Translations under genes and position numbers: made by a program
Part shown: positions 1-64,000 of the stretch, piece after piece
How the letters are laid out: the number at the start of each line of letters is the position of its first letter
Position numbering within the stretch: position 1 is the stretch's first letter
NCBI GenBank assembly: GCA_964036295.1
Contig: OZ038465.1
Span: 186,001 to 250,000 of the forward strand
Direction: 5' to 3'
DNA: 64,000 bases
Origin: Plumapathes pennacea
Taxonomy: Eukaryota > Cnidaria > Anthozoa > Antipatharia > Myriopathidae
Notes under the pieces: generated by a model
The model's input: the letters and a program-made list of their open reading frames with translations, nothing else
Database searches by the model: none
Told to the model about the DNA's origin: nothing

Positions 1-447
1 GTTTCTCAGCTGGGGATGCCTCTCCGATTCAACATACTGGCGGTCTTCTTTCGTTGTATAGCTCCACGCTGTGAAGTAGTTGTCGTGGCGATTAGAAAAA
101 TGAACGTTAATGTTTCGTATCCGGGACAAATATTGTCGCACAGCACGCCATCTCCTCGGCTGACTTAACTTTATGGCCATGTGATAGTGTTTTCCGTCAG
201 TCTCACGGTGGCTTTCTTGGCTGCAGACCCAGTGCACAACTGTTTCTGAAGAGTTGCCTGTGTTTTGGAAGCCTTCGAGGACAGCAGCGGCAAACGCATT
301 ACGTGTGGGCAAGCGTGCAAGATTAGCTTGACTATAGGTTATGAGATATACACTCCAGACCTGCGGAACGCTTAAATTGTCTGCCAAACCAGCTTCCACG
401 GCCTCATCTTCTGAATTACTATCATTATAATGCTGAATGAGATCCAT
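1..447 (-). CDS. Rep-like HUH endonuclease, partial (C-terminus outside window)
   Basis: Reading the minus strand from an ATG at 447-445 gives 149 codons open to the window edge. Seen in order: a strand-like motif YLITYSQ near residue 37 (like Rep motif I, FLTYP-type), the metal-binding motif KHYHMAIKL near residue 88 (HUH, here H-Y-H), and a segment NYFTAWSYTTKED near residue 130 containing Y-x-x-K (Rep motif III, catalytic tyrosine). This order and spacing is that of the nicking domain of CRESS-DNA Rep proteins and of eukaryotic HUH transposons, which cut and rejoin single-stranded DNA. Any helicase domain would lie outside the window. I infer a transposon gene or an old Rep-derived host copy. 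The frame is intact for all visible codons. A palindromic element lies about 310 bp upstream of the start (758-915). Confidence 0.72.
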   Translation of the reverse strand, partial: MDLIQHYNDSNSEDEAVEAGLADNLSVPQVWSVYLITYSQANLARLPTRNAFAAAVLEGFQNTGNSSETVVHWVCSQESHRETDGKHYHMAIKLSQPRRWRAVRQYLSRIRNINVHFSNRHDNYFTAWSYTTKEDRQYVESERHPQLRN

Positions 448-757
448 TGATGCACAGTTGACTATAAACGAAGAGGATTTCAATAACGATTGTAAACAAG
501 AGTATAATATTTGAATTCAAATGTAAGACTCTCATTGGGCGCGTAAACTTCTTTTTTTGCAACCTCGAACCAATCAAATTTGTGTGAATAATTCATTAAC
601 AAATGCACAATACACGGGAGATGTATTTGGCAACAGGCACGATGTCTTTTGAATTTTTAGAGCCAGACAACGATGAAACAGTTTGCATACAACTCACTCG
701 ATTTGACGTCTATTTTACACTCAGTCTCCTTTTACAATAACGCAAGCTAACCGCAGA

Positions 758-915
758 CAATCCCCGCCAAAACTGTTGAAACACTTAGGCTTCAGGCTCC
801 CCCATCCCCCTTTGCAATGTTGTAAAAATCACGAGAAAACGCGAGAAGATACGGCCGACGCTTCCAACATTGCACGGGGGAGTGGGGGTGTTTCAACAAG
901 TTTTGGCTGAGATTG
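758..915. mobile_element. Short hairpin MITE next to the HUH gene
   Basis: The ends are inverted repeats: CAATCCCCGCCAAAACTGTT on the left and AACAAGTTTTGGCTGAGATTG-type sequence on the right. Just inside is a second inverted pair, a C-rich tract followed by TTTGCAATGTTG and then CAACATTG followed by a G-rich tract. The same two-tier design recurs at 3226-3487, 5930-6190, 17205-17463, 18137-18396 and 31939-32187. No clear target-site duplication is seen. The spacer 448-757 between this element and the HUH start has no other feature I can name. Confidence 0.6.
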
Positions 916-1831
916 TAACTTCTCCATACTGTAATGATAGGGATATTTATATCTTTAGCGAGAAATTAATTGGAGTGGATCACTCTAGGGAGTGAATGGG
1001 GTTAAAATTCACTAGCTCCCACCATATAAATGTTAACCATATTCTGGCTGCTACTGGTTTTCCGTTTTTTTGTTTTTTGTTTTAGATAGCCTACATTCGT
1101 TTGCTTGGCAAGTTGTTAAACTTTAGATGAACATATGTGGAAAAGAAGAAATACATTCAGATGGCAAATAAGAAATAACAAAGTCTAAAATATGACAAAG
1201 CTATTATATGATGTTCATTCATTTCTCCCTTCACTGCATACTTTGGTTGCCATTGATTTTGTGTAACTGCCACAATGTATAAATTTGCTTTACCTGATCT
1301 GTTATTTTCTTGGCTTTCTATAGGGAAAACCACGGACAGGAGAGTGATGTAGGCATACAAGACAGCCATGAAGAACCTGATAACAGCCCTGGACACTACA
1401 GTATAGCAGCTGAGTCCAGTTTAAATATGTACTGATCATATCTTGCCTATCCTGAGTCAAAAAACACTGCATGTGCAGTATGTTAGCTGCATACTACTTT
1501 AGACCATTTACCAAGTTTCAAATGTGTAGCAAGATAATTTCACGATGAAAAATATGTGGAAATTAGGGATATCCACAATGGCAAATATAAATACTAATAC
1601 TTTTAATACTGTTGTTAATACTGTACAGACAATTAGGCTCATAAAACAAATTATATTTTCAAATCAAAATATTGTAGAATATTATCAATAGCAGAATAAA
1701 TTTATTTCAGTGTACATGTATGTTCATGACAATATTGTGTTTTGTTTGATATTTAAGGGCAAGGGATCCTGTAAATTTGGGGAGCACAATTATTGGTGCT
1801 AAGGTTTCTATGGCAACCTGAATTCTCATCT
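916..1831. other. AT-rich intergenic stretch, nothing recognised
   Basis: No open frame with recognisable protein content, no splice-consistent exons and no clear repeat beyond simple AT-richness were seen on either strand. Confidence 0.4.
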
Positions 1832-2052
1832 CAGGGATTCCCAAGGATTCCCAAAAAATTCTCAATAATTCCTAGGAATTCCTGGGAATACTCAGGAATT
1901 CCTGAGAATTCTCAGCAATTCCCAATGATTACCAAGTAAAATGGCCTACTTTGAAGCATTCCTGGGAATTCCTAGGAATTCCATGTCCAAATTACCGTGC
2001 AAATTCACACCTTTATTCTTAGGAATTCCTAGGACTAAAATCCTGGGAATTC
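1832..2052. repeat. Degenerate GGAATTCC-type repeat cluster
   Basis: About twenty copies of variants of AGGAATTCCT, GGGAATTCC and CTCAGGAATT follow each other irregularly. The unit is self-complementary, so the block can fold in many registers. It contains no coding frame. Confidence 0.6.
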
Positions 2053-2633
2053 CAAGCTCTATTTCACAAGGCTAGTTCTGTAGTGCCAGCCTGTGAACAA
2101 ATCTGCAACTCTAATCCTTGATTTGAAATATCTGCGAGCTGAAAATCAAAACTCATTTACAAACTTTGCATTCTGTGTCACAACATTCTCGACTCAACAC
2201 TCGTATATGTATATACAAACCCAGCCATTCAAACCAAACCAGAATCAATGCACAGGAATGCACAAACATAACATAACATTATAGTTGTTAAGGACTTTGA
2301 AATTCGGCCTTGGTCTGTATTTTCCACTTGTAAATGTCTTCTGTGTAATATAGAATATTTAGACTTGACACTGACTGTGATCACCTGGGTTTCTTGGCTT
2401 GTTTATGAATTCTTGGTCAGTTTCTTAATGGGAAAAGCATTGAAAAAAACCCCATTATCTTTAAAGAAGATTGCTCTGAGGCTATAACACGTCTTCTTTT
2501 TGTTGCCATACAAATATCCAATCACACAGGGGAACGTATGTTCATAGACGAGCACCGAACGCTCCGTCTTAGTTTTAGACTGGTGCATTTCTCCCCGACT
2601 TTTGGCTGTTTGAATCCACCTCATCACCTTTAA

Positions 2634-2685
2634 ATACATAATAAATAAATAAATAAGTAAATAAATAAATAAATAAATAAATAAG
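2634..2685. repeat. (AAAT)n microsatellite
   Basis: Roughly twelve tandem AAAT units with one AAGT interruption, directly abutting the minisatellite that follows. Confidence 0.85.
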
Positions 2686-2920
2686 ACTGTATGTGGCTGT
2701 ATAAGGCCGTATAGGGCTGTATATGGCTGCATATGGCTATATGGGGCTGTATATGAATGTATAGGGATGTATATGGCTGTATAGGGATGTATAGGGACGT
2801 ATATGGCTGTATAGGGATGTATATGGCTGTATAGGATGTACAGGGCTGCATAGGGATGTGTATTGTTGTATGAGGGTGCATAGGGCTGTATAGGAATATA
2901 TAGGGATGTATATGACTGAG
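2686..2920. repeat. Minisatellite of GTATAGGGATGTATATGGCT type
   Basis: Tandem 10-12-bp units of the form TGTATAGGG[A/C]TG and TGTATATGGCTG run for about 235 bp with drift. Both strands stay open in some frames because the unit lacks stop codons, which creates Tyr/Pro/His-rich spurious ORFs on the minus strand. Confidence 0.75.
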
Positions 2921-3225
2921 CTATATTAGGACTGGTAACTATTGCAGTATGCACGCATGCGCTATAGTTGGGAAAGCGTTGTGCAGCCCCACCTATCTTG
3001 GCCACCACTTGCCTACACAAGTCTTATGGGATATATTATTCAAGGAAGAAACCGCTGAATTAGATTACTGGTGGCACCAACTGAATAAAACAGGTTCAAA
3101 CGTTAAGAAAATAAAGCCTAGTTTGCATAAAGACTGAAAAACTATTCTAAATATCTCAAAAAATATCCGGATATTTGTGTCTAGGCCCAACTTAGGGCTA
3201 CCGTGTTGCAAATTCAATTCAAATT

Positions 3226-3487
3226 CAATTCCGGGCTGCAAAAATAGTTGAGACACTTTATATCATTTTCGCCCTATTTTTCGATTTTGGACTTGTTTGC
3301 TTCTCTTCTCTCCTCCCCCTATTGCAATGTTGTTTGAGCGCCCAAATCTTTTACACAGTATTACAGGATCAACATTGAAATGGGGAAGGGGAAATGATCA
3401 GATTGAGCGCAATTTTACTTAAAGCGAAAGGAACAAACGCGAAATTTATCATTTTTTAAAGAAAGTCAACAATTTTGCAACTCATTG
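3226..3487. mobile_element. Palindromic MITE, about 260 bp, copy 1
   Basis: The left end carries GCTGCAAAAATAGTTGAGAC and the right end CAACAATTTTGCAACTCATTG, which are inverted partners. The inner inverted pair is CCCCCTATTGCAATGTTG and CAACATTGAAATGGGGAAGG. It is nearly the same sequence as 5930-6190 and the inverted copy 17205-17463. It holds no ORF. Confidence 0.75.
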
Positions 3488-4059
3488 TCTGAGAGAGTTA
3501 AACTGAGGTATTTCAGCGAATATTTGTTGAATATTTGCAAAACTTTCTGGGAGTACGTTATTTCGAATTAGAAGTCGAAATATGTTACAAGATTCTCGAA
3601 AAATCTGCTCATAGAAAAATGGAGATCGATTTTCCTAGAAACTTATGTGTCTTGAAACCCACAGAATATTTAACTTGGGGGTTTGTCACCGCTAAACGCT
3701 ATGTTTTGTGGTCAGAATAAATGCAACGGTTACGAGGATTATACCGTCTTGCTGTCTGGTTGTAGAACAGACTTTGCCAAGCATCAAGTGTAGTTTAACA
3801 TGCTTTCTTTTTTTTTGGAGACCTTTATTTGGTTGCCAAGTTGCGTGCATTTGAGAAGGCCTGGTACTACGCAGGCGTCATAAATGTTCAACGCCACACC
3901 ATTTTACAACAGATGAGATGACCATCAGCTTGTGCGGTCTTTGTACTGTAACACCTTGTCAGTTATACAAAGGAAAGCGTTTTCTTGTTTACAAATTATT
4001 TTTCTTGTGGATTTTTGATCGCTAAAGAACGCTGCTTTGCCGTTTTCGCGCTATTTTTC
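3488..4059. other. Intergenic stretch, nothing recognised
   Basis: Unique-looking sequence with short, unconvincing open frames and no splice-consistent coding content. Confidence 0.35.
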
Positions 4060-5110
4060 TATACAAATGAGGTGTAAGACGGAATATATTCAGCGCTATA
4101 CATTGAACACAGCTAAGCTATGGCGGTTTTTAAGGCAGGAAAGCATGATAAGGTTTTATACAACAACAACGTTATCGAAGAAAACAAAAGGAATCATATT
4201 GTGAATATGACAGGCCTGCTATTAATTTTCAACCCGTGGGTATTCGCAGACAAAGAAATCTTCGGCAACGCTTGAAACTGTCCGATTTTTAAGCCCGCGT
4301 TCAGCACGAAGTGCTGAAAAGCAAAGCTTCATGCGATCCAGTCAATTGGAATGTGTCCCGGTGCTGTCAACAATGGATTCCAAATATGGAAGTCATTCTG
4401 TTCCCAATTTGGGCAGTATCGATATTACCGACAACGCAACAAAATCTAGAACGCGATCGTCGAAGTAGTTTTTGCGGTGGCATTTTTAAGTATCCCACCT
4501 TATTGCAGTTAAGACTGCGTCAGTCAGTCAGTCCGTCATGCTGTGTCAACAATTGCCTTTGAAATTTGAGCATCATCGAATACGCATGAAGAAACGAAGA
4601 GATGGGAAGACGTTTCCTGGAGGTATTTGATTGTTATCATTGTATTCCTGAATTGCCAGTAGATTTGTTGTACTTCAGAACCATTATCACAGAGGTTTTG
4701 GTAATTTCTCGGTTTGACAAGCGTAAGTCAAAGTTGAAAGACCCGTGACCACTGACAGCCCTGATCGCGATCGAGCAACTTCAGCTTGTCGAAATATTTC
4801 TATCGTTTGATTATATTTGCTTTGCTTCGCATAGCTTTCGCCAGCAATGAAAAATGCTGTAGAGAACTGAGAGAAGAATTCGAAAATTAATTTGACCAAA
4901 ACCGCAAGTAATGTCAACAAGTTGTCAGATTTCACTTAAACTTATTCGACTTGAAATTCAGCCAAAAGAAGAAAGGCGTGTTTTCTTTAAGCACGTATTT
5001 AGTTTGAATGCAGCCCAGGCTAGAGTATCATGGCCTCTGATGAAGTATGTAGATGTTGGACATAAGCTGTGCATGACATGAGTAATAAAGTCACGGATAG
5101 ACTTTTTTCA
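4060..5110 (+). repeat. Diverged member of an interspersed repeat family (family R)
   Basis: Patches such as GGCTAG..TATCATGGCCTC, ACCGCAA.TAAT..AACAAG and TGTGCATGA recur in the same order at 8160-8400, and in inverse orientation around 18,900-20,300. The matches are partial, so this is an old copy. No protein is recognised. The segment 5111-5929 that follows is unannotated intergenic DNA. Confidence 0.35.
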
Positions 5111-5929
5111 GTGCGACTCCGGAAGGTCTCCTTCCGGTTCAAAGATTTGGCACTCGGTGAAGGATTTTAAATTCTCCCAATTCGAGCGTCTAAGTTTAAA
5201 ATTTTCACCCTCTGCCGCCTTGTAAATTAGGGTTTTCAAACTGAGACTAAATCGAATACGCGGTTCACAAAAGTGGAGGCCAGCGGAAACGGATGCGCAC
5301 TTCCACATACCTAAAATTAAGCAATTTTTACGATGTGGCCTTGAAGCCAGTTCTATTAAATACCCACTCCCGCAAAAGTACTTTCTACAAATTCGCAAGC
5401 TTACAGCTGCCGTGCTGCTTTGATCTCACTCTAGAAGTCACGTAGAGTTTATCATCCAGAAAAACAACGGATTGTACGGTAGATTTCATCTTCATGAACA
5501 TTTCAACGGTCAACCGCAAAAAATGCCATAAGATTTTTGTTTACATTTTCCTTACAGTATCATTGGTTGACCGTGGTTGACTGTAGAAGTCAAAACAGCT
5601 TTTATTTCAATGTATCCGCATCGGAACAGTCTCAATTCACCAAACAGAACACAAATGTTCAAAAATAAGGACTTTAAGCTTTTTGATAGAGGTGTATTTT
5701 GCCTTGAAAGGAGCATTAATTAATAACAGACCGGAACTACTGTACCAACCTTTACGTATCATATCCGGAAATCTCCTTCGAGTACCAACTTAAATTTTCT
5801 ACATTAAAAGCCATCATTTACGCGCTTTTCTGATAAATAAATCATATACAAAGAAATCAGGGCAAAAATCAGCCGGGAAGAAAGAGAGACTAACTTTTAA
5901 ACTGCGTTTTTCAATCCTCGCTTTTCAGA

Positions 5930-6190
5930 CAACGGGTTGCAAAAATAGTTGAGACACTTTATATAATTTTCGCCGTTTTTCGATTTTGGACTTGTTTGCT
6001 TCTATTCTCCCCTCCCCCCTATTGCAATGTTATTTGAGCGCCCAAATCTGTTACACAGTATTACAGGATCAACATTGAAAAGGGGGAAGGGGAAATGATC
6101 AGATTGAGCGCAATTTTACTTAAAGCGAAAGGAACAAACGCGAAATTTATCATTTTTTAAAGAAAGTCTCAAAAATTTTGCAACTCATTG
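5930..6190. mobile_element. Palindromic MITE, about 260 bp, copy 2
   Basis: Runs from CAACGGGTTGCAAAAATAG to TTTTGCAACTCATTG, with the inner pair CCCCTCCCCCCTATTGCAATG and CAACATTGAAAAGGGGG. It is over 90 percent identical by eye to copy 1. The sequence immediately to the right is a tRNA-like fragment. Confidence 0.8.
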
Positions 6191-6237
6191 TAGTGGTCAG
6201 AGCGGGACTTGAACCTAAACCACTCGGCCACATTGCC
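6190..6237 (-). ncRNA. tRNA-derived fragment with A and B boxes, anticodon region deleted
   Basis: On the minus strand the sequence reads GTGGCCGAGTGGTTTAGGTT, then CAAGTCCCGCTCTGACCAC. TGGCCGAGTGG fits the pol III A box of Ser/Leu-type tRNAs, and GGTTCAAGTCC fits the B box. Only a few bases separate them, so the anticodon arm and variable arm are missing. It cannot be a working tRNA. It is more likely a decayed tRNA copy or the head of a SINE. Confidence 0.5.
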
Positions 6238-7377
6238 TTCCCCCACCTTTTTTTCATCTTGTGTTGAAAACAGGCTTTTTCCGGGAAACCTTCCTCGCCG
6301 GAAATGATCGCGTTTCACTTTAGCCATTCCGTACACCGCTTTAGCCATTCCGTACGTCAAACTTATTGTAATTGGTTTAGATTTTTGTAAATTAATGATC
6401 TGACGAAGACCATCTGTTCTAAAATTCTAAAATGCCTGCAGAAATTTAAAATTCGGCACCAGTCCGCCGCGAATTTTGCCGACGGCTGGCACATGCAAAT
6501 GACATCAAATGTCACTGATTGGTGGAGGACTTTCATTAAAATGAGAATTGGAAGGCAGTCTATTTAGTATCTTGAGAGATGTTTCTTACCCTTTGTCCAT
6601 TTGTAATAAATATTTACTGTAGTGGTAGTTGAAAATATTACCTGTGCTCAGGCTACTGTTATGATGCCCTAGTAAATATTTATGCCGTTTCCATTTCTAG
6701 CACTCAAAGGCCTGAGGTGGTGAATTTTTAGTCATGTTGTACTGTAAATGTCAGTCATGTTTGTCATGATTTCTGTGAACGAAGTGCCTACTACATAAAT
6801 AATTGGAGAATAAAATTAGCTATAGTAGCTGCTATGATCATCAACTAAGAGAGAACAACTAATTATTTATGTGGAGTTAATCTTTGCAGACTTTTATACT
6901 GTAGTTTTGTCTTGACTCCTACTTTCTGTAAACAGCCCATCTGCAATTTTCCAGAGTAATTCTAAACCTTTATCCACAGGTTTTAGAAGGAAAAAACACT
7001 TTTTTGGTCTACCAGTAATTTGCAACATGAAAAAGAAGAAATTCTAGACAATTATTTATTTGAATTAGAGATAAGGTACTATAATGATCATTATATCATG
7101 TGTATGGTAAAAACATTTCTTGAACACAATTCATAACACAACCAAATTTGTCAGGTTAGAGGCATTTTCACCATGAAATATCTTTTTCTGAAAATGAATA
7201 AATGTATCATCTTCAAGAGCATAAATAATACTTGTAATCACTAATGACAACAGGACTCTTCAATCTGTACAAGTAGGTGCAGCTTATAGAACTTTAGTGT
7301 GGTCTCCTCTCTTACATATGGTTGTTCTCTTATTGTAGGAGTCTGATTTCACATGACACAGAATCTAATAAAAATCT
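6238..7377. other. Intergenic stretch, nothing recognised
   Basis: AT-rich DNA. Candidate frames on both strands are short and carry no recognisable motif. Confidence 0.35.
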
Positions 7378-7683
7378 GAGGAGGTTGAACAAGATGAAGG
7401 CCCTGATTTGGATTCTGACCTGGAGGATCTGCTGTGCAGTGGATGTGAATTGCCTGAACCAGCTCCAGTCACTAGTGGACATCAGCAGGCCAAAGTCATT
7501 TTGACTTGGGTTGTTTATTTTATTTTAGTCTGGCAGTACAAGAACTATATAAGTGATAATGCAATTGAGCAGCTGCTAAAGTTTGTCCAGCACAGAGAAT
7601 TCGATTTACTCGAAGCGCTCATAAAATTCAAGGCGTCTCGTGAACGGACGGGACAATCCGCAGGTTGCAGGTTGGCAGGTTAA
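7378..7683 (+). pseudogene. Fragment of a transposon-type ORF (acidic stretch plus W-x-L-x-W-Q segment)
   Basis: One frame reads an acidic run (DEGPDLDSDLEDLL), then VILTWVVYFILVWQYKNY followed by ISDNAIEQLLKF. From memory, a hydrophobic W..(F/L)...WQ...ISD.A...LL.F segment after an acidic N-terminal region occurs in cnidarian transposon-associated proteins, possibly of the KDZ type also seen at 15.4-16.3 kb. I cannot confirm that here. Upstream the frame is closed by TGA and TAA TAA within 45 bases of a plausible splice acceptor at 7338, and downstream it runs into tandem repeats, so I read it as a broken copy. Confidence 0.3.
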
Positions 7684-7740
7684 ATCTGCAGGTCAAATCT
7701 GCAGGTTAAATTTGCAGGTCAAATTTGTAGGTTAAAATAA
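7655..7740. repeat. Minisatellite of about 16 bp (CTGCAGGT[C/T]AAAT)
   Basis: About five tandem copies of TCTGCAGGTTAAAT / TTGCAGGTCAAAT, decaying to the right. Confidence 0.65.
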
Positions 7741-7969
7741 GTTCAATTAGTTGAAATACCTTCAATGCAAGCCTTAATAAAAATTAATCGTATTTCGCTC
7801 ACGTTCGATGAACGTTTTTCGTGCGATTCGAACCAGGTGTGACACATTTTGAATATTACATTCCATAGTTTGTGTGCATGTGGGTGGACTGAGGCCCAAT
7901 ATTGCACGACAAACTTGCAGTAAATTATCTGCTTTAGTTTAAAGTATGTTAGAAAGCTTTCGTGTCAAA

Positions 7970-8650
7970 AAGCTAACACACCGAGTGAGTAAGTGAGTGA
8001 GTGAGCGACAGATTGTAGACACCAATGACTCCCAGATATGCTATGCATATCCGTGAGTCAAAAACGAAAACAAACAAACTCCGTTTTTAAGCTCGCCGCA
8101 GCCGCGAGCAAATACACCGAAATAGTCCTGAACATTGAGTTTGTTAGTCTCAAATGACTGAACACGCTGTGAACAAAACCGCAATAATATTGTAAACAAG
8201 TCTCATGTAAATTCCTTGCTTTCAACTTATATTTGTTACAGAGCGCGAATACTCGAAAGCCTCATAGAAGAAACGCATTCAGTAAAAAAAAACAACATAA
8301 GTATTGAAGTGAAGGCTAGCTTATCATGGCCTCGGATTACAAATAAGTCTTCAAAGTCAAACTGTCAAAATCGACTGTGCATGAAAAGATAAGTCAATTA
8401 CTCTTTTCTTGCTGGCTAACTTTTCAATCCAAAGATCAAAATGCAGAGTCAGTCAACCTTTAAGAAGCAAGTGTATGAGTGTTGTAATGACAATTTATAC
8501 CAATAGGTTTAATTTGAGCAAGGTGTGAAAAGTCAAGTTATTTATACTGTGTGATATTTTTCTGGTGAGAAACTGAAAGTCTCTTTTGGGAGCTCCGCTC
8601 TTGTCCCTACTTCCCATTTTAGTCTTGTTTGAAAAGTTGGCCTGTCAAAA
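7970..8650 (+). repeat. Interspersed repeat family R, plus-strand copy
   Basis: Contains in order a CCGTTTTTAAGCTCGC end, TGTTACAGAGCGCGAATACTC, GAAAAGATAAGTCAATTAC, TGAGTGTTGTAATGA and a TGTGTGATATTTTTCTGGTG block. All of these recur in inverted order and orientation between 18,540 and 20,390, and the last block also at 34,110-34,290. No protein domain is recognised, so this looks like a non-autonomous element. Confidence 0.5.
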
Positions 8651-10942
<2,292 letters not shown>

Positions 10943-11287
10943 CTACAAAAGGACAGTGAAGTTTTAAATTTGTATTGTTGCATTTCATATGACAAGTGAT
11001 CAAGAACAATTATCTAGTAATAATAATAATAATCCCCGAACGAAGTGAGGGAAATAATCACGACACTAATGCAGCAAAATCGCACTATATGAAGACTCCA
11101 AGCGGGTCGCCATCTCGATATTAGTTTATTCATCAGTCAGTCTGTCATAGGGCGACCTTTTAGGCCAGGTGCCTAAGCAACAATGACGTAATAATAATGA
11201 CGTAACGTCTCCGCCAGTGTTTTTACTGACGTTCGGAAGAAAAAGATTTGAACGAAGCAACAATTGTATGTTACTGTGTTCACGAAA

Positions 11288-11752
11288 ATGAATTTGAAAA
11301 CTAGAAAACTTGAAACAGAACAGTCTCGCGAAGCTCGTCTTCAAAAGAGAAGGGAACAGGCACTTCAAGAGCAAAAGCGGGCCAAAGAAAAGACTCCGCA
11401 GAGAAAACACCGCATGAATGCCGATCGAAAGCGACATGAAGAGAAGCGGGTAACACAGACAACTCCACAAAGAGAACAGCGCTTGAAAGCGAATCGAGAC
11501 CTTCAGGAGAAAAAGCGGGCCGAAGAGAAGACTCCGCAAAGACAACAGCGCATGAATGCCGACCAAAAGCGACATGAACAGAAGCGGGTAACACAGACAA
11601 CTCCGCAAAGGGAACAGTGCTTGAAAGCAAATCGGGAGCTTCAGACGCCGTTTTGTGTTAAACTCAGATACTTATTTAGAAAGGACAAGCAACAAAGGTT
11701 AGTCAGTGGAAATCGAACAATCACCGTGACAAATATATTCTATCCCGTATAG
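11288..11752 (+). CDS. Helitron-borne basic coiled-coil ORF
   Basis: An ATG-initiated frame of 154 codons reads MNLKTRKLETEQSREARLQK, then repeats of the type R-x-(Q/K)RVTQTTPQREQ and (K/R)RAEEKTPQRQQRMNAD. The product is extremely basic, helical and repetitive, with no catalytic motif. Similar arginine/glutamate-rich heptad-like runs precede the Rep domain in some cnidarian Helitrons, from memory. Homologous but shorter frames lie on the minus strand of H2 (to 37197), H3 (near 43,090) and H4 (to about 57,460). The central R-E-x-x-L-K-A-N-R unit is duplicated in this copy only. I infer a remnant N-terminal region, not an enzyme. Confidence 0.55.
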   Translation: MNLKTRKLETEQSREARLQKRREQALQEQKRAKEKTPQRKHRMNADRKRHEEKRVTQTTPQREQRLKANRDLQEKKRAEEKTPQRQQRMNADQKRHEQKRVTQTTPQREQCLKANRELQTPFCVKLRYLFRKDKQQRLVSGNRTITVTNIFYPV

Positions 11753-11771
11753 CTTGTAACTCGATCACTTC

Positions 11772-11853
11772 TAGCCTGAGAAAACAGACGTCTCTCATCG
11801 CGCGCTCGATCCAAACCGAGCGCGCGATGAGAGACGTCTGTTTTCTCAGGCTA
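11772..11853. mobile_element. Perfect 82-bp hairpin element inside the Helitron, with 9-bp target duplication
   Basis: Two 37-base arms, starting TAGCCTGAGAAAACAGACG and ending CGTCTGTTTTCTCAGGCTA, are exact reverse complements around the 8-base loop ATCCAAAC. The flanks are identical 9-mers GATCACTTC at 11763-11771 and 11854-11862. The other Helitron copies (for example near 36,845, 42,840 and 56,680) have a single GATCACTTC in the same context, so they show the empty site. A 9-bp duplication fits Mutator-like MITEs (inference). Confidence 0.85.
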
Positions 11854-12606
11854 GATCACTTCAAGAATGTATTAATATCTGTATGCTGATCATTTTCCCT
11901 CGAAGTATTGTTTTACTACGCTTCTGTCGCCAGTTTCGGCTACCGTCGCTCAGAGCAATCGGAATTTGGAGTCTTGAATGATTTAGTCAGATATCTTATT
12001 TTTCTGTAATCTGACACGCGGTGATTGCAGCGAGAATCGTTCACAAGCCCTTAGAGGTATTACTGGGTCTGAAGCCCGTGCATAATTTGAAGTAAACTGT
12101 TCAAGTTTTGCTTTGATTCTGGGAGAAATCTTGCTGTTTTGAGTGGGTTCACATACAAAACAATTCGAGCCTATTAAATATACATGCCTGAGTCTGGTGA
12201 ATGCAGCCAGAGTAAAAACAAATCGCACAGGAAGCCTATTTAATTGTACTGCCTATGAATTCAAAATTGGAAAATCAGTGTTCCTTTTTTCCCGTACTAC
12301 GACGGCCGACCAACTTCAAACTTTGAGTATTAAATTTTGAGAACGTGCTTGGCAGACTGTATGAATTAATTTGACGTGCCGACCGTGGGAAATACGTACT
12401 TCGTGACGCAATCGATTCTTTTTTCAACGCAAAAGTATAACACACACCATTCTTTTTCTCCTTCCTTTGCGTGTAGCACTTGGGTTCGAAGAAAAGATTG
12501 AGTCAACAGTTCGGTAAAACAAAGGCTACTCTTGTTGGGAGTTACCAAAGTAAAAGTCCCATCAATGGCAGGAGTGAGGGGGTATCTGCGATTATCGTAT
12601 TTCTAG

Positions 12607-14878
<2,272 letters not shown>

Positions 14879-15287
14879 CTGCGAGTACATGTTGTATGTT
14901 TTTGTGTATCATAAATACAAAACTTCTTTGGGATGCTGATCTGAAATGAACTAGCTACAGACTGTAGTTTAAATTTTCATGCTAACCTTTCTCAAACATC
15001 AATTTCCACTGGCCATCCACAATCCACAACCTGTGAAATACACATGTTTTCTAATTTTATTTCTGCATCAATGGCCATGTTTTCACAAGCACTTTTCTGT
15101 GAATAAACCCAACTCCCTTGAGCAATCTCATTTGGCACCTCAGCCACTTTCTGATATGCTAACAGCCAAACTTTCTGAGCTTTCTGGACATGTTTAAATA
15201 CCACAACAGTCATCAACAGTCATATACATTATGATAAACACAGATTTAGAAGGGATTAAAGAGTATGTTGATGTTTAAGAAAGAAAT

Positions 15288-15307
15288 GGGGGGGGGGGGG
15301 GGGGGGG
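15288..15307. repeat. Poly-G run at the ABCC / zinc-cluster gene boundary
   Basis: Twenty consecutive G followed by TGGGGAGG. It sits in the 500-bp gap between the truncated 5' end of the ABCC exons and the truncated 3' end of the next minus-strand gene. Confidence 0.85.
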
Positions 15308-15404
15308 TGGGGAGGATGAAGGGTGGATTACTGTTTCAGTTCTACACTTTCTTTATTGTTTCTTTACAAAAAATGCCATGGGAGGACAGGAAGGTCTTTC
15401 TTAC

Positions 15405-16331
15405 CACGTGCTTTGCAAGTATCCGAGCAGTCTTCGGGGGTATGTTTGTAAACAGACTTTGCTCGAATGCTGTCCACATGCTCCATGACCTTCTCCCTGT
15501 CTTCATTACATTTCATAATGCCAAAGAATTCAAGCTGACCAAGCTCCCTCATTTCTTCCTCTAATTCTGCGTTCCAGAAAGCTGACGCAGCCTGCTTTTC
15601 TCCATATCCTGTGAAAAGACGCACAATTACAACAAAGTAGAAAAAAATGAAAACAAAATATCGGATTTCGATTTATACGAAATACAAAATATCGGATTTC
15701 GATTTAGTTCGGAAGTTTACGAACAACGTGAAATTATGACTTACCACGTCCCTCCAACAATCCAAATGTATCATTGTATGCTGTAGAAAATCCGGAAAAG
15801 CTCACCCAACAATGGTTCCTAAAAACAAGAATAATGAAGATTAAATATAAGATGATCATGTAATTCCAATATTTCAGGAACATGAAAAATTCAATGGTAT
15901 TATCGTACTCACGCTAAAGAGCACTGAAACTCATATAGACGTCTCTCCACGAAACAAACATCAGTGGCCCCCACCAGTTGCCGGGGGCCTTCATACAGCT
16001 TCCAGCTGTTCGCACGTGTACCACACTTGTGGTAGTTGTAGTTGACACCACAAGAATCACATCGTAGCGTCACCTTCACACCTTTCACTGCACCATACAA
16101 TGTCAGGATAGAAACCTCACACGGTTTGTTGTGCTTGGCTAACCGACTACCGCAAGCAAGACACGATCCAGTCGGCGGACAGAGCAAGAAAGGATGGCCG
16201 AAGGTGAAGCTGGCAGGGAACTCGGGGTCGTTGCGCTGGGTTGAGAGCGTACACGCACAGCATTCGTACAGCAATTCTCCCTGGTCCTTATCCACACCGA
16301 GAAGCATTGCCATTACTTCGTAGCGTAACAT
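15405..16331 (-). CDS. KDZ-transposon-type cysteine-cluster protein, 3'-incomplete
   Basis: Three minus-strand exons join in phase: 16331-15913 (from ATG; the frame is open a little further upstream), 15818-15745 and 15608-15405. The product has an early C-C-A-C cluster, then a zinc-ribbon-like region with C-P-P-T-G-S-C-L-A-C-G, T-L-R-C-D-S-C-G and N-Y-H-K-C-G. The second exon continues with NHCWVSFSGFSTAYN and the third ends in HTPEDCSDTCKARG before a good donor. This spacing resembles the CxC-type cysteine clusters that accompany Kyakuja-Dileera-Zisupton (KDZ) transposases, expanded in cnidarians. That identification is from memory. No further exon is found to the left, so the gene is truncated or chimeric. 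It is transcribed divergently from the CDK-inhibitor ORF, with under 200 bp between their ATGs. Confidence 0.55.
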
Positions 16332-16524
16332 AGCTGGTAAAACTTGAAAGCTATCAAAAAATGACGAACAAGAAAAACGGAGGAGCAATCAAAATTAACG
16401 TTCAGGAACAACCTCGCTCGCACGTCATGACACGTTGTTACGAGTTACGGCGTCACAATCTCACAGCCTCGTCTGCATACCCCTAAATCTCGCATCAGAT
16501 GCTCATTTGCTTTATTTCCCATAT

Positions 16525-16920
16525 ATGGAAAGCCTGAGTCGTTATTGGTCAGTTTTTGAAGGTCTGTGGAGAAAACGTCATTTGACGTACGCCGGCAAAA
16601 TCGGATATGTCGACACGAAAGGAAAGGATAAAAACTTGCGAAAACGAGCGCTGGAATTGAGAACACTGTACCAAAACGTCAAGCTACAGAGGGCAATGAG
16701 TACTGGGGAGCGGAATAAGGCAAGGAGGTGTCTTTTTGGGCGTCCCGACCAAGAACAGTTGAGAAGAGATGCGGCCGAGGAGAGGAAAAGAGAGGCGGAG
16801 GAAAAGAAGCAGAAATGGAATTTTGACTTCGAAACTCAAACTCCACTCCCAGGGAGATATGAATGGGAGAAGGTAGAAAAAGCAGCTACGGCAAAAGCAC
16901 GGACTTACACTGCAACTTGA
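16525..16920 (+). CDS. CDKN1/Dacapo-like cyclin-dependent kinase inhibitor (Kip family)
   Basis: Single-exon frame, 131 codons from the first ATG (16525), or 74 from an internal ATG at 16696, which lies just before the conserved domain. The domain reads ARRCLFGRPDQEQL, a helical RRDAAEERKREAEEKKQ, then KWNFDFETQTPLPGRYEWEK. This is the order of the Kip inhibitory domain: the cyclin-docking R-x-L-F-G (here R-R-C-L-F-G), a linker helix, and the W-N-F-D-F / P-L-x-G-x-Y-E-W segment that binds the kinase N-lobe. The family arrests the cell cycle by binding cyclin-CDK complexes. The frame stops about 14 residues after YEWEK, so the long C-terminal region of p27-type proteins is absent. The 57 residues before 16696 match nothing I know. 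Codons are intact. Confidence 0.82.
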   Translation: MESLSRYWSVFEGLWRKRHLTYAGKIGYVDTKGKDKNLRKRALELRTLYQNVKLQRAMSTGERNKARRCLFGRPDQEQLRRDAAEERKREAEEKKQKWNFDFETQTPLPGRYEWEKVEKAATAKARTYTAT

Positions 16921-17204
16921 CGAAAGGTATACCCAGAGAAATTGCACAGTTTTCCTCAAAAAATTTAACTTCGTGCGGATCAACGTGGCTGGCTCAAAAC
17001 AGAACTTTATCAGAACACTTTGATCTGCTGCTTTGACTTTGACTTTAACTTTGTGCAAATGCAGCTGTGTTTATCTGGAAGTTATTAATGTTTGCTGAAC
17101 TCGTACAAGGAATAAAATTTCAAAGATATATGGTAATAAGTGTATTGTTATGGGGTTCGAGACATATAAACTTCGCATATAGGAACATGAACGAGTTTAA
17201 TCAA

Positions 17205-17463
17205 CAATGAGTTGCAAAATTGTTGAGACTTTCTTTAAAAAATGATAAATTTTGCGTTTGTCCCTTTCGCTTTAAGTAAAATTGTGCTATATCTGATCAT
17301 TCCCCTCCCCTTTTCAATGTTGATCCAGTAATACTGTGTAACAAATTTGGGTGCTCAAACAACATTGCAATAGGGGGAGGGGAGACGAGAAGAAAAAAAG
17401 TCCAAAATCGAAAAACAGGGCTAAAATGTTATAAAGTGTCTCAACTATTTTTGCAACCCGTTG
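17205..17463. mobile_element. Palindromic MITE, copy 3 (inverted relative to copies 1 and 2)
   Basis: Runs from CAATGAGTTGCAAAATTGTT to CTATTTTTGCAACCCGTTG and is nearly identical to the reverse complement of 5930-6190. It directly abuts a dimeric repeat that ends at another member of the family. Confidence 0.8.
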
Positions 17464-18136
17464 AAGGCTATATCCCAGGGTTTTTGGCCGATTTTGGCCA
17501 AAAATTGAAAACTCTTGAAAGTTTTAGGAAACCTTCCTGGGACTATAAGAAGACATTCTGCAATACATTTGCTTTACGCATCTTCATCCGTTGGCGAGAT
17601 ATAGCAGCAAAACCGCTCAAAACTTTGAAAGGTGTAATGTTTTAATTAATCGATGATTTGCTCTAATTCCTCACGACGCGCAGGCTTAAAGTTTAAAAAA
17701 CTATGCGAAAACCGACGGCATAGTCCCAGGAACATTACCTGAAAGTTTCATGCGATTCTGAGATGGTCGAAAAATGACCGGATTTTGACAAAATACTAAG
17801 GCTATAGCCCAGGGTTTTTTTCGCCGATTTTGGCCAAAAATTGAAAACTCTTCAAACTTTTAGGAAACCTTTCTGGGACTTTAAGAAGACTTTCTGCAAT
17901 ACTTTTCCTTTATGTATCTTGATCTGTTGGCGAGATATAGCAGCAAAACTGCTTAAAACTTTGAAAGGCGTGATTTTTTAATTAGTCGATTATTTGCTCT
18001 AATTTCTCACGATGCGCGGGCTTAAAGATTACAAAAACTATGTGAAAACCGTCCACATAATCCCAGGAACGTTTCCTGAAAGTTTCATGCCATTCTGAGA
18101 TGGTCGGAAAATGACTGGATTTTGACAAAATACTAA
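17464..18136. repeat. Tandem dimer of a 335-bp unit
   Basis: Two head-to-tail copies, about 17464-17798 and 17799-18136, share GGCTATA[T/G]CCCAGGGTTTTT, GGCGAGATATAGCAGCAAAA and GACAAAATACTAA at matching positions, at roughly 85-90 percent identity by eye. The dimer is bounded on both sides by hairpin MITEs. No coding content. Confidence 0.8.
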
Positions 18137-18396
18137 CAATGAAATGCAAAATAGTTGAGACACTCGCAGAAAAAGACCCATTCTTCCCTTCTATTCCCTC
18201 ACTCTCATCTGGATTTCATTTGACAGCATCTTTCCCCCCTCCCTCGTTTCAATGTTGAGTATCCAATATCGCACAACCAGATTTCAGGCCCGAACAACAT
18301 TGACACGGGGGAGGGGGGACAGAAATCAACAAAACTTAAAAGCCGATAAATTCCTCAAAATATGCACAGTGTTTCAACTACTTTTGCCTTTGATTG
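18137..18396. mobile_element. Palindromic MITE, diverged relative
   Basis: Ends are CAATGAAATGCAAAATAGTT and AACTACTTTTGCCTTTGATTG. The inner pair is CCCCCCTCCCTCGTTTCAATG and CAACATTGACACGGGGGAGG. Same architecture and length as copies 1-3, but the body is largely different. Confidence 0.65.
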
Positions 18397-18539
18397 TCTG
18401 AAAGTCATGTGTCGAAATTGCTGGCTCAGAGTGCCGTTTTTCAATTATGAAAGGCAATTTTTGGCATGATTCATCACTGTGTTATCTTCTATTAGGAAAA
18501 ATAAGTCCCATGGTTCTTTGGTGGGGCGGCTAGCTTTCA

Positions 18540-20390
18540 ATGTTTCAAACTGTATCAAATTTGAAATTTCTGGAAATGACAGGATAAGACTACTACAATA
18601 TTACTTGCGGTGTGTAAAACTAGACTGGCCTTGCCAGTGAGCTCGCGGCGTGAGTTGGGTCGAGACCAGAATATAAAATGGAAAGTAGGGGACAAGAGCT
18701 GAACTCCCAAGAGAGACTTACAATTTCTCACCATAAAAATATCACACAGTATAGAGAACTTGGCTTTTGACACCTTGCTCTTTTGACACCTTGATTAAAC
18801 TAAAAATTATTATTACAACACTCATACACTTGCTTCTTAAAGGTTGAGCGACCCTGCATCTTGAGAATGCGTGACATATCTTTTTATGCACAATCGATTA
18901 TGACAGTTTGACCTTGACTCATATTTCTAATCAGAGGCCACGATTAATCCAGCCTTCGCTTCACTACTTATGTGTTTTCTTTTGTTAACTCAATACGTTT
19001 CTTCTATCAGGCTTTCGAGTATTCGTGCTCTGTAACAAATATAAAATTGAAAGCGAGGAATGTCACACGAGAGATGTTTACAATATTATTGCGCTTTTGT
19101 TCACAGTGTGTTCAGTCCATTTGTGACTGCAAACTCAATCCTCAGAATTATTTCGGTGTATTTTTCATTTCTGGTATTCACTGACCATTGCGAAACAAAG
19201 GCTACATGATCGAATGAAAGAAACACTTCAACAGGCAATGTACGATACGCAGAAGAATTTTATGAGGCAACAGATGTCATGTACAGAGTAAAGCATAAAG
19301 CGTCATTGTTTTACGGCTAAAGCTCACCGTAGCTTTGGTTTCTGCTTTCGCCCTGTTATCTTCCCAAAAGTATTTCGTGTCGCCACAGAAAGTTTCGTCG
19401 GGACTAAATACTTATCGGCGACAGAGATATTTGCAATACCCCAGAAGTACCATCAAACATTTGTTTACGGCTATTCTCAAAGCTTGTGCGGTGAACGCGA
19501 GCCAAAATCTTTTCCTAAAATCCAGTTTATCCGTGCATATTCCACAGAGCCAAATGGCGTTGAATTTGAATGGGATGCAGTTTACTTTTTCGCTTCACTA
19601 CTTATGTGTTTTCTTTTATTAACTCAATACGTTTCTTTCTATCAGGCTTTCGAGTATTCGTGCTCTGTAACAAATATAAAATTGACAGCGAGGAATGTCA
19701 CACGAGAGATGTTTACAATATTATTGCGCTTTTGTTCACAGTGTGTTCAGTCCATTTGTGACTGCAAACTCAATCCTCAGAATTATTTCGGTGTATTTTT
19801 CATTTCTGGTATTCACTGACCATTGCGAAACAAAGGCTACATGATCGAATGAAAGAAACACTTCAACAGGCAATGTACGATACGCAGAAGAATTTTATGA
19901 GGCAACAGATGTCATGTACAGAGTAAAGCATAAAGCGTCATTGTTTTACGGCTAAAGCTCACCGTAGCTTTGGTTTCTGCTTTCGCCCTGTTATCTTCCC
20001 AAAAGTATTTCGTGTCGCCACAGAAAGTTTCGTCGGGACTAAATATTTATCGGCGACAGCGGTACCATCAAATATTTGTTTACGGCTATTCTCAAAGCTT
20101 CCGCGGTGAACGCGAGCCAAAATCGTTCCCGAAAATCCAGTTTATCCGTGCATATTCCACAGAGCCAAATGGTGCTGAGTTTGGATGGGATGCAGTTAAC
20201 TTTTACACACAAGTAACGAGCAATTCACTGGCCACATCTCGAGTTGTTTAGCGAAGTCAATTACGTCATCGCCCAGCACGTGATAATATGAACCAATCAC
20301 CGCGTGCTGATTCTCGACCCACAAAAAGGAAAAAAAATAAATAAAAATTCCCATTTTTAAGCTCTCGTGGGCCCCAGGCCCCCGCGAGCA
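18540..20390 (-). repeat. Family R repeat (inverted) containing a 634-bp tandem duplication
   Basis: 18,540-18,960 is the reverse complement of the 8.3-8.65 kb and 34.1-34.3 kb copies. From 18,961 a unit beginning TCACTACTTATGTGTTTTCT is repeated 634 bp later at 19,595, and the match continues to about 20,205, so two tandem copies lie side by side at roughly 95 percent identity. The right end (CCCATTTTTAAGCTCTCGTG) matches the 8,085 end of the plus-strand copy. Open frames inside are shared between the two copies but carry no recognisable domain. Confidence 0.7.
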
Positions 20391-20555
20391 ATTAGTAAGA
20401 TATTACAGACTGCTTATAGTGTATACCAGTGCATATGGTCTGTCAAATGTAAATTCAGATTGTCATCTAATTCAGAAGAAATCCAGTTTATTTTCCGACC
20501 ACACTCCCCCCTCCCCTCCCGTCCGCTACACCAACAACCACCGGGGGTACGAGAT

Positions 20556-20930
20556 TTACCGGGGATCTTTGTCGATGGCATCTAATGTCTCCAAGTTTAC
20601 CGTCAGCAAAGGGCACGTCCTTGGAGTGCTCTCTAACAAACACGTCCCATCTTTGCCTTTGTTAAAACAGGCAATCGCTATCTCCACCACCTTGGTGCTC
20701 TTGATGTCACCAAGAACAGGGGGGAGGGTGGAACGGCTGCACAATCGCGGAATGAACCGCTCCTTTACAGAGAAGAAACTGTCTGCGTTTCCGATTAGGC
20801 TCAAAGCACCCATTGCCGATTTTGTCTTTCCTAGACGGTTGTTGCCACAGACAACTGTCAATGGGCAGAAACCCATTATCTCCATTATGTCTTCATGGTG
20901 GGGTTCGACAAAAGACTGACCCCCGGTCTG
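20556..20930 (-). pseudogene. P-loop ATPase fragment (mobile-element helicase type)
   Basis: The minus-strand frame reads VEPHHEDIMEIMGFCPLTVV, then the Walker A-like CGNNRLGKTKSAMGALSLIG, then LCSRSTLPPVLGDIKSTKV and LLTVNLETLDAIDKDPR before a stop. A P-loop followed by a conserved S-T-L-P-P-V-x-x-D/G-I-K-S stretch resembles helicase-like ATPases carried by uncharacterised cnidarian mobile or viral-like elements; this link is from memory. A Walker B acidic pair is not clear, and no continuation is found on either side. Likely a fossil fragment. Confidence 0.4.
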
Positions 20931-21003
20931 CTGACCCCCCTTTATAAAATGCTGACCCCCCTATAAATCACTGACCCCCTGTATTAAAACACTGACCCCC
21001 TCC
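20917..21003. repeat. Short CTGACCCCC tandem repeat
   Basis: Six copies of (G/A)CTGACCCCC spaced by 7-12 AT-rich bases. Confidence 0.7.
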
Positions 21004-21351
21004 AAAAACACTCATATCCATTAGTATAACGCCTGGACTGTGTTTTCTGAGGCTAGCGAAGTGAACGGAAGAGTCATATAACATTAAAATGCTACGCTCG
21101 AAACACGTGAAGCGTTTCAAAACACCATACCTTCAAACTCTCGATACATCTCCAGATCCGCTTGATCACGCTATGGTGATGCTTGCTCCAGTACTCCGTA
21201 CAGCCTGCCTGTTTACTACAGAAATCGCAAATAAACTTGATCTTTGGTGTTTTAGTTGTCCTACACGCCATGTTGTTTTGGATTAGTAACCGCGCTCGTA
21301 CACAAGTAGGCCCCAGGGGAGGAGGAGAGGGTCAGTTTTAGTCAGGCGTTC

Positions 21352-21479
21352 CCATGGTAACAGCATGGATGGTGAGTTGCTCATTGAATAAGAAAAGAAG
21401 GAATTGACGAGCGATTGCCCGGGGTAATTCCGATGAAAATTAATAAATGAGCAACTCACCATCCATGCTGTCATCATGG
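21352..21479. repeat. 34-bp inverted repeat with 60-base loop upstream of the giant gene
   Basis: CCATGGTAACAGCATGGATG... on the left is mirrored by ...CATCCATGCTGTCATCATGG on the right, with three mismatches in 34 positions and a perfect 24-bp core (AGCATGGATGGTGAGTTGCT plus CATT). It lies about 310 bp upstream of the first coding ATG of the large gene. It may be a small foldback element or a structured promoter feature. The remaining upstream DNA (21,480-21,786) shows a TATAAATAT at 21,758 but no firm promoter. Confidence 0.65.
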
Positions 21480-21786
21480 CTGCTCACGGCCACATCTTCA
21501 CGCTCGATGTGTTCTTCCCCACTCCCCTCTCGGTCGCAACCGGATTAACGCGTGCCAATGCATGGCCAAAAACCCGGGCCAAAGCCTGTCCGAGCCAAAT
21601 GAACAAGTTGTTGTTTGATACTAACGTAAAGTACAACTAATAGTGATAAGCCAGTGACGGTAACATCATACTGACGGCTCACAGCGGCTGACGGCACTGT
21701 AGCTATTTAACCTTCTGATATCTCCAAGCTACCTTGGTGGGCAAATAATGGACATTGTATAAATATGACGAGCTGTTGGAAGCGAC

Positions 21787-24700
21787 ATGGGTAGTGTGGT
21801 TTCTGGTCAGGTCAAGGATAGGCACTTGAATCGACAGGAGAAGACAGGGAATGTTTCACTGTCGGGTGAGGAATTATTCTGTGTAATGCGTTGAAGATTT
21901 GTCTCTGCCCGTCCGGCATGTTTATGTAAACAATTCAAGTTATCATATTATTTATGCTGTCCGGATCGATTTCTCCTCGACAGATCCTGTGGTGGTTTGC
22001 GTATCAGAAAACGGTTTCACACCTTGGAAGGTATCCGTTGCTGTCGGACAGGTATAAAATGTAGCAAATGTGCACGACGTAAATAATGTGATTAATGCAT
22101 GAGTGACGACTTAAACCCCGACCTCCCCCACCCCGGGGCTATGTGGGCCGGGATTTGATAAAACCCCAGGGCAACTTTCAAACTTCAAAACCTAAGCTAT
22201 GCCCCCACCCCTGGGGCCTTGGAGGTTACTGTACTCGTATTATGATTGTAAATTTTCACTTTAATCATGTCTTCAATTTGAACTTGAACAGGGCCTCAGT
22301 GTACAGTTTCCTGGCTGAGCTTGTTCCTCTGCAAATCCTGGTCAGCCTGGGGACTGAAATTTACCACTCACTCCAAATTGGCCTCCATGCCCTTGGGCAT
22401 CGTTTTATGTCAAATCCCCCTCAATGCCCCTCTAATCCCCACATCGTCCCATGCATAATAGTTTCAACACCCTATTGTTGAAGCAATTTAAGATTGATTT
22501 TGACAACTGTTGAACTGATGAATTATGAAACCAATGTGAAAATTTTAGATGGGATGTACCTATCCCTGAGTCATAAATGACATGTTTGCAATAATTGATT
22601 TATAAATTAATAATATTATTACAATAATATTTATCATTTAAATATTGACAGAACGCAGCTGTCAAATTGAATAATTAATCAATGTTCACTAAAGCAATAA
22701 ACCGTTTGAAGCATGTCTTTCCTGCTGAAAATAAATAAATCAGTTGGCCAACTTTAATATTATATCTATATTATATTATACCTGCATGCAGCTGCACAAA
22801 ATAATAAAAATAAAAATACTAAGCAATAATACAACGTACTGGAGCTGACCCTACAGTGTAGCTTTTCTCCTCCACCAGAATGGATTTATTACTTTTTCTT
22901 TGTTTTTCTTTACAACTTGGGGTGGTCTAGCTAGCACCTGATATGTCCAAATTGCCCGTGCAGGCCTACAATGTATGACTTGTGTGATACACCAGAAAAT
23001 TGAAATGATTTATGCAAGGCATGCACAAAAATCCTGCAAGGAAATTTGCCAGGATCCTACAAGGAAATTTGCCAGGATCCTGCAAGGAAATTTGCCAGGA
23101 TCTTGCAAGGAAATTTACAAGGATCCTACAAGGATCCTGCAAGGATCCTTGAGGATCCTGACCCAGGATCCTTGCAAGGATCCTACCAGGATCCTTGCAA
23201 GGATTTTCACCAGGGTTGTTGCATGACTATACATTGACTACAGTGCCCCTCCCATCAACTAAACAACTCACCTCGTTTGTCCCTTAAAATTCAGAATTTG
23301 AAAAAAAAAGCACTCTGGGCCCTATTAGAGGAAATTCAATATTATTTAGCAATTGAGGTAACTGTATGTATACTATAACCTGTAACAAAACTTTGGAAGC
23401 AAATGTAACCCTAACCTTTGGAAGCAAATGTAGCCAATATATTAATTCTACCTAAATATTGTTAGTTATTTTGGAATGCAAGAATGAAGTAAGGCTCTTA
23501 TTGGCATTAATATTACTCACATGGAATTTTATGTTAGACCTGACTCAACTTGGTGCTCGATTACATTCAAATAAATGTTCTTCAATCATAGCATTTAATG
23601 GTCAGCAAATTTATGTCATTCCCGTTTACAGCAAGTTTATTGGGAATGGAGTGGTGAACTTTCTTCAGCTGTGGAATACAATGTGCAACAGGTGAGCTGC
23701 ATCAGCACCTAGGAGCATGTTCTACTCCCCCTACAGAATAAGACTTCCCTTGGTTCCAGTGGTTTGCTAGCTTCTCCTTGCAGTGTTAATTAGAAATGAC
23801 CCCAATTATGTAGAGTGGCGAGCATAAAGTGAGACAAAACCTTAGGTAGCAGGTGGCAGTTCGATCACACTGTACCAATAGATTTGATTTCAGAAGTAAA
23901 AAATATTGATAGTACTCTCGAGAAATAGTTTTTGGACTGTGTCAGCATGCGCAGTCCAACTCTAACCCATCCACCCTACCATAACTCACCAATCTATGGT
24001 GTCAAAACAGGAAATTCTATATTACATAAGGGTTAGGTAGTGCCAATATTCTCTGTAAGTTATGGGAAAAAAGGACAGACATAAGAGTGTGTCAAGTTAG
24101 TGTACACATCAGTTAATGGTTCTGTATATATAATGTGCACAGGTTGTTCACAATAAGCATGGCACAGTGCCTGTTCCAGGAGGATATGACAGTGGGCAGA
24201 TGACAGCACAGAGTTCCTTTTGTGTGAGGTTTGGCCAGGCTGGTCTGTATTATTTTATCAGGTATGACCTAAGCAGATTATTTACAGAACATTAAGTATG
24301 CTGTGTTTTCTTAACTACCTTCTATAAAAACAAACTACTAACTACAGGTTAGTGTCCAACATCATTGCATTATCTTTCTACCAATAACAGTTCCAGATTG
24401 CCCACTAACAACAGCCTGGTGGTACATGTGATGCAGAGACCAGCAGTTCAAGTTAAGGTTGTTTAAAACTCATGCTTACAGTACATTGATGGAATTATAT
24501 TATCATTATTATTATTACATTATCATTATTATTATTATTATTATATTATCTCTATATAATAATATGCTAAGCAACTGCTGGCCCGGCCGGCTCATGTGTG
24601 TGTGTGTGTGTGTGTAACGCTCTTTCACAAGTCTCCTAATTCCATATATGGACTGGTAATAAGATAATTTCTGATGCAACAAATGCTTGCATACTCGTTA

Positions 24701-25040
24701 GTCATAATTAAGCAAGCCAGAAATATTCTTGACCGTTGCCTTTCAAAGTGAAGGACGCGACTACTGCAGGTGAGAATTCTGTTTGAGTTTAGAAAGAGAA
24801 TTTCAACAGTCAGGTGACTAGATGGCCACATCTTCGAAAAACAGGGAGATTTTTATGTCGATCAATCGGTGGTTCAACAAGTCAAATATGGCCAAGTGGT
24901 ATATAAGACACAGAAGTTTGTATTTTGATGCTGTAAACTGTGTTTCAGATAAACACAATGGAATTCAAAAAGGTAAAAAGAGAGAAAACATTAGGAAAAA
25001 AAAGAAATCTGATCACCATATTTTGCGGGGCTCCCACTAG

Positions 25041-25104
<64 letters not shown>

Positions 25105-25124
25105 CATTATTATTATATTATCAG

Positions 25125-25191
<67 letters not shown>

Positions 25192-28100
25192 TACTATGAA
25201 TATGGTACCTTTGTCATATTTCAGACTTTTAGTGTCCGGCTAAAAGCCATGTTGGGCCTTACCTGTTTATGTGTCACAAGGCCACAATACCAAATGCAGT
25301 TCTGTTTATTTTGCAGATAACTGAACATGCTTTTGTGCCAAATTTTGTTGAAGTCTTACAAGAGCAGCTGGTGAGATGGCAGTGGGACAACTGTGAAGTG
25401 TCTTATACTTTACAAGAAGTAGAGTAAGTTCAATGAAGTATTATTCTCAAGGAAACAGGAACAGCACAGCTTTTTACATGCCTGTCTCTACTTGTGTTCA
25501 GGTACTGCTTCAAACATGGAGGACTTGTTCCCATAGCAACCTGGTCAGTATATAATAATTATACTCTAGTAGTAATCAGAGATTAGTCAGGTGCATTTGA
25601 CTTCTCTTTGCTTGGAGTTGTTTTTGTTCTAAAATGCTTTTCCCTATAACGATCTCCAAAAGTTCGTGGGTTTCGTCTGAAATCGGAAGTGAGCAGCGCA
25701 AAGACCGTGCGGTCCGGGTTTCTTTCGTTCTTTTTATTTTATTTTAATTCTTTGAAGATCTATGAAAATTGTAAGACATGGTCAAATGTGATTTATACCT
25801 TTGTCGGAAGAGTTGCACACGAGAGTTTCACAAATCGACCATCCTGTGGCTTGCGATTGAATCACCGTGATACCTATGTCTCCACAAAGCCGTATATTTC
25901 TTCCAGATAAGTATCTGGAACATCAGTAAAGTGTCGGTTGCATATTGAGTATATTTTCATCAACGTAGAAACTGAAATATGGCAATCACGAGTCGAGTTA
26001 CATTTTTCTGTGGATTTCTTGCTGTCATGCTGCCCTTATTATCCAGATATTGGCTTCTTTTACTGAAAAGTAGGTGTCTTTGCCTTGATAGATCTCAGTG
26101 TGATCATTCAGAGCCACTCGTGCGACACAGAGCGCTATAGTAATTATTCAAAATGGCGCAGATTTTGCACATCGCCCGACTGACCGTCCACCCACCCAAA
26201 AACTCTCGATTCTTTGCGCTGGCTGAAAGCATGTGACAGGTATCCCATCGACCCCATGGAACCCACACCAGTTGAGATTAGGGTTACATTCTCCTTCGTC
26301 GAATGCAATAATTGCATTATTGTAATTATTGTAATTGTAATTATTACCTAAATATTTTCTATAAATAATTATATAAATAATTATATAATTATTATACACT
26401 GTTCAATGTTTAACAAAAAGATTGGGCTTGATATTGGTTGCTTCCCCTGACCTGCATTCACCTGAAACTAATGTATAGTTAAAGTTGCTTTTACATTTTG
26501 TGTGACCTGCGATCTATTAAAACACATGGGGAGCCAAGAACTGCACTTCCAAGTAGTTTTGAACCACCTTTCCAGGTGTTCATAGATCTGGCTGTATAAA
26601 ATGAATTAAAGCCTTATAACCCGAACCCTAACCACTTCCTTTCATCTAAAATGCTATTTTAGCCATTGAAATCAGCACATGCTATTTTGTACTGATGCGA
26701 GAAAGGACTGTAAAATGAAGTCCAAAATTCTCCATCCTTTGTGTGTGGTGAATTTTTCTACACACTATGTCTGTGTATTTGTACTTGCAGCTTTAAAGTA
26801 ACAGAAACTTCTGGAACATATGAGAAAATATTTAGGTAAGGAAGCAAAACAGAGGAAACAGGTTTTCCATTTTCATGTTGGTACATGTGCGTATCACAAT
26901 GCATGTTATAATATTATTACTTTGAAACATTGTTAGAGGAACATACATTGATTTTTTGCAGAGATAAACATAAAAGCTATGAATAAAGTGTACTGAACAG
27001 CCTACAGATAAATGGTACTGTTGATATACGAGTATAACTGAGAACCAAAGCATTATTATTTACAGATTATGATCGTTTCATGTTGGGACTCTATGGACTA
27101 TAACCTGGTTTACATAACAGACCCTTCTTGTTTACGATCTATTTTCATGTGTTAGAAGCTCCAACCAAAAAAGAACGTATATACTTACTCTACTTTAAAT
27201 AGTTAAAATTTTGCCATCGGCAGTATTATTTAGATTCCATTGTGCCCATTCTGATGCAAAATCCTCCTTTGGACAATTATTATTTGTGCAAGCATTAGGG
27301 AATGCTATGAATCTAACTAGTCTCTTTTTTTGGACTGCCAACTGTGATAGATAGCACTGACTTTGTGTCGTTGGTTGACCCTTTTCAGGAAAACTGGTCT
27401 GTACTACTTTCTTGCTGAAGGCACTAAATGTGGACAAAGCTTGCACCATCTCTCTGTCATCAAAGTCTTGCAGAGACACAGGTAAGTCCTACAGAATAAT
27501 ATGTTCTAAGAACAAGAGATATATGTGTACTAAATTGCTTGTTATTGATGTTTTAGAAGCAAGGGTTGTAGTAGCAATACTTAGCTAGTACGTAGTGTAA
27601 CAGCAGTAGCAGTAGTACTACTACTACTAAGTAGAAGATTGTTTGTTGTTCGTGTCAGGGAGTTCCATGTGCAGTTGACGGATAATGGTGGTATTGAACC
27701 AACTTTTATCAAAGCTCACGTGAAGGATCGAGTGTGGCTTGATTGCTCTACTTACAAGGTATTATAATGGTGCTTGTAATAATAATGGTGATTATATTGC
27801 TGGTGACAATACTAATATTTACTGCAATAGCGACATTAATATTTTTATTTCTACCCTTCCTCTGTGATTGGCTGACAGAAAACCGACAAGCTCGACACTG
27901 TTTTACTACGAACTGAAAGTGGCTCTACTGTGGTAAGTAGTGGCCTTAGAACTGTTGCAAAGTACAGTAAATATTCACACAACATTGATAATTTGTAGTG
28001 CATGTATACAGCATATTCATATTTGCTGATGTTCATTTACAGGTTTCCAGTGCTCTCTCCAGTCCATCACAATCTAGGTGAGCTGCTTGCTAGAAGATGA

Positions 28101-31100
28101 GATCAAGCAGCAGTGCTGCAAGCAATGTCAGTTTCACATTTAATTATCTGTCCACAGAATTGATACAACTGTGAAATATTTAACATTTTATTCTATAGAC
28201 ATGAGTGTTTTACTGGAAAATATACCGTGCGTAAAATCCATACGAAACTACATCCGGGACCCGAGTGTCGTATTTTCCATATCCTCACTAGTGAGGATAT
28301 CGTTGGCATCATTTTCCGCTTTTGCACGGTTGTTTGTGCAATTTCTCGTAAAACACTCGTGTCTAATATAATAAAAAGAAAATTACACGGCGGCTTGAAG
28401 ATATGGATTTTATTTTCTCGTGGTAAAAACAATATTTTACTCACTCGCGAAGCGCTCGTTCGTAAAATATTGTTCTTACCACTCGAAAATAAAATTCATA
28501 TCTTCGCGCCGCCGCGTAATATCCTCTATTTATTAAATATTAAACATAATATTTAATATTTAATATTTAACATACTTGTGAAACTTACAGCCGGGATGGG
28601 TATTTACATGGAGGTAAACAAACACACTGGCCAAGCAGGTGAAGAAAGGAACAAAAGAGTGCGAAAAAGTGTAGTCTGTGTAAACAATCCAAAGACTTCA
28701 GTTTCTTGTCATACAAGAATTTGGTTAACGCGGGTCCTGACCCTAACACTACTTCCAAGTGCTGCCCCTCCCCCTCCCCGTAAGAAGAAACATTCGAAGT
28801 ATTCTCAGAAAATAATACACGACCGCGTATCTTCACGGACATGTTTGTGTGACAGTTATGTGTCATGAGTGACGCAACCACAGTTTAACCTGACTGTGCC
28901 CTATGTGACATCTGTGACAGATTCTCATTTTTATTGTGTGACAGTTATGTGTCCTGAGTGATGCAACCACAGTTTAACCTGACTGTGATGTATGTGACAT
29001 CTGTGACAGGTTCTTATTTTTATTGTGTGACAGGTGTGTATCTCTGGTGTCCCACTGCTTCACTGAGCCAGGAATCTATTTCTACACATACAAGTTTACT
29101 GACTCGACATCAAGGCGAGGCTGCGTAATGGTGACTCCCAGGAGCAGGGAACACGTCATAGAGATGACGAAAGATGGCGTCAACCCAGGCAAGTGTCTTA
29201 CAAGTTTGGTTTTGGTATTAAGACGATGCTATGGAAAACACGATGTTCTGTTATTTAGCAGTGATGTTTATGTGATGGAAGAAGTTTCATGCTGAAAACA
29301 TATTAGTTACTCTGTTCCTACACCTCTTGGTTTGAAGGACTATGTGATGTAATACACGTGTTGGTTTGAAGGACTATGTGATGTTACAATCTTGGTTCGA
29401 AGGACTATGTGATGTTACACGTGTTGGTTTGCAGGTTTGGGTTGTGTTGCCACAGGTGATCGGGTCTGGTGGACTGACAACTCAAATGCCCCTATGTTCT
29501 GTCTGACAGAGGTACGGCGCCTTTCACTGATTTTTACCCTCAACTGTGTTTAGTATAATCTCGCAACAGGCCCTGCAGCTGCTTCCGGAGTCCACTGAGT
29601 CATAGACAAGGCTCTCGCTAGCGGGACATTATATCAACTAAAGAAGGCATCGAAAGTTTAAAATATTGGTTCCTTTTAAGGTCAAAATTAGCTTTTAGTA
29701 CCTCTTGAGGGTGAAAACAAAAGGTCCGGTTCGGTCCGCAACAAAATGCTGTTTCAGGAGATTGGCAAATGTTTGCCGCAAATTAAACATTTTGTCGGGA
29801 ATTGGGAAACACGAAAAATTTACTGGGAAACCAAAAATAATATTGGGACATCACAGAACATATTCAGGACATCTGGGAGGCTTTTCCTTCTGGCTGAATG
29901 TGGTTGAAAAAGAAATTCATGCAGCGAAAACTTCTAAAGTTTTCGGAAGGCCGTTCTTTCCTTTTCCATAGGAGAAATTGGAGGCACCACTCCTGTATTT
30001 ACGAAATGTCCGGTACACAGATGCAATGGTTGCGATAAGACATTTTATTAATCGTTAGGATGTTCTATTGAAAGCCGCTTTGTATTCTTTAGAAGGAAGG
30101 AAATGACATTTTAGTTAGACAAATTTCAAAAATCTTCCGCTCACAAATTACTCATTATTAGTTTTTGACGCAGTGGGCCAGGCTTTCAGTGAGCCGCACC
30201 CTCGGAGGATGATAGTCAACTGACCCAGTTTTCGAGAAGGACTAATCTTTACGACTATAGCAGTTAATTGTATCACTAAACTGGCAAAATGTGCGGTTTT
30301 GCAAAAAGTTGGTTTGAACGTTTACATTTGTTCAAAATAACCCTCAAAATGCACGAAATGGTGTTCAGAGAATCTAGATTTTAAAATCTTGCGGGGGCGC
30401 AGTCTGTTTATCCGGATAAGGCCTGGGATTAGGGCCCTGGATTCTGTACCGTAGTTCTCACCGCTAAAGTAGGTAGTGATGTCTTTTGGCAGAATTTACT
30501 GTCATAAATTATCTTGCTACGGACACAGAAGTTTCTATGATTGTTTGTGAGGTTTTTCATATTCGATTATTTTTGCTATAGAGCCCCAGGTTCCTCGTAG
30601 TCAGAGTTGTGTTCAAAGTTGATTGAACATTCTGCATGGAAGAAGACTGCACCACATTATACGCTCTCCATAGTACACTGCCTTATCATAAATAGCTATT
30701 TTGAAATCAACAGGATACTCGCACATCGGCCTCTCCAGAAATGCCGGTCAGGAGAAATTTCAGCCATTTACAAGGTATCTGTCGTTTGCGCAAGCCTATT
30801 ATATATTATTTGCTAAAGAGAAAGTTGCCGCAATTATCTGTCAAAGAATATTATCTCCGAAATTACGGTTCGAATCGTTATCAAGTGTGCGTTCGCCGTA
30901 ATATTTCTTTGTTTTGGACCTTCACGATAGCTGCAGTAAACTCGTTTTAGGTTGTCCATGTTTGAGGCATCTGGACAAACAGGAGCAGGTCAGACAAGTG
31001 GGACTCATGACATGTATGTTTGACAATACTGGATTGTACACATACCGCGTGCACAACGGGAGTCAAGAGGAACAGACTTCTATGGACATGATCAGCTCCG

Positions 31101-31123
31101 TCGTAGTGCAGTCGACTGGACGA
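21787..31123 (+). CDS. Giant gene exons 1-15: N-terminus and cupredoxin-like domains 1-4
   Basis: Exons: 21787-21865, 21984-22051, 23632-23691, 24143-24261, 24391-24457, 25317-25423, 25502-25543, 26791-26835, 27389-27481, 27659-27758, 27879-27932, 28043-28077, 29034-29188, 29435-29511, 30951-31123. Each domain repeats the same plan: a start like VCVSENGFTPWKVSVAVGQ, a W-x-W strand (VYWEW, VRWQWD, VWLDC, VWWTD), and a final F-x-x-x-G-[L/I]-Y-x-[F/Y] strand (FGQAGLYYF, RKTGLYYF, TEPGIYFY, DNTGLYTY). That is a plastocyanin-type Greek-key signature, but the C-x-n-H-x-n-M copper ligand loop is absent, so copper binding is unlikely. The intron after exon 13 starts GC (AG|GCAAGT). Exon 14 ends in phase 0 while exon 15 reads in phase 1, so this join is not resolved. 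Confidence 0.82.
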
Positions 31124-34100
31124 GTGAGTGGTGGCGTTGTATTTCGGTTTGGGTTAGGTTAGGAAAGAGTCTCCTGGCAGTGTTTTCGCATAACAACCTA
31201 CTACATTGTTGTAACCTTATTAGGTCCGTAGGTCAGTATTTTAATTTAATGTTAACCCACAGGAGGTGTTTACTTACAACCTTTATACGACCCAATATTT
31301 ATGGTGTATTTTGGTTAGTATGTATTTCCTTATTATTGAACATGACCACACAAACTGTTTACGTATGTTGTTGTTCAACAGCCTTACTCTACTGTCAGCC
31401 TAACATTTTAGGTATAAAACATCTGCCACGGGCTTGGCGCATACGAGTATTGTATGTCTGGTTTTCACATGGCTCAACGGGTTAGACTGCGAACAGTTCC
31501 AGACCGTACTACGGGGGCCCAGGCTTGTGCGCATAAGAGTATAGCGGGCGGAAATTGGGGCGAGACAGGGAGAGGAAAAGGAGGGCGGGACTGTTCGCAG
31601 TCTAAATATGGACAATGATTGTTTTCTTTCCCGCGTGGCGCGCTCAACTTTGCGGCAAGAAACATCTTGAAGAGCTAAACATCTCTTTGTTATTCTTCGA
31701 AGCATCATACTGTCTGCGTCACGGACGAGGGCTTCTCTCCCAAGATACTGAACGTTCGGCCAGGAGACCAGGTGTGGTGGTACTGGGACAAGACGGAACG
31801 CTTACATGACATCACACAGGTGAAATAACTTGTAACCCAGCTGGGGCGGAGCCAGCATTTCCTGAGAGGGGGTTCGAGCGCCAAAGGCGCAACTCACTAG
31901 GGAGGTCCGGATGCTACCCCTGAACAGTTTGAAATCTACAATCCCGGTCAAAAGTGTTGGGACACTTAGCAACTAATCTGATAGATATGACATTTTGACC
32001 CTTCCCCCCCCCCCCCCCCCCCCCCCCATACAGTGTTGAATTAGTGTGCTCAAAGTGCACTCCCTTTATGCAACATTGTATGGGGGAGGGTTAACTTTCG
32101 GAAAATGAGCCGCTTTCATTGTTGAAAAGAGGGTAATGTTGAGAAATAGGTTTTTTTAGTGTCCCACATACTTTTGACCAGCACTTTCAAAACCGCACTT
32201 GTTGTCAGTTTAGTGGTAATAAGGTATCAGGAGACGTTTAGGTGAAAAATTTTCCAAAAAAATATTTTTTCTGTATTGTGATGTATTTCAATATATCTGC
32301 CCGAATTTGTTGTCCTTTTTCGATTTTCTGTTTTATTCCGCGAGAAATTGGCTCAAGCGCTTGTCGCGGTCTGTCATCGAGATATCACGTGACATCTGGC
32401 AAAACACAAATATTGCGTGTGTGATTTGGCATGGCGAAACCACGAAGAAAATTACTGTTTGTTGAGCGAATAAACAGCCGAAATAAGACGTCTTGGGCTA
32501 GATTACACGACGCTGCTTTACATCAAAGTGAACCAAAGTGACATCTGGCTGACAGATGAGCTGCTTTTGTCACAAACACCGCCGGGGCGCCGAAAATCTT
32601 CAGGCGCGATTTTCTCCTGTATAGACCGATATGTTAACCGTCAAAGAGTATCAACTAGGTGTTGATGAGGGTAATGCATTCTTCGCTCTGACGAAGGGCT
32701 AGCGCTCGAAACGTCAGCTATTGTCTCTTTTACGGCGTTCCATTACCCTCATCAACACCTAGTTGATACTTCAGTTTGTCTTCCGCCGCGCCGACGCAGT
32801 CAACCTAGTTCTCTTAAGAGCTGGTATTACATTGTTTGTCAAAGAGTATCTTCGATTTTCTGTTTTCGCTTTAGAACCCGAATAATTTCATTTGCCGTAA
32901 AAACTTTCCCCAAAAAGCACATCGCCCGTCTTCGACTTTAGATATTTTTCGAACCAAACAAAATATCGAAAATCAGACACACTTTTTCAGATCAACATAT
33001 CTGAAGTACAAAAATACTATCGGCTCAGTAGTCCGACAAATCTATGATGACTTGGGGCCATGTTAATTTGCATAACAACCCCTAAAACTCTTATATTCCT
33101 GAATTTGTGTTTATTAAGCTACAAAAAAACACTAGCTTCGTGGAGTTTATTTGTATTGAGCGCGCGCTATCACGGGGTCCGGGAGCATGCTGCCCCGGAA
33201 GATTTTTGACATTTCGGTCTCCAAAATGTCATTTCCTGCCGTCTAGAAAATGAAAAGCGGCTTTCAATAGAACATCCCAACGATTAAGATGTTCGTTACA
33301 TGTCTTATCACAACCATTGCATCTATGTACTGGACATTTCGTTAATAAAGGAGTGCTGCCTCGATATATCGTATAGAACAAGACAGGCCTGTGGCCAGTG
33401 CGCTTGTGGCGTCATTAGTGCAATGAAAAGAGACACGCGGGGTCCCGGGAGAGGAACTTTTGTCGTGCGTTTATATGCAAAAGATATTATAGCTGAGTCA
33501 GTTTTTGCACATGACGGATCCAAGAGCTCCCTTTATTTTTCTTGCCCTCTTTTCTTCTAATTTCGGTCAAACAGATATTCACGAAGAAGTGTTTTATAAT
33601 AATTGAGAGAAAATAATTATCGAAGGCCCCGTAGGAATATTGTTCGTTTGCAACAACCCAGTTTTCATAAGCTCCCGACTCATGCCGGGTATGATGTTTC
33701 ATACGGAATAATATTTTCAGTGAGTGATTTGCTTTTGCCTTGCGTGATCGTTTTTGCCGGGAGCATTTTGAACTTGCTTTCCGATGCACGTGACAGTACT
33801 GGTGTGACGCTTGCTATATAACCTGGCGACTTTGTTGAGTGAATTTTCAAGCTGACATGTTTTGTGGAGGAACTGTGTTTTCATTTTGTAATGGGATTGA
33901 CTGGGGAATACCCGACATCTTAAGTAGCTGTAAGACAGCGTAATAGCCTTATCTCATGTTGGAATGCTTTTAGAACATGATGCCTGGTATCATTTTTGGC
34001 TATCTGTAGTGCCAACATCTCATAAAACTGGTGACTGACACCTTTCAACACTGGAGTTCTCGTCTTGACACTGCCGGGTTGTAATTAAAACGAAGACCCT

Positions 34101-37100
34101 GAAAACGAAGAGCGAATGATTGTATGAGTGTTGTAATGATATGTTTATAGTTTAATCAGGTTTCATTTAAACAAGGTGTCAAAAGCCAAGTTCTCTATAC
34201 TGTGTGATATAGTTCTGGTGAGAAATTGGAAGTCTCCCGGAAGTTCCGCTCTTGTCCTTGCTTTCCATTTTAGTAACTTAAAAACAAGCTCCATTTTAAA
34301 GCTTGTGTTATCCACAAGCAAAAAGGGAAAGAATGGTTCTCACGCCGATTGCGCGACCCCTCCGTTAACGTTGGTAGTTTAAGCTGCATGATAAAATGGT
34401 TACCTGATAATTAACTTTTTTTGCTGTCTTTTTACTCACGAGTGAGCCAGAGAAAGGGAGTTCTATCGAACAACCCGAACACCCAACAACCCACCCCCGT
34501 CCCCCCCCCCCCCCCCACAGCCCAGAGAACATTGGTATATATATAAAAGGGAATGGGGGGGGGGGGGGGGGGTGGTGGGTTAGAAATGATTCCGTCATTC
34601 GGAATACAGTTGAAGCTTCCGTAAGCGAACATCCAGCAGAAAAAGTGTCCGAAACTGGCCGCTTACGAAAATCTGTAAATACAGATTTTGGCCAAGCGAG
34701 TTTCGTGCAGGCGAAATATTGTCTAATAAAGAAGCTGTATTTACTGATAGCGATTTGTATATCCTTCACTGTTGTGCACAGTTTTACTGAAATTGCTCCG
34801 TTTTCTCCTCAGGTCACTCATCAGGGCACATTAATTGAAGGGGGGTTTGTGAGTGGTACTCCGTCGCGTGGTCCCACGGCCTGTACACGGGTGTTTTGTC
34901 AGCTAGGCGTGTACTATTTCGCCAGGTGGGGCCGAAAAGATCCAGTGATTTCCCGGGGAAGGGACTCCCAAATAAAAAAGGACAGGGATGCTCGTCGTAC
35001 CTCTTAGAAGTCAAAATCACGGGTTTTGGTACCGCTTAACATCAAACGCTGACATTTTTATGTGACGTGGTACCGTTTAGGGGTTTTAGGTCTTAGGTCT
35101 TAGGTGATATACTCCCAAACTAATACTAGAAGTTTGTGCAATAATTCGTGCAACGATAAAGTGTTGTATAGCCTAGATTAGTGCAGTGCGGGTGCAGTTT
35201 TTAAAACAGGATAAAACGATAAAAGTGCTATATACAAATAAATAGGCTAAAATGACAAAATGGATAGGGAGGAATGACTACAGTCTCCTCAGGTAAGAGG
35301 GAGGCTTCATAGAAGCTAGAGCTGGTCTCGCTAACAGTTCGAAATTTGCTACTGTCGGGTCGAGTGTCAGTCATTTTTATGTGAGGGTACCCCCCCGGAA
35401 GTGACCCCAAGTGTACCTACTATGAAAGCTTTTGTTTTGCTCTGTCATTTTTGTCGCAACTTTGCGCTAAAATCAGTGACTTCCACAGTGTTAACCATCC
35501 ATCAACTGGCTGTGGTATAAGTCTAGTTTTGCTGTTCACATTTGCTCTCCACGCAGTCGACGAGAACTGGATCAGTTTATTTGCCTGAATTCAATATGAA
35601 TTGTTTCTTTTCAGCTCTGCTTTGCCAAGTGTTTTTGGAGCAGTTGTTGTAATCGCGGACTCTCAGGTACGTGTAAACTAGTGGTTTGTGGGTGTACTGG
35701 CTTTACTACTTGTAGTACTACTTACTACTTGTACTTTTACTTGTAATTTGAATGCAAATTCAAATATATCACAGGTACACAAGTTATCTGTGGGTGACAT
35801 CACTCCAGATCCACTTGTGATTAACTCCGCCGACTGTGTATGCTGGATATGGCCAAACAAAAAACAATACGCCATCCAAGAAATACCTACGAGTGGCGAG
35901 ATAGTCGGCACATCGAAGAGTCTAGCTCCTACGGATAGCAGGTGTGGATATCTTGATTAAAACGACAGACAGGCAGTAGATTATTGGTTGACATAACGAG
36001 AACACCAATAGAACAGACGGAGATCTGTTAATTACGTTCGGAGTATCTATTTTTCTTCTTCAGGCGAGCCTTTGCAAGGGTCTTCCACAAGCCTGGTGTT
36101 CACCATTTTATGTGTACAGCGTACATCTTTCATGAAGAAGAGGTACAGCATACTAGAAATACGATAATCGCAGACACCCCCTCGCTCTGCCATTGATGGG
36201 ACTTTTACTTTGGTACTCCCAACAAGAGTAACCTTTGCTTTACCGAAATGTTTTTTTCTCTCAATCTAACTCAATCTTTTCTTCGAAGTCAAGTTGCGTG
36301 ACGTCGGCACGTCAAATTAATTCATACAGTCTGCCAAGCACGTTCTCAAATATTAATACTCAAATTTTGAAGTTGGTCGGCCGTCGTAGTACGGAAAAAA
36401 GGAACACTGATTTTCCAATTTTGAATTTATAGGCAGTACAATTCAATAGGCTTCCTGTGTGATTTGTTTTTACTCTGGACTGCATGCTCCAAACTCAAGC
36501 ACGCATATTTAATGAGTTCGAATTGTTTTGTATGTGAACCCGCTCAAATTCTCCCAGAATCAAAGCAAAACTTGAACGGTTTACTTCAAATTATGCATGG
36601 GCTTCAAACCTAGTCATACTTCTAAGGGCTTGTGAACGATTCTCGCTGCAATCACCGCATGTCAGATTACAGCATTTGTTACAGTTTTAGTCTTGAAAGA
36701 AAAAATAAAACCTCTGACTAAATCATTCAAGACTCCAAATTCCGATTGCTCTGGGCGAATACGGCAGCCGAAACTGGCGACAGAAGCGTATGAAAACAAT
36801 ACTTCGATGGAAAATGATCAGCATACAGATTCTAATACATTCTTGAAGTGATCGAGTTACAAGATACGGGTAGAATATATTTGTCACGGTGGTTGTTCGA
36901 TTTCCACTGACTAACCTTTGTTGCTTGTCCTTTCTGAATAAGTATCTGAGTTTAACACAAAACGGCGTCTGAAGCTCCCGATTTTCTTTCAAGCGCTCCC
37001 CTTTGCGGAGCCGTTTCTTCGGCACGCTTCCGTTCATGATGCTGTCGGTTGTAACATGTTTGTCGTCTTTTCTCTAGACGTATTTGGCGCTGTTCGATCG

Positions 37101-37307
37101 TTTTATGATTTCGCCTTGCCCGTGCCTGTTCCCTTCTCTTTTGAAGACGAGCTTCGCGAGACCGTTCTGTTTCAAGTTTTCCAGTTTTCAAATTCATTTT
37201 CGTGAAACCAGTTACGTACAATTGTTGCGTCTTTTAGAAACACTGGCGGAGACGCTAATCGATGATTATTACGTCATTGCCTTAGGCACCTGGCCTAAAA
37301 AGTTGTA

Positions 37308-37340
<33 letters not shown>

Positions 37341-40300
37341 ACACACGAACATTAAATTTCGAGATGGCGACACGCTTGGAGTCTTCAAATGAGGCGACTA
37401 TGCTGCATTAGCGTCGTAAATATTACCCTCGCTTCGCTCGGGGTTTAGTTTTGAGCGAATTGACAAAGTTTTCACGTTCAGAGCTTTCAATTGTGTATTC
37501 TGTCACGTTCGCGTGTCTTGTATTCCGTGGCCTTTCGTCGTCTGTTCCATGGTGATATTATAGCAGTTCTTGCAAAATCAGTCATACCGGAAAAGCACAA
37601 CGCAACAAATTTGCAACGACAAACATGTAAAATCATCCATACCTACAAGACTCTCCTTGCTTGCGCTTGTGTGAAGGTAATTTTTGTAACCTGGCCTCTG
37701 TTGTTTTCACAGCAAACAGGATGTGTCGGTGACTCGTTCATCAACACGGTCATAGTAGACCCAGTCCCTTACTCTTGCGTTGTGAGTGTGTCGTGTGACG
37801 GGTTTAATCCCTCTGCGGTGACCGTTGCCAAGGTAGTTACCGCCGCTTCGTTCTCTTTTCTTGTCGTCTCTTTGTTTGTCTCTACTTTGTAAAACATCAA
37901 CCAAACTATAACGTACGGTAGGAACTCTGCAGCACATTGTTTTTCTGTGCCTGCGTTCCATGAGTGAGCGTGCACCGCTAAACAAAGCAAGGGGATGCCG
38001 TTTTGGATAGTTGCTGACTTGAAGAGACCCCAAAATCAAATAACTGAAATCTATGCACTGTGTTGAAATTCCTGAACATACTGACAGGAAGAAATCCCAA
38101 AATCAAAATGACTGAACTGTATGTACACTGTGTTGAGCACGCAGGTATAACAGCCTCCACCACAATGTGTAGATTGTTAGTATAGGTAATCGCATGATTT
38201 CGAGTGCAATTTGGGATAAATTAGCACGAGTAAATTTTTCAAAGACCACAAAATTGCAAGAGCGCCGCGCGAGTGCAATTTGTGGTCTTTGAAAATTTTA
38301 CCAGTGCTTATTTATTCCAAAATTGCACGAGAAATCATGTGATTACTTGTTAATAACATGCATACAATAATTTACGTCGCGCAATTTTTTTCAATTTCGT
38401 TACAATTCACAAAGTGTTTTCTCACAAACAGAATCGGAATCGTCCTGAGGAAAGAAAACACGCCCTTTTGTTTTGTTTGGCTTCACAAATACGCGCGCCA
38501 GCTGTCGACAATTTTTAATTTCAAATTTCTGCACTGTTAATTTCACATTTTTGCACTGTTTGGGACAAACTGACGTGCGCTCAGCCAATCAGAATGCAGA
38601 AATTATTGTATGCATGTTATTAAAACTACAAACCAAGAACCAGTTCTCAGCAAAAAAAACTAAAAAGTTTCCTAATAGTCTGAAATTATCTCATAACTAC
38701 AAGCAACATTTCTTACTCACGTAAATAGAGGTTCGTCGTGTTGTAAGTTTCCTGCCGTTTTCCTGTTTGTTCTCTGCAGTCCCACAGTATTCTGTGGACC
38801 TGGGAAGACAGAGGAGAAGAAATGCACAGCATTTTACTTGTCAGAGCACCTGAACCAGAGAAGGTTAGTGTCGCATTTAAGCTTTGTTATATATTCCTTG
38901 CTTCACGAGTGTTTTTTTCTTGTGATTGTATTCCTGTTTTGCCTTACTTGTTATTTTGTCCGTCTCCTGGTTTTTCCCTTCCCTAGTTTACTCTGTTGAT
39001 GTTCGTTCTCACTCTATTCTTTGTTTTTGTCCAGGAACTGGTTCGTGTACGTGGTCTTTCTTCCTTTGACAGTGGTTCAGCTATGAGCTGCAGCACTTTC
39101 TTTCACACATTTGACGTCCCTGGTACATACTATGTGACGTCAGTGGGCTCCAACCGGCAGGTGTGCCGGATTGACGTGTTGGACCAAGGTATGACGTAAC
39201 TCGTAAGCATACACGTATTAATGAATTGTCAGTCCGCATTCACAAAGGATAGACACAATCATGGTTTGTCATTAGTTTTTGAGTCGCCACAATTGCAGTC
39301 TGTCTTTGTTTCAGCTTGGCACGTGACTATGCCTTCTGTAACACGCGGGATGGATGGAGGGAGTGTGAGTGTACTTTTTTGTTGACTTCTTGTACTTCTT
39401 GTAGGCTTGCAACTGAAACCTGTTTGGTTCGCGTGCTTATAAATCTTCACGTTCAGATAGTCTTCAAAGTGAGGAGGGTGCTGGGGCTTAATTTGTAGAG
39501 GAAATTTAATGATTGGTGCATCACATGTAAACTAATAGCCTGAGTCTTGTTCGAATTGGCTGCTCCAACGTACCATGAACAGTCATCGGAAAAATGACAA
39601 ATTTTTAGTATGGTCCGGGGAGTCAAGTGACCAATCTTGTAAATCAATTGTGTTCAGTACATGCTTTGATTAGTTTTAGTTACATCATAAACTCGGTCTC
39701 GCTATCTGCAGGTGGAGTGTGGGTATGTAGTGCACCTCGAGTGTGACACCCAGCAGGCTGAAATTGTTTACACTTTGGATGGTTCCTTTCCACATGAAAA
39801 CAATTGTAATTTGATGGTTAGTGAAATGTAGTACGAGTTGCTATTTCTTCTATCGTGTTTGCTTGTTTTTGTGTTCATGCCGTCCTAGCTTCGTTTATTG
39901 TTTTTCCGGGCGTTGTTAAACAGTGAAACGAAACAGCGAAACAGTTTCAAAATTTTAAATTTTAAAAAGAAAGGCAAAACAATATAAACCAGAAATCGAG
40001 AATGGCGGAGAATGAGAACGTCTCGAGCAGCAACATGGATCCAACTATAAACGCACGTCGCTTGTTCAAGCTGTTATGTCCCACAGATTCGAAGCGAACT
40101 TGCTTGGTCAGACGGAGGGCTAAAACACCTTCGTGGCGCTATTAGCTTTTCCACATCACATCACATCAAACTGTTAAGCCTGGTTCACACTAACGACATA
40201 ACGACATAAGCACAACGTCGTTACGTTAATGTCGTTATGTTAGGAGTGTGAACATGCAGACATAACGACATAATAGTAACATAACGACATAAGGAAAAAA

Positions 40301-43300
40301 CTAATCATTTCTTTATGTCGTTATTTCGCTAGTGTGAACCAGGCATTAGTGTTCACAATCATTTCACTGCCCTTGCAATGTAAAAACACGCGTGACCTCG
40401 CTTTCGTGCTAAAATTACGACGTAAAATGGCCACTGTGTGATAAAGGCGAATGGCCGACCTACTCTGATTGAAGGCACAAGCATGCATGCTGCTTGACGG
40501 TAAGTTTTAATACACGTGCTGATACAGTTAGGACATACGGAACTTCGCCTTCGAATTCAGTGTCACTCGAAACAATTTATTGCATGACGTTTGATCGGTG
40601 TTAGGTGTCAGGTTTAAAATTTAAAATTTTGAAACTGTTTCGCTGTTTCGTTTCGCTGTTCCGCTGTTTAACAATGCCTTTATTGTTTCCGCAAGTTTCC
40701 TCATGTGTTCAGCCTGCTAGTTTTGTTCTTGCTTGTTTTGCAAATCAGGAAGCCTCTTATTTGGCAAGAAATGTGTACGATGTTTATTTGCGCGAATTAA
40801 TTTGGAACCCAGAAGTGAGGTAAAGCACTTCTTTTCCCACTTAGCGGTTGAGCGAAAAGTAACGTGGTTTGACTAAAGGTACAACTGTTTGTGTTGGGTC
40901 CGTTTTTTCCTAGGCATACAATCGGAAAACTGGAATTGTTTTAAGGCATCCTGGACTGTTTGTTGTGAGAGCCTTGGCGAAGAAGGAGGGATGGATAAGA
41001 AGCAGAGCGTACACATCAAGGTAAGAGATCAGAATGCTCTGAGACTCCATCCTTTTCTCCTGTCTCAAAGTATTCTTTTATGTGACCCCTTGATGACGGA
41101 TAAACTTATGGGAACAGCAGATCTAGACGGAAACTGTCGGTGTGTTGTGAGTAAAATGTCGACTGGTCATCTTACATAACTTGCAGTTTCGAAATGCAAA
41201 GGTATGTGCTGCATGCATTCGGCTGTTCACGTGTTTTGTGGGCGTTACTGGGTGCTCACATTACCTCTTGTATCTTAGTGATGATATTTTTACACAGAAT
41301 ACGTGTTTTGTAGGCGCTACTGGGTGCGTGAGAATCTTCTGGAAGAGCCGATGGACGGAATGAAATCCAAAGAGAGAAGTTGGGAAGGCGCGGACACTGA
41401 GAGCCTGGGTTTGCGGGAACAAGTGAGCTGTGAATGTTTTGGTAGCTTTCCTTGAATAGCTAGCGGGCAGTTTTACTATGAATTGAGAAACGTTAGGTTA
41501 GAAAGTTTAGTGGAAAACAACAAAGAGTAGAGGAGGAACTGCATATGAGATAAAAGGCCAAGCATAAACAAAGGAAGATAATTAAAATCTTAAACGAAAG
41601 GAAGAGAACCAAAGATAAGAAAAAGGGACGAAACGAGAACTTAATACACTAACACAGAAAATACAAACAAAGAAGAAAACAAACGGGGAACTGAACGATA
41701 AGAAAGCTGATAACTACATTTATTATATAGACACGAGTGTTTTACTGGAAAATATACCGTGCGTAAAATCCATACGAAACTACATCCGGGACCCGAGTGG
41801 CGTATTTTCCATATCCTCACTAGTGAGGATATCGTTGGCATCATTTCTCGCTTTTGCTCGGTTGTTTGTGCAATTTCTCGTAAAACACTCGTGTCTAATA
41901 TAGTGGGAAGAGGATATTACACGGCGACTTGAAGATATGAGTTTTATTTCCTCGTGGTAAAAACAATATTTTACTCACTCGCGAAGCGCTCGTTCGTAAA
42001 ATTTTGTTTTTACCACGAGAAAATAAAATTCATATCTTCGCGCCGCCGTGTAATATCCTCTATTTATTGTACTAAAAAGATGCAAAGTAATAATACTAAC
42101 TAGGAATACGATAATCGCAGATCCCCTCGCTCTGCCATTGATGGGACTTTTACTTTGGTACTCCCAACAAGAGTAGCCTTTGTTTTACCGAAATGTTGAC
42201 TCAGTCTTTTCTTCGAAGTCAAGTGTTACACGCAAAGGAAGGAGAAAAAGAATCGTGTGTCTTATGCTTTTGCAATGAAAAAAGAGTCGATTGCGTGACG
42301 AAGTACGTATTTCCCACGGTCGGCACGTCAAATTAATTCAGTCTGCCAAGCACGTTCTCAAAATTTAATACTTAAATTTTGAAGTTGGTCGGCCGTCGTA
42401 GTACGGGAAAGAAAGGAACACTGATTTTCCAATTTTGAATTCATAGGCAGTACAATTAAATAGGCTTCCTGTGCGATTTGTTTTACTCTGGACTGCATGC
42501 ACCAGACTCAGGCATGCATATTTAATAGGCTCGAATTGTTTTGTATGTGAACCCGCTCAAAACAGCATGATTTCTCCCAGAATAAAAGCAAAACTTGAAC
42601 AGTTTACTTCAAATTGTACACGGACTTCGTACCTAGTCATACCTCTAAGGGCTTGTGAACGATTCTCGCTGCAATCACCGCGTGTCAGATTACAGAAAAA
42701 TAAGACATCTGACTAAATCATTTAAGACTCCAAGTTCCGATTGCTCTGAGCGAATACGGTAGCCGAAACTGGCGACAGAAGCGTATTAAAACAATACTTC
42801 GAGGGAAAATGATCAGCATACAGATTTTAATACATTCTTGAAGTGATCGAGTTACAAGCTATACGGGATAGAATATATGTCATGGTGATTGTTCGATTTC
42901 CACTGACTAACCCTTGTTGCTTGGTTGCTTGTCCTTTCTAAATAAGTATCTGAGTTTAACACAAAACGGCGTCTGAAGCTCCCGATTTTCTTTCAAGCGC
43001 TGTTCCCTTGCGGAGCCGTTTCTTCGGCACGCTTCCGTTCATGATGCTGTCGGTTATAACATGTTTGTCGTCTTTTCTCTAGACGTATTTGGCGCTGTTC
43101 GATCGTTTTATGATTTCGCCTTGCCCGTGCCTGTTCCCTTGCGAGATTGTTGTGTTTCAAGTTTTCCAGTTTTCCATTTTCGTAAACACAGCTACGATAT
43201 ACTGTAGTTACTTTCTCTCGTTGCGAGTAAAACTACAGGGCCACACGTGATCGATCCGGCCTTTGGAGAGGTACCAGAGGATCAGGAACGGAGACCTTCT

Positions 43301-43811
43301 TCTTTTCCCAACACCGATTTATTAACTCCAACTAGAGTTACAAATTGCCAACTCTAGAACTAACTGCAAAACTCTAATGAAAAGGGTGTGCTTCGCCTTA
43401 AGTAGTGATGCTTACGTAAATGACACTTTTGGCCGTCAATCATTACTACGAGCTAATGATAGACTAGCTTACGTCAGAACTTAACTACGAAGCAGCAGAT
43501 GTTCCATAACATACGCACTAAGGAAAAACCTTAATTTTAGATTTGTAAACTAGTTACGCGTAAGCGGAATAAGCTAGATTCAAGAACAGTGGAAAAATAA
43601 ATTACGGGCTACTATCCAGTGTAAAAATTATAAAGTCTTAAGCAGTAAAGACCCATAAAAGTTAACCCATAAATATAACCCATAAAAGTTATAGGAAAAT
43701 AGTGGAAATCTCTTCCGTAACATTGGTTAAACAACGATAGGAACTGGAATCTCCGAATGATGCGATACTACTGCATTAGCGTTGTGATTATTTCCCTCGC
43801 TTCGTTCGGGG

Positions 43812-43892
<81 letters not shown>

Positions 43893-43919
43893 TTAATATT
43901 AATAATAATAATAATAATG

Positions 43920-43954
<35 letters not shown>

Positions 43955-46900
43955 GGTAATGTGAGATAGGAAAGCTATCAACGTCAGCTATGACATTTGG
44001 ATCTGATGTGACATTGTACTGTCACTCTATGTTTTAAACGGAATCAATTCTGATCGTGTTTTATTTTTAGATTTCTAATTGGCAATGGTCAAGCTGCGCC
44101 CCTGTTATTTCTGTTACTTTTGTCACTGAGAATACCATACACGTAAATATTGTTCTGTCGACGACAGCAGATTTGTCTTGGACGCGAGGCTTTCAGGTAA
44201 ACTGCGGGCTGAAGTCTTTATATGGTTCATATCATGTGATATTGTTATTTTAAACAGTACGATGTTCAGAATGATGCAGAATAAGTTCAGAAGTTATTGT
44301 CTCTGTAGTATCTCACTGAAAGATCTCTTTCCAAAGCCCCTTGGACTGGTAAAGGATTAGAATGTTAACGTGAAAAGAGGCAAAATTTGTTGTTTTCATT
44401 CTGACTGCAGCTCTTTCTTAATGGAGTGGTCTATGGAGGCGTTTTCGGAGCCAGTTGCCCTGGTTTAGTTGTCAGCGGTTTGACAGGAGGAAAGTCCTAC
44501 CACGCAGTCCTGGTCGTTTATTCAATTGGCGAAAGATTTAAGCCGCAACTCTCAAATGAAGTGGTACGCGAGGTTTAGATCACGTGGTGAACGTTATTAG
44601 GCAGTTTAAGATCGCCGTATACTGCAGTCCACAACCCGCTAAGTCACATGATCTAACGTACAAGACCCGTTTGCCAAAGGTAGCAGATTTTGAGATAACA
44701 GGAGCTTATTGCTGCAGTATTTGACTTACCTAAGGAATGCTTCCTGGTGTTGAAAACAGAAATACGGCAGACGTGACGTATGACTTCTTGCGGTTTGAAG
44801 TTTAAGGTTTGTGGGCTGCGGAAAACGGCAATCTTAACTCTCCATCATTGCAATCGCGCCGTGTGTTTCTGTCCTTATTTTATATAGCGCTCTTCCATCC
44901 ATCCCCATTCCCACAAATCAGTGCGTTTCTATCTTCCACTGGAAATGCTTTTTAGATGTTGCAAGTTAATCACTTCTTTAGCAAAAAGGCCTCGTTTTTG
45001 TTCCGTTTCAAACCAGATCTTTGATGCTCCCCACTGCTTGATTTCTGGAGCCCCTGTGGTGTCGCTGGAGGCCTGGACCTATCCTAATGCTGTCATTATC
45101 GTCTGGCCTTCATGCCCAGACCCTTCTCTTGGAATTGCGGCGTACACAGTTTTAGTGAATGGCGAGCAGTTTGGTGAACCGGTAAGGTGTTGTGATATAC
45201 ACACTGCTCGTAGTTGCCAGCGCTCGTTCAGTTCTTTGGCCTGCTAGCTGTGATCAATGTTATTATACTGGAGGTCTCATACTTTAGCAGCCTTTTTGAA
45301 ACTATGACACAAAGTCGACTTATTTACTGGAATTGAGAGTGTCCGTTGTCAGACACCAACCTGCGGGTTATCTGATGCCTCCGTTCCACAAGTTGTTCGT
45401 GTAATTAATCTGGCGTCAGCCTTACTGTCGCTTTCCTGGTTTATCCTGCCTGATGTTGTTTCAATATTATTTTGAACAATCAAACACTGACAGTACTCTA
45501 TTTCACCTTTTGCTCCTAGATTACTACGGACCTCAACAATGAATACTGCAAGGTATTGTTTGAGAGTTCGACTGAGGGAGAAGACTATGTTATATGTGTT
45601 ACAGCTCATGTTGAAGGTAAGTCTATCATTTTCTTTATCCAGAAAGACAGGATGGTTCCCATTATATATTTCCCGTGACAAGGCAAAATCTGTTGTCAAA
45701 CCTTACAATTCCTAAACCTATTTTGTGGGGTTTTTAAACGCAGTAAATTTTGCTAGTGATTAAACGAAGATGGTCGTTCTCCATATGGTCAAACTAGAGT
45801 TCAAAATTGTTTGATGATAAATTCAAAAGAGTTGTTAGAGGAAAAAGAAATGAAAGAGGAAACAGTCTTTTAGACGGCAAACAGCAGTCAGCACAGTGTG
45901 AGTGAAAACAAACCGTGCCATCGTGCCGACGGTCGGTAATAATGATACGTCAGATTACTGACTGGTTGTCCTTTATGTTACGTATACATGTTTTACTGTT
46001 ATTGGGCGATGTGTTGCTGATTGATGCTTATTTCAGTACAACGACAAAGATGCTTGTTTTCCTCATTAGGCGGAGATCAGTTACTTTATTCCAACGAAGT
46101 CCAATTCTTCCTCCCGTTGTCCGACGATGTAATGAGATGGATTCTTACCTCTAGCGGTCAAAGTGATGCGGTAGATACACATGAGACTATCGACAGGTCT
46201 CAGGAGTTACTCACTGTTGTGTCAAACGAGCAGCTGTGTTTCGATGATCATCCAGTCAACGAAAAACTGCCTTCAAAATCATATTCCAGCAATCTTGTCA
46301 CAATTCCTGAAGGTGAGATGCTAGAAAGAACACTGGATCAAAAAACTGAAAGCACAACACTTCAAAGGACAACAAACGCTGGAGAAGAACCACATAATCA
46401 AGCCAATGAAGATAGGCAACCACAAGAGGATTCTATTAAAGATCAACAGGACTCCATGGAAGAAGAAGTGGATCATACTATAGATCAACAGGACTCCATG
46501 GAAGAAGTGGATCACACTAAAGATCAACAGGACTCCATGGAAGAAGTGGAGCATACTAAAGATCAACAGGACTCCATGGAAGAAAAAGTGGATCATACTA
46601 AAGATCAACAGAACTCCATGGAAGAAAAAGTGGATCACACTAAAGATCAACAGGACTCCATGGAAGAAGTGGAGCATACTAAAGATCAACAGGACTCCAT
46701 GGAAGAAAAAGTGGATCACACTAAAGATCAACAGGACTCCATGGAAGAAAAAGTGGATCACACTAAAGATCAACAGGACTCCATGGAAGAAAAAGTGGAT
46801 CACACTAAAGATCAGCAGAACTCCATGGAAGAAGTGGATCACACTAAAGATCAACAGGACTCCATGGAAGAAAAAGTGGATCACACTAAAGATCAACAGG

Positions 46901-49900
46901 ACTCCATTGAAGAAAACGTGGATCACACTAAAGATCAACAGAATTCCATGGAAGAAAAAGTGGATCACACTAAAGATCAACAGAACTCCATGGAAGAAAA
47001 AGTGGATCACACTAAAGATCAACAGGACTCCATGGAAGAAGTGGAGCATACTAAAGATCAACAGGACTCCATGGAAGAAAAAGTGGATCACACTAAAGAT
47101 CAACAGGACTCCATGGAAGAAAAAGTGGATCACACTAAAGATCAACAGGACTCCATGGAAGAAGTGGATCTCACTAAAGATCAACAGGACTCCATTGAAG
47201 AAAACGTGGATCATACTAAAGATCAACAGGACTCCATAGAAGAAAAAGTGGATCACACTAAAGATCAGCAGGACTCCATTGAAGAAAACGTGGATCATAC
47301 TAAAGATCAGCAGGACTCCATGGAAGAAAGAGTGGATCACACTAAAGATCAACAGGACTCCATGGAAGAAGAAGTGGATCATACTAAAGATCAACAGGAC
47401 TCCATTGAAGAAAAAGTAGATCACACTAAACATCAACAGGACTCCATGGGGCAACCACAAGAGGATTCTATTAAAGATCAACAGGACTCCATGGAAGAAG
47501 AAGTGGATCACACTAAAGATCAACAGGACTCCATGGAAGAAGTGGATCATACTAAAGATCAACAGGACTCCATGGAAGAAAAAGTGGATCACACTAAAGA
47601 TCAACAGGACTCCATTGAAGAAGACGTGGATCACATTGAAAAACAGCAACTCGAGCAAAAAGAATGTGAAATGGAGTTTTCGAATGAAAGTTGTCCAACC
47701 AGTCCAGAGCCTAGGGTTCGACGCTTGTCCAGTTTTGTCGAAGTTGATGTTGTTCCGTCGGAACTGGCGATGTTGGGCACCACAAAACTATTTCACTCAG
47801 ATTCTGGAAACTCCGACGACTGTCCAGAATTTGTAACGAAGGCGAATTGGGGATCGTGTGGCCATCAAGTAGCTGCCGAAATTCCACAAACAAATGATAT
47901 ACAACAACGTAAGTGTGCAAAATATTTTACTAACACCAAACCTGTTGGAAGATGCTCTCAGATGTTTAGACGGAACTTTGATTTAGAACAAGGACTTAAT
48001 TTGCATTTGAAATCCTGGCTCTATATCTCACCCAGGTAACTGTGCCAAGACGAGAAGCTTGCCTTTTACTCCTAAATTTAGTGATGGCGTTATGGGCAGG
48101 GAGGTTCTCCCCATACCCCACGTGGTAGTAAAAGGTACTGCGTATGGCAAGGCGACCGTGGAGTGGGTCCTAGAGCCACATGGCACCGTAACAAGCTCTG
48201 GTGTGGTGTATGAAGTGTCTGTTATTGGAAGCAAGTTCACTGAAAATTGTAACAGTAACACCTCGTACGTAATCTGATTGCTTTGTAATTTTCATGCAGT
48301 TTTTTTGTCGTAAATTTGATATGAATATGATCTCATCCGGTTTCTATTTCGTTCAAGGCGCAATTTTGCCTCGAGTTCCATAAAAAATCTTTGGCCGAAG
48401 CAAAAGGTCGGTATTTGAACCAACGCTCTTCTCCGTTATCTTACAAAATTGTACACAGAGTCAAATAGTGCTTGAAACACGATCGCATGAAAAGACTGTT
48501 ATGTGTTATCTTTTAATGTTTATTTTGTTTAGAGCGGTATAGAAGAACACTGTTGGACAACTGAACATTGCGTAGTGGAAATCTTGGGATTGGATAAGCG
48601 GCACAACTACAGGTATGTCTTCATGAGAATTGTTACCTTTACTCCTTGGAGCTCTGTACTTTCCACCTTCATTTTCATTGTAGATTCATGCCATTGCACC
48701 TTCATTTCCCTTGTAGTACCTGGGAGTGTTGCTTCATACCATTCCATCTTCAGCTTTATCTTATAAGTGTGCTTGTCTTCTGGTTTGTTTTAGATTGGCA
48801 GTAGTGGCTCGATTCATTCGTCCCTCGTGTGTTTCAGTATCGGAGCCTGTTCAGTTCATCATGCCTTGGCCTCCTGAAGCCCCCTCCATTTACGTGGTGG
48901 CATTAAATGACCAGCAGGTATATTTTGTTTTGACATATTCAAGTGAGGTGCAAAGACAGTTTTATTGTGCCGTGTCATTGTTTTTGTCGTAGTTAGCGGT
49001 AGTTGTTGGAATAATTCTCTTGCAAGCCAATTCAATCTGTATGAAGCTTAATGTCTTTGGAGGTAATATATCAATAAATGTTCGTGTGTAATCTTTACAT
49101 GCACTGCGTAATCATGGGTGTGGCAACGATGGATTGCCCTACATTGCAAATATTGATTGCCATTGACGTCAATCTTACAACAATAAATTGTGCAATTTTT
49201 ACTGTCGTCTTAGCAGAGATCTATGGTCGCAAGTGTCAAAGGGAGTACTCAAAAATAAACAGCAACCGAGATAGAAGCCTTATACATGGACTGGTTGCCA
49301 ACTGAAACTAAGTAATTTTGTTGCATTTCAAGCACTAGATACGCGACTGCATCTTGAGAAAAGCTGCTTTCCCTTATTGTGAGAGCTTCATGCTACAAAT
49401 TGGAAAGTACACTAGTTTTCCGCGAACTTGTTTTAAGCTAGTTTTGTCTTTTCTTAGGTAATCTTGGGTTGGAAAAGACCCGCAGCTTACGGTGAAGCAG
49501 AGATTGTGGGCTACAAGTTGCTGAGGGATGGTTGTCAGTTTGGCTCTGTGCTCAGTGAAAACACCGTTCGGTATTGTGTATCAAGGTTAGCTCCAGGTGA
49601 GATAAGCTAAATTGCAATAATGAAAACATCGTTCAATTTTGTGTATCGGATTTAGTTCCTGGTGAGATAAGCTAAATTGCAATGATGACTTGATGTAAAG
49701 AGTGCTTACGCAGTTGGTGCCAGTCTACACCTGATGCACTGAACGAAATACAGCTTTCGCGACCCTGAACATAAAAGGTGCACATCAGAAATTGCTGTTG
49801 TTCTGGTAATCTGCTGATGATGAAGACAGTCTTTGAAGTCTGTCTTAGTGAAGTTTTCTTTGTTTTCATATCCAGGAAGTTGCAACAATTTCATTTTAAT

Positions 49901-52900
49901 TGCGCTGACTGGACATAGCGTGGGCGATAGCAAACCATCAAACGTAATCAGCGTGTCGTGTCCGCCTGTTCCTCAGACACCGGAGATTCACGTAAAAGAA
50001 TCGTTTTGCCGTGGTTGCATATCCCTTGGCTGGAAGCCAAACAGACATGACAATAAGCAACCTCCATCAAGTTATAGGGTTTTCCTCGATAGACACTTTC
50101 ACGGTAGCTGTCCGGCAGGAAGCGTCACAGACATCTTGGAAGAGTATGCTTACTGTTTAACTGAATGTGTTGTGGGTAGAAAGTATGAAATCTACATGAG
50201 AGCGTACTCGGCCCCCCAAATAGTCGAAGGACCAGATGGTTCAAAGCTTTTCCTTTGTGGTTGTCTTGGGAATACTTCAAATGTCCTGAGGGTTTACTGC
50301 GCAGGCCCACCATCAGGTCCAGTTCTTCGCGTCACAAATCTGCACGAAGAAGGAATATTACTGAAGTGGTGTAAGCCCCTGGAGTATAGTTCAATCAAAT
50401 TAGCGGTGGGTATATATTGAAACACATTTGTATTGTTTGACTCTAACAGTCTAAGTTTTATAGTGTTTACGAGTGGTTTGCCTTTATATTTATTGTCTCC
50501 TTTTCTTCTCTTTTTTATGCGCAGCGTTACATTCTTCGTGTCAACAATCAGCCTCATGGTGGGATGTTGTCAGCAGACTGTCAGAATACCTCCATCACTG
50601 ATGTTGCCCCTGGACAGCAAATCAGAATCTCATTGACAGCAGTTACAGATGACTTGGTGCGGAAAACTCAAGAAGTCCAGTCGTCTTGTCGAAGTTCTGG
50701 TCATGAAGCTGTGAACAGTGGAGTTGAGAGTGGTTCAAGTTCTAAACAAGAAATCTCCAACTCCGAGGCAGAGAGTTTATGTTCCATTGGTCCAACTCTC
50801 GTCATTTATTACGACTGCTTTGTGAAAAAAGTGAACCATGTTTATCTAGAGAAGATCAGGTGTTGCTCGGTTTGGGTCTCATGGACAGTGGAAGACGATG
50901 ACCAGTCTTTTACTTACACTCGCATCCAGCCCGAGTGTTTCCGAGTTTCATGTTTGTTGAATGGAGGGGAATTGATCTTTAAACAGACTACTACAGGTGA
51001 AACATAGTTTTGTAGCACTTGCACCAATTTGATTTAATTTAATGTGTTCATTTGTTTTGGTCTGCTTTTGATATGTTGTAAACTTGTCGTAACATCAAAA
51101 CCGGCCAAGATTACCTGGACTCGTATTTGCAAATTGTTCTACTTTCTTGCTTATGCAATGTAGTGTTAATGTGGATGAGCATAAACCTTTGTTTTTGTTA
51201 TTAACAAAACTATATATATATATATATTCTACAGATTTATCTCTCAGGTTGACTGACCTTCAACCACACTCTATGTATTCGGTGACTGTTGAGTCTCTGG
51301 CGAGCCATCCCAACGATCAAGACGCGGACAGCAGTGTGGAGGGCGGATTTGTGAATACAACGCGATCTCAGGCAGAATTTTTTCACACAGCTCAATCACC
51401 CGGGACTCCTGCTAACCTCCGTGTTGTTCAGACCACAGGAGACAGCATTAAAGTCTGCTGGGATTCTCCAGTCGTACAGCAGACTCCAGACATTTGCCTG
51501 AGAGTAAACGTGTATAAACGAAATGCCAATAGAACACAACCGTCAGTGAATGCGTTAAATAACAGAAAATTTAAACTGACAACAGAAATTACTAACCTCA
51601 AGGTAGACGGACTGATGCCCAAAACGGAATATATATTTTCACTTAACTATTTCTCGGAAGATCAGGACTCGTGTTCTGGTGCCCATGCTGCTGCGTCTAT
51701 GTTGACTGCATCCACAAATGGCGCAGATCCACCAACAGATCTCAGAGTCGTGTCCAGGTCTCCAACCTCCGTTCGCGTCAAATGGCGGTCTGCAGTGCTT
51801 TATGGTATGTCTATTGTTCTCCACTATGCAGTGCACTATGTGGAGAGCAGACACACGAGAAAACGGTCACGTGGGAAGAGCGGGTACACTAAGGATGCCA
51901 GTCACTTGCTTGTGGTGGACAGCAGCGCCATAGAAGCGGAGCTGGTGAGCCTAGACCCAGGAACTGCGTATCGAGTTACGGTTCAAGCTGTTCTGGGAAC
52001 AGATCATTACCTTGGAGACGACTCTTACGAAAGCGATCAATCTTCACTGTCCAGCGGTATGCCCCAGGATCCAGTCCCACTCTCTTGCTTGTCTGATCCA
52101 CTCACTGTTTGCACCACGGCACCACCTGAGAAGCCGAGGCTTTTGCTCAGCGGTTTTTCGTGTTCTCGGATACACCTATGTTGGAGCAGGCCGTGCCTTC
52201 TCGCCCCAGGTTCGCTTTGTAGTCAATAATCTGTTATTTCCGCTTGAAGTGAATTCTGGCTCCAGATTGTGTAATTATAGAGGCACAAACAGATTTCAAA
52301 ATTTGCAATTCTTATTTTTCTTTCAAATATGTTTCGAAATGCGAAGGGGAAGCATGTTAATTAAAACTGAAGCAGATGAAACGGGTAAATCTGGTTTTAT
52401 CAACATAAACCAGTTATTGAGCCAGTTTTGAGATGTTACACATGCCCATCGTAGCAATAACTATGCATCCCCTCAACCAGAACAATTCCGTATTTGTAAT
52501 GGTAGTCATTGATGTTTTATCTTCGTTGCTCTTTAGTTCCAGACCCCACCCGCCCAAACCAGGTTGTAGGGCGTGTTCGGCGCTTACGTTGTTATCGTTT
52601 AGAGGTGAATGGCACGGTAGTTACCAGACTACCCGCATCTAAACACAGTTTTGTGCTGAAAAGGTGCAAGCCAGGCATTAAATATTCCTGTGTTCTAGTG
52701 TTGGTGACGTCACCCGATGATGACGTGGCCAGTGTGTTCAACCGTAAGGTAACTGTTATATATTAGTGAATTGCACCAAATCTTTACGTCTTCTGGTTCA
52801 AATGCAACAAAATAACATGGTTTTAGTGAAGTAGCGAGAAATGTTAGAAGCGTAATGATCATGCACTGTCACACTTGTGCATTTAACGAAAAAGAAAACA

Positions 52901-55900
52901 TTTAAATATGTTTGCCAGCACTCGCGGCACTTAATACAAGCTACTTTGCATCCGTCACAGTACATTTTACTGTTTTATTTTCGTAGGAAACACAATTTTG
53001 GCTCACAGGCACAGACGAAGAGCAAACTGGCTTACTAGGGACCTGGGACGAGGTAGAGTCTGACCCTCTAGAGGTTACACTTCCTCGTCAGGAGAGGGGT
53101 CAGGACTGGCTCACGGGGCTCAGTGCCTACTACAGTGCCTGTAATGAAAGTGAGAGCGACGAGGAGAAAAATGGTGCGGTTGAAGTGGAATGGACAGCAG
53201 CCAAAGCAAGCAAACAGATGACTGGCTTTAAACTTATTTGGTGGTCAGATGATGGTGCCGTAAATGAGTCAGTTGCACAGCCTTTTGCGGCACGCACATA
53301 TCACATTACTCCCGTCTCACCAAGGTCAGTCCCTAAATTTTCTGTGTTCTCATGTCACGCCTTCTTTCACGCCAGCTTCTCGTACGCTACATCTCTTGGG
53401 GACTACCCGGGATATGAGAGCTATAATAAACCATTGTGCAGATTCAACCTACAGCTTTACTATGCCAGCTGAAGTCCAAAGAAGTTTTAACAGAACGGGA
53501 AATATTTGAACATTTTTTCAGATCTGTTTACAACGTCCTGCTATTGTTCATTCGGGGTGACGAAATATTGAATTCATGTGGCCCAGTGCAATGTCAGGTA
53601 ATACTCCTTTACAACTGCGTGACGATAGATAATACTCTGTATTCTGGTGTGAAGACCAGGTAATACACTGGCTGTATACTAGTGCGAGAACATGTAATTC
53701 ACCTTTTATGTATAAATGTATTTATGATGTAGTAGGTTTCGGAATGAAAAAGAAAATAAAGAAAGTGGATATTTATTGGATTTTGGTTTCTTACCAATTA
53801 CAAATAATGTGTGATAAGTGAATGGATGTACGTCTTGTGTTTTTCTTTAAACTTTTACGACCGTCCTTTCTTAGATCCCAGGAAGTCCAGCCGCTCCACG
53901 AATTTGGTGCCGAAACGTGTCGAGTCACCAGTTCACAGTGGAATGGAACGAGCCAAGAGTATACGGGGATGTAGACATTCGGGGTTATCAGGTGTGGAAA
54001 TATCTGTGTAAGAAATCGAGCAAGCTTACCTTGCAGCCCAGAAAGTGTAACACGAAGTGGTCTAACGAGCGTGCTGAAGCATTGTGTGTAATATTTGATG
54101 AATCGTTGTCGCACAAGACAAGACAAGACAAGTTTATTTATTTATACACGGTATAAAAACATCAGTTAATATACATTAAAATGGTAAATATGTTGTGGGT
54201 ATACTTACTAAATTAAAAACTGTTTTACATGTTTGCCGTGTGGGAGTCCGACTTTGCAGAGTACAGTGTATCTATGCCCCTTTTGAATTGTTATATGGAG
54301 CTAACATACTTGTTGCAGGTGGACTTGGGTGAAAATAAGAAAAAACTGCTGACTTCCGATCTGCGCCGTGTGTTGGTGCATTGCCAGGCTGCCAGGTACG
54401 ACATATAGACCCATAAAGTTAATCTGCTGCTTTTCTCGTTTTCCATGTTGTTGTCTCAATTTGAGGCTAACCTTTTTTTTTCTTGCATAACAGCCAGATC
54501 ATCTGTTAAGTTAAGTTTGCGATCATCAACCTTCTTTCTGCTTTTCGCATTAGTTGTTCTAGCATATCAGGTTTTAGCATATGCATTTTTGTATTCAAAC
54601 ATTTGTTTAAATAAGGCCTGTTCGTGTGTCACCCATTGCCATGGTGTATTGTATTGACTGATTCTTCTGCCTCCTACACGATATTGATCGAGAATCCCCC
54701 CAATAATATGCAGTTTTATTTTGCTCGCCTCTTATCAAACACGCCATTTTTTTAGTGGAAATTCCTTATATTCTTTTTTACTTTTTGAATGATAAAATCA
54801 TCAATTTTAATAAGTTGCGGCCTTTCTTGTTTGTCAGTTAATTAGTGAGAGTCCAGTTAGCACTGTCATCATTAACATGAAGGTGAAAATTGGTTGACAT
54901 GGCAACACAAGGAATTGCGACGGTTTCAAGCCGCTGGTGTTGTAAGCCCCGTAAGTCAGAAAGGCACAAACATTTAGTATTCCTGCAAGACCATTAATCA
55001 GCTACACAGAAGAAAGGAACGTTATGACCGACTGATTCTGGTGGAACTTTGGTACAAAACGCATTTTTAACAAACGGAAAGCGCTTGTGGTTTGTTATGA
55101 AAGTGGGTCTCGTACAAAATCTCGTCGAAACAGGTCACTACTTTTGTACTGTCAAGTCCTTTGTTCTGCTTACAACACCTGTTTGTGTCGCTAAACTAAA
55201 CTTGTCTGGGCAATACTTCAAATTCTTAACACCGTTTAATGTTAAAATAGTTAGCTTTAGTTTGAGAAAAGTGTGATTTCTAAGCCGTGCTACTATCAAT
55301 GGCGCTATTTTATTTTACTGTTGCAAACGTTTTTCTCTTGAAGTAAATCCAGTTGTAGCTTGGCTGTAAGACTTTGTTTTGTTCCGCACCTGCTTTTCAA
55401 TTAATTATTGATCTGAGACAAGACAAAAATAGTGTCAAACTTGTCCTCAACAATCGAAAGTGTTTACTTTTGCCAAATGTGTTTCCATTTTCATTGCCAG
55501 TTATGTGTATCAACCAAGTTTTATCCTTTTTGTAATTATTTTAACGTTTGACTTTTGCAGTGTCTGCCGGGTAAGTTTGGTTGCGCTCAGCAGTGACGTG
55601 CGGTCCGGTGACTCGCTGCCTTCCAATCAGCTGACAGTCCTCACACCAGCTGCAGCAGGTTACAGCATGCTAGGCGACCGCTCCTGCAGCAATACAAAAC
55701 GGCCGTTCAGTGTTCATGTTCGCCCCCAGTCCACTACTAACCACAGCATCACTGTGGGGTGGAGTGTCGCTGCTGAGGTGGCACATGCAGGTGTGTCACG
55801 TGTTACTGGGTGTCGTAATACAGCTTTTCGTCAATTTCTTAATACACAACTTTGGACTGACCTGTAGGTAGCATAGCTAATCGAGGTGGGTCAGTCTTCA

Positions 55901-58900
55901 AACTAGAAATACGATAATCGCAGATACCCCTCGCTCTGCCATTGATGGGACTTTTACTTTGGTACTCCCAACAAGAGTAGCCTTTGTTTTACCGAAATGT
56001 TGACTCAATCTTTTCTTCGAAGTCAAGTGCTACACGCAAAGGAAGGAGAAAAAGAATGGTGTGTGTTATACTTTTGCGTTGAAAAAAGAGTCGATTGCCT
56101 GACGAAGTACGTATTTCCCACGGTCGGCACGTCAAATTAATTCATACAGTCTGCCAAGCACGTTCTCAAAATTTAATACTCAAATTTTGAAGTTGGTCGG
56201 CCGTCGTAGTACGGAAAAAAAGGAACACTGATTTTCCAATTTTGAATTCATAGGCAGTACAATTAAATAGGCTTCCTGTGCGATTTGTTTTTACTCTGGA
56301 CTGCATGCTCCAGACTCAGGCATGCATATATAACGAGTTCAAATTGTTTTGTATGTGAACCCGCTCAAAACAACATGATTTCTCCCAGAATCAAAGCAAA
56401 ACTTGAACGGTTTACTTCAAATTATACACGGGCTTCAGACCTAGTCGTACTTCTAAGGGCTTGTGAACGATTCTCGCTGCAATGACCGCATGTTAGATTA
56501 CAGCATTTGTTACATTTTTAGTCTTCAGAAAAATAAGACATCTGACTAAATTATTCAAGAGACTCCAAGTTCCGATTGCTCTGAGCGAATAAGGTAGCCG
56601 AAACTGGCGACAGAAGCGTATTAAAACAATACTTCGAGGGAAAATGATCAGCATACAGATTCTAATACATTCTTGAAGTGATCGAATTACAAGATACGGG
56701 TACACGGAGACACTGATTTTCCAATTTTGAATTCATAGGCAGTACAATTAAATAGGCTTCTTGTGCGATTTTTTTTTTACTCTGGCATGCATATTTAATG
56801 AACTCGAATTGTTTTGTATGTGAACAAAACAGCATGTTTTCTCCCAGAATCAAAGCAAAACATGAACGGTTTACTTCAAATTATACACGGGCTTCAGACC
56901 TAGTCATACTTCAAAGGGCTTGTGAACGATTCTCGCTGCAATCACCGCGTGTCAGATTACACAGCATTTTAGTCTTGAATGAAAAAATAAGACATCTAAC
57001 TAAATCATTCAAGACTCTAAGTTCCGATTGCTCTGAGCGAATACGGTAGCCGAAACTGGCGACAGAAGAGTATTAAAACAATACTTCGAGGGGAAATGAT
57101 CAGCATGCAGATTCTAATACATTCTTGAAGAGGGATAGAATATATTTGTCACGGTGATTGTTCGATTTCCACTGACTGACCTTTGTTGCTTGTCCTTTCT
57201 GAATAACTATCTGAATTTAACACAAAACGGCGTCTGAATCTCCCGATTTGCTTTCAGGCGCTGTTCTCTTTGCGGAGTCGTTTCTTCGGCACGCTTCGTG
57301 CTGTCGGTCATAACATGATTTTCTTCTTTTCTCTAGACGAACTTGGCGCTGTTTGATCGTTTCATGATTTCGCCTTGCTCGTGCCTGTTCCCTTCTCTTT
57401 TGAAGACGAGCTTCGCGAGACCGTTCTGTTTCAAATTTTCTAGTTTTCAAATTCATTTTCGTGAACGCAGTTGCATAGAATATTGTTGCTTCGTTCAAAT
57501 CTTTCTTAAAAACACTGGCGGAGACGCTAGTCGATAATCGACAATGATTACGTAATTGCCTTATTAGGACATTGCCTTAGGCACCTGGCCTAAAAAGGTC
57601 ACATTACACACACACACACGAACACTAAATTTCGAGATGGCGACACGCTTGGAGTCTTCAAATTAATGCATTAGCGTCGTGATTATTTCCCTCGCTTTGT
57701 TCGGGGATTAATGCATTAGCGTCGTGGTTATTTCCCTCGCTTTGTTCGGGGATAAATATACATAAATCATTATTACATTAATTGCATTATGTGCTTTACA
57801 TTACATACACTAGGTACACTACATATAAAAGATCGAAGATCGAAAATACCTTTATGGTCACTCCGGAGTTTCATTTAGCGCATTCGTCCATGACAAACTT
57901 TGGATCATAACTTTTTTGGCTTTTATGCGATTCCTATAGAACTTTGAGAAGCCTTTGCAGCTATCATTCAGCAGTAATATGATTAAATTCGATTTAACTT
58001 GGGAAAACGTTTTAGTGATATTATAGCTTAAGTGGGCACTACGTTTTGAACAAAATCGCACCCAGTAAAAAATTTTGCTGGTATATTTTTGTTAAATTTC
58101 TGGAATCAGTTTATATTGACTTAATACATATCTTAACCAAGTTTCAGAAAAATCGTTGGAACAGAAGAGCGGAGGTAATAAAACCATCAAAATTTCGCCA
58201 TGAATTTTCCTTCTGCTCCGACGATTTTGCTGAAACTTGGTTAAGGTATGTATTCTGTTAAATATAAGCTGATTCCAGGAATTTAACAAAAATATACCAA
58301 CAAAATTTTTCACTGGGTCAAAAAGTACTGTCCACTTAAACTATAATATCACTGAAAATATTTTTCTCCAATTAAATCGAATTCAATTATATAATTGATA
58401 TAATTGACTGAATGATAGCTGCAACGTTCCTCAAAATTTTATAGGAATCGCATAAAAGCCAAAAAAGCTATGATCCAAAGTTTGTCATGGACGAGTGCGC
58501 CAAATGAAACTTCGGAGTGACCTTAAGTCATGTCCGCACTTCTGTAACACACTTGATTGGTTTAATGTAAACTCAGTAATTAATGTTTTCGTTTATTTTC
58601 CTAATCCATGTTTAATAGAGCATTCATTAATTCACATCGTAACATTTGTTCCTCAGTTGCGGGTAAAGCTGGCGGGTATCACGTGGTCAAGTGGAGTTCA
58701 GTATTGAAGCCACAGGTAACGTGATCATCTGGCGTTTTTGAGCAATCGACAGCTTGGATCTGCATACTATTCCTATTGAGTCCGTACAATTCTGCGAGAA
58801 ACAATGTTACAGTGACGAAAGAATTGTTTACTGACTTCTTGAAATTTGTTGATTTTGTAGGAAGGGGAGGGGAAAGAAAACGAGCAAAATTAATTAAATT

Positions 58901-60393
58901 TGTGATTGTACTTTTTGGCGCTGATTTGCTGAGGAAACGACATCCGGTCACTTGGAAAGTGTTCGATGTGGACTTTATTGACGGGGTTTCTCACATTGGG
59001 GATTGTTCTAGATTCGAGAGAAGCGTGTGCGCATGAACGAGTGTAGTTTGACTCTTGAAGACTGCTGCGCAGGGACAAGTTATTTCATCGTTGTGGCGGT
59101 GTTTGATTCAGATGGTGTGCTCGTGGCTCGTTCCGACCAGGTTACTGTGCAGACATCCGCTCCTGTTCATAAACCACAACTTCGGCTCAGGTAAATCAAA
59201 TGAAAAAAGTCTACAATATAAAGATTCAGTTAACCCAAACTCGATTGTGTTCACTGCTCTACAATGCTTACCTCTGCAGTAATCGTTTGACATAGGCCAC
59301 ACGTAAACCTTACTATTAATTGGTGTAGCTTATTTGTGTGATAACACCTTATTTTTACCACACGATTTGATCTTAGTTATCCGCCTATTCAATTTACGCA
59401 CAGGCTTTTCTTCTTAGGTCATGCCTGCCGATTAAGAGTATCCTTGAGTGGGACCGCCCAACAACTTTTGGCGATGCTGAAATTCGGTTGTACGAGTTGC
59501 AGGTAATTAGTGACTACCATGTGTATTTTCGCTAGCTTCGCGAAGTTTTAATTCCTCGTTACATTTCATTAGATTGGCGTGGGCTGACCTGGGGCTAATT
59601 CAATAAACATTTAAACGTGTATTTTACAAGTTGGACCATTTTTTCAAACGCCACTAAACGGACTCCAATCGGACAAAAGTTGCAAAACATTACAGATACA
59701 GGTCTCAATTGTATAACTGGAACTGATTTGGTCATGGTATTGGATTAAAGTGTGTTTTGACGTGTCGGGAAATTGGCCCAACTTGCAAAATATGAATTGG
59801 CCCCTGATGTAAAATTATTTCATTTTCACTTAACCTTCATTGGCTTGTTTTACAGCCATCAAGATGTTTAAAGTGAGAACACGTACTGCAATGTGAATTT
59901 GTATGGTAAAGTTATTTTGCTTTATGCCCAGATCAATGGTTGTTTGGTAAGAGATCTGAAAAGCGACTGCACTTCGTTCGAATTTGCCGAAGGCAAACCT
60001 TGTCAAGAGTACGCGTTTGAACTCAGAGTAAGTCTGCTGCACTTCACACGTTACTTATAATTTACTGCTTTGCTGAGTGACTGTGTCAAACACGTGACCA
60101 CTATATAGAGGAACCCGTGCCAGGCGGTTCACACCTTCAGTTGTCAATCAACCGCCGTCCGTGTCGGACGGCTCTTATGGGATCAGATCATTTCGTGAAA
60201 TGGGCTAAAGTTAGGGTTAGGGTTAGAAAAAAGTTTCAGTAGGGACCTGATAATGAGGGAGCGAACAACATGTTTATTAACCTTTTAAGTTAAGTGGAGG
60301 CAGGGTCTTAAAATAGCCTTTACAAACATGGGTACAGTAAATATGGACCAGTTGCACCCGAACAGAGGGAGGCGTGTTGATTTAGATATAAGG

Positions 60394-60441
<48 letters not shown>

Positions 60442-63400
60442 GTAATAATTGCTTTACCAATAAAGTTTTGCTTGTGTAAATGCTTGCACTGATACAGACA
60501 AATAGAATATTTGAATCAGGAGAAATTAAGGCAAAGACCTGTTTTAGAGCTTTTACAACAAAATATTTGTTTCAGGTAATCAGTACCAAAAAAGGCTGCG
60601 ACAGCCAATGGTCAGACTGCCTACAGGTCACGTGTCCTGGTGCAGAGAAGCCTCGGCTGAGACGCATTAACTCGGAGGCGGTGAACTGTATTGCAGTGGC
60701 CTGGGACAAACCCTTGCTGAAAGGCGGGGCCAAAGTACAAAGCTACACTGTAAGTCGTGACAGTGCCTTTGCTTGTCTTATCTATACTGTCTGATGACAC
60801 TATATACTCACACTAGGTTTTCTATCTGAATGACACTTGGTACTTTCTTCGTACACAGGTATACTATCTGAATGACCCTGGGCACGTGATCACAAGTGAC
60901 ATCGTAAAAGGAAGTGAGCAAGCTGTAGTACACGGTCCGTTGCAAAACTTCGTTGAGCAAGACCGATTGTTCAATGTGGATCCGCATGCAGTTTACTTGG
61001 TCCTGTTGCACGTGGAGCTAAGCCGACCTGATCAATGTGCCAGTGTAGACTCACAGCCAATCAGAACAAGGGCAGCTGTACCTCCCGACCCACCAGTGAT
61101 CAGCATCCAACTGGTGGGCTTGCATCAGAGACGCGAAGTGGACAAGACAATCGGCTCTCTGTTACACAGGAGAGACAGGTTATGTCAGAATATCTTCATG
61201 ATTTTATTAATTGTGAGATTGTGACTTCTACGGCTGTAATACTGCAAGCTTGAGTGTTTTACCTTTTGTCAAACCGAGCTACGAAACCATCAAATTTTCA
61301 AACTTGCTTCCCTTTTGAAGGTTGCTCAGGAAATCCCACTTGCTTCACGGTAGCATCGTCGTCAAAGGATCAAAACAGAAGGATGTGGAGGTTTGTATTA
61401 TATAGTTGTTACTCCGTTCTGCCATTAGTAAGCACTAGACTTTAAAATGCGCTAGTTTCAGACTATGGATCTAATCTTAGCAACAACCTTTCAATCGAGA
61501 GTAATTCATCAGCCAGTCGCAGGCTTATAACATGCACTAGTCCTAACGTTCTCGAGCTGTGAGAAACCTTGGGTATTATAATTCCATAAAAGGTGATTTG
61601 GAATGTCATCGTGTTTTCTTTTCGTTGTATAGAATTACTGGCTTTCATGTGTCACAAAGCTCTTTCAATTTGCAAATAATTCTTTAGTTTTGATTGTCCT
61701 ACCTGGCTTTTTGCCAACATAACACAGCCAAGTTGGATTGGCGTAGTTATTCATTTTGCGGCAGAGAAAGTGTTTCCTACTTACGTAATGTATTACTGCT
61801 AGCCATCATAATATGTATCCCCAATGCCTACCCAGTTCCAAGACTGACTATGTCTTTTTTTTCTTTAGATTTCAAAAGTGCTTTCTGTCATTGCGGAATT
61901 GGAGAGCGACCTACAAGAGGCGTTAGAGGCCATCAAAATGTACACGGGTGAGTAGCATTCACACACTACTACTGTAAATGTGCACAACGGTCTCAGGATT
62001 TTAACCGTTCCATTGTTATCTTTTTAACCTTTTAGGAACTGTATCTGCGTTAGTGAGTTGGACGAAACCTAAAGACGACAGAAATGCCGTTGTCACTGGA
62101 TACCAGATTCTCATGAACAGTGAACCACGAGAAAAGCTGTTCGGCAGAAACTCGACCCAGGTTCAATTGCAGGTGAAGCTCGACAGTCGTTGTTAACGTG
62201 CGTTGATATTGGGTATTTATTACACGTTGCTTACCACGTTAATGAAAGTTGACCCTTTTTGCCATCGATATCTAATTGGTAGTTTCGTGATTATTGGTCT
62301 CAAAATATTCTGACAGAAAGTCGAGAAAAAAAAGTGCAGTCTGTGGAGATTGAGCGGGGCTATTCCAGTAAGCCTTCTCCTTTAAACGACTTTTAATTTT
62401 ATTTGCAGGTACCGGCCAGTCAGTTTCAGCAGGTGATCACAGTGCAAACGTTAACGAAACACCCTGTAGGTCCCAGTTCTCCCTCGGACGCAGAAGTGCT
62501 TGATGGATCAGATTTCTTACCTTCAACCTTCTTCTGTTATTTTGATGTTCATGTTCGTGGAGCGAGGTAACGTTGTTCTGTTGATAGATTGTCTATATTA
62601 ATAAGGCAAATCGGCTATTATACCACTAGATCACTCATCTTTGTCTCTTAAATTTGCAGCTGGCCTGATCGTGGTTGTTGCAGCGTTCATGATACTGTTG
62701 CACATGAAGCTTCACTTGGCGAGCACACCAAACCGCTTGCACATCGGGGACTGCTGACCACGAGAATACCGTGCCCAGTGGTTTCAGTTCTTGACCTGTT
62801 CGACACGAATTGGAAACCCCTTACAACAGCCGTGCGTTCCTTCAAACCAACTGCACTGCTGTTTTGGACTAAGTGGTTAGAACCCCAGCCCTGCACTCTC
62901 CAGTATTTGTGTTTTCCTTTTTTTATTATTTCTTCTTCCTTCTGGGTTGTTTATTCGTAATCACCTTTTTTTCTGAATAGTCTCCTATTACTTTGGTTCA
63001 CCAGGTGTCATTCGTCACAGAAACTTATGGATTTCTTCGTGGAATTCTGTGGGCGGTGCTCTGACGAGGTCTGTGTGCGTGTTTGTGTGTGTGTGTGTGT
63101 GTGTGTGGTTTTGTGACTTATTCTTTCGTTGGCCGTTTTGCTGACATACACGTACAGAGCTGGAAAAGTTCCCAAGGTCATGTTTCGTCTCAAAACAACC
63201 AGATCCATAGAGGAATTTTTCTCTTTTGCCTATTTACAGTTCTCTTTTGTTACGTGCTGTGTGAAAAGTCAGGAATCAGGAGCAGATCATTGTCAGTCCG
63301 TCATGGATTTTATCACCCAAAAGGACTGGGTCAGACATGGCAAACTTCTGCATTTGTGCGCCTGCCATTCTGATAGCCAGCGGGTCAAGCCGTTGCGACG

Positions 63401-63981
63401 TGGCGTGAGCATGGTCCCGGATGTAAGCCAGCTTTTCGGTTTAGTGGGCGTGCCCACTGTAGTAATCCTTGATCCGTCAGGTGAGACAAATTGAGTAAAC
63501 AGCAACACGAAACAATTTCTGGCGGAAGAACCCGTCGCCACATCCAATTGAAATTCTCGATCGCAGGTGAAAATTTAATTAAGCTACTTCGTAAAACTGA
63601 CTTATCTAATTCGAAAGAAATATTCTCGCGTGCATTTAAGTGTATACACATGCATGCACATAGCAAATGTACGCAATAGATGTACACAAACGTAACGCTT
63701 CATCTCTCTTGTAGGGCACATTGCATGGCGGGGACGTTGCTGCTCTACAGACTACAACACTTTCCATAGTATCATGTTACACGCTAGAGCCCAGTCTTTG
63801 GGTGAGCAATGCGCAGATGTAGCCTGTGGGCAATGCATTATGGACTGTTTTGAAGGCCGCCTAAAGCGTGTGAGTGAGTGCTCTTCAGACACTCGAACCT
63901 CGAGCAAGTTGTCACAGGGTACACTCACCCTACACACACAATTGCATGGAGGTAAACCAAGGGAAATTCATGTACCTTCAG
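21787..63981 (+). CDS. Giant multidomain gene: seven cupredoxin-like domains, CHB_HEX_C, about 16 FN3 domains, thioredoxin-like domain (3' end outside window)
   Basis: Sixty exons were traced by GT/GC-AG borders. Every exon length agrees with its neighbours' phase except the join of exon 14 to 15. Summed coding length is 10,668 nt, about 3,556 codons, still open at the right edge (donor at 63,982). The ATG at 21787 has a purine at -3, G at +4 and an in-frame stop eight codons upstream. The N-terminus MGSVVSGQ fits an N-myristoylation signal (G2, S6). No signal peptide or membrane segment is seen, so I infer a cytoplasmic or axonemal scaffold, not an extracellular matrix protein. Exons and domains are listed in the block entries that follow. 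I do not recognise an established family with this domain order. Function is unknown. Confidence 0.88.
23030..23215. repeat. GGATCCTGCAAGGAAATTTGCC minisatellite in intron 2
   Basis: About four 22-23-bp units, then a decayed tail of (C)AAGGATCCT palindromes. The unit is partly self-complementary (AAGGATCCTT). The remainder of intron 2 (22,052-23,631) holds nothing else I recognise. Confidence 0.75.
24478..24616. repeat. (ATT)n patches and (TG)n microsatellite in intron 5
   Basis: Interrupted TATTAT/ATTATC runs at 24,495-24,550 and eleven TG units at 24,594-24,616. Confidence 0.75.
25040..25193. repeat. (ATT)n microsatellite in intron 5
   Basis: About fifty TAT/ATT units with few interruptions. 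The poly-Tyr/poly-Ile open frame across it is a repeat artefact. Confidence 0.9.
25544..26790. other. Intron 7 of the giant gene
   Basis: Holds no exon I can join. 26,300-26,400 is an AT palindrome cluster (TAATTATATAATTATTATA type). Confidence 0.4.
28194..28527. mobile_element. Twin-hairpin MITE, copy 1 (intron 12)
   Basis: Two palindromes in series. The first runs from TATAGACATGAGTGTTTTAC to GTAAAACACTCGTGTCTAATATA with centre CCTCACTAGTGAGG. The second runs from ATTACACGGCGGCTTGAAG to CTTCGCGCCGCCGCGTAAT around AATATTTTACTCACTCGCGA. A second copy is at 41726-42060. Confidence 0.85.
28847..29031. repeat. Tandem duplication (two ~92-bp units) ending at the exon 13 acceptor
   Basis: TGTGTGACAGTTATGTGTC ... 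CATCTGTGACAG ... TTTTTATTGTGTGACAG occurs twice. The second copy supplies the acceptor used by exon 13 (GTGTGACAG|GTGTGT); the first copy carries the same acceptor-like sequence 92 bp upstream. Confidence 0.8.
29326..29434. repeat. Three-unit tandem repeat ending at the exon 14 acceptor
   Basis: TTGGTTTGAAGGACTATGTG ATGT[A/T]A units occur three times (29,326, 29,362, 29,391), and a fourth partial TTGGTTTG is completed by CAG to give the splice acceptor at 29,434. Confidence 0.8.
29975..30145 (+). repeat. Dispersed repeat S, copy 1 (intron 14)
   Basis: CGAAATGTCCGGTACACAGATGC, GGATGTTCTATTGAAAGCCG and AAATGACATTTT match the reverse complement of 33,205-33,365. The rest of intron 14 (29,512-30,950) holds short open frames without recognisable content. 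Confidence 0.6.
31703..39188 (+). CDS. Giant gene exons 16-23: cupredoxin-like domains 5-7
   Basis: Exons: 31703-31819, 34813-34925, 35615-35666, 35775-35941, 36064-36142, 37713-37832, 38780-38863, 39035-39188. Domain 5 is the most canonical: VCVTDEGFSPKILNVRPGDQ, VWWYWDKTERLHDITQ, VTHQGTLIEGGFVSG and CQLGVYYF. Its RLH histidine sits where blue-copper proteins hold their first His ligand, but no Cys follows in the last strand. Domain 6 ends KPGVHHFMCTAYIFH, with a Cys near the ligand position. Domain 7 begins VVSVSCDGFNPSAVTVAK and ends VPGTYYVTSVGS. All phases agree. Confidence 0.85.
31939..32187. mobile_element. Hairpin MITE related to the element beside the HUH gene
   Basis: The left end CAATCCCGGTCAAAAGTGTT GGGACACTTAG resembles 758-790 (CAATCCCCGCCAAAACTGTT GAAACACTTAG). 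The right end is GTGTCCCACATACTTTTGACC. The inner pair is a long poly-C tract with CAGTGTTG and CAACATTG with TATGGGGGAGG. A C-run of over 25 bases (from 31,998) may be mis-sized. Confidence 0.65.
32640..32850. mobile_element. Short insertion bounded by 13-bp direct repeats, with perfect 30-bp inverted repeat
   Basis: GTCAAAGAGTATC occurs exactly at 32640-32652 and 32838-32850. Within lies AGTATCAACTAGGTGTTGAT GAGGGTAATG (32647-32676) and its perfect reverse complement (32741-32770). The direct repeats suggest target-primed insertion of a retroposon fragment (inference). The loop carries the ribozyme-like core annotated next. Confidence 0.6.
32685..32717 (+). ncRNA. Candidate minimal type I hammerhead ribozyme
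   Basis: Reads GCT | CTGACGA | A GGGC TAGC GCTC | GAAA CG TC | AGC. CUGANGA, GAAA and the GUC cleavage triplet are all present. GCU/AGC can form stem I, GGGC/GCUC can form stem II (one G-U pair) and C-G a one-pair stem III. One unpaired A before stem II departs from the consensus. Minimal type I hammerheads are known in Penelope-like elements and animal retrozymes (established knowledge). This assignment is mine and untested. Confidence 0.45.
33205..33365 (-). repeat. Dispersed repeat S, copy 2 (intron 16)
   Basis: Inverse copy of 29,975-30,145, sharing CGGCTTTCAATAGAACATCC and GCATCTATGTACTGGACATT. The rest of intron 16 (31,820-34,812) is repeats plus DNA I cannot classify. Confidence 0.6.
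34100..34375 (+). repeat. Family R repeat fragment
   Basis: TGTATGAGTGTTGTAATGAT, AAGGTGTCAAAAGCCAAGTT and TGTGTGATATAGTTCTGGTG match 8,470-8,640 and the reverse of 18,555-18,840. Confidence 0.6.
34486..34584. repeat. Poly-C / poly-G foldback
   Basis: AACCCACCCCCGTC plus a run of about 16 C, then a 40-base AT-rich loop with TATATATATA, then a run of about 17 G and TGGTGGGTT. The arms are complementary. Run lengths are doubtful in any assembly. Confidence 0.65.
36153..37444 (-). mobile_element. Helitron-like element, copy H2 (intron 20)
   Basis: Minus-strand copy with 3' end CTAG at 36153-36156 and the GCGAAGCGAGGG 5' end at 37,425-37,444 (terminal TC altered to AC). It contains the basic coiled-coil ORF remnant (about 36,952-37,197) and a (CA)n tract at 37,309-37,340. 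It lacks the 82-bp hairpin present in H1. Confidence 0.7.
38186..38346. mobile_element. 161-bp palindromic MITE (intron 21)
   Basis: GTAATCGCATGATTTCGAGT on the left mirrors AAATCATGTGATTAC on the right. The inner arms GAGTGCAATTTG and AAAGACCACAAA pair around GAGCGCCGCGCGAG. No TSD identified. Confidence 0.75.
39315..41422 (+). CDS. Giant gene exons 24-28: CHB_HEX_C-type domain and linker
   Basis: Exons: 39315-39364, 39712-39816, 40914-41020, 41187-41201, 41314-41422. The text VHLECDTQQAEIVYTLDGSF, then IVLRHPGLFVVRALAKKEGW and IRSRAY shows the YTLDGS-x-P ... G-x-x-x-V-R-A pattern of the beta-sandwich found at the C-terminus of chitobiases and many cell-surface or flagellar proteins; here it has no enzyme attached. 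Exon 27 is only 15 bp (FEMQ core) and keeps the frame. The linker exon 28 is charged (KSKERSWEGADTESLGLREQ). Confidence 0.8.
39910..40677. mobile_element. 768-bp element with ~57-bp terminal inverted repeats (intron 25)
   Basis: GCGTTGTTAAACAGTGAAAC GAAACAGCGAAACAG on the left is mirrored at 40,620-40,677. Both flanks carry TTTATTGTTT followed by CCG, a probable target duplication of 10 or more bp with a small indel. It contains a nested element at 40178-40344. No ORF. Confidence 0.7.
40178..40344. mobile_element. Nested MITE with GCCTGGTTCACACTA ends
   Basis: Ends GCCTGGTTCACACTA and TAGTGTGAACCAGGC are exact inverted repeats. TTA occurs near both borders (TTAA| and |ATTAG), compatible with a 3-bp PIF/Harbinger-type duplication. 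The body is made of CGACATAA tandem units. Confidence 0.75.
41726..42060. mobile_element. Twin-hairpin MITE, copy 2 (intron 28)
   Basis: Same two serial palindromes as 28194-28527 in the same orientation, roughly 90 percent identical by eye, and located 40 bp left of Helitron H3. Confidence 0.85.
42100..43811 (-). mobile_element. Helitron-like element, copy H3, interrupted (intron 28)
   Basis: 3' end CTAG at 42100-42103; 5' end at 43,738-43,811 (CGCTTCGTTCGGGGA). The body matches H2/H4 to about 43,190, then 540 bp of unrelated DNA (43,190-43,737), then the 5' terminal 70 bp. The 5' end abuts an (AAT)n tract of about 140 bp. Confidence 0.65.
43190..43737. other. Unclassified insertion inside Helitron H3
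   Basis: Sequence absent from H1, H2 and H4, starting near ACTGTAGTTACTTTCTCTCG and containing CGTGATCGATCCGGCCTTTGG. No coding frame or terminal repeat recognised. It could be a captured host fragment or a solo LTR. Confidence 0.4.
43812..43953. repeat. (AAT)n microsatellite next to the Helitron 5' end
   Basis: About 45 AAT units with few interruptions (ATTAATATT, ATG). Poly-Asn and poly-Ile open frames across it are artefacts. Confidence 0.9.
44071..45616 (+). CDS. Giant gene exons 29-32: FN3 domains 1-2
   Basis: Exons: 44071-44196, 44411-44563, 45017-45181, 45520-45616. FN3 pattern residues are visible: NIVLSTTADLSWTRGFQLFL, NGVVYGG, VVSGLTGGKSYHAVLVVYS, then VIIVWPSCP, AAYTVLVNGEQFG and GEDYVICVTAHVEG. 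The V-N-G-x-x-x-G hairpin is the style of FN3 repeats in RIM-binding-type proteins. FN3-2 finishes in the next exon with LLYSNEVQFFLP. Confidence 0.85.
46070..47908 (+). CDS. Giant gene exon 33: end of FN3-2 and acidic repeat linker
   Basis: An 1,839-bp exon, entered in phase 2 completion after ATTAG and left at CAAC|GTAAGT. After the FN3 end and about 110 residues of low-complexity sequence, residues run through about 29 tandem copies of DQQDSMEEKVDHTK (46,435-47,640), then a Cys-poor tail ending QTNDIQQ. The repeats are strongly charged and predicted disordered or helical. They separate the first two FN3 domains from the rest. The frame is kept because all units are multiples of three. Confidence 0.85.
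46435..47640 (+). repeat. Coding minisatellite, 39/42-bp unit, about 29 copies
   Basis: Units GATCAACAGGACTCCATGGA + AGAAAAAGTGGATCACACTAAA, alternating 42-bp (EEKVDHTK, EENVDHTK) and 39-bp (EEVDHTK, EEVEHTK) forms. The phrase QPQEDSIK occurs both before the array and again after unit 25, showing a larger internal duplication. Because neither strand of the unit holds a stop, the minus strand also reads open for about 445 codons, which I treat as an artefact. Confidence 0.93.
48036..55790 (+). CDS. Giant gene exons 34-46: FN3 domains 3-12 and start of 13
   Basis: Exons: 48036-48264, 48535-48612, 48794-48917, 49458-49596, 49876-50405, 50525-50996, 51235-52209, 52537-52748, 52987-53324, 53522-53597, 53875-53991, 54319-54395, 55561-55790. 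FN3 hallmarks recur: P-x-x-P starts (PPEAPSIYVV, PGTPANLRVV, PPTDLRVVSR), the core W (ILGWKRPA, ISLGWKPN, IKVCWDSP, VRVKWRSA, FTVEWNEP) and L-x-P-G/x-x-Y (LAPGSCNNF, LDPGTAYRV, LQPHSMYSV). Introns usually cut within FN3 domains. An insert in exon 39 (SSGHEAVNSGVESGSSSKQE) is Ser-rich. Exon 44 could read through its donor for 45 more codons before a stop; the phase-compatible donor CAG|GTGTGG is preferred. Confidence 0.87.
55903..57752 (-). mobile_element. Helitron-like element, copy H4, internally duplicated (intron 46)
   Basis: 3' end CTAG at 55903-55906. The segment 56,230-56,690 is partly repeated at 56,705-57,120. The 5' terminal 45 bp (ATGCATTAGCGTCGTG...TTCGGGGA) occurs twice in tandem, ending at 57,707 and 57,752. 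The basic coiled-coil ORF remnant is at about 57,217-57,460 on the minus strand. Confidence 0.7.
57856..58522. mobile_element. 667-bp foldback element (intron 46)
   Basis: GGTCACTCCGGAGTTTCATT on the left mirrors AATGAAACTTCGGAGTGACC on the right, and complementarity continues almost to the centre (near 58,175), giving arms of about 320 bp with scattered mismatches. No ORF. Confidence 0.85.
58657..61947 (+). CDS. Giant gene exons 47-54: end of FN3-13, FN3-14, FN3-15 and helical linker
   Basis: Exons: 58657-58715, 59012-59190, 59418-59502, 59932-60027, 60576-60749, 60859-61178, 61321-61390, 61869-61947. Text such as GGYHVVKWSSVLKPQ, CCAGTSYFIVVAVFDSDG, SILEWDRPTTFGDAEI and CIAVAWDKPLLKGGAKVQSY shows FN3 strands. 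After VPPDPPVISI the sequence becomes a charged, probably helical stretch (HQRREVDKTIG..., ISKVLSVIAELESDLQEALE), which could be a coiled-coil contact. Confidence 0.83.
60394..60441. repeat. (ATA)n microsatellite in intron 50
   Basis: About sixteen AAT units. The rest of intron 50 has only a short GGGTTAGGGTTAG motif at 60,214. Confidence 0.9.
62036..63981 (+). CDS. Giant gene exons 55-60: FN3-16 and thioredoxin/redoxin-like domain
   Basis: Exons: 62036-62172, 62409-62566, 62660-62875, 63005-63068, 63240-63480, 63715-63981. After FN3-16 (TVSALVSWTKPKDDRNAVVT), a redoxin-type fold follows: PCPVVSVLDLFDTNWKPLTT, KPTALLFWTKWCHSSQKLMD, LHLCACHSD, then FGLVGVPTVVILDPSGHIAW with the cis-Pro V-P-T. 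The active site is W-C-H-S-S, so the second Cys of CxxC is replaced by Ser; a monothiol or purely structural role is possible. After the fold comes a Cys-rich stretch (CADVACGQCIMDCFEG) and the frame continues past the window through a donor at 63,982. Confidence 0.85.
63075..63110. repeat. (GT)n microsatellite in intron 58
   Basis: GTGTGCGTGTTTGTGTGTGT followed by further GT units. Confidence 0.85.
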
Positions 63982-64000
63982 GTAAGCGTTTGAAATGGTT

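Follow-up and report, generated by a model that had tools for sequence, protein, structure and literature searches.

Several well-described animal proteins share individual features with the gene reported here. Ceruloplasmin and coagulation factors V and VIII, which are secreted six-domain proteins, carry several cupredoxin folds in one chain, and ceruloplasmin binds copper. RIM-binding proteins, which are defined by SH3 domains, are FN3/Ig scaffolds, and titin and FNDC3A contain intracellular FN3 arrays. Members of the Thioredoxin_8 group (PF13905), such as nucleoredoxin and tryparedoxin, have a thioredoxin (Trx) fold with a cis-Pro, and DZANK1 is an intracellular protein with a CHB_HEX_C-like stretch. 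Finally, ephrins are cell-surface ligands whose cupredoxin folds lack a copper site, as described in an analysis confined to monodomain cupredoxins (PMC6485061).

We analyzed a 64,000-nucleotide stretch of the Plumapathes pennacea genome (290 Mb in 24 contigs), positions 186,001-250,000 of contig OZ038465.1, hereafter ‘the window’. Domain searches of the giant protein predicted there and of its orthologues show an old animal gene family of fixed layout, with ~24 predicted beta-sandwich domains (7 cupredoxin, 1 CHB_HEX_C and 16 FN3). An acidic stretch follows FN3 2, and a thioredoxin fold lies close to the C-terminus; this arrangement bears out the domain order proposed in an initial annotation of the window. 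Ceruloplasmin and factors V and VIII are the first Foldseek matches; unlike them, the giant protein has seven repeats, no hydrophobic start, mostly lost ligands and further domain types, and unlike ephrins it combines several domains in one chain and has no signal. The RIM-binding protein 2 Ig-like family (PF25523) is matched at E <= 0.01 in 10/11 orthologues, but RIM-binding proteins lack cupredoxins, and Pfam scans of the window pieces and of 11 orthologues contained no SH3 family. Among PDB sequences, the C-terminal part best matches titin (8e-07) and FNDC3A (0.0056); no kinase or Ig-FN3 super-repeat was seen in the giant protein, and its flanking domains differ from theirs. Its thioredoxin-like domain departs from the Thioredoxin_8 group by a broken WCxxC, and the zinc ribbons and ankyrin repeats of DZANK1, a weak match (E 0.096), were not found in it. 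To our knowledge, none of ceruloplasmin, factor VIII, ephrins, RIM-binding proteins or titin has this layout.

A single gene of 60 exons

Exons were predicted from splice-site and codon scores, curated by hand and later corrected against orthologues. The final model, on the plus strand, comprises 60 exons and 10962 nt with the stop, encodes 3653 aa and spans 21787-64235 (Table 1); the stop codon occupies 64233-64235, and the last 235 bases lie past the window end in adjoining sequence. Position 63981, where the initial annotation had ended the gene, is a possible donor within an open frame and not a terminus. A possible optional intron of 63 nt (63982-64044), whose removal from the last exon would keep the frame, crosses the window end between a strong donor at 63982 and an acceptor just ahead of 64045. 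Fifty-eight introns have GT-AG boundaries and the remaining one GC-AG, with phases consistent at every join. The annotated chain of 60 exons is confirmed, and the single phase mismatch reported with it is absent from the final chain. The exon at 32625-32670 is doubtful: it caused a phase conflict in our own chain, and without it 31703-31819 joins 34813-34925 in phase. Among discarded alternatives, a chain of 136 exons from dynamic programming with a low exon penalty had far too many exons, and a 70-exon chain (higher penalty, self-trained codon scores) was superseded by the curated model. A supposed 51-nt intron at 63330-63380 was reassigned as coding, since it matches HCCCCH of crinoids; once orthologues were known, exon 60859-61113 was extended to 61178 and exon 61321-61390 was added.

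When 11 orthologues were used as tblastn queries against the window and the next 10 kb, all 219 matches overlapped predicted exons on the plus strand, with no match off predicted exons and none in the reversed sequence that served as control. At E <= 0.01, 43/60 exons were matched by at least one orthologue and 25/60 by at least three; the remaining 17/60 are short and are placed by phase, splice signals and alignment position. The weakest are 27879-27932 (best identity 0.17) and 30714-30774 (best identity 0.16). These comparisons, together with the matching phases, confirm the predicted chain as one genuine gene, as annotated, and not a product of chance. Two coral models, P0001 and P0002, end after 3 and 6 FN3 domains, as might be expected if two or more adjacent genes had been wrongly chained together. 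We regard such an error as wholly improbable, however, because phases match throughout the window and nine full-length models from nine bilaterian species hold both halves, and indeed all blocks (9/9), in one protein.

Other features lie upstream of the gene or in its introns. A frame with a CDI domain (PF02234, 72 bits) at 16399-16920 (+) places a p21/p27/Dacapo-type CDK inhibitor directly upstream, adjoined by a CxC5 cysteine cluster associated with KDZ transposases (PF18718, 39 bits) at 15909-16388 (-). At 9830-10102 (-), the C-terminal portion of an ABC transporter ATPase domain (PF00005, 30.6 bits) perhaps represents the final exons of an ABCC-type gene. A dispersed repeat family, present in giant-gene introns and upstream, has direct copies at 36458-37222, 42123-43227 and 55927-57481 and an inverted copy at 11581-12542, with blocks mostly 84-98% alike and some copies 66-69%; a 69-nt tandem repeat at 11363-11638 is distinct from this family.

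Table 1. Predicted features of the giant gene, in window coordinates
Feature	Position	Strand	Basis
Whole gene	21787..64000 within window	+	gene model and orthologues
Exon 1, MGSVVSGQ..., N-myristoylation-type start	21787..21865	+	MGxxxS 12/12; hydropathy
Cupredoxin-like repeat 1 (aa 30-115), exons 2-5	21984..24457	+	profile 3e-21; amicyanin matches
Cupredoxin-like repeat 2 (aa 129-210)	25317..27481	+	profile 2e-17
Cupredoxin-like repeat 3 (aa 229-315); GC donor on last exon	27659..29188	+	profile 5e-14
Cupredoxin-like repeat 4 (aa 330-427)	29150..31123	+	profile 3e-16
Cupredoxin-like repeat 5 (aa 447-528), best preserved; Ser for copper Cys	31703..35666	+	profile 2e-27; Patella fold
Cupredoxin-like repeat 6 (aa 541-616); Cys at copper-Cys position, other ligands missing	35775..37750	+	profile 1e-16
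Cupredoxin-like repeat 7 (aa 644-731)	37750..39188	+	profile 5e-19; plastocyanin matches
CHB_HEX_C / Fn3_assoc beta-sandwich (aa 743-832)	39315..41422	+	19.6 bits; 10/11 orthologues
FN3 1 and 2 (aa 872-1057)	44071..46120	+	FN3 search
Large single exon: end of FN3 2, then acidic stretch	46070..47908	+	predicted disorder, inferred from composition
42-nt repeat KDQQDSMEEKVDHT, 29 in-frame copies	46437..47635	+	repeat analysis
FN3 3 to 15 (aa 1683-3123)	48036..61120	+	13 FN3 matches
Conserved segment between FN3 15 and 16	61100..61947	+	end of exon 60859-61178, exons 61321-61390 and 61869-61947; alignment
FN3 16 (aa 3205-3285)	62036..62566	+	1e-11
Thioredoxin-like domain (aa 3344-3505), WCHSS for WCxxC, cis-Pro GVPT kept	62660..63801	+	profile and alignment
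Start of C-terminal tail, K/R/S-rich by eye	63801..64000	+	ends past window (KKISIDDFVFR)

Seven cupredoxin-like repeats with incomplete copper sites

An iterated profile seeded by repeat 5 detected 6-8 cupredoxin repeats per sequence in the first pass and seven in all 12 sequences after iteration, the number originally claimed for the window protein; shuffled and reversed controls gave no match to this profile at E < 0.01. The Pfam family Cupredoxin_1 scores 20.4 bits in the window protein, under the cut-off of 27, but passes it in two of the three orthologues scanned (P0001 and P0003) and is found at E <= 0.01 in 10/11 orthologues. Plastocyanin, amicyanin or a blue-copper protein accounts for 18 of the 19 PDB sequence matches (E 0.01-0.19). 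Structure prediction agrees with the annotated assignment, as the orthologue from Patella yields a Greek-key cupredoxin fold (repeat 5).

We counted copper ligands at anchored alignment columns in 84 repeats (7 x 12 sequences), with plastocyanin as reference and His-Cys-His-Met as the type-1 ligand set. None of the 84 repeats has all four ligands together. The ligand Cys is kept in two, repeat 6 of the window protein (CTAY; exon 36064-36142) and repeat 6 of Desmophyllum (CTAH, C-x2-H), a cnidarian feature that differs from the bilaterian sequences; both copies lack a Met in the loop and, judged by eye, have Tyr at the first-His position. A Cys lies one position early in 8/84 repeats, and Ser occurs there in 43/84. 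In the alignment of repeat 5 with plastocyanin, the first His is retained in 11/12 copies, whereas Ser replaces the copper Cys in 12/12 and the second His is missing in 12/12; for repeats 5 and 7 together, the first His is kept in 23/24 copies. Because the ligand set is incomplete in every repeat examined, copper binding is unlikely, although repeat 6 of cnidarians may retain a remnant.

The CHB_HEX_C domain, FN3 chain and thioredoxin-like end

CHB_HEX_C falls short of its Pfam cut-off of 22 bits in the window protein (Table 1), exceeds it in two of three orthologues scanned (P0001, 22.6 bits; P0003, 23.3 bits) and, like Fn3_assoc, is found at E <= 0.01 in 10/11 orthologues. The annotation had estimated about 16 FN3 domains; we count 16 in the window protein, 2 + 14 around the acidic stretch, and 15-16 in all nine full-length orthologues. 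The peptide repeated in the acidic exon gives 28 matches to DQQ[DN]S[MI], with a spacing of 13 or 14 aa except in one of 29. The 42-nt unit is present in this species, and the corresponding stretch of the orthologues is acidic yet poorly aligned. The conserved segment ahead of the last FN3 domain, missing from the earlier domain description, is probably helical, judged by eye.

The redoxin fold proposed for the C-terminal end is supported through sequence comparison, by profile and cis-Pro. Thioredoxin_8 scores 27.3 bits in the window protein, barely at the cut-off of 27, and 28.9 bits in the cut-out domain; it is found in 7/7 cut-out C-terminal domains at E <= 1 and in 3/11 whole orthologues at E <= 0.01. 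A profile of the Trx domains retrieved mostly thioredoxins and related reductases from the PDB (best E 0.00015). The active site reads WC[LH][SAP][SA] in 10/10 sequences (WCHSS in the window; WCLAS, WCLAA, WCLPS and WCHSS elsewhere), with the first Cys of the CxxC dithiol retained and the second missing in every one, and the cis-Pro is conserved in 10/10. Cys clusters occur in deuterostome Trx domains (CCCAS and HCCCCH in crinoids, variants in others), and the window protein has HLCACH; the bivalve and annelid sequences have no such cluster in this domain. A metal site at these clusters is possible. In the tail, a pattern search found a conserved motif resembling KKISxxxRPYS near the end of 7/9 full-length bilaterian sequences and KKISIDD alone in the window.

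Taken at face value, the persistence of the first Trx Cys and the cis-Pro, the frequent first His of repeats 5 (11/12) and 7 (23/24 for both), the ligand Cys in repeat 6 of two cnidarians and the deuterostome Cys clusters could indicate an active metal or redox protein, functioning either as a copper buffer or as an oxidant-sensing monothiol thioredoxin. We consider such activity very unlikely, as the ligand Cys is missing in 82/84 repeats, four-ligand repeats number zero and the CxxC is broken in 10/10 sequences.

N-terminus and place in the cell

All 12 sequences begin with MGxxxS, and 8/9 full-length bilaterian sequences begin with MGTGAS[KR]. Each of the 12 starts fits, as a motif match only, the myristoylation pattern MG.{3}[STAGCN]. 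By hydropathy, a crude test for signal peptides, there is no hydrophobic start, as the maximum within the first 40 residues is <=0.63 in 12/12 sequences. The highest 19-residue hydropathy mean of the window protein, 1.75, lies within cupredoxin repeat 5 (aa 517); that of the other sequences is 1.31-1.98, or 2.23 in P0007. The myristoylation-type start that was initially described recurs, without a hydrophobic segment, throughout this set. We infer a lipid-anchored cytoplasmic protein because of the MGxxxS starts, the lack of a hydrophobic start and the RIM-binding protein 2 Ig-like match.

By contrast, chains of FN3, CHB_HEX_C and cupredoxin domains usually occur outside the cell, where high cysteine content is common, and the window protein has 117 Cys compared with 44-89 in orthologues. 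These properties would be accounted for if the protein were secreted or part of a matrix and a wrong first exon had hidden its signal peptide. This explanation has little to recommend it, however, as an MGxxxS start without a hydrophobic segment is present in 12/12 models, including the MGTGAS starts of bivalve, hemichordate and echinoderms.

Orthologues and age

Protein searches found relatives in the corals Oculina and Desmophyllum (models of 1906 and 2107 aa), so orthologues are present in anthozoans, where the annotation had suggested looking. Further relatives come from echinoderms (crinoids Anneissia and Antedon; starfish Asterias and Acanthaster; urchins Lytechinus and Strongylocentrotus), the hemichordate Ptychodera, the bivalve Mya and the annelid Capitella, with shorter related models in Elysia, Patella, Diadema and Mytilus. 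A JGI FN3 protein, P0014 (E 2.5e-19), was discarded as unrelated. In databases the relatives are labelled ‘uncharacterized’, ‘hypothetical’ or ‘unnamed’, or they bear a generic domain name. The statement that the domain order fits no family thus holds for named families but not more widely, since orthologues were already in databases as uncharacterized proteins. Vertebrates, arthropods and nematodes were not represented among the matches listed; two of the searches scored the best 7987 and 7982 candidates by shared words, and because only candidates with the most shared words were scored, these missing matches do not show absence. In an FN3-family search of the genome, the window was absent among the 150 scored of 758 candidates. 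A search of open-access papers gave no study of the giant gene family.

Alignments excluded the isoforms P0008 and P0009. In a midpoint-rooted tree of the N-terminal third (aa 27-1058), in which the window protein and Mya are flagged for long branches, the window protein groups with the corals (100/100), spiralians stand apart from ambulacrarians and 9/9 inner branches are starred. From this distribution, we infer that the gene can be traced to the cnidarian-bilaterian ancestor.

Discussion

We think it reasonably probable that the giant protein is a single-chain intracellular scaffold, a lipid-anchored ruler or linker from the membrane to a cytoskeletal or protein assembly. First, myristoylation of the N-terminal Gly would tether the cupredoxin end to a membrane. 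Second, the FN3 chain and the acidic stretch would span a gap of tens of nanometres. Finally, the thioredoxin-like end, with its one Cys kept, could dock on a partner together with the tail. In such a chain, the cupredoxin and thioredoxin folds would serve as structural or binding modules instead of carrying electrons or exchanging disulfides. Points against a scaffold are the Cys richness, the ligand Cys in cnidarian repeat 6, the early Cys in 8/84 repeats and the deuterostome Trx Cys clusters.

More specifically, the myristoyl group could carry the protein into cilia or the sperm flagellum, where it would join the membrane of the cilium to its axoneme or basal body. The ciliary cargo proteins NPHP3 and cystin have similar MG...S starts. 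The Foldseek list includes mouse sperm and Chlamydomonas central-apparatus chains (9ijj, 7sqc and 7som); however, beta-sandwich arrays match one another generally, and extracellular ones appear in the same list. An RFX X-box-like palindrome, GTTCCCATGGTAAC, with one mismatch to the X-box consensus, lies at 21348-21361, 425 bases upstream of the ATG, but the pattern occurs 11 times in the window compared with 4.8 expected, and this single upstream site therefore proves little. The one PDB sequence match of the CHB_HEX_C domain is the weak one to DZANK1 (E 0.096), which is not significant; DZANK1 itself was observed at the basal body, according to one report (PMC4617706). The DZANK1 match, the axonemal Foldseek chains and the X-box-like site each point weakly to cilia, and we hold a ciliary or flagellar role to be tentative and rather unlikely.

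Returning to the scaffold, the wider picture, which we judge about evenly balanced between right and wrong, is of an undescribed family of cnidarian-bilaterian age in which the cupredoxin fold would have been brought into the cytoplasm, copper and redox chemistry would have been lost from the seven cupredoxins and the thioredoxin, and the product would be a myristoyl-anchored giant linker, possibly from membrane to axoneme in cilia or sperm. A protein of ~3,600 residues whose layout has been kept from cnidarians to sea urchins must have a function that is hard to replace in these animals, yet it is nameless. The family would be a further case, beside ephrins, in which the cupredoxin fold is reused without copper, here apparently inside the cell, and it is well suited to localisation and knock-down work in sea urchin, Nematostella or a bivalve.
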